Part shown: positions 1 to 64,000 of the stretch, piece by piece
Layout of the letters: each line of letters opens with the position of its first letter
Position numbering within the stretch: the stretch's first letter is position 1
Assembly (NCBI GenBank): GCA_032622095.1
Contig: CP136062.1
Coordinates: 151,398,875-151,462,874, forward strand
Source of the DNA: Siphonodentalium dalli
Lineage: Eukaryota; Mollusca; Scaphopoda; Gadilida; Siphonodentaliidae
Length of the DNA stretch: 64,000 nucleotides
Reading direction: 5' to 3'
The notes under the pieces: model-generated
Databases searched by the model: none
Told to the model about the DNA's origin: nothing
Seen by the model: the letters and a program-made list of their open reading frames with translations, nothing else
Program-made: the position numbers and the translations under genes

Positions 1-484
1 TATTTCCGTCGGCCATTTTCTTAGTCAAATTGACTAAATTTGTAAATATTGCACCTGCGGGGTCGTGTTTGGTATCGTACGAACGGGGGCGACACACTAA
101 TAACTATGCAGAAAACAGTTGGTAATTCGGTCCATAAATGGCCGTGATAGTAACGATTATGTATTTCCGTCGGCCATTTTCTTAGTCAAATTGACTAAAT
201 TTGTAAATATTGTACCTGCGGTGTCGTGTTTGGTATCGTACGAACGGGGGTGACACACTGATAACTATGCAGAAAACAGTTGGTAATTCGGTCCATAAAT
301 GGCCGTGATATTAACGATTATGTATTTCCGTCCGCCATTTACTTAGTCAAATTGACTAAATATGGTAAAATTGCATCTGAGGGGTCGAGTGTGGTATCGT
401 ACGAACGGGGGCGACACACTGATAACTATGCAGAAAACAGTTGGTAATTCGGTCCATAAATGGCCGTGATATTAACGATTATGT
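1..484. repeat. Tandem repeat, 161 bp unit, three copies
   Basis: Three near-identical units begin at 1, 162 and 323, each opening with TATTTCCGTCGGCCATTT (CGTCCGCC in the third). A fourth breaks off after a few bases at about 484. The copies differ by scattered substitutions. The array starts at the window edge, so it probably continues to the left. It has no coding content; it looks like a satellite-type array. Confidence 0.9.
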
Positions 485-619
485 ATTTATAAAGACATTC
501 GACGCTTGCATCTTTGTTTTTTTTGTAATTGCATTTGAAAAATTGAGTTCTCTCCCCTGCATTGGAAAATAACTTAGGCGTACTTTTTGCAAAAAACGCA
601 CATTTTCAACGAACGGTTA

Positions 620-935
620 TACCCTTATGAAATGTTTAGATAATAAGTTTAACCATCTCTATACTAAAGCATCATTGACGAGTAGTTATTCACTATGATA
701 TGTTGAGATAATAAGTTTAAACCTCTATATACTAACGCGATATTGACGAGTAGTTTTCCCGTATGAAATGTTAAGATCATAAGTTTAAACCTCTATATAC
801 TAACGCATCATTGACGAGTAGTTATGCGCTATGAAATGTTAAGATAATAAATTTAAACCTCTATATACTAACGCATCATTGACGAGTAGTTATTCACTAT
901 AAAATGTTGAGATAATAAGTTTAAACCTCTATGTA
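620..935. repeat. Tandem repeat, about 68 bp unit, 4-5 copies
   Basis: The segment ATTGACGAGTAGTT recurs at about 674, 744, 810 and 876, each followed by an AT-rich GATAATAAGTTTAAAC stretch. The unit resembles the ends of an interspersed family seen elsewhere in the window (for example 22190-22255, 29795-29880 and 43480-43560). The array may therefore be an amplified end of that transposon. Confidence 0.8.
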
Positions 936-1726
936 CGAAAGCATAGTGCTGGGAGAAGGGCGCTCGTTGGGGGTGTTGCACGCGCGATGTGCACGCTATG
1001 CCTACACGAGGGTGTGGGGGTGGACACTATAACTGCGGATATAGCGTGGGAGAGACTAGCATTATGGGTGGCCTTTAAAAAGGCCGTTTTTTTTTTGTTC
1101 CTGAGCGCTGCCTATTTATTGAGAAGGCGAACGATTTCTTTCAATTTTTTGCAACAAATACAATGTTTGCATTTGTGTTGCTTTTCGTAATATATGGTCA
1201 TGACATATTTATCGTCAGGCTCGGCGTGATGATTTTGGATAGGGGCAGAGTTCGACTGCAATTTGGTACGTGCGTTATCCATGCCAAACTATTTGAGACT
1301 AATACGTTAGGAAAAAATATGACTGCGTTTAACCAAAAAAATTAAATGACATTCACACGTGCAGATGCGGCCCAATAAAAGAGTTTACAGGGAACAAGGA
1401 CTGTTTTGTGTGCGTTTGGATTTTTACAGGGTGCGACAGCCGTAACCCTCGAAAAATATCAATAAAATACGAACACGGCGGATGTAGCGATTATGAAACA
1501 TGTCTGATGCTCTCAGCTAATTATAGATGCATCATTTTTTTGTGCACATTCAGGAAACGCACGACAGCCGTTGTCAAGTGTCCGAGTCGTAACAGATATA
1601 TGTGTGTTTCCAAGTTTTTTAACGGGGTGCCTTTAATTGGGGGGTCACGTGGTGGTAGCTTTTTTTCAATATTCAAAACCCAGACGTCACACCGCACTTT
1701 GGTACCAACGTGTAAAGACTAAGATT
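936..1726. other. 5' flank of the small gene
   Basis: No convincing exon is visible. Short reading frames exist but lack splice or codon support. An E-box palindrome CACGTG lies at 1646-1651, about 76 bp before the start codon at 1727. A 16-base hairpin (GGCCTTTAAAAAGGCC) at 1070-1085 is followed by a T-run. The promoter of the 1727-2374 gene should lie here, but no clear TATA box is positioned for it. Confidence 0.4.
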
Positions 1727-1777
1727 ATGTCTTACATTATTGAAACACCAAAAAGAGATTCTGTCGAAATGGATAAT
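1727..1777 (+). CDS. Small nuclear-type protein, exon 1 (17 codons)
   Basis: This is the first coding exon of a predicted 85-residue protein. ATG at 1727 is the first ATG in its frame and has A at -3. The exon ends AAT|GTAAGT at 1777/1778, a near-perfect donor in phase 0. It encodes residues 1-17 and includes T7-P8-K9-R10, which fits the full CDK phosphorylation consensus (S/T-P-x-K/R). The downstream exon at 2168 is also phase 0. I do not recognise the family. The call rests on donor quality, phase match and the protein-like composition of the joined product. Upstream non-coding exons are possible. Confidence 0.6.
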
Positions 1778-2167
1778 GTAAGTAAATATGTACTTATTTT
1801 ATTACTTAATTATTTTTTAAATACTTTTCATATATATATGCATAATTGACACGTGATTGTTTATGCGTGTGTAATTATGTTTAATTTTCATACCGTATTA
1901 TATTATATAAAGACCCTCCCCCCTATTATATTATATAAAAGCCCTCCCCCTATTATATTATATAAAGGCCCTCCCCCCATTATATACCTTTTGAAAGAGT
2001 GAGAAACTTTTAATAATTCGTTTATCAGTTGAAAAATAAATTGTGAAAATGATTGTTTTTTTGAAGATTGCGGCGGGTTTTAAATTAACGATTTTTAAGC
2101 TGTATTTTGACTGTATTTTTCTATTATGCAAGTGATTTAACGAAAGATTACTTCCTTTTATTCACAG
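1778..2167 (+). other. Intron of the small gene, with a short tandem array
   Basis: This 390 bp GT-AG intron is AT-rich and ends TTATTCACAG. At about 1896-1986 it holds three to four copies of a ~29 bp unit pairing a TATTATATTATATAAA block with a C-rich block (CCCTCCCCC). The TATAAA-like blocks look like TATA boxes but lie inside the transcription unit, so a promoter role is unproven. Confidence 0.55.
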
Positions 2168-2374
2168 GCTAGGCGCCAGCTATTTGCCAATGGCCCTGTA
2201 ACCAGGAAACGCAGCAGGGAGGCGCTGCTCGCATATGAAGCAATGGGTCTGGACGAGAGAACAGTACAGCTGTTGTTAGACCACAGTATTACGGAGTTGG
2301 GGAGTCCGCTGCATACATCCACGCCGGTGGAAAAAGACAGACTTTTACCACCGGCCAAGAAACAAAAACAATAA
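2168..2374 (+). CDS. Small nuclear-type protein, exon 2 (68 codons and stop)
   Basis: This exon follows TTATTCACAG and reads in phase 0 to TAA at 2372-2374, giving residues 18-85. It opens with A-R-R-Q-L-F (18-23), a close match to the RxL/Cy cyclin-docking motif of CDK substrates and inhibitors. A basic stretch follows (TRKRSR, 29-34), then a probable helix (about 35-61), minimal S/T-P sites at 63-64 and 69-70, and a C-terminal PPAKKQK (78-84) that looks like a nuclear localisation signal. With T7-P8-K9-R10 in exon 1, this suggests a nuclear protein controlled by, or acting on, cyclin-CDK. That is inference from short motifs; no homologue is recognised. ATTAAA at 2388-2393 could serve as the polyadenylation signal. 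Confidence 0.6.
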   Translation, partial: ARRQLFANGPVTRKRSREALLAYEAMGLDERTVQLLLDHSITELGSPLHTSTPVEKDRLLPPAKKQKQ

Positions 2375-3464
2375 CATTTAATGGAAAATTAAAACAAAAA
2401 ATGTTTACAACGGATTTACATTATTCTATATGCTGAGGGTAACGTATCATATACAAAAATTATTCTGGTTGCAGGTGAATGTTATGTATGAGCCCCCATT
2501 ACGTATATTCTCAACGACTGGACTGTTATTTGGCTAATATAACACATATTAACGCGATGTTACAATATATGGCCCTTGTAATAAGGTGCTGACAATGACT
2601 GTACAATGCATTTACAATGAGCAGAATATATACACTGCGTGTGAGACGCGTTGACGCATTAAATACCGTACATGCGCAAAAATTTATATTTGTTGCATAT
2701 AAACAGAAAGATTATTAAATATGTAGACAATCTGTGTTCGTCTATACCATGTTGATAACGTAAACAACACAATATAATGAAGATGGTGTGTTTTAACCTA
2801 AACGAGATCCTGATTACAAAAGACGGTGCAAATGTACCATCTAATGACCAGAACGAAGAACGCTCTTTATGTTTACCATCATATTATAAAAAACAGACAC
2901 CAGGAACTGTAACTTTTTGTATTACGTAACGATAAACGTGTGACAAATAACATGATTGAAATAGCTCGGCTGATGTAATTTCCTAAGCGGAAAACGGTCT
3001 TGCGGTTGAGAATGAATTATATACCTGTTTGATAGGTAACCAAATTGATACTTTTTCTACATATTGCAATATATATATATATGCAGAATACCGTCCGTTC
3101 GGTGCGGATATAACTGACAGGTAATCATGACTATTTAAGATGTCACGTATGTAACACTGTTATGACAAACACCCCCATCTTATAATGACATTCACCTGCG
3201 CGAGAATAATTTGTTATGGTACATCGGGGTGTGGGGGTATACAGTTTGCACCAACTTGACAGTTGAAACATGTTGTTTACTATGTGTATGTTACAATGTA
3301 AGCATAACACACATGATTTTATACTCACAATAACCTTGGATTTTTAGTCGTTTTGGATAATTCTTGAAATGGTGATAGTATGTGCGTTTGGCGTAAACGG
3401 CACAATGTTTATGAGTCGTGGGAAAATATATTTTAATTATAAAGCAAAAACAAACGGATGTGTA
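2375..3464. other. Intergenic, nothing recognised
   Basis: AT-rich sequence with short TA runs (for example 3068-3082). Only short, unsupported reading frames are present. No repeat family from elsewhere in the window was matched here. Confidence 0.5.
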
Positions 3465-3690
3465 TGACTTATTTGGAATATTTGAAGTGGATAGGTGGAG
3501 CTACGTGCCACTGTTACTACGAAATTTGTAAAAGCGTGGGATATAATTTATATTCCACCGGAAGCATGTGTCTTATTAGGAATATCTGAAGTATATAGGT
3601 GGAGTTACTGTCTACTACGACTGCGAAATGTGTAAAACAATTTAGTGCGTGGGAATAAAAAACACATTTGCCCGCCGGAAGTGATTAAGA
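3465..3690. repeat. Imperfect tandem duplication, about 120 bp unit
   Basis: Two diverged copies are adjacent. Each has GGAATATxTGAAGT, then ATAGGTGGAG, TACTACGA, TGTAAAA, GCGTGGGA and a C-x-C-CCGGAAG block, in the same order and spacing. There is no sign of coding. Confidence 0.6.
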
Positions 3691-3699
3691 CAAACACTT

Positions 3700-4871
3700 A
3701 CGAAGCTTCGAGAATCTGTCTGCCTGTTGTGTACGGAAACATATCGCTGTGATTTAATTTATTGGATATTGACACGTGTTTTACCCCTGGTATACAGTCT
3801 GATTTATTCCTGAGAATTCGATTACAGGTATCAAATTAAAGGAACCACATACGACACAGGTATGAAACTTAAATGGATCATGTACTATGCCTTTACAATT
3901 ATGAAGGGATTTTTAATAGGGTCCAGAATATTGGAGATATCGGAGAAGGTTCCAGAACTGCGGGGCCAATGAGCGTGGTGTCAGCCGGTAGGGTTCATCC
4001 GGAAGTATTGCATCAGATTCCAATGACTCAGGCGTTGCGCCGGAAGTAAGGGATTGCGTTAGATTGTAATGACTCATTACACCTTCGTTCTCAAATATAC
4101 TTCGTACCTGACGAACAGTATACACGACGTACTTCGATGACGGAAGTATACGATTGCCCATTGTACCTTTCTCAAGGGCCCGAAAGCGTATACAACCATT
4201 CTCAAATAGCCACACCCACGAAGTACACATCCATATACCGAAGGACCCCCCACACAACCGTGACGTATACAAATACCCACACGCGTATACTCAAACACCC
4301 ACGCGTCGCCACGTCATACGGTGCGGGGGCGGTGGTACTTTGATCTTTGTTTACATACAACGTCGTTACGTCATACGGTGCGGGGGCGGGGTACTTTCCT
4401 TTGATCTCCTTTGATGTCGGAAGACAATAGGGCAGTAGAATATGTACCCATACTTCCAATGTACTTCTATAATGTACCTTTACCCCCCAAACCAGCCGTT
4501 ATGCAGCACAACATTGGTTTCCAATGTCTTCAGTGTATGGGCTTTAAGAAAAAATATTTCGCACAAATTCCCCAAAACAATTACGAATCTCATTTTTGTT
4601 TACAAATGACAAGCTACTAACCATTTATTTTCATCACTGTTCTCAATAGTAATCTGTCACATTAAGTCCTGATAGCTCGTTTTGAGCTTGATAGCCCTGT
4701 CACTTCTCGTGGGGTCGTGGGACCCGCTGAAGCCGTCATGCCCAAATCATGTTCCCGTCAACTTGCAGCGACAGCCTTGTCTTCTTCTGGATCATCTGAT
4801 TCACATTAAAGTACAATATCGAAAATCTAATTAAGTTTCAACAAGTTATAGATTCCCTGTCCGATTTGACG
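3700..4871. other. Intergenic; short direct repeat at 4313-4396
   Basis: The block TACGTCATACGGTGCGGGGGCGG occurs twice in slightly different form (about 4310-4340 and 4366-4396), each followed by TACTTT and GATCT. CRE-like TACGTCA and GC-box-like cores are present but have no gene attached. Several overlapping open frames at 3913-4620 on both strands lack splice support and similarity to each other, and are not called. Confidence 0.45.
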
Positions 4872-4998
4872 CCATAAAACCAACATATGTACGATTTCTA
4901 CCCCATAAAACCAACATATGTACGATTTCTACCCCATAAAACCAACATATGTACGATTTCTACCCCATAAAACCAACATATGTACGATTTCTACCCCA
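4872..4998. repeat. Tandem repeat, 31 bp unit, four copies
   Basis: Four essentially identical units begin near 4873, 4904, 4935 and 4966, each containing CATAAAACCAACATATGTAC followed by GATTTCTACCC. The copies are nearly perfect, indicating recent expansion. Confidence 0.92.
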
Positions 4999-5233
4999 TT
5001 AAATAATTAAATTGGACACGTGAGCACATTATTATGAGGCATTGAATGCCAAATGATCGCCCGTATTAAGAGCGTCCACGCTTCTGTCGCACAAAGGCTG
5101 TAGATAATAAAGAGCGTCTTCAATTATTAGCTTTCGTGAAGGTTTTTGGTCTATTGTGGATGATTGTGTGGATTTTCTAGATACCTGTGGCATACGAATG
5201 ATGTTGATTTCAAGAAGTTTTCACTTCAGCGTG

Positions 5234-5600
5234 TTAAAGGTACAATCCGATTCGATGGTCCCGTATCATCAGATTCCAACAACATCAACAACAACAACAA
5301 CATTTCTTCAAAAGGCGCTTTAGTTATCAGAATCGATTAATTACCAAAACAAATAATGCTAACCACTGTCAACTCTAGTATAAAATTTTCCAAAACGTGT
5401 TATGTATGATCATTTCGTTGAACACAATTTGGTATCGAGAGTATGTCGGTTGGCTCGTTGAATATTTGCTAGGCTGCCATATATTCCATGTGGTGAAAAA
5501 TAACAAATTTCAAAAATCGATATCTGATGACTCTGAGCTTTGATGGGTGGGTTCAAATGATCGATTTTGGCTAAAAACCACACCAATTATCAAAACCATA
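5234..5600 (+). mobile_element. GGTAC-ended MITE, diverged left part
   Basis: It begins TTAAAGGTACAATCCGATTC and continues with ATCAGATTCCAACAACATC, a CAA-rich stretch, and a TTGGTATCGAGAGTATGTCGG segment also present at 8890-8920. The copy at 8715 has the same left end, and 62526-62677 holds an inverted fragment. The right terminus is not recognisable, so this copy is truncated or decayed. Confidence 0.65.
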
Positions 5601-6384
5601 ATCAATTCTAATAATCGATAATTGCAGCCAAAATATCCTCAGGTGTGTCTTATTGGCAATAACATTCCCTTTCATTTGACATATAACTCTGCGAAATTGA
5701 ACGAAGTGAAGTCGAGACATCGTATCGGAAACTACCTAAATCTACCGAAGAAATCGGGTCGTCAATCTCCCTGTCCGCTCCGAGGCCTTTGACCTAGTTA
5801 TAAAATCAATCATTTCGAGCAATATTTTGTCGCGAACGTGTACTTAAACGCGATGACATAACCTATAAATGCTCATATATGTTCCGCAAGTCATTCCGAA
5901 GCCATCCATGCCTTTTTTATTTCATCCGATGTATTTGTGCCCAATTTTTCAACTTTATTCATCAAGCGAATTCCAGAAACAAGACGTGTCTGCGACTGTC
6001 AGTCAATTTTGAAATTGAATGTAAAACAAGTGATAAACCACTATCTCTGGACAGATGGTGGGGTCAGATATTCAAAACGAAAAGTCCATTTTTCTGAAAA
6101 CAAACGCGTCAGACAATTATTAATATCGTTCTAATTTAAGGGGCCAAAACATCATAATCTCGCCTCAGCCAGCAATCTGGAATTTCTTCTAGACGCGGAC
6201 ATTTATGAATATGACACCGATTATTTCGGCAAACGATTTGTACTAAGGGGTTATTGACACCTCGTGTAAGTACACCTGGAAACAATAGCCGTCGGCAGTT
6301 CGAGAAGCTCCCGTATCAATATCTGATCAAAGTCATAAATTCATGCTCAACTGTATTCCCATGGCCACGTGTTGGCCAGTCATT
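5600..6384. other. Intergenic, nothing recognised
   Basis: AT-rich DNA with only short unsupported open frames and no clear repeat structure. A segment at about 6310-6395 is repeated directly, in diverged form, at about 7890-7975. Confidence 0.4.
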
Positions 6385-7833
6385 GAATATTAAGGACTTT
6401 GCTAACCCAATTTTTCCCAAATTTAATGGAGTCCAAAATAAAGGTTTATGTTCACATTTATTAGTAATCACAGTAACCAAACCCATGGTTGCAACATTTT
6501 AAGAGTATAATTCATGGTAGATTATGTTAGAAATTCAAAATGTGATATTTGTTGAAATTTTTAAAATCTATTTTTTCGAACCCAAATTCAACAAACACAA
6601 AGATTATATCTAACAAAAAGATATGGGTATGTGTACTAAACACTGTGAAGAATGATGAACAATAAAGATATACTCACATTTCTTCAGTTTTATTTAGAGT
6701 TTTGGCTTGGAAGCAGTTGTTTACAAATGGTAGATTTCATTGCTCGGCAAAGCTATTTGGGAACTGAATTTGATGGGTCAAGATAATGTTCACTCAAGCC
6801 TGCTGGGATTATGACCAGCCAGTGCTGAACCATGAGAGTACTTTATCCTGACTCAGGCTGATTGGTGACCTAGTTTCTGGGCTATGTGGTACACCAGATT
6901 GGGGATTACACAGTTCTTTTGTCAAGAGATTCACAACACACCACTGTCCACATATATTAACATTTAAAGGTACTCAATCCGATAAAACTCCTCTCAATTA
7001 CTATTTCAATGGCTTCGGGGGTCAAAAATATTTGATTCGAGTCGAGGAAGTCACCCATCAAAGCTCAGATTTGTTAGATATCGATTTTAGAAATCTATTA
7101 TTTTTCATTATCGGGAATTCTTTCTGGCCCAGAAGACAGTCAAAATTTCGTTATTATTACCACTTGATTATAGCGTTATCCATCCTTGTCTGTTTGAATA
7201 GAGTTTTGGCGTAAAATCTCGAGCAGGTTACCAAATTGACGGCAGTTATTAGTACTCATCTCGAGAAATTAACAAATTTCAAAACTCAATATCTAATAAC
7301 TCTGAGCTTTGTTTGATGGGTTCCTCGACTCGAATCAAATATTTTTTACCCCCAAAGCCAAAGAAATAGTAATATAGGACCCTCTGATCGGATTGTTGTT
7401 GTTGGAATCTGTTGAGATGGGGACCCTCTTTACGGATTGAGTACCTTTAACTGCCACCTAACTATACAAGCGATGTCAGGTAACTTACTCAATTATTTGT
7501 AAACAATTGGTTCTTAGTAATTTTATCAAAGAATGCTTGATAGATATGAATATTATTTTATTGGTCATCATTCTTCACAGTGTTCAGTACACATTGCCAT
7601 ATTTTTTTCTTTGATATGGACTTTGTGTTTATTGATTTTGGGTTCGAAAAAATAGATTTTAAAAACCTTTATAAATTTCACATTTGGTATTTCTAACATA
7701 TTCCACCATGAATAATACTCTTAAAATGTTGCATTCATGTGTTTGTTTACTGTGATTACTAACAAAAGTGAACATAAACCTTTATTTTGACTCCATCAAA
7801 TTTGGGGAAAATTGGGTTAGCAAAGTCCTTAAC
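6385..7833. repeat. Inverted repeat arms flanking a MITE
   Basis: The sequence at about 6385-6665 recurs in reverse complement at about 7560-7833. Both contain the GACTTTGCTAACCCAATTTT block, the TTTTAAGAGTAT block, the CTATTTTTTCGAACCCAAA block and the CACTGTGAAGAATGATGA block. The arms enclose the intact MITE at 6964-7450. The arms are alignable but diverged; the arrangement could be a larger foldback element or two inverted insertions. Confidence 0.7.
6964..7450 (+). mobile_element. GGTACTCAATCCG MITE, full copy
   Basis: A 487 bp element bounded by inverted termini: TTAAAGGTACTCAATCC on the left and GGATTGAGTACCTTTAA on the right. Near-identical copies lie at 20882-21369 (488 bp) and 42956-43403 (448 bp, with an internal deletion). 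The interior has no transposase. The termini include TTAA, so a TTAA or TA target site is possible, but the superfamily is not assigned. Confidence 0.85.
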
Positions 7834-7959
7834 AGAAATTAAGATAACATAACATAACATCAAATTACCGGAATTGAATACTAAAAGTGTCAATATCTGA
7901 CCAAATTGATAAATGCCTGCTCATGTGTATTCTCATAACCACGTGTTGACCAGTCATTC

Positions 7960-8182
7960 GAAGTTAACATAACACCTGGAATCAAAGTACTATTATTATC
8001 AAACTCGTACTTCATACTATAAAAGTAAGAGTCAATCCCAGTTTTAAATCGCCCAGACTGGTTGTTTACAAAATCAGATAGACTGTTCCAGATTGATACC
8101 ACTGCTGGTAAAGAAGTATTTTCTTGTTCATGCTTGACCTGCGGAACACATAGTTCGTTTTTTTAGAGTGACCTCATGTCCT
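7960..8182 (-). pseudogene. Relic of a LINE reverse transcriptase C-terminus
   Basis: On the minus strand, three frames read in order: GHEVTLKKR (near 8180-8155), RKYFFT (near 8125), and then VVSIWNSLSDFV with a downstream F-K-T-G-I-D-S-Y-F. This order (RGH..Lxx, R.fF..R, VV.xWNSL.d.VV, FK..LD) is what the C-terminal end of many non-LTR retrotransposon and related reverse transcriptases looks like. The frame must shift twice, so the copy is dead. The catalytic core is absent. The family assignment is from memory of the motif and is tentative. Confidence 0.5.
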
Positions 8183-8269
8183 GGTGTATACCATATACTG
8201 GAAGTGCTCGTTTGGTCCAATACCTGAACTAACCACGATATATATAGGTTCGGAGGGAATTTTCTCAAA

Positions 8270-8643
8270 ACTTTTAAAGACATATTATGGACTTGTTCGG
8301 TGCGAGAAACTGATAAGTTAGTACTCAGGCGCTATGCCAAGTGTGGGAATGTAGCATTCTACTAGCATTACCGAAAATTTCAAAGAAATAAACCATAACG
8401 CTCCATAGATATCATTGTCTGAACTACGCTTAATTGTAAATATTTACATCTAGATTCGGGACGCTGCGATCGGCGATAAACTAACGCAAATTATTTCGCC
8501 AACGAGAGTCATTGCATTTAATTAATATATATAAGAATGACGTGTGGTTACTGTACATTTGGATTAATATGCGTAAAAATAACTACTTTCAACAATATTT
8601 TTCTCCGGTTCTATTTGACCCCCCTACCGGAGTGTTTCACATC
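8270..8643 (+). repeat. Interspersed repeat, partner of 30466-30845
   Basis: This stretch matches 30466-30845 in reverse complement. Shared blocks include the segment around TTGTCTGAACTACGC, the GTAAATATTTAC block, the GGCGATAAACTA block and the terminal CTACCGGAGTGTTTCACAT. The copies are moderately diverged. No coding capacity or target duplication was recognised. Confidence 0.7.
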
Positions 8644-8714
8644 ACTTTAAAGCCAGATACGCAATGATTGTTTCGATGATAGCCACAATACCCCTATTTA
8701 AAACGATACACAAT

Positions 8715-10275
8715 TTAAAGATACATAATCCGATTCGATGATCCCCGTATTATCAGATTCCAACAACATAATTTTTTCAAACGACGCTTTAGTTATCAGA
8801 ATCGATTAATTACCAAAAAATGCTAACCATTGTCAACTTTATTACAAAATTTCCCAAAACCTGTTATATATCAACATTTTGTTCAACGCAATTTGGTATC
8901 GAGAGTATGTCGGTCGACTTGTCGAATATTTGTTAGGCCGCCAAATATTCCAAGTCGTGAACAATAACATATTTCAAAAATCGATATCTGATAAATTTGA
9001 GCTTTGGCGGGTGGGTTCCTCGACTCGCATCAAATATTGTCAGGGATGTGACTAGAGGGGGGGTGTGGGGGGTGTCTCACCCCCCCAGCAGAGAGCTATA
9101 TTTTCAATAGTTGGAAATTTCATACCCGCCACAACGAAATTTCACACCAAAATAGGTTGAAAATGTTCTTGTAGTTTGATTATAAAACAATTTATTGGGG
9201 GGAATTTATTGTTTTTCGACCAATATTTGCATATGTTCCTATTTTTGGTCAAAAATTTTGACAGAAATGGTCATCAGTAGGAAATTTTCCAACCTTAAGG
9301 GGGTGACAGGTTGGAAATTTCCAACACTTGGAAAGCTTGTGTCCTGGTCCCTCCCCCGTGGCCAGTCAAAAACTTCTAGTTAATTTAAGAAAACAATATT
9401 GTCATACAATTGGTCAACATTGTCATTGGAATTGTCATCAGTTGGAAATTTTCCAACCTAAGTGGGGGTGTAGGGTTTGAAATTTCCAACAGTATGAAGG
9501 CTTGATGCTAGTCTAGATGTTAGGATTTTGCGATTTTCTTGTTCAGATTTCAAAATTTTCGCACACCGGGCCGAACCATGGTCGGCCCGGTGTGTCATTG
9601 CCCCATCCACATGGCCAATACAAAACTGCTAATTAGTTTAGCAAAACAATATTTTACTACATTTGGTCAAACTTGTAGACATAAATGGTCATCGGTTGAA
9701 GAATTTCCCAACCTGAGGGGGAGCATGAGGTTTGAAATTTTCAACACTAGGAAAGCTTCAGTTGAGGCCAGTCTAGATGCTAGGATTTGCGATTTTCTTG
9801 TATAGTTTTCAAAATTTTCTCACACCGGGCCGAACAACCATGGTCGTCGGCCCGGTGTTTCCTGGACTGTTGTCGGTAGCTGTGTGCATTTGTCTGGAAT
9901 TAGATCACTAGTTTGGGGGGGGGGCAATTTTCAGGTTAAAATATCTTAATGTTCTCATACTGGGAAAATAGAAGCATGGCTTATGAATATATAGGAAATT
10001 AGGCCTGAGCATGAGGTACAAGGGGGGGGGGGTGCAAATGGAAAGTTGTGTTGGTGTGATTCCGACTCAAGGGGGGGGGGGGGGGTGCGAATGGAATTAA
10101 GCAAAAAGTTGTGTTGGGTTGATTCCGACTTAAGGGGGGGGGTGCAGTTGGAAATTCCGAAGGTGGACATCCCCCCCCCAGCGGAGACCCTCTAGCCACA
10201 TCCCTGAATATTGTTTACACCCGAAGCCAACGAAATAGTAATTTAGGAGCGTTAATTCGGATAATGTATCTTTAA
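8715..10275 (+). mobile_element. GGTAC-type MITE interrupted by an hAT MITE
   Basis: The left end TTAAAGATACATAATCCGAT and right end ATAATGTATCTTTAA are inverted. The body follows the 5234 copy. Removing the 1166 bp hAT element and one 8 bp target copy leaves about 387 bp. The nested order shows that this copy is older than the hAT insertion. Confidence 0.8.
9041..10206 (+). mobile_element. hAT-type MITE, complete, with 8 bp target duplication
   Basis: The 1166 bp element starts CAGGGATGTGACTAGAGG and ends with the inverted CCTCTAGCCACATCCCTG. It is flanked on both sides by AATATTGT (9033-9040 and 10207-10214). An 8 bp duplication and CAGGG termini are the hallmark of the hAT superfamily. 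The interior has repeated TTGGAAATTTTCCAACCT motifs, inverted CACCGGGCCGAACCATGGTC blocks, and long G and C runs. No transposase is encoded, so it depends on an autonomous relative elsewhere. A second complete copy is at 50020-51139. Confidence 0.93.
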
Positions 10276-10494
10276 TTGTGTAGGTATCTTATTAAATTCA
10301 AAAGTTGTGAATCAAAAGGATTTTTTCATCCATCGTACACTGGTGGCTCTACCATGCGTTGCTGTTAGTTTAAACAGTATTTATTCCATAAACTATTATA
10401 ATATGTGATGAAATATAACAAATATATATAAAAAAGAAAGAAATTATGTTGTCGTGGAACGTATTCGACATCAAACATTGCACTTATATTAGTC
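10276..10494. other. Spacer, nothing recognised
   Basis: Short AT-rich sequence between the nested transposons and the 63 bp array. Confidence 0.4.
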
Positions 10495-11312
10495 CTGTCC
10501 GAGAACATTATATGACACCCCATCCCGCGAGAATGTATAACGTGAAGTCGACATATCAACACCGAGAACATTACACAATACCCCATCCCGCGAGAATGTA
10601 TAACGTGAAGTCGACATATTAACACCGAGAACATTACACAATACCCCATCCCGCGAGAATGTATAACGTGAAGTCGACATATCAACACCGAGAACATTAC
10701 ATGACACCCCATCCCGCGAGAATGTATAACGTGAAGTCGACATATCAACACCGAGAACATTACATGACACCCCATCCCGCGAGAATGTATAACGTGAAGT
10801 CGACATATTAACACCGAGAACGTTACATAACACCCCATCCCGCGAGAATGTATAACGTGAAGTCGACATATTAACACCGAGAACATTACACAATACCCCA
10901 TCCCGCGAGAATGTATAACGTGAAGTCGACATATCAACACCGAGAACATTACATGATACCCCATCCCGCGAGAATGTATAACGTGAAGTCGACATATCAA
11001 CACCGAGAACATTACATGACACCCCATCCCGCGATAATGTATAACGTGAAGTCGACATATTAACACCGAGAACATTACATAACACCCCATCCCGCGAGAA
11101 TATATAACGTGAAGTCGACATATCAACACCGAGAACATTACACAATACCCCATCCCGCGATAATGTATAACGTGAAGTCGACACATCAACACCGAGAACA
11201 TTACATAACACCCATCCCGCGAGAATGTATAACGTGAAGTCGACATATCAACACCGAGAACATTACATGACACCCCATCCCGCGAGAATGTATAACGTGA
11301 AGTCGACATATT
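10495..11312. repeat. Minisatellite, 63 bp unit, about 13 copies
   Basis: Head-to-tail units of exactly 63 bp contain CATCCCGCGAGAATGTATAA, CGTGAAGTCGACATAT and CAACACCGAGAACATTA. Variants alternate between CATATCAAC and CATATTAAC, and between ACATGACAC, ACATAACAC and ACACAATAC. Because 63 is divisible by three, two minus-strand frames stay open across almost the whole array and would read as 21-residue repeats. With no start, splice or similarity support, this is treated as non-coding. Confidence 0.92.
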
Positions 11313-11694
11313 AACTAGTCTTGCAAATGGCAACCCACCACATTGGGAGGCGTCCAAGCAAAGAACAACACGTCAAGTGAACTTGTAAACAGTTAATATT
11401 GTTTTCCAATATTCTTATCATCCTTTATACCAAAATAACCAGAAATCACCAAATATATCTGACGTTTAAAACCAAGACAATATCCGCCCTATATGAACCT
11501 ATCAATGCTCCTTATCCTAAACAAAAGTTGAGGAACCCATATTGAGAAAATGATTCAAAATTTCATGTGGGTGTATTCACAAACAAAAATTGGTATTTAG
11601 TCCGGCGTTCGCTGTGGCAAGTCTAGATCATGATACTGGAATGTTCGGTAACACGGTGGTGTATATGTAACATACAGCAGGATGTGCCCTGGTG
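11313..11694. other. Intergenic, nothing recognised
   Basis: Unremarkable AT-rich sequence between the minisatellite and a short palindrome. Confidence 0.4.
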
Positions 11695-11748
11695 TTTGGT
11701 GGCATGGGTATACAATTAATGTAACAATTGTATACCCATGCCACCAAA
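11695..11748. repeat. Perfect palindrome, 23 bp arms
   Basis: The left arm (11695-11717) begins TTTGGTGGCATGGGTATACA. Its exact reverse complement is at 11726-11748, separated by 8 bases. It directly precedes the left arm of the foldback structure and may be part of it or a separate hairpin insertion. Confidence 0.85.
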
Positions 11749-12271
11749 CTATGGAATCCTATTACGGCCACTTGCTAATGGCGCTTTTGGCGCTTTCGGC
11801 GCATCGCGCCGAAAGCGCCTAAAGCGACAAAAAGTGCGCCATTAGTAACGCGCCGAAAGCGCCGAAAGCGCCGAAAGCGCCGAAAGCGACAAAAAGTGCG
11901 CCGTAACGGCGCACTATTTGTCGCTTTCGGCGCTTTCGGCGCTTTCGGCGCTTTCGGCGCGCCGAAAGCGACAAAATGTGCGCCATTAGCGTTGTTTCGG
12001 CGCGCGCCGAAAGCGCCGAAAGCGACAAAACATGCGCCATTACGGCGCACTTTTTGTCGCTTTCGGCGCTTTCGGCGCACCGCGCCGAAAGCGACAAAAT
12101 ATGCGCCATTAGTGCAATCGGCGCGGTGCGCCATTAGTGCATTCGGCGCGGTGCGCCATTAGCGCGGTGCGCCGAAAGCGACAAAATATGCGCCATTAGC
12201 GCATGTACAATTAAGTATGTGATCACCCCAGCAGGGGTGCCGGAAGAGGGGGCAGAGTGGGCAGCTGACCC

Positions 12272-12578
12272 AAGCTTCAGTTGAGGCCAGTCTAGATGCT
12301 AGGATTTGTACAGTTTTCAAAAAAAATTCTCACACTGCGTTGAACAACAATGGTCAGCCCGGTGTGTCCTGCATGGTCTCTTGTCCATAGCCGTGTGCAT
12401 TTGTCTGGATTTAGACCACTAGATGTTAGGATATTAGGCATGAGCACTAAGGTGCAAGGGGGGGGATGCAAATGGAATTATGTAAAATTTGTGTTTTGTC
12501 TGATTCTGATTCAAGGAGGTGCAGTTGGAATTTCCCAAGGTGGACACCCCCAACGGAGACCCTCTAGCCACATCCCTG
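12272..12578 (+). mobile_element. hAT MITE, 3' fragment
   Basis: The sequence from AAGCTTCAGTTGAGGCCAGT to the terminal CTCTAGCCACATCCCTG corresponds to the right-hand third of the 9041-10206 element. The 5' part is missing; it abuts the foldback arm. It ends inside a GGTAC-type MITE, whose end follows at 12579-12608. Confidence 0.8.
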
Positions 12579-12774
12579 GGACCGTCTGATCGGATTGAGT
12601 ACCTTTAACTACCCACAAAGGAGGGACCAGGACCACACGGCCACAATAATTTTAAATCTGAATAATGACAAATTATAGCATTTGGATGTCTATCTACAGC
12701 AAAATTCAGCCCCTCCCTTTTAAAATTGATACATAGGCCTATACATTGTACATATGGCCATGCCCGATCTGTGC

Positions 12775-13141
12775 AGGGGCGCCGGAAGCATCCAAGGGCA
12801 GGGGGCAGAGCCTACAAAAAGGGCACTTTTCTGCACACAAAAAAGGGCATTTTCTCCGCAAACTCGGAAAAATAACCATAAATTCATTGTGGCAAAAATC
12901 CCTATTTTAAAGGTATTTGTCGGTTTTTATGGCCGTTTTGTGACAAAATTGACAAAAAAATTATATTCCTTGTGAAATTGGTGGTATTTGGACAAAAAAA
13001 GTCACATTTTACTGTAAAAACATGAGATTAAACACACAAAAAGCATTTTCTTTCTCCAGAAAAAGTCCTGCCCCCGCTCGCCCCCTTGGTCAAGGGCAGG
13101 GGGTCAGCTGCCCCATCTGCCCCCTCTTCCGGCACCCCTGC
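12775..13141. mobile_element. Candidate hAT-like MITE with CAGGGGYGCCGGAAG ends
   Basis: It starts CAGGGGCGCCGGAAGC and ends with the inverted CTTCCGGCACCCCTG, enclosing repeated AAGGGCA and GGGCAGGGGGC motifs. No 8 bp target duplication is visible, so the hAT label rests on the CAGGG-type ends only. The right end lies inside the foldback arm, and a partial copy of the same end sits in the left arm. Confidence 0.5.
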
Positions 13142-13625
13142 TGGGGTGATCACATACTTAATTGTACATGCGCTAATGGCGCATATTTTGTCGCTTTCGG
13201 CGCACCGCGCTAATGGCGCACCGCGCCGAATGCACTAATGGCGCACCGCGCCGATTGCACTAATGGCGCATATTTTGTCGTTTTCGGCGCGGTGCGCCGA
13301 AAGCGCCGAAAGCGACAAAAAGTGCGCCGTAATGGCGCATGTTTTGTCGCTTTCGGCGCTTTCGGCGCTTTCGGCGCTTTCGGCGCGCGCCGAAACAAAG
13401 CTAATGGCGCACATTTTGTCGCTTTCGGCGCACCGCGCCGAAAGCGCCGAAAGCGCCGAAAGCGACAAATAGTGCGCCGTTACGGCGCACTTTTTGTCGC
13501 TTTCGGCGCTTTCGGCGCTTTCGGCGCGTTACTAATGGCGCACTTTTTGTCGCTTTCGGCGCTTTCGGCGCGATGCGCCGAAAGCGCCGAAAGCGCCATT
13601 AGCAAGTGGCCGTAATAGGATTCCA

Positions 13626-14674
13626 TAGGTTTGTGCTCCAAAATACGCATAACAATATTCGCTTTTGAATTTTCCCGGTATCGAAATAGGTCGATAAATA
13701 CTTGTATTACCTTTCTATGGGGCATTATATGTCCACGGAAGACGAAAATACGACTTTGAACACGGTGTTTGGGTCTGTTTGGGTCTGTTTGGGTCCCAAA
13801 CAAACAACACCCATGTGCACTGCATGGAACAGAAAAGAGCGTTCCATGTCAGTCTATTCCTGATATGGCAGAAATAAAGAGCGCTTTTTCACTTCTGTGC
13901 GAATCATTTAAAACATATGGGAATTGGTTGTGACCATGTCATGTATTTTTCATAGCATATGAAGCCGGTATATCAATATTTCGTGTATGTGACAACCAAT
14001 CTTATATCTCCTACCAAATTACGTAGACAAAATTTGGAAGCTCGAATGAGCCATGTCCGTTTAATGTACATTCATACACTGATAAGTTTGCACATTATTA
14101 CGCGCGCTCCGCGTGTATAATAATGTAGAGATTCCTGTTTCGCCTGGGTGTATGGTTGTTTTATATATAGAATGGGAATTTTTTGGGAGGATTAAAAGTC
14201 GAACTGCGACCGGAGGCCGAGTCCGGTAAAAGGTGTAGTTGGGAATTTCAATTTCGTTTATTGTCGTTTACATTAAGTCAATAATGTTGATTTTTGGTTT
14301 GTGATAAGCTATGCCAATTGCAAATAAAAGAAATGAAAAAGATAATTTGTAAGTCTTATATTTCAAATTTGTATAGACATTTTTCGTTCTTCAGCCCAAT
14401 GTGTGTTGTGGTCGGAGACGACCGAGTCGGCCGCCGGTTCGTTAATTAGGTGCTGGTTGTTATTTCAACGGAATTCTGAGTTGGTCATTCGCGAAACCAA
14501 TATATTTTATATTCTATAATTACAATCATGGGTATATAATATATGATCTTGAGCGCGTTACCATTTCTGACATTGGTTTTCTTGTAGTCTTCTGTGTTGC
14601 AAACACATTCCAGGCAAATTTGCGAGTGTGAACGTACCCTTAACTATTCAATTCACGAATGCTCTTAAATGTGG
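13626..14674. other. Intergenic, nothing recognised
   Basis: About 1 kb without supported exons or a matched repeat. A short GGGTCTGTTT triplication lies near 13770. Confidence 0.45.
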
Positions 14675-15003
14675 ACTGTAAACTAAATCCGGCCATTTAT
14701 GGGACCATCTCCTTTTATACTCAACAGAAATCAAATGAGTGAATTTGAGCCAATGATTAGTGCAGAATACACTCGTGTGCTCTATGAATGATGCAAACAA
14801 CATGGTAATTATAATGAAAATGAATTTATGACTCGATTCATAAACTCATTTGTATTATAATTACCATGTTATTTGTATCGTTCATAGAGCAACGGGTGTG
14901 TTTTGAAATAATCCATGGCTCAAATTCACTGATTTGGTGCATATATTCTGTTTAGTATAAAATGAGATGGTCCCATAAAAGGCCGGATTTAGTGTATACA
15001 GTA
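14675..15003. mobile_element. Palindromic MITE, 329 bp
   Basis: The two halves are reverse complements along almost their full length. CTAAATCCGGCC and GGGACCATCTC on the left mirror GAGATGGTCCC and GGCCGGATTTAG on the right. The TAATTATAATGAAAAT and TTGTATTATAATTACCATG segments meet at the centre. This is a typical long-TIR foldback MITE. No clear target duplication was identified. Confidence 0.8.
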
Positions 15004-15716
15004 CCCCTTTACATATATATTATGTTCATCAAGTGAACTTGGCATGATTTTTTAAAAATGTCATAACAATTTTCAACCCTATTAAATGTTTTATACATCC
15101 TCCGCGGTTGTTGTTGGCTGTGTTGACACATTCCATCATCCGTAAAGTAGATTTTATCATGTAATCATACTACCAACACGGCCGTGAGAGATTAAAACCG
15201 CGCCATTATATGTACATTTAATAAATGTCAAAGCGCTTGGCCCGAACACACCTGTTTATGACCGAGGAGTATGTTTAGTTGTTATTAAAATGATATATAT
15301 GAGTGGGTTAGAGAAACTTATATCACGTGGGTTATTGGGGTAGCAACCACGCACAGGGGACAGTTGTCATTAAACATATTACCAACGACAACAATGAGAT
15401 ATTGTTTTATAGCCCAGCGCCTTCCCCTGTCCTGGTGAGATTAATTGGGCATTACGAATTGCGAGGAGTATGAAATCGCACATCCCGAGTTGCATTTTCG
15501 CCACAGTTACGCAAATGGACATGTGTTCGCATTGCATATGCGCGATTTGATTTGCGAATTCCAGAGTTGCAGTCGGTGCAGGTGTTGCATGCATAACCGA
15601 GAAACATTCCTTTCTAGTGTATGCGACATTTACCATATCATCTGAAGTGCTGTTCCCATGTTATGTGGATTGGAATAACTTGAAGTCCAGATTGTTTTGG
15701 CTTAACCATTGTTAAT
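15004..15716 (+). promoter_or_regulatory. 5' flank and probable 5' UTR of the HSPA12-like gene
   Basis: The coding start at 15717 is preceded by an in-frame TGA at 15681-15683, so the ATG is the first in its frame. A TATATAT run lies near 15293. No convincing array of heat-shock elements (alternating GAA/TTC) was found. An 85-codon minus-strand frame at 15379-15636 is unsupported. The transcription start cannot be placed. Confidence 0.35.
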
Positions 15717-17028
15717 ATGTCAATTCGAAAAAGGTATAGTTTTGTCAAACATTTTCCCGAGGAATCACTTTACGGCGCCCCGGGAAAATACAGAAAAATA
15801 TCGGAGGAGGAGTTATACCAGCAATGGCTTCGTGAAAATTCCCATCTTCATTCGAGTCCAAATGGCGATGAACCCGAGCCGAAATTCATCAAGGTTTTCC
15901 GAGATGGCGAAGAGTACTTGCTTAGAAAGAAAGAGGCCCAAAGAAACAGCTCAGCGTCGGACTCAGCAAGGAGTGACGGCGGAAGCCCAAAAAGTCCCAC
16001 AAATGAGGTCACCGAAACTCCGTGGTTCAATGAGCTCAAAGAGAGTACCGTGGACGTTAAATCGAGTACACCAATTAATTACGCTAAAACTAATTCAGGA
16101 CCGCGATCGCAAATTACCGTGGACGCATTTGAAAGTAACAAGTTAATTGATCATAACATTTCGATAACGAACGGGACATCCGGGCAAGTGGGCGAAAAGC
16201 AGACGACCGGGGGACAGAGAAGCGACTCCTATCGGGGTGATGGTTCCTCCTCGAATGATTCATCTGAATGGGGCGGTCATGTTAGGCCTTTAGATGATAG
16301 TATAAGCAGCGAAGAAAGCGGAAAGAACTATGTCGATGAAATGGGAGTGCCGCACTCCAAAGGGAAGTATTCGTTTACAGCTGCGGAAGAAAGTTTTTCA
16401 AAGGTATCAGCGAGCCCTCGACATGCGCAGATCAAGCCGTCACACAAAAGCGCTTCGAGCAACGAAGACAACGACGTGATTTTAGAGGATTCTACTGTAC
16501 AGTATACTAATGGAAAAGGGATTCGCTACGAGGATTTGTACCCTGTGAACACTGACCCCGAACTGATGGCCAAAATGGCGTCGTCAGGGAGATATATTGT
16601 GAAGCAGGAAGGCGATACTAAAGTAGCTTACTATGGTCCTATTTTTCTTAATTCTTCTTTTGGTGGCAAAGATGGGCTTCAGCTTAAACGCTTATCTGAA
16701 GACAAGGGAGAAGAGGATGTTGGACTTGACTTGATGTTGGATAATGCTATTGACTGTAAAATCGACTCCATTGCTTTATATCGTACGCCAGATTCCAAAC
16801 AACAACAACAACAACAACAACAGACTGAAACATTGGAGAGGGTATATGCACCAAGCCTAGAATCGGTTCGTTCGGATCAGCTTCAGTGTGTTTCGCAAGC
16901 TGAGATTCAGGCAAGCTTAGTTCCATCCCTCCACTGTGTATATAATTCCGAGAAAGATGCAAAGGGAGACTTGGAGAATACCAAGGAAAATGTGCCAACT
17001 AAAGAACCAACCGACATTCAACCAGCAG
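15717..17028 (+). CDS. HSPA12-like gene, exon 1
   Basis: Encodes residues 1-437 plus the first base of codon 438. It starts [20 protein letters not shown] with A at -3, and ends CCAGCAG|GTGAGA in phase 1. The N-terminal ~75 residues ([30 protein letters not shown]) look folded and charged. The middle is S/T/N/E-rich and probably disordered. Residues about 270-345 ([38 protein letters not shown]) again look ordered. A CAA/CAG run gives Q8. No known domain is recognised. Codon usage is even and there are no internal stops over 1.3 kb, which strongly supports coding. Confidence 0.85.
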
Positions 17029-20000
17029 GTGAGAATTTATGCTAACTCTGTTGTTGAGAATCACCAGATGTGGCACACACTGGAAAGTTTGCTTGTTATT
17101 TTTTCAAGCATTTCGTCATATAAAACCATATAGTGCCGGCATAATATGAACGGCAATATGTTTTATAAAATACATTAATACCAAAGCTGACGACTAGAGA
17201 ACTGAACATTATGCAGTTCCACATGTAACGGTGCACAGGTGCTACTAACATTGGCCTTCAAATACCTGTATGATTGATTGTTCGAGATAACTGCATGATA
17301 TATTTACAGGCAAATTTCCATAGCAGCGCTACAGGTGGATCGATAGAGTTTTTATTTCTCACGTACAGCTGTGGTACATAAGCATTTTAAGCATTTTTGC
17401 CTTCGTTTACTGACATATGGTAATTTGCTATATCAAAATGCCTACAAATAAATACCAGGAAAATTTGCGAAGTGTGAACTACATATGGTCTACTTCCAGA
17501 GACGTGAAGAAAGGGGGTTTGGGAGTGTCCCCCACCAAATTTGGTCAAACTTTTCAACAGTTGCAAATTGCATGCCCAACACAGCATTAAATGTTACATC
17601 AGGCATATCGGTTGTATAATTGTTCTCATTGTTTGATTTTCTAACAAGTAATTAGTGGGGAATTTGTTGTTTTTAGACCAAGAATGGCATATTTTTCTAC
17701 TTTTGGTAAAAGATTTTGTCTGAAATGGCCATCAGTTGCAAATTTTCCAACCTTATAGGGGAGTTGGAGTTGGATAGTTTGTCAGAGGTACCGTCTACTG
17801 CATTCTTATCCTAAATTAGACAGTATTCGTCCTGTTGATTAAAAATTATTTTGGTGGAACATAGTTATGTAGTAAATAGGAGGACCGTTATTTGTCTTGT
17901 ATTGTCACTTTCGGCGTCTGTTGGCAAATCAGATTAATCAAAGAAATGGGGCATTGCATACGTTGATGCCAGAAAATTAGTCTGACGATGACTTTACATG
18001 AATTATTGGCAAAACTAGTTCAATCAAAATAACAATTTGGATAGTTTTGAAAGATCTATGGTCTTCAGTGTTTCATTTAGGGACTGGCTTTTCCTTGAGT
18101 CGTTGAGATTTGCCAAAGTGAGCGAAAATTGTATTTTGAGAGAACTGAAGCTTCCTGAAATGTTTTACGAAAACCCTGTGCCAATATATTCTCTTATATG
18201 TGCGAGTCTCGCAGAGGGAACCTCGTTTAAATAAGAGATTGCATTGGCGTGTATAACAATATTTACATTGACACTGTAAGCCGGTGCATTCTCTGATATA
18301 TGCGAGGCTCCCTATGGACAATATGACCATCAATTATGACTTTGTTTTATACTGATAAATCTATACATATTGTTCGGGAGATGGGCACACCATCGCTACT
18401 AGTAGAGAAATATAAAGGCGTTTGCAATGTGAATGTAAGTTATACTCATGTTATACTCATGTTATACTCATGTTATACTTGGTAATATTGGTTTGACAAA
18501 TTTGGTATGAATTTCCGGCTTTCGCGAATGGTCATCTATATATAGACTAGTGGAGTACGGTTGTATCTGTTCTCTTCGTTGATTTGGTCACTTTGAGTGG
18601 GGTTACATCACAATTTCTATTTTATCACATAAGTAGCTCATAAACCCGACCTCATATTTTTAGAAAGATACACGTGTATTATCAGCAGTGACATAATGCA
18701 GTGACATAATGTGATTACGTGATAAAAACTAAAAATAATTTTTCAAATTCGTGGAAATTCTATACGAAATTTATTATCCTCGTCTATGTACTAATTCACT
18801 AAAGCTCGGCTCGAATCTAATTTAGTGCACTCGGTTAATAAATTTCGATAGAATTGCGACTCATTATAGAGATCCTCTATATATCGAAATCTGACTTGTA
18901 CTCATACTACCATATATTATAGGTAACGTCAAGCGAACGCATTAACCTTAATAGCGAACTTTATTGAGTGAGACATCGCGTTATCTCAATCATAATCGCT
19001 ACATATGCATGAACCATCAGATTAACTCACGTTAGTGACGGTAGTAATTAGGTATGTTGCGTATTTACCAAACAGCTGATGCGTGGCTGGGAAATGATGG
19101 ATGAATCGGGTTCAAGGCTTCTAGCTTTTTACCGTGCGAAAGTATATTATATACTCGATCGAGTCACCTGGGGATATAATATCAATAAGATAGCAATCTG
19201 GTACACATGCACCTTTGGTAAATACACCCGTAATATACTACACACAGGTATGGGTTGATCCGATTTCCTGAGTCGGGTTGTCCCATGTTTTGAATAAATA
19301 ATTTTTGTCGTATTTACAATTTATTATTCATATTTCTCATGAATACATTCTCCAAAATCTTCAATATGCACGACATTGTTTACTTGCAGATCATAATGTT
19401 AAATCAGATAAATGTATATCAAGCTCCCACAGAATGTCCACACCAAAGTGAAACATCCCAGTAAAAACACGCTTTCCCGGCCAGTATCCGTACAGTCGCC
19501 CCGACTTCTTGACTTGACGCTCCGAACGTTTCCTCGAGTCGTAACATGTCCCAATTTTATTGTATATGTGACCCGCCATATCAAATCCAGTCGGAAGTCG
19601 GGATTTGTTTTACCCTGTGCCAATGCATTATCTTATATATGCGAGTCGACCATAGGTCGCCTCGCATATATAAGAGAATGCATTGGCCTAACAATTTTTT
19701 TTAATTTTTTTTTAAATAAATGTTTCTCTTACAGTTTTTAGGACATAAAATAAAAAACATCCATTACCCTGCAGGGAGCCCCACACATATATAGAAGCAC
19801 ATAGAAGAGTGTCGTCTGCTCATGTTTGTCTGGGGCTCTGTATGGGTGAAATTATAAAATTGTTAAAGAATACAAGAAAAAATTATTAAAATTATTAAAA
19901 TTTTGTTAGGCCAATGCATTCTCTTATATATGCGAGGCGACCTATGGTCGACTCGCATATATAAGAGAATGCATTGGCACAGGGTAAAAAAAAAATTTCG

Positions 20001-23000
20001 ACTGGATTTGATATGGCGGGTCACATATGTTATACCAGAAAATTCGAAATAAAATCAATATTAGTTGATAGTAGCATTTCCGGACAGGGATCTTCGATTC
20101 ATATTTATTATTTTGTACCCAGGGAACTATATAAAACTTATATATATACGTGTCTATATTATATTCGATTTTATTTCGAATTTTCTGGCATAACCTGGGT
20201 GGGTGGTCAAAGCCACCAACAAGCAATTTTTTCCGCAACTAAAAAAAAATTGCTGCTTGTTTTTTTAGTGTTTTGGCAATGAGTTGGGCTTCAAAACCAA
20301 TTTGAATGAGAGAAATAATGTAATTCTAACTGGTAAACTGACTGCAGGCAGTTATCGTGTTGTATTTTGTTGCAAATTTTGAAATTCAAGATGGCCGCTG
20401 GCAGCCATGTTTTTTTGGCCGAATGACCTCAAAATGACTCATTCCAATTTACATGTCCATGTTAACATCCATGATAAATAGTATGCACAGAAATTCATAT
20501 ACAGCTGTTTACAGTGAATTTCCCCCCGCAAATCTCTGTTTTAGTTTTAAAATGGGGGGTGGGTGTCAAAAAATTGTCGGAAAAAACTGCCGAAAACGGA
20601 AAAACATTTGGCGGTGGGGGTAGGTGGGTACAAAAAATTATCGAAACGGAAAAAATGCCATACGTGCCTGAATTTTTTTTCCGACCCCCCCCCCCCCCCC
20701 CCCGGCATAATACATACAATCAAATTGGGTCATTTTACGGCTCGCGGGGCGTAGAGATCGTATGAACGCTAACAATAGTAACGAAAAAATGAACAAGTTG
20801 ATTATCGCATTGTATAAGAAAATATCGATATAAAATACCCCAGAAACTATATCAATCGTATTTAGGAAGAGATAGAACATTTTAAAGGTACTCAATCCGA
20901 TAAAACTCCTCTCAATTACTATTTCAATGGCTTCGGGGGTCAAAAATATTTGATTCGAGTCGAGGAAGTCACGCATCAAAGCTCAGATTTGTTAGATATC
21001 GATTTTAGAAATCTATTATTTTTCATTATCGGGAATACTTTCTGGCCCAGAACTCAGTCAAAATTGCGTTATTATTACCACTTGAATTTAGAGTTATCCA
21101 TCCTTGTCTGTTTGAATAGATTTTGGTGTACACATCCCGAGCAGATTACGGAAGTTGAAGGCAATTATTAGTACTCATCTCGAGTAAATAACAAATTTCA
21201 AAAATCAATATCTAATAACTCTGAGCTTTGTTTGATGGGTTCCTCGACTCGAATCAAATATTGTTTACCCCCAAAGCCAAAGAAATAGTAATATAGGACC
21301 CTCTGATCGGATTGTTGTTGTTGGAATATGTTGAGATGGGGACCCTCTGTTCGGATTGAGTACCTTTAATAAAGCTCTTTAATATCTTTAAAATGCCTCT
21401 GAACTCATTAGAGAGCAACGCGATTGAAATTAAATTATAATTGAAGGTTCCGCTAGGAATATAGGCCACCGTGCAGAAGGTATAATTTCACTTTAAAACC
21501 ACTCCGTTACAAATGGAAACCACCCGAGTAATTGTAGCGACCACCCCAGTAAGCGACCGCTCTGAAATGCGTTCATTCGAAAAACCTGCGCTTCCAGTTA
21601 TCCATTTCATAAGGGAGCTGCGCTGGTGCAGCAATAAAGATCATGTGCCAGTACATTTTCTCATATATGCGAGTCTCACATCTTATAAAGTCAAGGTAAA
21701 TATTGTCAGGCCGATGTATAATATAGTGTCTTAATTATGCGAGGCTTCCTATGGGAGACTCGCATGCATATATAAGAGAATGCACTGACACAGGGTCTTC
21801 GCATAATTTCTGGAAGCTCGAGTCATGTAGGGGTTAAATTCATTCAACATATTCGACAAAGCGAACCAGACACACCATGCACTCAACTGAGTCCTTTCAA
21901 CTATAGACACATACTTTTGCCATTAGTCACACACATTTTTCGTACTATTGTTGTCACGATCTTGGTATCATTCCATTTGAATAATTCTGTTCTGAGTTTC
22001 CATATCGAAATGACACATAATTTCATGTTAACCCTTTCGATATTGGATTATCCCATTCACTTATTTAAGTGTACAATGGAATGGTCTATTATTCATTTTG
22101 GAGTGACGTTCAGGTAACAAAAGCAGATGACAGACAGACAACAAGCTAATATAAGTGCAGAAGGATTCATATCTTTTGGTGGGAAATGTTCAGATAATAA
22201 GTTCAACAAATGACCTATTGTTGAACTTATTATCTGAACATTTCCTAAGGGACCTACTTATCAATTAGTATTTGGTATCACGGTAGGGAATCACGTGGTT
22301 TCGAGGTTGGTGAGTACCACGCATTCAATATGTGCAAAGGCACAAACACATCATATTTGAGGAACTGACACAAAACATAGCATTTTTTTTACTGTTACGA
22401 GCATATGTTGGTTTATTTTTAAAACAAGTATATACCTTATTTGTTCGGAAATACTCAGTAGTTTTCTATAATATTCTCACCAAAGTTGCAAGTCGGAGGT
22501 TGGTTGAATACACAAGCCCATATATCTAGGAGAATCCTTCGACTGTCAGCTTTGGTCAGAATGTTAGAGCAAACAACTGTGAGTTTGGACACAAATGAGG
22601 AATATATCATTATCCTAGTTTATTACATTTTTCCTCGTTCTGGCCGCGTTTTCATCGCCTCCGCCATTTTGAACTAGAATGCATTCAGAGAGATGCCAAC
22701 GTGCACAAAAATGTAATAAACACTAATTTAAAAAATAATTTCACTGTATTTTACTTAATTTATTTAATTTAATTTAATGTTAGCAAAAGAAGACAATTAC
22801 CATTTCTCATTTCATCACAGATAAAAGTCAAATTACTATATTTATTATTTAAGTAATTAAAACCAATTCCATGTTGCCGAAAGGATGAGACTTTAATATC
22901 GATTACATTTTTTTCAGCGGCATATATTGATTTTCATTTTCCGATAGTCAAAGTTGACCAAAGGAGCAATTATAAGAAATAATTAATACTATTTGTGTAA

Positions 23001-26000
23001 ATATTGATAGCAGCCAATATGCAACAATAAATATCAATAATTAATCAATAATTAATCAATAATTAATCAATAACGATCATTTTATGTAATAATAAACTCT
23101 TCAAACGGTGTTTGTGTCAACAAATGCGTTTTGTTTTGTGTTACGTCATTCGTCGTATTTGACCCGGAACTCGGCTGAAGGTTAGGCTATTCAGCCTATT
23201 GCGTCGAATTACGTAATCGCGTTTTGAATGTCTCTCTTTCCCCGCACGATAAAAAGAGGTTTTCGCACGAACCAAAAATGATAAAACTTCCCAATTATAA
23301 GTAAAAATACCCAAATGAAGGAGTCTACGTAGGTCCCGAAGGAGTCTATAGACTCTTTGATGTAGAGTTCTGATGGAGAAAATGTAGGTCGATCTATTTT
23401 TATCATAACTCTGACGTATTTTGACCTGGGAGAAAAAATCGAAATCGAGGCTCACTACGAGCATGCCAGTTTTAAATATAGAAACAGGGAATCCCGACAT
23501 AATGGCGATATCGGCGACAAACAAATAATCGAAAACAACACATAAAATAAACATAGCAAAAACGCGGCACAGTAAAAATGTCAGAACGCCACGAGGTTTT
23601 ACGTCGTTTTTGGTGACGTCATGGAGTGAAACGGAGTAGGGTGACACCAACGTACGAATCTGTCTGATCGCCATACTGTTGCGCGAGCGCACGTAATCGT
23701 GATACTCATCTACTCGAAACCACGTGATTCGATCCCCACCGTCGGAAAAGAAATGGTTAAAATATACGCGATCCGATGCACTAACTCCGGTGCAGCAGGC
23801 ATGTCATCAGCGACATGTCACCTACAAGCGATGACTAGATCATGCCACGAATATGTAATCTATAGCTACATGTGCCCATAGAGATCATACTCCACCAGTA
23901 CAAAACATGGGATCTTTTTGATGTGCTGACCGGTTCTGAGAGGGAACTTGATAACAAACAAGGCAGGGAATATATGATTTGTTAATACTTGTTCCTAAAA
24001 TCTGCTTTACAGTATGGTGTGATCCCAGCTCGAGATAACATTAATTTTGTGACTTTTATGAGCCGATATCGCAATATAAACATTGAATTAAATACACGGC
24101 AGAAATGCCCTGATCGTAAGCGATGCAAGGCGAAATCGCTCACAAATCGTTCAATTTCGACCTTCTCCTATTGTGAAATACATTATTAAGGAACATGTAT
24201 TAGCTAAGAAATATATTAACCTGCACGGTTTTTTCAGTGTTGTAAACTTCCCTGTCGCAACATCAAAATGTTCCCAGGTTTTTATTTTAACTTGTCCGCC
24301 TAATACGCACACGATTATAGATAGCGAAAGATACCTAATCGGGGTTCACGATTAGATAGCGAAAGATACCTAATCGGGGTTCACGATTAGATAGCGAAAG
24401 ATACTTAATCTGGGTTCACGATAGATAGCGATTGATATTCAATCGGAGTAAAGCGTGCCACGCGAGGTAAGGATTTGTGTTTCGAAATAAGTATCCTGAG
24501 TTAATCGGAAGGGCGATAACTCTATAATATAACGTACTTTACGAAATAACGGTAGTGTTACAGGTCAAAGTTCTGAAGTAGCATTCCATATATGAAATTC
24601 ATGAATATCCCAAAAGCTCAATATATGACATTCATGAATAATCAAAAGCTCCATATATGGAATACTACTCCAGAACTATTACATGTTGCACAAAAACCAC
24701 GGAACGGGGCTGCATGGATGGATCCAATATGGCGGCGACGCAGTGCCAAGACTAAGTCTTATTGGGTGGGTGGGTGTTTGGGTGGGTGGGTGGACTTGAT
24801 TAAGGTTAGTGTACGCTCTTTAAACATACTTCTTCTAATATCTCCGTTAATTTCGCCAATACCTCGATCCGAACCTCGCGTGGCACATGTTACTGCGAGA
24901 TTCATGACATGATTCATATGTACTCGACCGAATGCACTATAATTCCGGTGCAGCAAGCATGTCAATAACGACATGTCACCTGCAGGTGATGACTATAATA
25001 CATTTAGTTTCAAAGAACTTGTTGATGTCTCTATAATTTGTTTACCAGCCAGCCTGTCTGAACATATACGGACGTGACGATTTCTCGGTCAGTCATTTGC
25101 ATGACCAGGAATTATATGAACTGGGTGCATCCGTTATCGAATACCGAGCTTGGGGGGGGGGTATAATTACCGAATGACTAGGGTTCGTGCTGCCACTTGC
25201 CAAAATTGCCAGCGACCAAAAACAAATTCATTTGGCAAAAAAAAAAAATTGGTAAATGGATTTTTCATTTTAGTCCTAACGCCTTCGAAAGTCGCTGACA
25301 AACCGACAAAGCGATCATTTGTAAATTTGCATTCAGATGGGAGGGTGAAACAAAAATATATGTTTTCCGAATTTCTTTGAAAAACATGGCCGCCAGCGGT
25401 CATCCTGGATTTCAGTTTTGAATCCATTATATAAGCACACCCTACAGGCCGATCGTCACCAAACTTCGTATGGATCATCGGGGTCAGCTGCAGACGGGAG
25501 CTTACTATTTTTTCCGAATTTTTAATGAAAAACATGACCGCCGGCACCCATCTTGGAGTTACTCTTTGTATATATGACTAAAATCCTTTAACACACCCTT
25601 CAGGTTACATCTCTCATCCGGTCGTCATCAAACTTCATATGGATCATCAGGGTCACCTCTAGCTGGGAGCTTACCAATTTTTCATAATTCTGTTAAAAAC
25701 ATAGCTGCCAGCGGCCATCTTGGAGTTACTTACTCTTTGTGTGACTAAATCCTTTAAGCAAACCCTGCAAGTCATATCTCTCATCCGATCATCACCAAAT
25801 TGAATATAGGTCATCTGGGTCACCTCTACCTGGGAGCTTACCAATGTTTTCCAATTTCTGATGAAAAACATGGCCGCCGGCAGCCATCTTGGATTTTACT
25901 CTTTGTATGACCAAATCCTTTAGCACACCATACATGTACATGTCACATCTCTCATCCGATCGTCACCAAACTGTACATAGATCTTTGGGGTGACACCCTA

Positions 26001-29000
26001 GATGGGAGCTTACATTTTTCCCCGAAATCTGTTAAAAAACATGGCTACCGATGGCCATCTTGGAGTTACTCTTTGTATATATGACTAAATCCTTTAGCAC
26101 ACCCTACAGGTCATATCTCTCACCCAATAGTCACAAAACTTCATATGGATCTTCGGTGTGACGTCTATAGATGGGAGCTTACCATTTACCCCCGCATTTT
26201 GTTAAAACATGGCTGCCAGCGGCCATCTTGTATTTACTCTTTGTATGACTAAATCCGTTGGGTGGTTAGTATTGCAAAAACAAACCAACTTTTTTACATT
26301 CAATATCGCTCCATTAACTGTAATATTTGAAAATAGCCCCTCTCCAAGTTGAACTTCAGTGACATTGACACTTTTATTGTCACAAGCCAAAGAAAATCAA
26401 AATTACAAAATGTTCTATTTAGATCGCATCACGACCCACTTGGAGTGGATTTCGAATCAGACCATGCATGCTAGTACTGGGTACTCCTGCAAGCTTACCC
26501 AGTGACACGCTGTATATATAGAGGATCTCACATGAGTTTCTATTTTATACGGAATTTATCAACCGAGTTCACTAAATTCGATTTGAGCCGAGGTTTACCG
26601 AGGCTCAAATAGAATTTAGTGGACGAGGTTGATAAATTACGTATAAAATAGGACGAGTGTGAGATACTTTTTATCACATGATCAAATAAACGCGAAGCAA
26701 TGCGAAATATCCATCGAAAACAACGATAAAAACCGCAGCGATCGCAAGTCATTTGAAGAACGATGTGACGTCATCGCACGCGCTGATATTAAACGTGTCT
26801 CTTATCGATAATTATGAAACTGCTTTTATGGGCAAATTATGTGATAAATACTTATATGTGACCCGCCATATCAAATCCAGTCGTAAGTCGGGATTTTTTT
26901 TACCCTGTGCCAATGCATTCTCTTATATAAGAGAATGCATTGGCCTAACAATTTTTTACAATTTTAATAATTTTTTCTTGTATTCTTTAACAATTTTATA
27001 ATTTTACCTATACAGAGCCCCAGACAAACACGAGCAGACGTCACTCTTCTATGTGCTTCTATATATGTGTGGGGCTCCCTGCAGGGTAATGGATGTTTTT
27101 TATTTTATGTCCTAAAAATTGTAAGAAACATTTTTTTTTTTTAAATGATAAAAAATTGTTATGCCAATGCATTCTCTTATATATGCGAGGCGACCTATGG
27201 TCGACTCGCATATATAAGAGAATGCATTGGCACAGGGTAAAAAAAATCCCGACTTACGACTGGATTTGATATGGCGGGTCACATATGTGAATTGTTTTGT
27301 ACATCCTTCACGCAGGCCATGTGCACCGCCGAGAATGTTTGAGGGCGTGTACTTGAAATGCTATATATATATTTGGAGTGTTGTATACTTGTATATGTGC
27401 ACGCAATTGTCAATATGGTCAGGATGTTAGTGAAGTGTTTATATCCAACGAATCAATGGCATGTGAAGGCCTACAATAATATGTCTGGGTGTGTCAAAAT
27501 ATTATCCCGGGCATGGCCGAAACGTAATGACGAAATTCTTGTCTATGCGGTAAACAAATACCGGAAATGGGCAGAACATCGAAAATATCTTCTTGGCAGG
27601 GGGCTCGGTGGCTCATCGGTTAGAGGTCCAACTCCAAGCCGTTTCGCCCTCCAGCGCTGGAAATGAGGGTTCAAATCCATCGTGGACTCTGTAACTCGGA
27701 ATCGTTGCCACACATGGTCGACTAGTTTATCAGCCATTGAAATCACTGTACGATTAGCCGTAAGCGTGCGGATTTTCCCCAACACTAGAACTGGCAATGT
27801 CGTGGTATGGCCTTAGTTGATGAAAGCGACATTAAACCCCAATCAATCAATCAATCAATTAATCTTTTTGGTAAAAGTTGGGAGATTGACACACGCCGTA
27901 ATTCTTGGTGTAAAATTGTAGAAATTGTGACAGGTCGCGAGAATAGTGGACGAGATATTAATATTACGGGTAACATCATCCACGCTTGGGAGCTGCTTGT
28001 CAAACAGACCCATCTGAGCCTCAAACGTTGGGTAGACGTGGACGTTATTTTGTAGAGTATGGACAAAGATGCAAGCTTGTTGAAATTTAACACTGATTAT
28101 GAAGTTATTTTCCTAAATCGCAATTATCAACACTAGATAGTGTTCCATTTAGTTACCATGACTTTAAAGGGAGTCTAGGGACCCAATGCACTACCATTGC
28201 AGTGGTTAAATGTGCAAAAACAAATGTTTAAACCTGTCAAAATATCACCAATAAGTAAACAAGAAGAATATAGAGAAATAGACAAACTATGTTCTTACAT
28301 CATGATTGATATAGTTCTCGAATAATGCAATTTCGCGCGCGTTGAAACCACTGTTATGTAAACAAAACTGTTACTATTTATCAACAAACTTTGCAAATTT
28401 AAGTGAATGTTTCGGATGTTTTATATATATGTGGAGAATGACACTGGGTGGTACCTAAGCTCACATAATGACACTGGGTGGTACCTAAGCTCACATAATG
28501 ACATTGGGCGGTATTTAAGCTGACATGCCATGAGTAAATATGAATTGATTTAATACTAATCGAACACACAATTGGATTGACTAATAAGATTACTGCTTTA
28601 GTTTCGCATTTAGATTGGCTGGACATATTTGACATATATATATATAACTGATTGATGTTCATCTTGGTCTAATTACATGGCTAATTGTCGTACATCCCAC
28701 ACATGCTTGTAAAACATCAATCTTTATTGCGTATAACATATAGGGGTGGTCACATGCCACAGTAATAATGGATGACCAATCATTAACGCATAATCTTACT
28801 ATATTACAGTCACGTGACAGTCACAATATGTGAAGGAATTTATGGACGAAGTCATTAAATGGGCAGCTGACAAAACGATGTCACAAGTTTGCGTCACGTG
28901 ACGAAATATGGGCCACGTAACATAGGTTACACTGGTGTAAATGTTTTCCATGGGCCTCAGTGCTAACGTTTTAGTGTATAGTATTGGCAATATAAATGTT

Positions 29001-30018
29001 GGGTCCAAAATTTTCTTTAAATCTGAAAAATTGACATTTTGGGAAACTTTTTACACAACAAAATCATGTCTGTCTAGCAGGGAATTCGCCTTTAAATCTT
29101 ATGTTTTCGTAACTAGTGTCAGAACCGCATAAAAAAATACAGTCATATTTTAGACCACACCAAAAAATTCAAACTTTACTACAAAGGGTTAATTCCTGTG
29201 CCAATGGTTATTTTACCTATGGGAAATCATAGGGAAGAGGTGTGATGATTTTTTTATGTGAAAAGCACACAAGGCTATTGACCAATCAGGGCCCAGTGTC
29301 TATTTTATTCTCTCCTATATATTCCTCCCGCATCCGCTAGATGTCACTCGGAACCTTATTTACACCAGTGTAACCCATACGGCTTAACATCTTGATAAAG
29401 TCAGAGTGGTGGGGATACGAAGATGAAGCATTTGAATAACTGTCCTTTGATTAATTGTGTGGTAATTAACCAATTATATGCTAAATGAACTCTCCCAGTC
29501 AGTTAAAACGTATACATAGGAATAGTCTATTATTTATTTGCAGGGATGTACAGGTAATATCCGTATGTACAGACGTGTATCTGGTTATATATGTTTACAA
29601 TGCGAATGCATGGACATAATGCATGAACGTTGTAGACAACCCAGTCGTAATGATAAGTCCAGCAAGCATTATATATAACAATATAGAGTCAAATCGAACG
29701 ATATGCAACAATACGTTAGTCTACAACCAGACCACACACACACCCGTATACGACAGATAAAAAACAGAAGGAGTCCTATTTATTGAGGAAAATCTTTAGA
29801 TATTAAGTTCAACAAACGAACTGTGGTCGTTTGTTGAACATATTATCTGAACATTTCCTATGAGGTAACTACTCATGAATGATGCTTTGGTATAGAAATG
29901 TTGATGTTACTGGCATATATATCTCATTCGATTGTGTAATGCTGGATTTGTTATTTCTTCATTTTTGATAACCCATCCATTTGTTTGGCTTATGTATTCA
30001 TAAATAGACTATGAATCC

Positions 30019-30103
<85 letters not shown>

Positions 30104-33100
30104 GATTTAGTTTGTATGCGGTGCACTTTCCTTTTTTATGAATGAATGCATTACCCAATGGTAGAATATCATGAATTAAATATTTAAAGATGCACTATCC
30201 GAACTGACACAATAAAACCACCATTTGTACGTGTACTTATTATGTTCCATAGGCGACAATGTAACTCCCGCCGATGGGTTAATCCTCTTTGAACACTCCA
30301 AAATGGTAAATGTCCCCATCCGATACACCATTTACTGCACAAAAACCATCGGCATAAAAAATACCCAGACCCCTTCCATAACTTCGCGACCACACCCTCT
30401 GGAGATATCGGTTGCTCGGGGAGACACTCCGCAATGTTCCCCTCAAGCCCAGTCATCATTCAAGTGATGTGAAACACTCCGGTAGGGTGATCAAATAGAA
30501 ATGGAGAATAATCTTGTTCAGAGTAGTTATTTTTACAAATAGTATATCTAAATTGACAACACACACCGTCATTCTTATATATTAACTAAATGCAGTGACT
30601 GCCGATGGCGAAATCGTTTTCGATAGTTTATCGCCTATAGGAGCGTCCCGATTCGAGTAGTAAATATTTACAATTTAGCGTAGTTCAGACAATGTTTTCT
30701 ATGGAGTGGTAAAGTCGATTTGCTTGAGATTTTCGGTGATGTTAGTAGAATACTATACATTCCCCCAGTTGGCATATCACCTGAATACTAACTTACCACT
30801 GTTACCAGTTTCACGCACTCGAACAAGTACATAATATGTCTTTAATGTTGTTATGGTAAAATTGAAAATGATATGGTAAAATAGAGAGCGTTTTACTTAT
30901 TCGCGTGACTAATTGTGTTTGCTCTTTCCACTATAATACCAGTATACAATGCGCATGCATATCTGTCAAACGATATCCTGGGGACATAATGTGTGCCTTT
31001 AATATAATTTCGTTTATACGTTTCTTAATGTTATACCTTAGAACTATAATGAAGTGGATGATACACAAACGGATTATATCCAAAACAATTTCGCTGTGTG
31101 ATCTTCCCTTAGTATCTGTATAGGTCAGAACATCAATTACTTCGGGACCCGACCCTTCTTATATGTTTACATTTGCCAAATTCCCGGCTTCGAATCCGAG
31201 CATCTGGGGTGGTGTGGCTAGCTTTATTGTCAAAATAATGTATTTAGATTCAAATAGCGATAAATAGCTCTGTGGTGGAATTCCAGGCACGTTAGATATG
31301 GCAGGTGCACACTGATTCATTGTTATAAGAATCGTGCTGATAAAAATGTCGCGCCGGCGATTCGCGGAAAGTATGATTTACTGCGGACGCCGTATAGCGT
31401 TCTGTTGAATTGAAAGTTTGTTTCTGCTATTCTGCATCAAGCCAATGCATCTTTTCGTGTAAACTTCTAATAATTATTGGGTACAAATCTTGATGTTCTT
31501 GGACTAATAATGATCCATTCTTGTATTGGGTAAGTCGCTATGGGACTATATGACAACAGGCATGACAATTACATTCCCAAATATAGAAAATTACTTATGG
31601 GTAGTTGCCTTTCTAATTGAAAATAATCATTCAATTTCACGAAACGAGAATATTTAAGTTTCCTCTCATGATCTTCATATATGATATCATGGATATATGA
31701 ACAGCACTTTCGAAAAACATCCATTTTGCAGAAGTTCTTGGTACCTGAAATCACTGAATTTTTTAAAATATTGTTCATGCCATAAAAGTGAAGTAAATGA
31801 GGTCATAATATCCATTCTAGACTGCTTCCGATTTCAGTGCAGAAAGATTCGTAATCATTGGTGGGAAATGTTCCGATAATAAGTTCCACAACCAGCATGC
31901 CCAGGAACTACTCACTCGCGGAAAGTATGATTTACTGTGGACGCCGTATAGCGTTCTGTTGAATTGTAAGTTTGGGTCTGCAATTCTGCATCAATTCAAT
32001 GCATCTTTTTTGTAAACTTCTGATAAATATTGGGTACAAATCTTGATTCTTGTATTGGGAAAATCGCTATGGGACTATATGACAACAGGCATGACATTAA
32101 CATTCCCAAATATAGAAAATTACTAATGGGTAGTGGCCTTTCTAATTGAAAATGATTATTAAATTTCACGAATCGAGAATAATTAAGTTTCCTCTCGTGA
32201 GCTTCAGATATGATATCATGGATATATGAACAGCACTTTTTAAAAACATCTATTTTACAGAAGTTCTTGGTACCAGAAATCACTGAATTTTTTTAATATT
32301 GTTCATGCCATAAAAGTGAAGTAATGAGGTCATAATATCCATTCTAGACTGCTTCCGATTTCAGTGCAGAAAGATTCGTAATCATTGGTGGGAAATGTTC
32401 CGATAATAAGTCCCACAACCAGTATGCCCAGGAACTATACTCATTCGCGGAAAGTATAATTTACTGTGGACTAATAATGCCCCATTCTTGTATTGGGTAA
32501 GTCCCATGGGACTATATAACAACAGGCATGACATTAACATTTTAAAATATAGAAAATTACGTATGGGTAGTTGCCTTTCTAAATGAAAATAATCATTAAA
32601 TTCACGAATCGAGAATAATTAAGTCTCCTCTCATGATCTTCAGATATGATATCATGGATATATGAAATGCACTTTTGAAAAACATTTGTTCTTGGAAAAA
32701 GTTCTTGGTACCTGAAAATAGTGAAATTTTTAAATATTGTTCATGCCATAAAAGTTAACCCTTTACCCAACAAAACGGCCAAAACCGGCCAAATAAAGAT
32801 TCAACAGCCTAAAATATCTTCGGTCTGTCTCAATAGAACCATACAAATATGGATATCATTGGAACCGGCTCCTTGACCACATTGTGATAGTTACAGTTAT
32901 GTCCTGTGCCAATGCATTCTCTTAAATATGCGAGTCGACCATAGGTCGCCTCGCATATATAAGAGAATGCATTGGCCTAAAAAAAATTTTTTTAATGTGT
33001 TAAGCCAATGCATTCTCTTATATATGCGAGGCGACCGATGGTCGACTCGCATATATAAGAGAATGCATTGGCACAGGGTCGTTCTGTTGGGTAAAGGGTT

Positions 33101-36100
33101 AAGTGAATAAGGTCATAATATCCAATATAGACGGATCCTTATACATGCATTGGTAGCAAATGTTCAGGTAATAAATTCAACAAATGCCCTGATTGTTTGT
33201 TGAACAAATTGTATGCCGGGAACTACTCATCAATGAGCATTTATTAAAGAAAGGGTTATTGATATCAGACTGCTTCCGATTTAACAGCATATATGTGACC
33301 CGCCATATCAAATCCAGTCGGAAGTCGGGATTTTTTTTACCCTGTGCCAATGCATTCTCTTAAATATGCGAGTCGACCATATGTCGCCTCGCATATATAA
33401 GAGAATGCATTGGCCGAACAATTTTTTACAATTTTAATAATTTGTTCTTGTATTCTTTAACAATTTTATAATTTCACCCATACAGAGCCCCAGACAAACA
33501 TGAGCAGACGACACTCTTCTATATGCGTCTATATATGTGTGGGGCTCCCTGCAGGGTAATGGCTGTTTTTTTTATTTTATGTCCTAAAAATTGTAAGAAA
33601 CATTTATTTTAAAAAAATGATAAACAAATTGTTAGGCCAATGCATTCTCTTATATATGCGAGGCGACCTAAAAGTATGGTCGACTCGCATATATAAGAGA
33701 ATGCATTGGCACAGGGTAAAAAAATCCCGACTTCCGACTGGATTTGATATGGCGGGTCACATTATACAGTTGTCGCCCGTTGTCGAGGGAGACATTGAGA
33801 TTTGTCACCCGCTCGAGAACGGAATGTCTCCCGAGGAGCGAAGCTCCGAGGGAGACATTCCGTTCTCGAGCGGGTGACAAATCTCAATGTCTCCCGAGAA
33901 GAAGGGCAACAACTGTTTTGTTATCCGATTATACCACATAATAAAATCCTTGCCATCCACACGCACGATGTTGCACTGAGTCACGAGTGCTTTCTTTCCC
34001 GATTATGTATATTGTCAGTAAAACTTATCGTCCCATAGCATTTCTGTTCCATAAACGATAGTCAAGTTGTTAATCGTTTGATAATCCGCGTTTATTTACG
34101 ATCAATTTGGTGGTTAAATCGTCAATATCGGTCCATGCAATGTAAACCAATAAGCCATATCATGGACGTATATATACATCGCTGGCCATATAGATTTGTT
34201 CTCGTCTTCTGCAATGTGGCATATTCAATGTCGTCTTGTACGCGCAATTTACTCACGATGTTAATTTCATAACGGCCTTCCACGAAAGCTACTGGGAAGT
34301 TGTCAATTTCATTAATGTACATTCATATATATTTACATACACCTGATATCTCTTCCGATTTCCCCATAGCGTTACGGTAGACACGCCCCCTTATTCAATG
34401 CGTTCATAAACATATGAACGTAACGTGACGTCACTTTCAATGTCGTTCATATGTTTATGAACACATTGGTCCCGGAAATCACCGGGGATTGTCGGACATT
34501 ACCGACTGCTTGAGTATCTAGTCAGCCAATACGCCAAGGATTTGATAGCAAACAATATGTAATAGAGGTTCACGATTGAATGGCTAGTGGCATCTAATCG
34601 CGAGCACGGGTGGCACGAGATGTTCGATTGACTATCAGAATGTTGGTTATCATATAATCCCATATCCCATAATATGTCAAATATAGCGAATTATCGAAAT
34701 ATGAAATACAACGAAAAAGCGAAATATGAAAATACAGCGAAATAGCACGAAAAATCGAAATAGGAAAATACAGCGAAATAGGGTGTAATATAGAGCGAAA
34801 TATAGAAATAGGAAATAATTTTATAAACGAAATAACGGAGATATTTGAAAAAGTGTTTTTGACGAAATAACGGACATATATGGAGAAGTGTTTTAAAGAG
34901 CGTAAGTATATAAATATAAATAATAAACGGCGGATTCAACGTGGTCATGGGTTTTGACCGCGATAAAAAATCAGGAAACTCCGCATGAACCCCTTCGGGG
35001 TTCATGCAGTTTGCTGAATTTTTCTCGCGGTCAAAATCCCATGACCACATTGAAACCGCCGTTCATTTCTTATGTGTCAGTGCTCATGGCGATCCTCACA
35101 TAAAATACTTCTATGATCACATTGCAGACATCGCGGAGGATAAGCGTGCAGTACAATTCATTCGCGACAAACGTATGCATTACGTTGTCTACCAGGAACA
35201 TTTATAACCAACCAACCTCAAGGGATCCTCTCTTTCAATCTTGCATCATAATGTCGACATGAACAAATTGATTCACCGAGATGTTTCGATGTAAAAAGTA
35301 AATAATAACGCTTGTCCAATAAAAATATCAACTTAAAAGTTCGAATATTAGTGTTCACTAAATATATGCAAATTAGCAAACACCACAACCGGCGTGTATT
35401 GCGAATCCGTGGGGTATATAAGATCTATGATTTTTTAGTATGTATAGTGATGTGAAATAGATGAGTTACTGCAGTGTGTGTTTGGAGATATTCTTGCAAT
35501 ATAACATCAGGCGGGCGACAAAAACAATGTCTCCCGGCTCAGCGGGCGACAGTGTGATTTGTCGCCCGGCACGTGACAGGACATGGGCCAATCAGAAGGG
35601 TGGAAAATAGGGAGGAGGATAACAATATACAGTTGTCGCCCGTTGTCTCAATGTCTCCCGAGAAGAAGGGCAACAACTGTTTTGTTATCCGATTATACCA
35701 CATAAAATAGCCTTGTCATCCACACGCACGATGTTGCACTGATCGAGTCATGAGTGCTTTCTTTCCCGATTATGTATATTTTCAGTAACTACTTATCGTC
35801 CCATATGATTTATGTTCCATAAACGATAGTCAAGTTGTTAAGCGTTTGATAATCCGCGTTTATTTACGATCATTTTGGTGGTCAAATCGTCAATATCGGT
35901 CCATGCAATGTAAACCAATAAGCCATATAGGTATGTTCTCGTCTTCTGCAAGGCATATTCAATGTCGTCTTGTGTGCGCAATTTACTCGCGATGTTCATT
36001 TCATAAAGGTCTTCCCCGAAAGCTATTGGGAAGTTGTCAATTTCATTAATGTACATTCATATGTGTCAGTGCTCATGGCGATCCTCACATAAAATACTTC

Positions 36101-39100
36101 TATGATCACATTGCAGACATCGCAGAGGATAAGCGTACAGTACCATTCATTCGCGACAAACGTATGCATTACGTTGTCTACCAGCGAACATTTATAACCA
36201 ACCAACCTAAAGGGATCCTCTCTTTTAATCTTGCATCATAATGTCGACAGGAACAAATTGAATCATCGAAATGTTTCGATGTAAAAAGTAAATAATACGC
36301 TTGTCCGATAAAAGTATCAACTTAAAACTTAAGAATATTAGTGTTCACTAAATATATGCAAATTAGCAAACACCACAACTGGTGTCTTTTGCGAATCCGT
36401 GGGGTATATAAGATCTATGATTTTTTAGTACGTTGTAGTGATGCGAAGTAGATGAGTTACTGCAGTGTGTGTTTGGAGATATTGCAATATAACATCAGGC
36501 GGGCGACAAAAACAATGTCTCCCGGGTCAGCGGGCGACAGTGTGATTTGTCGCCCGGCACGTGACAGCACATGGGCCAATCAGTAGGGTGGAAAATAGGG
36601 AGGAGGATAACAAATTACTTTCCTATACTTTTGCAAGTAACGAGTCGAAACGTAACGTGACAATCGCTTGGTATGACAGTATGACATAGCAATCGGCAAC
36701 AGTTAACTGATGACGATACTTTCGAAACATGTTGGCATCTTTTCAACTCATTTGGGGGTAAAATTTCCAAAAATGTCTAAATTCTTCTTTTGCCATAAAA
36801 TAAAAACATTTTGGGGGTACGTTCTAAAACAAACTCTTTTCAAAATATTCCATTAACCCTCTGCATGATCCTAATTCCATCTCAAAATTCATGTCATGAG
36901 AACGACGAGCAATTTGTCTGCGATAAATTGGAATCTTGGTCATTATTATATTTAGCCTCTTCTTTAATATGCCTAGCAGACATCCTCCCATTTAATATGC
37001 CTAGCAGACATCCTCGCCTTTAATATGCCTAGCAGACATCCTCCCATTTAATATGCCTAGCAGACATCCTCCCCTTTAATATGCCTAGCAGACATCCTCG
37101 CCTTTAATATGCCTAGCAGACATCCTCCCCTTTAATATGCCTAGCAGACATCCTCGCCTTTAATATGCCTAGCAGACATCCTCGCCTTTAATATGCCTAG
37201 CAGACATCCTCCCATTTAATATGCCTAGCAGACATCCTCGCCTTTAATATGCCTAGCAGACATCCTCCCCTTTAATATGCCTAGCAGACATCCTCGCCTT
37301 TAATATGCCTAGCAGACATCCTCGCCTTTAATATGCCTAGCAGACATCCTCCCATTTAATATGCCTAGCAGACATCCTCGCCTTTAATATGCCTAGCAGA
37401 CATCCTCCCCTTTAATATGCCTAGCAGACATCCTCGCCTTTAATATGCCTAGCAGACATCCTCCCCTTTAATATGCCTAGCAGACATCCTCCACTTTAAT
37501 GTTCTTAGCAGACATCCTCCCCTTTAATATGCCTTGCAGACAATCCTCCCCGTTCTCGTGCCATCCTTACATTTATGTACCACCTTCATCAGGTGTGAGA
37601 ATTATATAACATATAGGTTGTAAGCTATTATTTCTTTCGCTATATATACCTAAGTTGACATTCGGAAAGGCTTTATAGTCCATCAGCCGGCGCTCCATTT
37701 TTTTCTGACCCTGTCAGACCTCTCACTTTGTCAGACACCCACATACCTATAATGGTTACCAGTAAAACATATGAAAACACATCGAGAAAAGCTTTTCGTG
37801 AAATTTTGGGTGATCGCATTTCGATAATCATGGTCAATATATAGGATGCAGGTTATATGGCCTCGTCATGATTTAAACACGTCTTTCATCTGTAGAATTA
37901 GGATCAGGGGACCTCAGCTGGCACACATTTTCATGTCAATCAAAAATTTACAAATAGCAGCACACAGGTTTATCTAACTGATGTAAAACTTTCATAAAAA
38001 ACATAAGCGGAAAAATAAGAGAGAGAAAAAAACAAGAAATTCACCTTGAAAACGAGACTGCACAAGTTCATGTTTTAAGATTCACTATAACATGTGCTCG
38101 GACTGGATCTCAAATAATTATCAAATTTTCTATTCTTTCATAAAAGTTATCACACATTCTATAAATTATAAATGATGATATGGTGGGTGAATCTAAAATA
38201 TTATTATTATTACCTTTTTTTTGTGTTTAAAAATTTTCTATTTTGCAGAATTTAATTTTAGTTGCCCATTCTCACAGTAAACATGTGATTCTGGTCATGT
38301 CAAGTGAGGTCCCCTGATCCCTGATTCTGTCAATCCCCAACAGTGAAGAAAAGTGCGTATCTCCAAGGGTTATAACCTACATGTTATGTGCTCTCTGTTT
38401 GTCTTTCAGAATATGCACCAGAGAAAAACAAGCCCAGCTCTGGTGATTCCAAAAAATCAAAGCAGGAAAAGGATCGCAGCAGATCGAGTTCCAGCTCATC
38501 TTCGTCATCTTCATCATCGCACTCCGAGGGAAAGAAGGACAATTCTGCAGGAGATAGCAGAGACCTAGCGGCGAAGCTATCCGTTAAAGCGCCCGAGAGA
38601 CCAAACGTCGAACAGGCACAGCTTGGATCGTACAATGCAACTATAACAGCAACATTACCGTCAGTAAAGATATCCCGAACTAGGTCGGGATCGAACTCTT
38701 CAAAATCAGGAAGGAGCAGATCACCTTCCCCAACACAAAAAGAAAGGTCAAGGTCGTCTACATCGAACTCATCTCGGAGTCGGTCAAGGTCACCGAAGAC
38801 GAAGAAGAAGAAGCCACGAAGCCGGTCGGGATCTTCGTCGTCTTCGGCATCGAACCGGAGCAGGTCCAAGTCGCCGACCTCAAAGGGCAAAAAGGGGTCC
38901 GGGTCAGGGTCGCCATTCGTAATTGAAGTAAAGTCAGAATTTACCAGAGACCTCAACAGGAGCAGGTCAAGGACACCACCTTCGCAACGAGAGAATACGT
39001 CAGTGACAAAACCGACGTTACCCAGAAGGAAAGACTCTCGATCATCGTCGTCAGGGTCAAGTAAAAGTGGGCAAAAATCAAAATCTCCAGACCCAACCGA

Positions 39101-42100
39101 CGACGAGAAAACCAAACCGAGATCCAGATCATCCTCGTCGAAATCCACGAAGTCAAGGTCGAACTCGTCTTCATCCAAGTCATCGCATTCGAGATCCCAC
39201 TCTTCTGTCGACAGACAAATGGCAGATAAAACGCCACAAACCAGTGGATCAGTAGGGATAGCTGTGAGACCGCCTGACCTCCCTGATAGTGAAGATAAAA
39301 TATCAGCTGCTGCAGAATGGGTCATCAATACCAGCCCGGGCGAACATGACGTCAATTTGAAAAGTCCAGACGGCAAAACAGTTGGGCCAACACACATAGA
39401 GGCGTCTCCTAGGATCGACATATCGAAGCCACAAACGGCCACGATGATCGACCACGGAGCAACAGGTGGCACAGTACCAGCTTTGGATATGAAGGATGAA
39501 GAAATAATATGCGCCCTTACACCACAGCTTGAATCGAAGCCTGGTCACATTTCTTTGGAATTCACTTCTCCGATCGTGGACACGGACTCTGAAGTTGATT
39601 CGCCAAGAAAGCCAGAACTCCCGACATCAGAACCACCAGAGTTTGACATCGAAACAAAGCCGGTTTGTCTTGATATGTCAGGCAATGATATCAGTTTCGG
39701 ACATGATACCTCGAATATTTCGGATATCACAACTCCTGACATACAACCCCTATCGCCTTTGAATGTTGATATGCCGTCATGGCAACTGGCAACAGACAGA
39801 CCTTCTGTAGACGTCAGTCCATCCAGTGTTCATACTGAACACGATACTTCAAATATATCGGATATCACAATTCCTGATATACACCCTCTATCGCCTTATG
39901 ATAATATGCCATCATGGAAGACGACATTAGACAGTCATTCTTTAGACGTATCTCATCCAAATGTTCAGACTGAAACACAAACAGATATCAAGATTAAAGG
40001 TCCGGATACACAATGGAAGATGGTCGGAGAAACGCCAGACACATTGGGCCAATCATTTGAAATCGAGTTTCCACCCAAACAAGATGTTAAAAGAATGCCT
40101 TCAAGAGAGATGCCTGTAATAATTGACGAGCAGTTGATTACTAAAAGAGCAAGTGACGTTTCATACAAACTTCCAGATTTGGCACAACTAAAAGATCCCT
40201 ATTTTCACAAAGATCAACCCAATGATCTGACGAATGGTTCGGTGGAGGTGAAACGTCCGGTCGCCAATGGAGATATGTCTGTTCGACCGAAGATCAAACA
40301 ACCTGTTATTGTGTCACTTGACATTGACGACAAACAGAAGAAACGAAGATCCTCCTCTTCCGGTTCCAGCAGCTCCTCGAGTTCGTCCTCCAGTGAAGAC
40401 GAAGTGATTGACAGAACAAAACCTGAAATTAGTATTTCATCACCGGAAATAGTGGATGCCGACGTCATGGGTAGAATGCATATAGATGTGCGATGTGAAT
40501 CAACTCCTCGCAGTGCAACGTATGTGGAAGATGATGCGAGTTTCGTGACTGGTAAGTGAGCTTATACACAATGGGGAATCACGTGGTTTCGAGGTTGGTG
40601 AGTACCACGCATTCAAAATTTAAAATTGGATTTTCCGTACGTTACTTGTGGGGCGCACCTCACAAGTACCCTGTGGTGCGTACGTCTGTCCGTCCGTCCG
40701 ACCTCATAACTCGAACAACTATGAACCGATTTCAATAATTTTATGTATGCAATCTCCTTAGGATGGTCTCTCCGCGTGATGCTAATTGCGGTTCGGTCCG
40801 ACTTTTTGTTTTCAAGTTACGCCTCTTTTTCGACTTATTTTGACTTAGAAAATTCTTTCCGACTTAATAACTTTAACAAATTTGAACCGATTTCAATAAT
40901 TTTTGGTATACATGCTTCTCACAATACCCTCTCTACATGATGCGGATAGGGATTGGCTCAGACTGTTTTTCGTAATATTACACCTTATTTTCGACTTATT
41001 TTGACTTAGAAAATTCTGTCTGACTTAATAACTTTAACAAATATGAACCGATTTGAATATTTTTTTCTGTACAAACTTCTTGTGACACCATATCGATATT
41101 ATTAGTCCGAATTTTTCTTTAAAGTTAAAAATCTTGTTGGATGAGTTTACGGATAATGCTGGTTGAATTTGCCACGGTGGGGGTATGCTAGCACTCGAGT
41201 GCACACGTCTTGTTACTTTTTTCTTCGTTTCTGATCGCGTTTGCGATCTCATCGGCCATTTTGAATGCGTGATACTCTTCAACTCCAAACCACGTGATTC
41301 CCCACCTTGTTATAACTTATACATGTTCATAAGCACTATATATGGTCTGCTATTAGACACATTTCGTATAATGAACAACGACAGATAATTATTACTAATA
41401 GGGTACCACGTCATTAGAATTTGTGTTCTTTCTATTCGTTGTCGTTTTTCCCTATTCGTTGTTACGATTACGGTTTCGGATTTTGAACAAAACTCACAAA
41501 TACATCATATAGTTATAAGTTCGGGATCGTTTATCAGCTCCTAAATGTTGGAGATGATTATGCGATTTTGTCCTTAAATTGTGATAACCATTATGCGAAA
41601 GGTGTCTCTTGTTGTCGAATCTTTTTCCCCTGTGATTTATAATTGTAATGGTCGTACTCTATCGGCAAATACACTGAAAAAGTGCTCTCATAAACGTGCA
41701 AAGTTTGGTCTATATCATGCCATGAATATCTACTCTATAGCTACGCCCGTATAGAGATCATATTCCACCAGTACAAAGCCTGGCTGCCTGGGTTTTTTTT
41801 ATGTTGTGACCCGTTCTGACAGGGAACTTTATAACAAACAAGGCGGGGAATATACTTCTTGTCAATACTTGTTCCTCAATAATATACTTCACATTAGGGG
41901 GTGGTCCCAACTCAAGATTGCATGGTATTCAGTGAGTTTTGTGAGCCGACAGCGATTGTGCTAAGTAAAAAAAACGTTATTAGGGTATAAAACGCATGTG
42001 CTGAACAGCTAAGTTCTGCACGGAAGCCCATATCACGACAACACTTGGGGGCATCGTGTCCTCATTTGTAATGATTAGACACTGGATTCAATGCCGCCAC

Positions 42101-45100
42101 GAGACTGCCTCTTGCTGTAGATGGGGAATGTCACATCGTTCAATGTCATAACCAACTGGTATGTACCCTTTGGTTCCTTGGTGCGAAGTCACCAAGGAGA
42201 TGTCCTTAAGTTATGTGTTTAATTATGCAGTGAATGGCTTTTTTTTTCTTTCAGCAAAAACGAGTTTAGAGGCCGAATCTCCATTTAAAGGAAATGCTGA
42301 ATATTCAGAAGCAGACGACAAAACTTACATCCGGTCGCTTTCTGACACCGGATTAAGAATACAATCCGACATCGAAAGGCTGGACGACGCCATTACCGGA
42401 AGTAATACATATATTTCTGAGGATTCCGGGGTGGGCTCCCTCGGACGACATCATCCACACTTTGTCGTCGTTGCTATTGATTTCGGGACGGCCTTGAGCG
42501 GTTATGCGTTCAGCTTTATCCGTGACCCTGACAGTATACACGTGATGAGGAAATGGGAAGGGGGCGATCCAGGGGTTATCAACCAAAAGACGTTGACGAC
42601 ACTCTTGCTGACACCAGACGGCGAATTTAGCTCGTTCGGATTCGGTGCAAGGAACCAATATCATGACCTAGAACCAGATAAAGCGAAGAAGTGGCTTTAT
42701 TTCGATAAATTCAAAATGATGTTGCATCACAGTAAGGTAATAATACTAAAGTTCTAAATGTACAACATGCACGACGGTTGAACGGTAAATTGTCAGGCAA
42801 TTTTTCGAAGATAGCTATTTCTTACACATATTTGATAAACCATTTGATAAGCATTTCATTACCTTAGAGTGTAATATCTGTGATTAGATCATTGGAATGC
42901 CACAAGTGGTTGTTTGCCAATGGTATAATAATAAGCTCGAAGCATATAGGATGAATTAAAGGTACTCAATCCGATAAAACTCATCTCAATTACTATTTCA
43001 ATGGCTTCGGGGTCAACAATATTTGATTCGAGTCGAGGAAGCCATACATCAAAGCTCAGATTTTTTAGATATCGATTTTAGAAATCTATTTTGTTTCATT
43101 ATCGGGAATACTTTCTGTCCCAGAACACAGTCAAAATTGCGTTATTATTACCACTTGATTTTAGAGTTATCCATCCTTGTTTGTTTGAATAGTGTTTTGG
43201 TGTACACATCTCGAGCAGATTACGAAATTGAAGGCAATTATTAGTACTCATCTCGAGAAAATAACAAATTTCAAAAATCAATATCTAATAACTCTGAGCT
43301 TTGTTTGATGGGTTTGATATAGTAATATAGGACCCTCTGATCTGATTGTTGTTGTTGGAATTTGTTGAGATGGGGACCCTCTGATCGGATTGAGTACCTT
43401 TAAAAGTCTAAAGTATCGACACTTGGCGATGATAAATGTAGTGTCGTATTTTATTTGTAACCTATAATGCTAATTAACCCTTTCAAAACTAAACACTCAT
43501 TGATGAGTAGTTATTCTTTAGGAAATGGTAAGATAATAAATTCAGGTCGTTTGTTGAACTGACACCGAAAATTCAGGTCGTCTGCTTATATTACCTCTAC
43601 ATCCACACAAAATAAATAATAGACTGTTCCAATTTACACTTTTTGTTTACTTGGTGGGAGAATAATTTTAGTATAGAAAACGTGTTATCTCCATGAGTCA
43701 AAATATTTTTCAGGGATGATGTTCCAGTCGAAAATAGAAATAAAACGTGACTCTTTTAATAATAATATTAGGAAATTGTAGATAAATACGAATAACATAC
43801 TACTCTGGCCGATAAAGGCTACTCCGCGGTAGATTCTCTGAGAATAATTTATGGTAGTGATAAGCAGCGCAACCCTATAGCAAGTTCCTCGTCGTCGTTA
43901 TCTTAATGTCAAGTGGGGCGCAGTGTGTGGTGTATACTAACATAATATCATGATTCACAAAGTTAACCCTTTTTATAATAAAGCATCATTGATGTGCAGT
44001 TAAAACATAGGAAATGGTCAGATAATAAGTTCAACAAAAAGGTGCATGGACAACAACCTTGGTGTTCTTTTATGTTCCAGACGACCGTGACATTTGGAAC
44101 TTATTCCCTATTCCTTATTCGAAAGAATAGTCGCAGTGTGGCTGAATAGGTCACTCTCACCGGTTTTCTGTGATAAAGTTACCCAGGTTCCTGAAATTGT
44201 GATAAAGTTACCCAGGTTGAAGAGGAATGTGATAAAGTTACCCAGGTTAATAACATTTTTGCGATCAAAATGACGAACTACAGTACTAATATGTCTTAAT
44301 TTATGCTTACTAAGAGCTCTTACTTGCCAAAAACTAAACAATATTTCCTCTTTCACTTTTAAATCGAGTTGATATTGTGAGATTTGCTTAACCTGGGTAA
44401 CTTTATCACAAATCTCTCCAACCTGGGTAACTTTATCACAACTTTAGGAACCTTGGTAACAGAAAACCGGTGAGAGTGACCTATTCAGCCGCAGTATGTG
44501 GCCAATTTGACCCATGTCTGTGTGGCCTGCCCAGAATACTCCCTATAGGTCATGGATGGGGTGTTTCTAAACAGTTCCCAAACAGGGTTGAATTGACTGC
44601 TTATATCTGCATGGGGACGGCAACAGAATAACTCTGATATTAATATCAAACATGACATATATATATATTATATATAAGTATAGTCCATATGAACCTATAA
44701 TTGTGAATGTATGATCTTGTTCTGCTAAACCGTTTGTTTATTTTCAGTCACACAAGTATTTACTTACAAATGTATGTCATAACACGAAGCCCTTGACACA
44801 AATACCTTCCGATCATAACTGAAGGATGCCTGATTATTCTTTATAGTATCTCAATTGCACGCGAGAATAAAACTGTCAATGCGTTGTTTCAATGATTACC
44901 CATTATAGTACTCGATAGAGAAGTGTTCTCTCTGATCTTTGTTTGTTTGATCACCAAACTGAAAACGGCCGGTCTAAGATATCTACACCCACATATAAAT
45001 AGTTTGTCCACCGGTACAAAATCTGGGAACTTTTTGGTATTCTGACCCGTTTTGACAGGGAACTTTATAATATTAACCAAACAAGGCAGAAAATATATTT

Positions 45101-48100
45101 CTTTGTTAATGTTTGTTCATCAATAATCTACTTTACAGTATATATAGGGGGTGGTCCCAGCTCGAGATTGCATACTTTTTGGTGTTTTTATTTAGCCGAT
45201 ATCGCAATAAACATTGAATTAATTACATGGGATAACTTCTATGATTGTAACTTAGGGTGGATACACACATGCATGATGCATGTAATGTCTGTATGTAAAA
45301 TACATGTATTTTACATGGCCACACCAATAATTGACCAAATTAATCACCTGCGCGCGAGAGGTCAATTTCACCAGTGAGTAGTTATAAGCCATTATCAAAC
45401 AAACTGCCATCAAGAAATTTCAGGCCAGTCATAAAAAACATGTCTTCTTTCATGGATGCCCAAATGAGTAATTCTTGTCTGATATATGTTGCTGTTTTTC
45501 ACGAGTTATAATTCATTTCGAAAAGTGGATTAGAGCCGGTCGATTTTATACTTGATTTGTTTCTGTCATTTCTTGGAAACAGGGTCATCCAAAACAAAAA
45601 TAAAATATGCAGAATTATGTTATAGGATGATACCGGCTTGTTGAGATTTCTCTGATAATTTGAGAGCGAGCTCATGTGATAACATTAATTCAATTGGGAT
45701 TGCAAATATTCATTATAGCGCCAAAAAATAATGCAGGTACAGGGTTGAAATTAAAAAGAGTGACACCCCCCCCCCCCCCATTTATATACATATTTCTCAA
45801 GCCAAAGGTTGAACAAGCTCCTAACTGTCACAAGCTTGGATTATAACATTTTCTACCATAATCCATGATTGGGGGAGGGGTTGGTTCTCGAAAGCTTCCA
45901 ATAACTAAGGGAGTTAATTGAATGTATCAGCCGGGATTATCTGGGCAAGAATTACAATATAATGTTTTACTTAAATATTCCATAGTTGTAAATTTTGCGT
46001 ATACATGTATACCTGTATAACACAATAGAGGAAAGGTGACGTAGTTGGGAACTCGTAGCTAGGCAACCCTTTCGCCGAATGAAGACAAACAGCAACACAA
46101 TGCATTCAAATTTAAAGCTGTATAATATGTTCATAATTATACGAATAGCATAATTTGCTGCATATTAGATTAATCACTCGTAGAAAACAGACACGACATA
46201 CATGACTACGATATTTATAAAGCAGGGTGTCAGGACTCATGGTGCTGCATGCACATCCCCCGTCAGGAAATATGCAATGGTGAATTCGGTAGCTTCTGGG
46301 ATAATATAGCTCCCCGTGCATGTTGGGGGTCATAGCCCCCTGCGTTGGGGAAGAGGCCATCACTGGTATTAACATCAATAGAAGGCTGACAATGATTTAA
46401 ACAGAACGTCGACCATTGTTATCGCGCGAACAATTATTTTAAGCGGCCTGACGACTTTGTCCCAGTCAACGGCTCTTCAGCGGTTCCGAGTTTAACTCAC
46501 TGTGGTCAAACACAGTCGCAATGATTGGGTTGTCAGCGGACACATATTACACGGTGTGTATGATCCATGTAAAACGCCAAATACACGATATTTACAGAGA
46601 TTACATGCATGTGTGTATCCACCCTAAGCTATGGCAATGCAAACTCTCCACAAAGTGTAATAAATCGTGTAACTTCGAGTTGGGACTTTCACCTACAGCG
46701 AACTAAGTTATTAGGGAGCAGGTATTAACTAGGAAATATATTACCTGCATTGTTTTTCAATGTTAAACTTACCTGTCACAACATCAAAAAGTGTCCAGGT
46801 TTTGTACTTCATGGTGGAATATGATCTCTACGGGCATAGCTGGAGTCGAGATTCAGGGCTTGATCTAGTAATTTCATTGCCAATTTTTGCAATATTTCCT
46901 CATACATGCATGTCTCTCGTTCAAGGACCTGTCAAAGGATACTAAAATCAAAGCCGCCAACGGCAAAATGTACTCTGCGATAAAGGTATTTGCCCATTCA
47001 TTGAGGTTCTTCAAAGACAAAGCCTTAAAAGAGCTGAGCGACCAGTCAGGTACTACCATCATTAACGAGGACATACGCTGGGTTATAACTGTGCCGGCAA
47101 TATGGAAGGAGCCCGCCAAACAGTTCATGAGGCGTGCTGCATACGAGGTAACTTTTCATAAAATTGAAATATGACTTGAAAAGAAGTTTCATAGAGATGT
47201 GTTATTGTTGTTGTTGTTGTTTTTTGTTGTTGTTGTTGGTGTTGTTGCAACGGATGCTTCCGTGAAGAGACCGAGTACCTTTAAGAGTACACTTTAGTTT
47301 TTGTTTCCATTGCAATACCTTCAAGTAGAACAATAACTACATAATACACATCACATTGATACGGACATAGCCATGCAACTAAGTTGTCAGATATGTATAC
47401 ATGTATCAACACAAATGTGCATAGTTCTTGTAACAACAATATTTGATAGGTGTCCTCCGAGTTGTTCATATAAGGCCTAACAAAAAAATACGTTTGTTTC
47501 CGCTAACGAGCTGAAAAAAATGAGGGTAGGTAGGTAGGCTTAACTTTTTTTTTTTGGTTAACTTTTTTTTTCTTCAGTATCTTTAAAAATAACTGTATAA
47601 TACTTGTCAATAACCCAAACTATGCACTTCTAAGCCCCAATCATGTTAACCCAGATGACAGAGAAACTATAAACTCCTATTCAATCTAACATATGCTTTA
47701 ATATTTACTAGTCTACATACTAATATAGTCTTTGATAATCCTAATATTTCCCATATGGTCTGGCGACAACTGGAGTCAGTCCAGCACCACTGCACTGTTC
47801 TCATATTGGAGTGACCGTCTTGTACCGACCTCTTAATGATGGCTTCAGAACACCACCTTCTCCTCCACATTCAGTGAAGGATCTAGATATTTTTTGAGGA
47901 CACTGATATGCCAAAGGCATAACCTGAATGCCTGAGCGGAGGAAGGTTTGGGAGGGGTGACATCCCCCCCCCCTGCTGATGGTGGGGGTTCTCACCCTGG
48001 AAAATTTGTGAAAATCCATTGCATTTAGAGCTAATCTAGGGCAGAGTCAGTATTTTGAATTTTACTGAGAGGTCAATTTGATCAAGTTTCTCAAACATAA

Positions 48101-51100
48101 CTTTGGAAATTTGTTATACCCCTTTTAAAAAAAGGGGGGTATACTGTTTTTCACCCGTCTGTCCGTGCGTCCATCCATACGTCTGTCCGATGTCTGTTCA
48201 TGTCATAACTTGAACAGTAGTACTCGGATCTCTATGAAATTAGGTATGATGTTCACTACTATGAGGACATTAAATAGAGGGTTCCATCGTTTTGTTCGGA
48301 TTTTCTATTCTAGAGTGTTTCATCTTTGTTTATCTGGAAATGTTGGCATTTTGGTCTGTCTGGGGTCTGTTCATGTCGTAACTTCAACGGTTGTGCTGTG
48401 ATCTCAATGAAAATTGGTATGGATGTTCACTACTATGAGGACATTAAAAAGAGTGTTCCATCGTTTTGTTCGAATTTTCCATTCTAGACTTATACATCTT
48501 TGTTTATCTGGAAATATTGGCTTTTTGGTCCGTCTGGTGTCTGTTCATGTCGTAACTTCAACAGTTGTGCTGGGATCTCAATGAAATTTGGTACGGATGT
48601 TCACTACTATGAGGACATTCAATAGAGGGTTCCATTGTTCTGTTCCGCTTTTCCATTCTAGAGTTATTCATCTTTGTTTTTCTGGAAATGTTGGCTGTTT
48701 GGTCCATCCGACGTCTGTTCTGAGGTCATAACTTGAACAGTAATGCTCAGATCTCAATGAAATTTTGTATGGATGTTCACCACTATGAGGACATTTAATG
48801 GCACATTCAACTGTTTTGTTTTTTGTTTTATAGTTATTCATCTTTGTTTACATGAAAATGCTGATTTTTTGGGTCCATCTGTCTGAGTATAGCAAACATA
48901 AGTTATAGATATGCCCACATCAGGCGGTATGCGCTAAGAGGGTATGCACCGGACAACAGTCGATCTCTTGTTTTATATGTATGGATTGGAAATGCTTATA
49001 CGATATTGTCAGATATCTTTTGGTGCAATGGACTATGATTATCCTGCTTGAAATGAGACTTACCATTATCACTCTAATTCATATAATAGGCTATTTTGTA
49101 AAATTCAAGTGAGTCACATACATAATATACTACATGTAGTACAGAAACAATGTCTATTAAGTTAGTAATTTCTATTTATAGTACTAATCTCTATGTTAAT
49201 TTTTCATTTGGTATTATGATATCCCACCTGATAACCAGGTTGATTTGATCAAATTGTTAATGTTCCTGTACTGTATTCGATTGAAATACTGAAGTCTGAA
49301 GGCTGAATGATAACAAACCTGAACTCAAACTATTTGAAGTTTTCACAGATGAAAGCTAGATAAAGCCAAACATACTTTACAGTGCGGTATGATTCCAACT
49401 GTTAAACTTAAATCTTTTTGTAAACTTAAATTTCTTATGGCAATACATATAAATATATTAATGTTTTGCATCTTGTTATGATATGAATTGGGACCTAAAT
49501 TTTTTTTAAAAAGCGGAAACAAACGTCTTTTTTGTTTAGGCCTTAGTGCCCAGAAATTATCATTTTTATATCCGAACAAATCAACATAATTATATTTGGA
49601 ACCAAAACATTCGTTTCACGATCAGATCGGATGGCCACACCAGCGGAATGCATGGTATTCTGTGTGACCTTGGTTCTTCGTTGGAATGATGCTGGTTTAT
49701 GCAGTCTCGTTTTATTCATATATAAGTTCTGGTAATTGTCATTTTAAACTGAGGTAGAACACGCAGAAACCGAACTTTACCCACAACGCTGTTTTCTTGG
49801 TATTCATTATACAATGATCCGCACACCGCGGAGATATATGTTAAAATATCAAAGGAAGAGTGTATTATTTGCGTCAGAATGGGCGGGGGGTTGTGAGATT
49901 GTGACCCGTCGATCGATGATGTGATATTTGTTTTCCCAATCTATGTGTTATTCGCTTGGTTTGATATACTATTAATCATTAAATATGTGTGTTTATATTA
50001 TATACTTTTGAGCAACAATCAGAGACGTGGCGACCGGAGGGGTTTGGGGGTGTCTCACCCCCCCCCCCCAACTTTGGTAAAAATTTCCAACAGTTGGAAA
50101 TTTCATACCTGCCAAAGCATTAGTTGTAAATTTCACACCAACAATAGGTTGAACATGTTATTGTAGTTTGATTTTCAAACAATTTATGGGGGGGGGAATT
50201 AATTGTTTTTGGACCAATATTTGCATATTTTCCTATTTTTTGTCAAAATTTTGGATTGAAATGGTCATCAGTTGGAAATGTTCCAACCTTAGGGGGGTGA
50301 CAGGTTGGAAATTTCCAACACTTGGAAAGCTTGTGTCCTGGTCCCTTCCCGTGGTCAGTCAAAAACTGCTATAGTTAATTTAAGAAAACAATATTGTCAT
50401 ACATTTGGTCAACATTGTCATTGGAATTGTCATCAGTTGGAAATTTTCCAACCTAAGTGGGGTTTCAGGTTTGAAATTTCCAACTTTAGGAAGGCTTGAG
50501 GCTAGTCTAGATGCTAGGATTTTGCCATTTTCTTGTTCAGATTTCAAAATTTTCGCACACCGGGCCGAACCATGGTCGGCACGGTGTGTCATTGGCACTC
50601 CCCCGTTGCGAATACAAAACTGCTAATTAGTTTAACAAAATAATATTTTACTACATTTGGTAAATATGTGGACTGAAATGGTCATCAGTTGGAGAATTTT
50701 CCAACCTGGGAGATATGAGGTTTGAAATGTCCAACACTAGGAAAGCTTCAGTTGAGGCCAGTCTAAATGCTAGGAGTTGCGATTTTCTTGTATAGTTTTC
50801 AAAATGTTCTCATACCGGGCTGAACAACCATATAGTCAGTCCGGTGTGTCCTGGTCTCTTGTCCGTAGCCGTGTGCATTTGTCTGGAGTTAGACCACTAT
50901 AGATGTTAGGATTTATGCAATTTTTCAGGTTAAAATATCTGAATGTTCTCATACCGGGTATTTAGAACCATGGTTTATGAATATATAGGATATTAGTCCT
51001 GAACACTGAGGTTCAATGGGGTGCAAATGGAATGATGCAATACTTATGTGTTTGTCTGATTCTGATTCAAGGGGGTGTAGTTGGAATTTCCCAAGGTGGA

Positions 51101-54100
51101 CACCCCCCCCCCAACGGATACCCTCTAACCACGTCCCTGGCAACAATGAATAACTTGTTATTAATTTGCCCAGTCTCATGAGTTGTATATTTTCAACCAA
51201 GTTGAGATAATAGTATTTGTTTCCTTTTGTTGTAGTCGGGCATCGCCTCTCCTGATTATCCAGAACAGTTGTTGGTTGCGCTCGAACCGGAAGCTGCGTC
51301 AATTTTCTGCAGAAAGCTGCGCATGTACCAGCTCATCCCAGAACACGCCGAGAGAAGGCCGTTATCAGCGAGCACAGACTCAACGGGGCCTCTTGATTTA
51401 CACGCTGCCGTCGATAATTTGACGAAAGGTAAGACGTTTGCTCTGTATTATGGAACTGCGGAAGCATGGAATACGTACCATTATGATATTACCTTGTTGA
51501 CACTTTATTCTCCGTTGTGATTGTAATATATTCATGTTTTGTGACGAGTCCTGCAGTTTTATAGATTCTGATTATGTTGTTTCCCGCGATTATGGCAAAT
51601 ACGAATGTGGTTTAACAAATCATGCACAGTAGACGACCCCCCCCCCATTATTGCACCGTATATATTTATCATATTTTAAATTGTCAGCATGTGCTATGTT
51701 CCATTGCTGAGACACGATTATTGTATAATGTTACCTACTTTAAAGAGCATCACTTTTTCCACACTGTCACTAAGTCGCGATATTATAGCAAAACAGCACT
51801 TTAACAATATAGGAATTTGTTTCGCTTACACAACACCCTTTACCCAACAGAAGGGCCCTGTGCCAATGCATTCTCTTATATATGCGAGTCGACCATAGGT
51901 CGCCTCGCATATATAAGAGAATGCATTGGCTTAACACATTAAAAATTATAAAATTGTTAAAGAATATAAGAAAAAATGGTAAAAAAAAGATTTTTTTTAG
52001 GCCAATGCATTCTCTTATATATGCGAGGCGACCTATGGTCGACTCGCATATATAAGAGAATGCATTGGCACAGGGCATAACTGTAACTATCACAATGTGG
52101 TCAAGGAGCCGGTTCCAATGATATCCATATTTGTATGGTTCTATTGAGACAGACCGAAGATATTTTAGGCTGTTGAAGCTTTATTTGTCCGGTTTGTTGG
52201 GTAAAGGGTTAATCAAACCATTCAAAATAGTAAGCTTTAGAATAAAGGGTCATTTTTTGCAATATATACATTTTGGATAAATAGTATGAATAAATGAATA
52301 GTTATATGAAATTATCTAGAGGAACGACACTGCGCCAAATTATTTCCCGTCGTTCGGTAGTGAGGATGCAATTAGTTGTATACATGTACTAACATTTGTG
52401 GTTAATTTGGCCAAAATGACTGCACTCTCACAATGTCACTTCACATATAAAGTGGAAATGTATGACTATCAAACGTTTCTATGTTATATATACAAGAATG
52501 GACATCATGAATGCGATTGATGTTGAATGATAACTCCAGAGAAAAAGTAAAATACATTGATGTACTCATATTGTTTCTCCCTAAATTTTGTAATTGAACA
52601 CCGTGTTGCTTCAAGGCATGGCTTCATGTCCCTATATATACACTGGTAATTACAGGACAGAACGATTCAGCAGATGGTAAGGTATTTGAGGACTCTCTTC
52701 CTCAGAGTACCGTGGAGAACCTAATTAGAGGTTTGTTATCCCTGGATCTATATCTCGTGTCCCTGTAGTTCATGGTGAATGATACTTGCATGTGTATTAA
52801 CATAGCGGGTCTCGTGTCCGTATAGGTCATGGTTAATGGTACCTGCATGTGTATTAACATAGCGGGTCTCGTGTCCCGTAGGGTTATGGTTAATGGTACC
52901 TGCATGTATGTGTATTAACATAGCGGGTCTCGTGTCCGTAGGTCATGGTTAATGGTACCTGCATGTGTATTAACATAGCGGGTCTCGTGTCCGTATGTCA
53001 TGGTTAATGGTACCTGCATGTGTATTAACATAGCGGGTCTCGTGTCCCGTAGGGTTATGGTTAATGGTACCTGGATGTATGTGTATTAACATAGCGGATT
53101 GGCTAACACATGTTCTGGCATTAGCCTGTCGTTAGCGTCTTGTGTTTCACTAACATGTACGAAGTATGTTGGCTACTAACACCTAACATTTTAGTGGATG
53201 CGTCAGTAAGGTAGTAATTATTGAAAAAAATCGACAGTTAAGGTGTACAGTACATAAAGAGTGTGTGATAAGCCGATTAATATGATTCAACAGAAATCCT
53301 GGAAACTGACCAGGGTTAATTCACCAAGAGTTACCGCGAACCACTGAGAATCGCCGCAAAACAACAACTGCTTAGAATAATTTACGCCATTTCGATGTAT
53401 TATATAACAGCATCAACTAAATATTGATAATTATCTTATCTTGATTTGTCCAAACTTTTATTGACCGCAAAAATGGCAATTTGTGAAATTTGTAGACCTA
53501 TTTGTATGCAATGTGATGCGGTCGTATATTGTGAGGTTTGTATTGACTGCTACATGTATACCACCATGTTTATTACATCATAGCGCCCTCCTATCCTCGC
53601 TACTCAAGCTCTCGGTGTTGAGTGGGTCACCATAGCGCCCTCCTATCCTCGCCACTCAAGCTCTCGGTGTTGAGTGGGTCACCATAGCGCCCTCCTATCC
53701 TCGCTACTCAAGCTCTCGGTGTTGAGTGGGTCACAATAGCGCCCTCCTGTCCTCGCTACTCAGGCTCTCGATTTCGAGTGGGTCACCATGTTTATTACAT
53801 CATAGCGCCCTCCTTTCCTCGCTACTCAAGCTCTCGATGTCGAGTGGGTCACCATGTTTATTACATCATAGCGCCCTCCTATCCTCGCTACTCAAGCTCT
53901 CGGTGTTGAGTGGGTCACAATAGCGCCCTCCTATCCTCGCTACTCAGGCTCTCGATGTCGAGTGGGTCACCATGTTTATTACATCATAGCGCCCTCCTTT
54001 CCTCGCTACTCAAACTCTCGGTGTTGAGTGGGTCATCATAGCGCCCTCCTTTCCTCGCTACTCGGGCTCTCGGTGTTGAGTGGGTCACTCCGAATCACTC

Positions 54101-57100
54101 TCCCAAACATCGCCACGCAGTGTTGAATGTTTTGCTTATCACACACTCTTTACATACTGTATGTTTAATCATATGTACACTTATTATTTGGGGATTATAA
54201 CTAAAAGAACCAAATAACATCTTTTATCACATAATTTGCCCATAAAAGCAGTTTCATACTTATCTGTAAGACACACGTTTAATATTAGCGCGTGTGATGA
54301 CGTCACGCCGTTCTTTAAATGACTTGCGATTGCTGCAGTTTATGATTGTTGTTTTCGATGAATACTTCGCGTTGCTTCGCGTTTAATTGATCATGTGATA
54401 AAACTTAAAAAGGTATCTCACACTCGTTCTATTTTATATGTAATTTATCAACCTCGTCCATTAAATTCTATTTGAGCCTCGGTAAACCTCGGCTCAATTT
54501 GAATTCAGTGAACTCGGTTGATAAATTCCGTATAGAATAGAAACTCATGAGAGATCCTCTATAGATGAATGGATTTTTCCGCTAAGCTACAATTGCAAAA
54601 CGCTTTAAATTTTATATTTGGCTTCAGTTGATTCTGTCAGATTTTAATTTGGTACGCATGAACTCCTTACATGGTAGCATCCTACATTTAGTAATGACAA
54701 TGATGGAATGACACCTGGTTTGTTGAATTCACTAACTCACTCCCGCATGGTGTCTGTCTGCCTGTCTCATCTCATCCATCATGAAATTTTGCGCATCTCG
54801 GTAAAAGATAACACAATTGAGTGATATTTATTCGTCAGACCCAAACATTTTCATGACAATTTGGAATTGTGGCTTTCTGAATGTATAAATACCACTCTCA
54901 TTATAATGATTTGCTAAATTTGAATATGTTTTATTATTTAGTGGATTATATATGTCGTGTAATTTGCTTGATATAATTATACCCCCTTTAAAAAAAAAGG
55001 GGGGGGGGGGTATACTGTTTTGCACCTGTCCGTCCGTCCGTCCGTCCGTCCGTCCGTGCGTGCGTCCGTGAGTCCGTACGTCCGTCCGATGTCTGTTCGT
55101 GTCATAACTTGAACAGTAGTGCTCGGATCTCAATGAAATTAGTTATGGATGTTCACTATTATGAGGACATTAAATAGAGGGTTCCATCGTTTTGTTTGGA
55201 TTTTCCATTCTAGAGTTATTCATCTTTGTTTATCTTGAAATGTTGGCTTTTTGGTCCACCTGGTGTCTGTTCATGTCATAACCTGAACAGTAGTGCTCGG
55301 ATCTCAATGAAATTTTGTATGGATGTTCACTACTAGGAGGACATTCGATAGAGGGTTCCATCGTTTTGTTCGGATTTTCCATTCTAGAGTTATACATCTT
55401 TGTTCATCTGGAAATGTCGGCTTTTTGGTTCGTCTGGTGTCTGTTCATGTTGTAACTTCGACAGTTGTACTGGGATCTCAATGGGATTTGGTATGGATGT
55501 TCACTACTATGCGGACATTAAAAAGAGGGTTCCATCGTTTTGTTCCGCTTTTCCATTCTAGAGTTATTCATCTTTGTTCATCTGGAAATGTTGGCTTTTT
55601 GGTCCGTCTGGTGTCTGTTCATGTCGTAACTTCAACAGTTGTGCTGGGATCTCAATGGAATTTGGTATAGATGTTCACTGCTATGAGGACATTCAATAGG
55701 GAGTTCCATTGTTCTGTTCTGCTTTTCCATTCTAGAGTAATTCATCTTTGTTTATCTGGAAATGTTGGCTGTTTGATCCATCCGATGTCTGTTCAGCTCA
55801 TAACTTGAACAGTAATGCTCGGATCTCAATGAAATGTTTTATGGATGTTCACCACTATGATGACATTTAATGGCACATTCAAATGTTTGTTTTGGTTTGT
55901 TGTTCTATAGTTATTCATCTTTGTTTATATGAACATGCTGATTTCTGGGTCCATATGTCTGAGTATAGCCATCATAAGTTATAGATGTGCCCACACTAGG
56001 CGGTATGCCATGAGGGGGTATGCACCGGACGACAGTCCATCTCTTGTTAGCATTAAACTTGTTACGCGGCGTCCATGCAACATCCCTGTATTGTTATCCC
56101 CCGTCAAATTGAAAATTTGCGGGGGATATAGGAATGAGTTCCGTCCGTCTGTCCGTCCGTCCCAAATTTGTAAGAGTCATAACTTGAACAAGTGTCAACG
56201 GATTTCAAAGATTTGTGGTATATGAGTTCACCTGACCATTACCTAGAGTGAGTTCGCAAGCCAGATCCGGCCGGTTATTTTTACCAGAGTTATTGGACTT
56301 TGATTATTCTTTTTGTCGAATTTACCAAATAGCAAATAGACGACGTCACAGGGCTCATTTCCACAAATCTCAACGGATTTTAAAGATATTTGGTATATGA
56401 CTTTACCTGACCATTACCTAGAATGAGTTCGCAAGCCAGGTCCGGCCGGATATTTTTACCGGAGTTATTGGACTTTGTTTATTATTTTTGTCGAATTTAC
56501 CAAATATCAAATAGACGACGTCACAGGGCTCATTTCCACAAATGTCAATAGATTTCAAAGATTTTTGGTATATGAGTTCACATGACTAGTATCTAGAACG
56601 AGTTTGCAAACCAGGTCCGGCCGGATATTTTCAGCAGAGTTATTGGACTTTGTTTATTTTTGTGTGTGCAAATGGACGACGTCACAGGGATCATTTCCAC
56701 AAATATCAACGGATTTCAAAGATTTTTGGTATATGAGTTCACATGACCAGTATCTAAAACGAGTTCGCAAACCAGGAACGGCCGGATATTTTCAGCAGAG
56801 TTATTGGACTTTGTTTATTATTTTTAGTGCAAATGGACAACGTCACATGACTAATTCCCACAAATGTCAGTCCTAAAATGAGTTCGCAAGCCAGGCTTTT
56901 TGACAAAATCCCACCTCTTGTTGAGAATGCACTTCCCCAACTGCACATTTCGGCGGGGGATACCGCCGTCTGCGACTGCTTGTTTATATAGAAGCAACGC
57001 TAGTTAAACTTCTGGAATATGCTCGAAAAAACTAATTTGGATTGGTTACTGGGTTGGTTGGTTGGTAATTATAATTGGATGCGAATGCAGCGTCACTTCT

Positions 57101-60100
57101 GTCGTGATGCCAAATCACGGCGTTGTCATTTTTATGGGAGGAAAAATCACACGGAAGATTAATTTAACTATGGAACAACGACGTTTCGCGCAGAAACAAC
57201 TTACCCCAACAAACATCTGGTAAATATCCCTGCGACCACACATGTAGACTAAACTCAAGAGAGACAAATCCACCCATTTGTGTGGCAACTCATTCCCCTC
57301 TCGGTGCATGGAGCTATTACTGTTTCCATCTTGTGTAGCAACTTTCCCCTTTTGGTATATACGGGTACTTTCATGCCCCCTGTAGGGTGGCAAGATATTT
57401 AACCGTTTTGGGTTGGCAATTCTACGACATTCAAGTGGTGGATTCTCAACTTTAGCCTTTAGGGGTTGTATTCAAGTAATTTTAACCCACTGTGGTTGGT
57501 TCCACAACTAGCTGGTCGGTTATTCCTAACACCCTTGGTTGGTAACATTAAAGGCCCACTCAATTTTCACATTATATACAACATATTCCATAGTATATAA
57601 CATTTTACCCCAGAATATCATTATTCCCCTTCCATTGAGAATAATAGACTGGCATTATTTTGTTGGGATTCCGATATCTGATTTTGGTCGGGATGTCTCG
57701 AAACACCACCGCAATCCCGTCGGAGTCGGAAATCCCCAATACTCCCGACCAAATATCCAATGAGATTTAAGCGGAATCCCAACCGAATTCCCGGGATATG
57801 TTCTACGGATTATAGTTACTGAAACTCGGTGGACATCGGAAGTAGACAAGAAAAGTCGCACATGCGCTATATCAACTTGAGCATACGCGATCTCTAAACT
57901 TCGTCTGTATGCGTCTGGACGGAGTACAACACTAAATAGTCTAGCTTGTATGGTGATTTGACAAGGTCTGCATGATTCGGTCTCTTCGGTGACGTAACTT
58001 GGTTCTATCACTCTACGAATGGTTCGTCCTTATACGAGGATCGTTGCATACAGATCAAAGTTTTAGACCCCCCCCCCCCCCACCCATTGCAGTGCACATA
58101 CAACACAACACATTTTAATTCAATTACATTCAAAGTTTCCAATTCCAACACAAGGGTGTTTGTTACGTGACTATTCAAAAGTTATCTGGAAACGAACAAT
58201 GTCCAGTTCCATCATGTCCGAAACTGAATACTAAAACGGAGCTATATATAAAGCCACTGTCCATGATGTTGAATTTTGTGTTCTGCATGGGGCGAACATG
58301 GCATCCATGCAGGCATGCTGAACAGTTGGTACCCACTACTTCAGAACGAGCAGTTCCAAATGATCACAAAGACAAATTGATTGTATAGGATGCGATAATT
58401 AGTGAATGTCCTTAACTTTAAGCATATTTTAATGTATATGAAGATAATATTTACAAATACAAATGGATTGAGGCTCAAGATTTTACATCGTACATGGAAC
58501 CTCTATCCTGCTTATATGGAGCCTCGCTCCTGACCTATCATCTGAACATACCCCTACTCTTCCAGGTTCTCGGTATATGGTAGTAGATTGTGGCGGATGT
58601 ACAGTTGATATATACTCTTCCAGGTTCTCGGTATATGGTAGTAGATTGTGGCGGTGGGACAGTTGATATAACAGTACACGAGCTGGACGATGCCGGGAAG
58701 ATGACGGAGTTGTACAAAGCAACTGGTGGACCATATGGGTCGATAGGTATGATAATTATTACACCCCTGGTCACGCGGTCCTCCATGCTAATGTGTTATG
58801 ATACTGGTTGGTCTTGCTATGATGCTGTAGGAAAACCGATGCTGTTAACAAAAAGTACCGTTATATTCTTCAATTTGTCTTTTTCGCGGTGTTCCGATAA
58901 TCTGAACATATCAAGGAAAAGCCATGATGTGAATCAAAATTTCTTCAACTGTACGCGAAATATTGAAACACAATATATAGTTGTATCAGTTGTTGCAAAT
59001 CGACTATAATCAAGGTGGTTATTAACATCGTTTTGCAAACACCAGCGCAGCCATTGTTGCATGTTTCAAAAATAAATATGTTCTTGAATGTTTCATACAG
59101 ACACTGGATTTTTCTAAAATCTCTCGGATTAGCCAAACACCTGGAACATGAAAACTTTAGATAAAAATAACGGTACTTTTTCGTAACGGTATCAGTTTGT
59201 CCTATCGTTACCATAGCAAGACTCACCAACATAATAGCAGACTAACATGACCACTTGACCAGGTGTGTGATATCTATATTGCAGCAGCCAAGAATCTTGC
59301 CCGAAACCATTAAGATACCTGCGAAATTTCGACATGAACTTTAGACATTTGATTAAATGTTGTTATATATATAGACAGAAAGAAGGTATTACCGTTTTGT
59401 CAAAACTAAAGAAGATTACATACATGTGTCACGTTCGACATATCACTGTTGACCACTAGGTTGATATATTTGCTGATCGGGTTTCCCTTTGCATTAATTG
59501 TCTGTAGGTCGGCACACGTAACGGATAATCCTCCTTAGACATTTTACCATTGGAAAATTTGGCAAGCGGCAGCGCGAACCCTGCTCATTGACGCTGTTGT
59601 GGTTACACGACATTGAATGTGTGTTCTCTTCCATTTCAGGGGTTGATTTCGAGTTCGAGAAACTACTGTGCTCGATTTTCGGAAATGAGTTTATCGAGAA
59701 GTACAAAGTGGAGAAGCCAGCTGGGTGGTTAGATCTTATGATAGCATTCGAATCGAGAAAACAGTCGGCGAGTCCCCACAAAAAGAGTCCATTAAACGTA
59801 TCACTTCCGTTCTCGTTCATCAACCATTACAAGAATGTCAAGGTATATGTTCATTTTCTGGAAGTTTATTATATTCCAAGCATGGGCAAACTTTCACAGA
59901 ATCCGAACTATTCCTCTACAGTAGGAAATTGTTTTTTCGTTTAGTATTTATATTATCAATACCATGTTTGCATACAATTTTGGTGCGTTGTCAAAATTTA
60001 CTAGAAAACTTGCAGTCAATTTTGGTGCGTTACTGCAGGTTACTGCAAGAGGATGTCGGAATCTATTTTGAAATATAGCATACTTATCAACTATTTTTGG

Positions 60101-63100
60101 CCTTAAAAATTAGATGTAATGTGGAAAAGAGTTCCGGACATGTAGGCGGGGGTGGGTGGGACATCATCTCAAAAATAAGTTTTTGTCCGCAAGTTTAAAT
60201 TTGTGTTTCATATGCCTTTTTTTCATAATATATCATCAATTTTGACCCAGAAATGACCATAAACATTGTATACTTAAGTATATACTACATAGATCAGCAT
60301 ATATTTTTATAAAGGAGTGGGGTACATGCATCACTTCAGAACCCACATTCAACCCCTCTGCTGGATGCATAGAATTCATCACTGTTCCAGATTGTGACCC
60401 GAAAAATATTTGGCACTATCGGCTGCGAATTATAAAAAAAACCTGTTGCAAAACAAAAATGGGGGTGGTGTGTGCCAAGATAGGTCAAATGAAAAAAAGC
60501 GCCTATGTGTCCGGAACGTTTGTCCATCACCCACTGTCAACATGGTTATTTTCTTATTATACTGTCGCCGGTATATCTGTTTATTTTCTTATTATACGGT
60601 TGCCGGTATATCTGTTTTATTTTCGTATTTAAATATATATATATACGGTTGCCTGTATGTATATATATTTATTTTCTTATTATATACGGTTGCCGGTCTA
60701 TATGTTTTCAGAAGAAGGACGTTGCTCGAGCGATTAAGAAGTACGGTGATAAGAACATCATGTGGTCGTTTGACGGAATGTTACGATTATCGCCGACAGC
60801 GATGAGTAACCTGTTCGTCGATACACTGGACAAAATAAACGCCACTATTGAAGAAGTGCTGAAGAAAGACGAAGTTCATGGTAAGACTATTTGCATTATA
60901 AAAACTTCATTCTGGCTTGATCATATGATCAAGCCAATTTTCAAATGAATACGGACAATTCGGTTTCTCAGAATAATACAGAATTCATTGTCAACGACAA
61001 ATTATATAAAAAAATAAATGATTTCTTCACATTCTGTGTACATGATGGCAGTGTTCAATTCAGTGTAGCAGGGGACTGAACTCTGCCTTTCTGTCCAGCG
61101 TAACGTGGGACTGAACTCTGCCTTTCTGTATACTTTAACAGGGGACTGAACTCTGCTTTTCTGTCCAGCGTAACAGGGGACTGAACTCTGCATTTCTGTA
61201 TAGTATAGCAGGGGACTGAACTCTGCCTTTCTATCCAGCGTAACAGGGGACTGAACTCTGCTTTTCTGTCCAGCGTAACAGGGGACTGAACTCTGCATTT
61301 CTGTATAGTATAGCAGGGGACTGAACTCTGACTTTCATTACAGCGTACTCTAGCTTCATTGCAGTTTGCTCGAACGCTGGGGTTAGACCATAATAAAGCT
61401 TTCGTGAATTATAAAATAGATGTATTTGAATATGTTAGCATCTACGTGTTTTCGGAAATACTTGTATCATTGAATTTAAATGTTTCTTTAACTCTTTCTA
61501 TACTAAATGGATTCTCCCAGTCAGTTAAAACGTGTACATCCGAATGGTCCATTTTTATGTGGCGAGATGTTAAGGTGATAAAAGCAGACGACATATAGAT
61601 AAATGTGTAGAAGGAGCCCTATTTATTGAGGGAAATGTTTCGATAATAAGATCAACAAACGACCTATGTGATAACCATTCAGTATTCACCAATGAATCAA
61701 TGATCCTTTAGTATATAACGAGTTAACCACACAATATATCTGCACTTTGCAGTAAGTTTCATACTAGAACTTCTCTAATGTAACAAAGTTCTTGTTGCTC
61801 TTCCAGATCTGAAGTACATGTTTCTTGTTGGTGGTTTCGCTGAATCTGCCATTCTGCAAGAATCGATTAAGCTAAAGTTCGGAAGAACACTGAAGGTTCG
61901 AATTCCCAGAGACACCAGCATGAGTGTTCTTAAAGGTTCGTGTGTATTTAGTTGCACCATTTATAACAGAATGGCAAACTCCATGCAGCGCCCTCTACGT
62001 TATCACTGCGATATAGCACTGCCACAAGGATGGTACTCTGCGGACCGATACATCTATTTTTACATATCGTCGGAACTATATTTAGTCACCTATTATCTTA
62101 TTTTGACCACCAAAAGTTTGCAATAATGGTAATTCTTTCGGTATTGATAAGAACAATATGAACTGAGCCAAACATAGACAATTTTAATCCTAAAACATAA
62201 GAACTAAGAACACTTAAGAAATCCTTACCAAATGTCCTTATGGCAGTGGTATCTCAGCGGAGCGATGGGAGATAACTCTGCCTGGAGTTTGACAGATAGG
62301 ATGTTATTTACAATTACACATACTGTAGACAATTTGATTCGCAACGAGTAACCAATATGCAGTATATTGCTCGTGGTGACATAGTCCTGCCAGGCTGTCT
62401 TTCTGCAACCGAATGAATAAATGCTTTAATAACTCAATCATGATGAATTCGTATGTATGTCCATTTTCAATGTACCTTATGTAACATAATTATATATTTG
62501 GTGGATAAATAAACAATGTTTAACCAACACGTTTTGGGAAATGTTATACTATAGTTGACAGTGGTTAGCATTATTTTTTGGTAATTAATCAATTATGATA
62601 AGTACTTTTTTTTAAAGACAATTTGTTGTTGACATCTGATGATACGGGGACCACCGAATCGGAATGTGTACCTTTAATACCCTGACCGATTATGTGGCAT
62701 TTAATATAATAAGAATGTGGTATGTACCCCTTCATTAACTTGATCTGTTTGCAGGTGCTGTAATGTTCGGAATCGATCCAACTGTTGTGTTTGTAAGGAG
62801 GTCACGGCTAACATACGGAGTGGGTGTTCTCAACCGTTTCAACTCTACGAAGCACCCCAAAGAAAATATGGTTCGTCGTGACAGTGTAGACTGGTGCACA
62901 AACGTTTTCGATAAGTTTGTTCTGGTAGACCAGGCAGTCACCCTTGGTGAAATAGTTCTGCGGAGCTACACGCCCGCTAGGCCAAAGCAGAAGACAAGTG
63001 TGATTAACATTTACTGCAGCGACACGCCTGATGTTGATTTCATAAATGACCGAGGTGTGAAAAAGTGTGGCACCCTTCGATTGGACCTCAATGGTTTCCC

Positions 63101-63233
63101 GGGTGAGGGCGCTCCGAAACGGCGGGAAATTCAAACGAAAATGACTTTCGGAGATACGGAGATTAAAGTTAGTGCTCTTGACGTGTCGACGGCAGAGTGT
63201 GTCAAAGCAACTATCGACTTCTTGAATAAATAG
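15717..63233 (+). CDS. HSPA12-like atypical Hsp70 with giant SR-rich N-terminus (11 exons, 1842 aa)
   Basis: Joined exons 15717-17028, 38410-40551, 42255-42736, 46926-47147, 51236-51428, 52656-52730, 58624-58746, 59640-59842, 60712-60880, 61807-61935 and 62755-63233 give 5529 bases, 1842 codons plus TAG, with GT-AG borders and matching phases throughout. Residues about 1221-1842 form an HSPA12-type Hsp70 ATPase: phosphate-1 [13 protein letters not shown] (1222-1234), connector VITVPAIW (1365-1372), LEPEAAS (1402-1408), phosphate-2 [10 protein letters not shown] (1481-1490), [14 protein letters not shown] (1504-1517), adenosine motif FLVGGFAE (1646-1653). HSPA12 proteins lack the canonical Hsp70 peptide-binding domain and EEVD tail, as here. 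The preceding ~1,220 residues are mostly low-complexity, with an RS domain in exon 2. Human HSPA12A/B are about 680 residues, so the extension is unusual. The HSPA12 family is known to be expanded in bivalves. The function of this member (probably cytosolic or nuclear) is inferred only. Confidence 0.85.
16800..16823 (+). repeat. Coding CAA/CAG run (Q8)
   Basis: Seven CAA codons and one CAG encode eight glutamines within exon 1. Such runs are prone to length variation. Confidence 0.95.
17497..17770 (+). mobile_element. hAT MITE, 5' fragment
   Basis: It begins CAGAGACGTGAAGAAAGGGG and follows the left part of the 50020-51139 element: the GTCCCCCACCAAATTTGGTC block, the GTTGTTTTTAGACCAA block and TTTTCCAACCTTATAGGGG. 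The right part is missing. Confidence 0.7.
18180..18330. mobile_element. Decayed TGACCC-family MITE core
   Basis: It carries CCTGTGCCAATATATTCTCTTATATGTGCGAG and a GATATATGCGAGGCTCCCTATGG segment, diverged versions of the hairpin core found intact at 19620-19685, 26900-26945 and other sites. The outer ends are lost. Confidence 0.55.
18525..18905. mobile_element. GAGATCCTCTATA-ended repeat, diverged copy
   Basis: It shares with 26515-26848 and 54222-54564 the central palindrome-like stretch (AATTTAGTG, CTCGGCTCGAAT, TTGATAAATT equivalents), the ATCACATAATGTG block and the terminal AGAGATCCTCTATATA. It is the most diverged of the three copies. Confidence 0.6.
19565..20027 (-). mobile_element. 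TGTGACCCGCCATATC MITE, copy 1
   Basis: Inverted termini TATGTGACCCGCCATATCAA (left) and TTGATATGGCGGGTCACATA (right) flank two long hairpins. Each hairpin pairs AATGCATTCTCTTATATATG with its reverse complement around a GTCGACC/GGTCG centre. The middle segment (GGGAGCCCCACACATATATA) is reversed relative to copies 2 and 3. The TA at each end fits a Tc1/mariner-type target site. There is no transposase. Confidence 0.82.
20382..20720. other. Intron sequence with G- and C-rich runs
   Basis: A segment near 20388 (CAAGATGGCCGCTGGCAGCCATG) resembles the unit of the 25160-26265 array in reverse complement. GGTGGGGGTAGGTGGG near 20614 and a 19-base C run near 20685 follow. Nothing coding is seen. Confidence 0.4.
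20882..21369 (+). mobile_element. GGTACTCAATCCG MITE, full copy
   Basis: A 488 bp element with the same inverted ends as 6964-7450 and near-identical interior, including GGTCAAAAATATTTGATTCG and the GTTGTTGTTGGAAT stretch. The high identity indicates recent activity of the family. Confidence 0.85.
21640..21800. mobile_element. Decayed TGACCC-family core
   Basis: Contains TGTGCCAGTACATTTTCTCATATATGCGAG and, in reverse, TATATAAGAGAATGCACTGACACAGGG, diverged arms of the hairpin core seen in the 19565 element. The outer termini are absent. Confidence 0.55.
22030..22260. mobile_element. GATAATAAGTTCAACA-family element with terminal hairpin
   Basis: It begins near AACCCTTTCGATATTGG and ends with a hairpin. 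AAATGTTCAGATAATAAGTT plus CAACA (about 22188-22212) pairs with its reverse complement at about 22222-22247. Related copies are at 29470-29900, 43470-43560, 43965-44045 and 61485-61690, and the 620-935 array is probably derived from it. Confidence 0.6.
22282..22690. mobile_element. AATCACGTGG-ended element, decayed copy
   Basis: The left end GGGAATCACGTGGTTTCGAG followed by GTTGGTGAGTACCACGCATTCAA matches the left end at 40573. The right side (CGCCATTTTGAAC, GAATGCATTC at about 22660-22685) resembles the inner right end at 41255. The final CACGTGATTCCCC terminus is missing. Confidence 0.55.
23590..23742. mobile_element. AATCACGTGG-family right end
   Basis: Ends GAAACCACGTGATTCGATCCCC, the inverted terminus of the 40573-41304 family, preceded by GATACTCATCTACTC. 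It could be the partner of the left end at 22282 (a 1.46 kb element) or a separate fragment. A 183-codon minus-strand frame (23141-23692) overlaps it and is not supported as a gene. Confidence 0.5.
23750..24305. repeat. Interspersed repeat related to 41740-41900 and 44985-45130
   Basis: Blocks such as AGAGATCATACTCCACCAGTAC, CTGACCGGTTCTGA, GGGAACTTGATAACAAACAA and AATACTTGTTCCT recur near 41755-41875 and 44990-45115, and in reverse at 46775-46840. Boundaries are unclear. Confidence 0.5.
24311..24448. repeat. Tandem repeat, 35 bp unit, about four copies
   Basis: Units of GATAGCGAAAGATACCTAAT followed by CGGGGTTCACGATTA repeat head to tail; the last copy is diverged (GATAGCGATTGATATTC). Confidence 0.85.
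25160..26265. repeat. Degenerate tandem array, about 160-175 bp unit, six copies
   Basis: AAAACATGGCCGCC-like segments recur at about 25379, 25536, 25691, 25864, 26035 and 26203. Each is followed by CCATCTTGGAGTTACTC, ACTAAATCCTTT, CTCTCATCCGATCGTCACC, an AAACTTCATATGGATC block and TGGGAGCTTACC. The copies are diverged. The unit size and arrangement resemble the cores of the 48112, 54975 and 56093 elements, though the sequence is different. Confidence 0.8.
26515..26848 (-). mobile_element. GAGGATCTC-ended repeat with 70 bp palindrome
   Basis: TTCTATTTTATACGGAATTT through CCGAGGTTTACCGAGGCTCA forms a long palindrome (about 26535-26665). It is followed by TATCACATGATC, ACGTCATCGCACGCGC and GGCAAATTATGTGATA. 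An inverted copy lies at 54222-54564. The element abuts the TGACCC MITE that starts at 26855. Confidence 0.72.
26855..27285 (+). mobile_element. TGTGACCCGCCATATC MITE, copy 2
   Basis: Same inverted termini and central GGGGCTCCCTGCAGGGTAAT block as copies 1 and 3. The left hairpin is collapsed here: TTCTCTTATATAAGAGAA without the GTCGACC centre. The right hairpin is complete. Confidence 0.83.
27601..27860 (+). mobile_element. tRNA-derived SINE
   Basis: A tRNA-like head carries an A box (TGGCTCATCGGTTAGAGG, from 27609) and a B box (GGTTCAAATCC, 27669-27679), the internal Pol III promoter. The body ends GACATTAAACCCC followed by (AATC)n to about 27860, a 3' tail common in molluscan SINEs. It is too long and mispaired to be a functional tRNA gene. 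No target-site duplication was recognised with confidence. Confidence 0.8.
28430..28510. repeat. Short tandem repeat, about 33 bp unit, 2.5 copies
   Basis: AATGACACTGGGTGGTACCT plus AAGCTCACAT is repeated at about 28437, 28468 and 28498, the last copy diverged. Confidence 0.8.
28925..29375. mobile_element. MITE with GGTTACACTGGTGTAAA ends and CATA duplication
   Basis: GGTTACACTGGTGTAAA on the left is mirrored by TTTACACCAGTGTAACC on the right, 451 bp overall. CATA flanks both sides and may be a 4 bp target duplication. The interior has no transposase. The superfamily is not assigned. Confidence 0.75.
29470..29900. mobile_element. GATAATAAGTTCAACA-family element
   Basis: It starts near CTAAATGAACTCTCCCAGTC and AGTTAAAACGTATACAT, also found near 61505-61535, and ends with the TTAAGTTCAACAAACGA and TCGTTTGTTGAACATATTAT hairpin plus a TACTCATGAATGATGCTTTGG tail. 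It is similar to 22030-22260 and 61485-61690. Confidence 0.6.
30021..30101. repeat. CT dinucleotide microsatellite
   Basis: About 40 uninterrupted CT repeats. It is likely to vary in length between individuals. Confidence 0.97.
30466..30845 (-). repeat. Interspersed repeat, inverted partner of 8270-8643
   Basis: Starts GATGTGAAACACTCCGGTAG and ends near GAACAAGTACATAATATG, following 8270-8643 in reverse complement over its whole length. The two copies lie about 22 kb apart. Confidence 0.7.
31362..32755. repeat. Tandem segmental duplication, about 530-550 bp, 2.6 copies
   Basis: TCGCGGAAAGTATGATTTAC begins copies at about 31362 and 31915, and a diverged third at 32446. Each copy contains GGGACTATATGACAACAGGC, AATATAGAAAATTAC, ATGATATCATGGATATATGA and TGGTGGGAAATGTTCCGATA in order. 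The third copy is cut short by the element at 32755. Confidence 0.85.
32755..33104 (+). mobile_element. TTAACCCTTTACCCAAC MITE, copy 1
   Basis: Ends TTAACCCTTTACCCAACA and TGTTGGGTAAAGGGTTAA are inverted. A TTAA target followed by CCC fits the piggyBac pattern. Inside is the same pair of CATTCTCTTATATATGCGAG hairpins found in the TGACCC family, joined here to a unique CTTCGGTCTGTCTCAATAGA segment. A copy in the opposite orientation is at 51835-52212. Confidence 0.78.
33293..33764 (+). mobile_element. TGTGACCCGCCATATC MITE, copy 3
   Basis: Inverted termini as in copies 1 and 2, two hairpins (the second with a 6 bp insertion at its centre), and the GGGGCTCCCTGCAGGGTAAT middle. It has the same orientation as copy 2. 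Confidence 0.83.
33785..33893. repeat. Near-perfect palindrome, about 48 bp arms
   Basis: GAGGGAGACATTGAGATTTG through AACGGAATGTCTCCC is mirrored after a short GGAGCGAAGCTCC centre. It is present in copy A of the 1.86 kb duplication and absent from copy B, where only the right-hand remnant TCAATGTCTCCC remains. Confidence 0.88.
34927..35063. repeat. Palindrome inside the copy A-specific insertion
   Basis: GGCGGATTCAACGTGGTCAT ... TTTGACCGCGA and CTGCATGAACCCC-type sequences are mirrored by GGGGTTCATGCAG, TCGCGGTCAAAA and CATGACCACATTGAAACCGCC. The arms are about 60 bp with a few mismatches. Confidence 0.8.
36963..37545. repeat. Tandem array, 28 bp unit, about 21 copies with higher-order structure
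   Basis: Units of TTTAATATGCCTAGCAGACA plus TCCTCNCN are nearly identical except for the last four bases (CCCA, CGCC or CCCC). Read by variant, units 6-10 and 11-15 have the same order (CCCC, CGCC, CGCC, CCCA, CGCC), a 140 bp higher-order repeat. The final units are diverged. There are no unique spacers, so it is not a CRISPR array. Confidence 0.95.
38410..40551 (+). CDS. HSPA12-like gene, exon 2 (SR-rich)
   Basis: The exon follows TTTGTCTTTCAG and ends GACTG|GTAAGT; phase 1 at both ends, 2142 bp. Residues 438 to about 708 are rich in RS/SR dipeptides, poly-serine and S-P sites with K/R blocks ([37 protein letters not shown]), resembling RS domains of splicing regulators. A second poly-serine/acidic tract (SSSSEDEV) is at about 1080-1102. 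A ~45-residue segment starting DTSNISDIT is duplicated in tandem (about 870-954). Most of the rest is S/T/P/D-rich and probably disordered. RS domains are usually phosphorylated by SRPK/CLK kinases and drive nuclear-speckle localisation; whether this one does is inference. The long minus-strand frame opposite is a compositional shadow. Confidence 0.82.
39702..39965 (+). repeat. Internal coding duplication in exon 2
   Basis: Two tandem copies of about 45 codons each contain DTSNISDIT, PDIxPLSP, MPSW, a DVS motif and a terminal VxTE. The second copy starts about 39839. They are diverged at both nucleotide and protein level but aligned end to end, indicating an old in-frame duplication. Confidence 0.8.
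40552..42254 (+). other. Intron 2 of the HSPA12-like gene
   Basis: Donor GTAAGT, acceptor TTTTTTTCTTTCAG. Apart from the MITE at 40573-41304 and a repeat fragment at about 41740-41900 (shared with 23870-23960), it holds only AT-rich sequence. Confidence 0.8.
40573..41304 (+). mobile_element. AATCACGTGG-ended element with internal repeats
   Basis: GGGGAATCACGTGGTTTCGA plus GGTTGGTGAGTACCACGCATTCAAAAT is mirrored at the right end by ATTTTGAATGCGTGATACTC and CCACGTGATTCCCC; total 732 bp. The core has 2.5 diverged copies of a ~125-150 bp unit (TAACTTTAACAAATTTGAAC, CGATTTCAATAATTTT). It begins only 21 bp after the exon 2 donor without disturbing it. Confidence 0.8.
42255..42736 (+). CDS. HSPA12-like gene, exon 3 (start of ATPase)
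   Basis: Acceptor TTTCTTTCAG, donor CACAGTAAG|GTAATA; enters in phase 1 and leaves in phase 0. Residues 1152-1220 are an acidic linker ([18 protein letters not shown]). From 1221 the Hsp70 fold begins with [18 protein letters not shown], the phosphate-1 loop. The family-typical [13 protein letters not shown] and [13 protein letters not shown] segments follow. The linker has no in-frame ATG that could start a normal-length HSPA12, and the exon has a strong acceptor, so an upstream coding exon is required. Exon 2 is the nearest phase-compatible one. Confidence 0.93.
42956..43403 (+). mobile_element. GGTACTCAATCCG MITE, internally deleted
   Basis: Both inverted termini are intact (TTAAAGGTACTCAATCC and GGATTGAGTACCTTTAA). 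About 40 bp around the TCGACTCGAATCAAATATTG segment are missing near 43315 compared with 20882-21369, giving 448 bp. Confidence 0.85.
43470..44045. mobile_element. GATAATAAGTTCAACA-family remnants
   Basis: Two fragments (about 43478-43560 and 43965-44045) carry AACCCTTT, CATTGATGAGTAGTTA or TCATTGATGTGCAGTTA, and GATAATAAGTTCAACAAA. They may be the two ends of one decayed element. Confidence 0.5.
44138..44500. mobile_element. MITE with repeated GTGATAAAGTTACCC motifs
   Basis: The ends GGCTGAATAGGTCACTCTCA and CCGGTTTTCTG are mirrored by CAGAAAACCGG and TGAGAGTGACCTATTCAGCC. Inside the left end, GTGATAAAGTTACCCAGGTT occurs three times in direct orientation. On the right its inverse AACCTGGGTAACTTTATCAC occurs twice plus a partial copy. 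Such subterminal motif clusters are typical transposase-binding arrays. Confidence 0.82.
44900..46860. repeat. Region bounded by inverted repeat segments
   Basis: CTTAGGGTGGATACACACATGCATG near 45251 recurs inverted near 46605-46630. The ACCGGTACAAAATCTGGGAA to GGGAACTTTATAA segment (44988-45070) has inverted counterparts near 46780-46840. The two arms could be the ends of one ~1.9 kb element or separate insertions. The interior shows a C run at 45769 and no coding evidence. Confidence 0.5.
46926..47147 (+). CDS. HSPA12-like gene, exon 4
   Basis: Phase 0 at both ends, 74 codons (1313-1386), donor GAG|GTAACT. It encodes [14 protein letters not shown], a helical segment ([16 protein letters not shown]) and [21 protein letters not shown], the first connecting motif of the Hsp70 ATPase. 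The sequence is strongly HSPA12-like, where the VPAIW motif replaces the VPAYF of canonical Hsp70s. Confidence 0.93.
47203..47284 (-). mobile_element. GGTAC MITE fragment with GTT run
   Basis: A GTTGTT microsatellite leads into GACCGAGTACCTTTAA, the terminal sequence of the GGTAC family. The GTT run corresponds to the GTTGTTGTTGGAAT stretch near the right end of full copies, expanded here. Confidence 0.55.
48112..48974 (+). mobile_element. Tandem-core element, copy 1 (about 170 bp units)
   Basis: Starts with a hairpin (TTATACCCCTTTTAAAAAAA then GGGGGGTATACTG), a pyrimidine-rich GTCTGTCCGTGCGTCC stretch and about four diverged ~170 bp units (ATCTCAATGAAATTTGGTA, GGATGTTCACTACTATGAGG, TTCCATTCTAGAGTTATTCA, TCTGGAAATGTTGG). 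Ends with GGCGGTATGC, GGTATGCACCGGACAACAGT and TCTCTTGTT. The same start and end flank 54975-56047. This layout matches the 'pearl'-type, probably Helitron-related, non-autonomous elements of bivalves; the superfamily is inference. Confidence 0.75.
50020..51139 (+). mobile_element. hAT-type MITE, second complete copy
   Basis: The 1120 bp element starts CAGAGACGTGGC and ends CCTCTAACCACGTCCCTG, flanked by an 8 bp direct repeat GCAACAAT (50012-50019 and 51140-51147). The interior is collinear with 9041-10206, including the TTGGAAATTTCATACCTGCC block, the CACCGGGCCGAACCATGGTC block and G/C runs. It lies entirely in intron 4, about 96 bp upstream of exon 5. Confidence 0.93.
51236..51428 (+). CDS. 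HSPA12-like gene, exon 5
   Basis: Enters in phase 0 and leaves in phase 1 (AAAG|GTAAGA), residues 1387-1450. It encodes [20 protein letters not shown] and then [11 protein letters not shown], the second connecting motif (LEPEAAS, in place of the NEPTAAA of canonical Hsp70). The remainder ([15 protein letters not shown]) is the start of the variable loop of HSPA12 proteins. Confidence 0.92.
51429..52655 (+). other. Intron 5 of the HSPA12-like gene
   Basis: Donor GTAAGA, acceptor GGTAATTACAG. It contains the inverted TTAACCC MITE (51835-52212); the rest is AT-rich without recognised features. Confidence 0.7.
51835..52212 (-). mobile_element. TTAACCCTTTACCCAAC MITE, copy 2
   Basis: Left end CACCCTTTACCCAACA and right end TGTTGGGTAAAGGGTTAA. 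Relative to 32755-33104 the hairpin pair comes first and the TATTTTAGGCTGTTGAAG segment second, so it is inverted. The left TTAA is degenerate. The hairpin core is nearly perfect. Confidence 0.78.
52656..52730 (+). CDS. HSPA12-like gene, exon 6 (small, tentative)
   Basis: Acceptor TTACAG, donor AGAG|GTTTGT; 75 bp, phase 1 at both ends, residues 1451-1475 ([20 protein letters not shown] and five more). It fills the variable loop between the LEPEAAS and DCGGGTVD motifs so that the spacing fits HSPA12 proteins. The acceptor tract and donor are weak. A better donor (ATG|GTAAGG) lies 54 bases earlier at 52676 and gives a 21-base microexon in the same phase. Skipping the exon also keeps the frame. 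Confidence 0.55.
52753..53097. repeat. Tandem repeat, about 57-60 bp unit, six copies
   Basis: Units of ATCTCGTGTCC or GGTCTCGTGTCC, then TCATGGTTAATGGTACCTGC and ATGTGTATTAACATAGC repeat head to tail. They show small length differences (an extra ATGT or GTAGGGT in some units). Confidence 0.9.
53562..54088. repeat. Tandem array, about 53 bp unit, roughly ten copies
   Basis: CATAGCGCCCTCCTATCCTC plus GCTACTCAAGCTCTCGGTGTTGAGTGGGTCAC recurs. Some units are extended by CATGTTTATTACAT, giving an alternation of short and long units. Sequence variants (GATGTCGAG versus GGTGTTGAG) follow the long units, suggesting a higher-order arrangement. Confidence 0.9.
54222..54564 (+). mobile_element. GAGATCCTC-ended repeat, inverted copy
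   Basis: TATCACATAATTTGCCCATA through ATGACGTCACGCCG and ATTGATCATGTGATAAAA to the TCTATTTTATATGTAATTTA palindrome and final GAGAGATCCTCTATAGA. It follows 26515-26848 in reverse complement over its full length. Confidence 0.72.
54975..56047 (+). mobile_element. Tandem-core element, copy 2
   Basis: It has the same start hairpin (TTATACCCCCTTTAAAAAAA, then a G run and TATACTG), an expanded TCCG tetranucleotide run (55027-55085) and the same terminal GGTATGCACCGGACGACAGT and TCTCTTGTT as 48112-48974. About five ~170 bp units lie between. The different unit numbers in the two copies suggest expansion or loss of units within the element. Confidence 0.75.
56093..56991 (+). mobile_element. Tandem-core element, different family (about 160 bp units)
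   Basis: It starts TTATCCCCCGTCAAATTG with a hairpin to TTGCGGGGGATA, then TCCG-rich sequence and four to five units of CAACGGATTTCAAAGATTTT, GGTATATGAGTTCAC, GAGTTCGCAAGCCAGGTCCG and GGAGTTATTGGACTTTG. It ends GGCGGGGGATACCGCC and CTGCTTGTT. The organisation is parallel to 54975-56047 but the unit sequence is unrelated. It lies immediately downstream of that element. Confidence 0.72.
58555..58670 (+). repeat. 58 bp tandem duplication of the exon 7 border
   Basis: 58555-58612 and 58613-58670 are the same sequence, from TACTCTTCCAG through GTTCTCGGTATATGGTAGTA to ACAGTTGATATA, differing by three bases where copy 1 has GGCGGATGTACAG and copy 2 GGCGGTGGGACAG. Both carry the splice acceptor. Only copy 2 keeps the GGGT of the phosphate-2 motif and the frame into exon 7. 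The 58 bp period is not a multiple of three, so splicing to copy 1 shifts the frame and reaches a TGA. Confidence 0.93.
58624..58746 (+). CDS. HSPA12-like gene, exon 7 (phosphate-2 motif)
   Basis: The acceptor CTCTTCCAG of the second repeat copy is used; phase 1 at both ends, 123 bp, donor ATAG|GTATGA. It encodes [20 protein letters not shown] (the phosphate-2 loop) and [13 protein letters not shown], which lines the nucleotide pocket. The CGGG of this loop is intact. The competing upstream acceptor at 58565 would give a frameshifted product. Confidence 0.93.
58747..59639 (+). other. Intron 7
   Basis: GTATGA ... CTTCCATTTCAG. No recognised repeats; AT-rich throughout. Confidence 0.8.
59640..59842 (+). 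CDS. HSPA12-like gene, exon 8
   Basis: Enters in phase 1 and leaves in phase 0 (GTCAAG|GTATAT), residues 1517-1584. It encodes [20 protein letters not shown], then [20 protein letters not shown] and [10 protein letters not shown], all characteristic of the HSPA12 family. Confidence 0.93.
59843..60711 (+). other. Intron 8
   Basis: GTATAT ... TATGTTTTCAG. A short array (60540-60706) of about 40 bp units sits directly before the acceptor; otherwise no features. Confidence 0.8.
60540..60706. repeat. Tandem repeat before exon 9
   Basis: TTATTTTCTTATTATACTGT or ACGGTTGCCGGTATATCTG units recur about four times with length variation. The last unit runs up to the exon 9 acceptor, so the polypyrimidine tract is itself part of the array. 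Confidence 0.75.
60712..60880 (+). CDS. HSPA12-like gene, exon 9
   Basis: Enters in phase 0 and leaves in phase 1 (CATG|GTAAGA), residues 1585-1640. It encodes a lysine-rich segment ([15 protein letters not shown]), then [16 protein letters not shown] and a helix ([17 protein letters not shown]), matching the lobe II helices of HSPA12. Confidence 0.92.
61066..61340. repeat. Tandem repeat, about 35 bp unit, eight copies
   Basis: GGGGACTGAACTCTGCCTTT is followed alternately by CTGTCCAGCGTAACA and CTGTATAGTATAGCA, so the array also has a ~70 bp two-unit period. A related single copy (GGGGACTCAACTCTGATT) lies in the 3' flank near 63588. Confidence 0.88.
61485..61690. mobile_element. GATAATAAG-family element, partial
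   Basis: AACTCTTTCTATACTAAATG, TCTCCCAGTCAGTTAAAACG, AAAAGCAGACGACATA and GAGGGAAATGTTTCGATAAT are collinear with 29470-29840 and 22030-22210. Confidence 0.6.
61807..61935 (+). CDS. HSPA12-like gene, exon 10 (adenosine motif)
   Basis: Phase 1 at both ends, 129 bp, donor AAAG|GTTCGT. Residues 1641-1683 include [19 protein letters not shown], the adenosine-binding motif (GGF/GGS type) of the actin/Hsp70 fold, then [16 protein letters not shown]. The donor is weak at +3/+4, but its position and phase agree with the protein family. Confidence 0.92.
61936..62754 (+). other. Intron 10
   Basis: GTTCGT ... GATCTGTTTGCAG. It includes an inverted GGTAC-family fragment (62526-62677); otherwise nothing recognised. 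Confidence 0.8.
62526..62677 (-). mobile_element. GGTAC-family MITE fragment, inverted
   Basis: It reads AACACGTTTTGGGAAATGTT, TGGTTAGCATTATTTTTTGG, AATCAATTATGAT and ends GGAATGTGTACCTTTAA. This is the reverse complement of the left part of the 5234 and 8715 copies. The other end is missing. Confidence 0.7.
62755..63233 (+). CDS. HSPA12-like gene, exon 11 (C-terminus)
   Basis: The last coding exon, residues 1684-1842, ends with TAG at 63231-63233. It encodes [68 protein letters not shown] and [15 protein letters not shown], ending with IDFLNK. This is the full HSPA12 C-terminus, with no canonical Hsp70 substrate-binding domain or EEVD tail. Confidence 0.95.
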
Positions 63234-63534
63234 TTGAAAGAAAGACGAGAACAGGATGTTCCTGGTGGACTTGCGAATAAATTTTCGAAGGATTACCTCA
63301 ACTTATATGTACTCACAAGCTGCAAAACAGAGTTCAGTCCCCTCGCTACCCTATTTCTGACCGCTGCCGGCATGTGTATTTTCTTAATTAAATCTAACAT
63401 TTTTTTTATTGAAGTGTTTCGTCAGTTACAATTAATTCTGGCTTGGTCTAGACAATTTTCAATGAATATGGACAGTTCAGTACTCAAAATAATGCACAAT
63501 GAATTGTAACCTACAAAAATCTCAAATAAATAAA
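63234..63534 (+). promoter_or_regulatory. 3' UTR with polyadenylation signals
   Basis: Overlapping AATAAA signals at 63525-63530 and 63529-63534 lie about 300 bp after the stop codon. An earlier AATAAA is near 63277. The cleavage site is not visible from sequence alone. Confidence 0.6.
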
Positions 63535-64000
63535 TGTGCGATTTCTTCACATTATATGTAGATGCTGGCAGTGGTAAGCCCTGCTAGGGGACTCAACTCT
63601 GATTGGAGCTTGGTGTACTCAATGGTTCAAGAAAGCCTCCAATGAAATGAGTGTATTTGTATAGTAGTGAATTCATATGTCCGTTTTCTCCAATTCGCCG
63701 ATGTCCATTCTGAAGGAGAACCAAATTACGATTACTAAAGAAAAATACAACTTCAACTGGTATATACTGCAAGATGATGTTATATATTATGCAGTGTTCT
63801 CCAATTCGCAGCTGACTATTCTGAAGGAAAATATTATGACAATCTCCTGAGAATTACACAACTATTAGCTACATGGTGACGTTATAGACGATCTACTAGT
63901 ACGTTATAATGTGGACAGGACAGTTAAGATCCGACGGATTGGCACGAATCTCATGACAGCAGTATCATGCTGAATTTGTCACTCTCATCTGTTTTTGTTT
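63535..64000. other. 3' flank, nothing recognised
   Basis: AT-rich DNA with a repeated CAGTGTTCTCCAATTCGC-like motif (GTTTTCTCCAATTCGC near 63685 and GTTCTCCAATTCGC near 63795) followed by ATTCTGAAGGA. This suggests a short, diverged tandem duplication of about 110 bp. Confidence 0.45.

Follow-up and report, generated by a model that had tools for sequence, protein, structure and literature searches.

In published work, Hsp70-12 proteins are characterized by four motifs, EPxAA, GGxT, LxGG and DxGTT, and by a mean mass of 74.01 kDa (PMC12692333), and the human HSPA12 genes are described as having 12 coding exons (PMC2266713). The family is reported to have undergone a huge expansion in bivalves, Crassostrea gigas having 73 copies and the Yesso scallop 57 (PMC10969875). 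SRSF11 has been described as splicing human HSPA12A RNA (PMC9670187), a separate matter from the fusion of an RS domain to an HSPA12 protein. A literature search conducted mostly outside subscription journals gave no indication that an RS domain occurs in any Hsp70 or HSPA12 protein; predicted proteins of the same shape may already have been annotated. To our knowledge, there is no clear account of what the expanded HSPA12 copies do.

The gene considered here lies in a stretch of 64,000 nucleotides (the window), the source of which is a eukaryote, probably an animal. Its best reading, from sequence, is as an architectural variant of HSPA12, and the most economical model is a single gene whose product carries an RS segment within a long N-terminal extension. 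Judged by the lengths of its open reading frames (ORFs), its splice sites and its phases, it is fairly likely that a single gene of ten exons, at 15717-63233 on the + strand, encodes an HSPA12-family ATPase of 1,817 residues (200 kDa). The features of this model are as follows.

15717..17028, + strand: predicted exon 1; ATG start, 437 codons plus 1 base
38410..40551, + strand: predicted exon 2; phase 1-1, with 2142 bases, equivalent to 714 codons
38469..39209, + strand: RS segment, residues 458-704 of the joined protein, pI 11.75
39702..39980, + strand: adjacent 46-47-residue repeat in two copies, within exon 2
40350..40403, + strand: second poly-serine tract, continuing into an acidic run; ten-serine run with mixed TCN and AGY codons
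42152..42254, + strand: last part of intron 2, free of stops in the exon 3 frame; translation might alternatively begin at either of two ATGs (42161, 42200)
42255..42736, + strand: predicted exon 3; disordered for about 70 residues, after which the HSPA12 ATPase begins
46926..47147, + strand: predicted exon 4, ATPase; weak acceptor, rank 311 of 2994
51236..51428, + strand: predicted exon 5, ATPase, LEPEAAS motif; donor rank 1 of 3800
58624..58746, + strand: predicted exon 6, CGGGTVD motif; from the ATPase alignment
59640..59842, + strand: predicted exon 7; from the ATPase alignment
60712..60880, + strand: predicted exon 8; from the ATPase alignment
61807..61935, + strand: predicted exon 9, FLVGGFAES motif; weak donor, rank 174 of 3800
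62755..63233, + strand: predicted exon 10 and stop codon; from the ORF and the ATPase alignment

The joined frame runs for 1,817 codons plus a stop over the ten exons, all of whose borders are GT..AG, and specifies a protein of 200.5 kDa. At its 5' end, the open frame of exon 1 starts at 15684, right after an in-frame stop. Past exon 10, AATAAA or ATTAAA occurs at 63276, 63387, 63525 and 63529.

The ATPase and its relatives

Exons 3-10 together encode 666 residues (74.6 kDa, pI 8.51). Residues 71-665 of these are colinear with residues 7-568 of a protein from a Trichodesmium metagenome-assembled genome (MAG), with 33% identity and an E value of 5e-100. As the bacterial protein begins just six residues before the match, the sequence indicates that the HSPA12-type ATPase is complete in exons 3-10. 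In Pfam, the same exons match the Hsp70 domain PF00012 with 27.4 bits, against a curated cut-off of 20.6. In the PDB, they match 40 distinct sequences up to an E value of 1; the best of these are canonical Hsp70s (E 8.4e-5) and the weakest are unrelated chains.

An initial annotation of this DNA had called the ATPase part of 15717-42736 a textbook HSPA12. That description holds for three of the four motifs: EPxAA is present as LEPEAAS in exon 5, GGxT as CGGGTVD in exon 6 and LxGG as FLVGGFAES in exon 9. It does not hold for the first phosphate motif, which reads DFGTA and not DxGTT, nor for the interval itself, which contains only the first ATPase exon and needs seven more. The Trichodesmium relative has DFGTS at this position, and so the first phosphate motif varies among relatives. 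The predicted protein is referred to as HSPA12-type on the other criteria, with no claim of strict membership.

Relatives were also sought among contigs. With exon 10 as the query, 49 candidate stretches came up in genome contigs; relatives are encoded by two of them, each from a cyanobacterial MAG. A tblastn search of phages with this exon gave no relatives. The pattern for exons 3-10 matched nowhere in the viral contigs. In those same contigs, the sole collection searched with exon 1, 600 stretches fitted a pattern for that exon and none proved to be a relative.

Coding potential and composition of exons 1 and 2

Exons 1 and 2 look coding from their sequence because the length of their ORFs is beyond chance, there is no tandem array in exon 2, and the serine codons are mixed. 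From stop to stop, the ORFs of exons 1 and 2 span 453 and 727 codons, respectively. No ORF exceeded 198 codons when the 64-kb window was simulated 30 times with a Markov model, and 300 simulations for each exon, with its own composition and at three times its length, gave maxima of 260 and 277 codons. Tandem Repeats Finder placed none of its 54 rows inside exon 2, and both long serine tracts use the TCN and AGY codon families together; on these two grounds, we reject a DNA microsatellite as an explanation of the RS segment.

The two copies of the 46-47-residue repeat in exon 2 differ at 9, 8 and 15 sites in the first, second and third codon positions, respectively, over 45 aligned codons. Nine codons carry silent and 16 carry replacement differences, and dS (0.46) exceeds dN (0.24), which speaks for a coding sequence. 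For the first 19 codons, which were selected for being conserved, dN is 0.05 and dS 0.62.

Codon scores lend weak support: taken as wholes, exon 1 and exon 2 each score highest, among forward frames, in the reading frame. All three forward frames of both exons outscore every one of 285 intron window-frames, although these windows also contributed to the background for the score. Within the RS part, other frames match or beat the reading frame, and a score built on synonymous choices only does not favour the reading frame of exons 1-2. GC content at third positions is 0.435 in exon 1, 0.426 in exon 2 and 0.515 in exons 3-10. Separately, a 386-residue antisense ORF of exon 2 (38384-39544) was rejected as a gene by inference, as its sequence is a reflection of the codons for serine and arginine.

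In the model, the two exons supply 1,151 mostly disordered residues before the ATPase. Charge-hydropathy analysis classes as disordered 82% of windows in exon 1, 85% in exon 2 and 100% in the lead-in of exon 3, compared with 19% in the ATPase. For exon 1, AlphaFold run on the single sequence gave a model with a mean pLDDT of 37.4, values below 50 in 396 of 437 residues, and a weak helix and a beta-hairpin at residues 30-70; having been built without relatives, such a model says little. Exon 1 also contains a (CAA)n poly-glutamine tract at about 16800. Its best match in Pfam has an E value of 0.25, below the cut-off of that family, and it matches nothing in the PDB up to E 10; exon 2 matches nothing in Pfam up to the same value. 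Isoelectric points differ sharply by segment: 5.1 for exon 1, 11.8 for the RS segment and 4.6 for the Ser/Pro/Thr-rich segment. Exon 2 is laid out with the RS segment first, followed by an acidic half rich in proline, serine and threonine. The poly-serine and acidic run at 40350..40403 resembles a CK2-type substrate.

An RS domain is a segment of at least 50 residues in which arginine and serine make up more than 40% of the sequence and RS or SR dipeptides are repeated. Residues 458-704 of the joined protein fit this definition: over 247 residues, arginine and serine account for 46%. They contain 37 RS/SR dipeptides, where 19.9 (sd 3.6) are expected, and none of 5000 shuffles reaches 37. The dense RS/SR dipeptides noted in the initial annotation are thus borne out. 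Among the 55 ORFs of at least 100 residues in the window, that of exon 2 alone exceeds 28% arginine plus serine per 100-residue window. A classical SR protein would in addition have one or two RRM domains, and no RRM appeared when exons 1, 2 and 3-10 were scanned against Pfam (E <=10).

It has to be asked whether this segment, even if joined to the ATPase, is anything other than a serine-rich disordered spacer with no splicing-related or nuclear role. Such a reading is doubtful but deserves serious consideration, given that the segment is dominated by serine (85 S, against 29 R and 28 K), that it contains 16 KS/SK pairs besides its RS/SR dipeptides, and that the Pfam scans revealed no RNA-binding domain. 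However, nearly twice as many RS/SR dipeptides are present as the same composition would give, as if the dipeptide itself had been selected.

Splice signals and the extent of the gene

Exons 1, 2 and 3, at 15717-17028, 38410-40551 and 42255-42736, join without a stop and their phases agree at both joints, as the initial annotation had stated; such agreement is expected by chance about once in three times per junction and is weak evidence alone. Splice sites were scored with an approximate generic textbook matrix and ranked among the 3800 GTs and 2994 AGs of the + strand. On this scale, the donors of exons 1 and 2 rank second and third of 3800, and the acceptors of exons 2 and 3 rank ninth and second of 2994. 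With cut-offs of 6 for donors and 7 for acceptors, both set after the scores were seen, the + strand has four donors, three of them terminating exons 1, 2 and 5 and one at 24467, and twelve acceptors, which include those of exons 2, 3, 5 and 7. As a control, eight of these twelve acceptors fall outside every exon of the model. On the - strand, the same cut-offs give two donors, one of which (8.7) beats all those of the + strand, and eight acceptors. Going upstream from exon 3, the first donor to score at least 6 belongs to exon 2, and intron 2 has a single acceptor above 8, the one of exon 3.

Other exons were sought within the introns. No candidate with an acceptor of at least 8 and a donor of at least 7 was found in the 21 kb of intron 1. 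Between exons 5 and 6 there was none of phase 1-1 and 30-300 bases with an acceptor of at least 2 and a donor of at least 1.5, limits that would miss weaker borders, some of which this gene uses. A nested gene inside intron 1 is possible, as just one ORF there, 23141-23803, was scanned against Pfam, with no match. Scans of the whole window for Rfam families and for tRNAs (with the bacterial code) gave no matches.

The start of the coding sequence is less constrained than the initial annotation allowed. In its view, exon 3 offers nowhere to start translation ahead of the ATPase, and an upstream coding exon is required. Both statements fail, because the frame of exon 3 extends back to a stop at 42149 and includes ATGs at 42161 and 42200, just before its acceptor, and because exons 3-10 are already the size of an HSPA12. 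What stands of its proposal of one gene with an extension are the strong splice sites, the phases and the scarcity of alternative first exons; the necessity of the upstream exon does not.

Given this size, a promoter of its own close to exon 3 is conceivable for the ATPase. The locus would then have two promoters, with an ordinary HSPA12 of about 70-75 kDa starting near exon 3 or inside exon 2, and the long form would be a minor or tissue-specific isoform, an arrangement partly compatible with the one-gene model. We regard this as unlikely. The two ATGs before exon 3 speak for it, as does the mass of 74.6 kDa, beside a family mean of 74.01 kDa (PMC12692333). A shorter form could also begin at late ATGs of exon 2 that are in frame with its donor, such as those at 40275, 40467 and 40476. 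Between 40553 and 42200, there is one phase-compatible alternative initiating exon with a donor of at least 1.0. It comprises three codons (41922-41931) and its donor scores 1.4, a little above the lowest of the donors of exons 3-9 (1.3-7.0), so that by score this tiny exon is conceivable. A TATAAA at 41986 might be taken as a promoter element, but it means little, given an expectation of 1.2 occurrences per 1.7 kb at this locus. Moreover, starting just before exon 3 would entail translating the polypyrimidine tract of the second-best acceptor of the strand. Three-unit heat-shock elements are absent from intron 2 and from the 1 kb preceding each of exons 1 and 2; matches to two-unit elements occur at 37795, 40848 and 41009.

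The locus might instead comprise two neighbouring genes: one for an RS-rich protein, which includes exons 1-2 and has its end elsewhere, and an HSPA12 gene with a start of its own. Searches detected no link between exons 1-2 and Hsp70 (in Pfam and, for exon 1, also in the PDB), the frame of exon 2 meets a stop within three codons when read beyond its donor, and GC content at third positions differs mildly between exons 1-2 and exons 3-10. Nevertheless, we consider this arrangement decidedly improbable. There is no AATAAA or ATTAAA between 40551 and 42255, the exon 2 donor is among the three best of the + strand, the next strong acceptor is that of exon 3 and is in phase, and intron 2 offers no good alternative first exon.

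Possible role of the extension and comparison with known systems

Under the one-gene model, exons 1-2 would be joined with exons 3-10 in the mRNA, and the resulting tail might act as a localization or condensation module switched by phosphorylation. The serines of the RS segment would be targets of SRPK/CLK-type kinases and the SSSS-EDE tract a target of CK2-type kinases. The tail would thereby position the ATPase, probably in the nucleus. Since exon 2 is of phase 1-1, its skipping would keep the frame and give a protein of 1,103 residues without the RS segment; this isoform could toggle the location of the ATPase. A function of the extension in nuclear speckles is a reasonable idea that we infer only, and SRPK/CLK control together with a speckle location would be an extrapolation from composition. 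The full proposal, in which an HSPA12 ATPase carries a genuine RS domain, is targeted to speckles under SRPK/CLK and uses skipping of exon 2 as a switch, is tentative, and we hold it to be unlikely.

If the proposal is true, an Hsp70-family ATPase has been built into the splicing-factor condensate system, and a link between a stress ATPase and splicing-factor bodies becomes directly testable. An RS-tailed copy would also suggest that some HSPA12 copies have been rewired through acquired localization modules and not merely multiplied. Any bearing on the bivalve expansion of HSPA12 is conditional on the source species.

By published description, the predicted protein is like animal HSPA12A and HSPA12B in its EPEAA, GGGT and LVGG motifs and in its multi-exon gene. 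Its exons 3-10 alone, at 74.6 kDa, are close to the mean mass of the family, and the joined protein is at 200.5 kDa. It differs from them in the additional 1,151 N-terminal residues with an RS segment, in DFGTA, and in having 10 coding exons in the model in place of 12. The HSPA12-like Hsp70 of the Trichodesmium MAG (L001:2296-4008, 570 residues) has a colinear ATPase, but is without the extension. With SR and SR-related proteins, the predicted protein shares a segment of more than 50 residues that is over 40% arginine plus serine and has an excess of RS/SR dipeptides. Unlike those proteins, it has no RRM or other splicing-factor domain in Pfam scans and carries instead an Hsp70-type ATPase.

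Duplicated acceptor at exon 6

The acceptor and the first part of exon 6 (58624-58746, + strand), the ATPase exon that carries the GGGT motif, have been copied by a 58-bp tandem duplication, the two copies of which have three differences between them (58555-58670). All three fall at the GGGT motif, which is intact only in the downstream copy. When scored with a generic splice matrix, the two acceptors are near-equal, at 4.1 for the upstream site (58566) versus 4.0 for the downstream site (58624). Splicing at the upstream acceptor leads to a stop at codon 1484.

Repeats within and 5' of the gene

Several repetitive features lie in or near the gene:

10499-11315: tandem array in which a 63-bp unit occurs thirteen times
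11775-12162 and 13210-13615: repeat made up of GCGCCGAAA/CGCTTTCGG units, present as two inverted copies
6852-7214, 20866-21171 and about 42960-43260: dispersed repeat
40572-41304: MITE-like element in intron 2
48181-48799 and 55090-55871: 174-bp tandem repeats in two different introns

The 63-bp array is open in two minus-strand frames, of 252 and 335 codons, which are probably an ORF artefact of the tandem array. ORFs of the inverted copies lie on opposite strands and begin with identical residues, and these copies may be mobile-element arms. The dispersed repeat was recognised by eye, from near-identical ORF translations and similar DNA in intron 3. In the MITE-like element, the arms are inverted, with complementarity of 95% (22 nt) and 88% (26 nt), and the core between them contains a 161-nt direct repeat. 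The 174-bp repeats look like a single family with near-identical consensus units.

An ORF with an HSPA12-like C-terminal part in an Okeania MAG

A 770-aa ORF is encoded in an Okeania MAG (L002:3153-5465, a stretch recovered by the exon 10 search). On the contig as assembled, its N-terminal part looks unrelated when judged by eye, and its C-terminal part is HSPA12-like.
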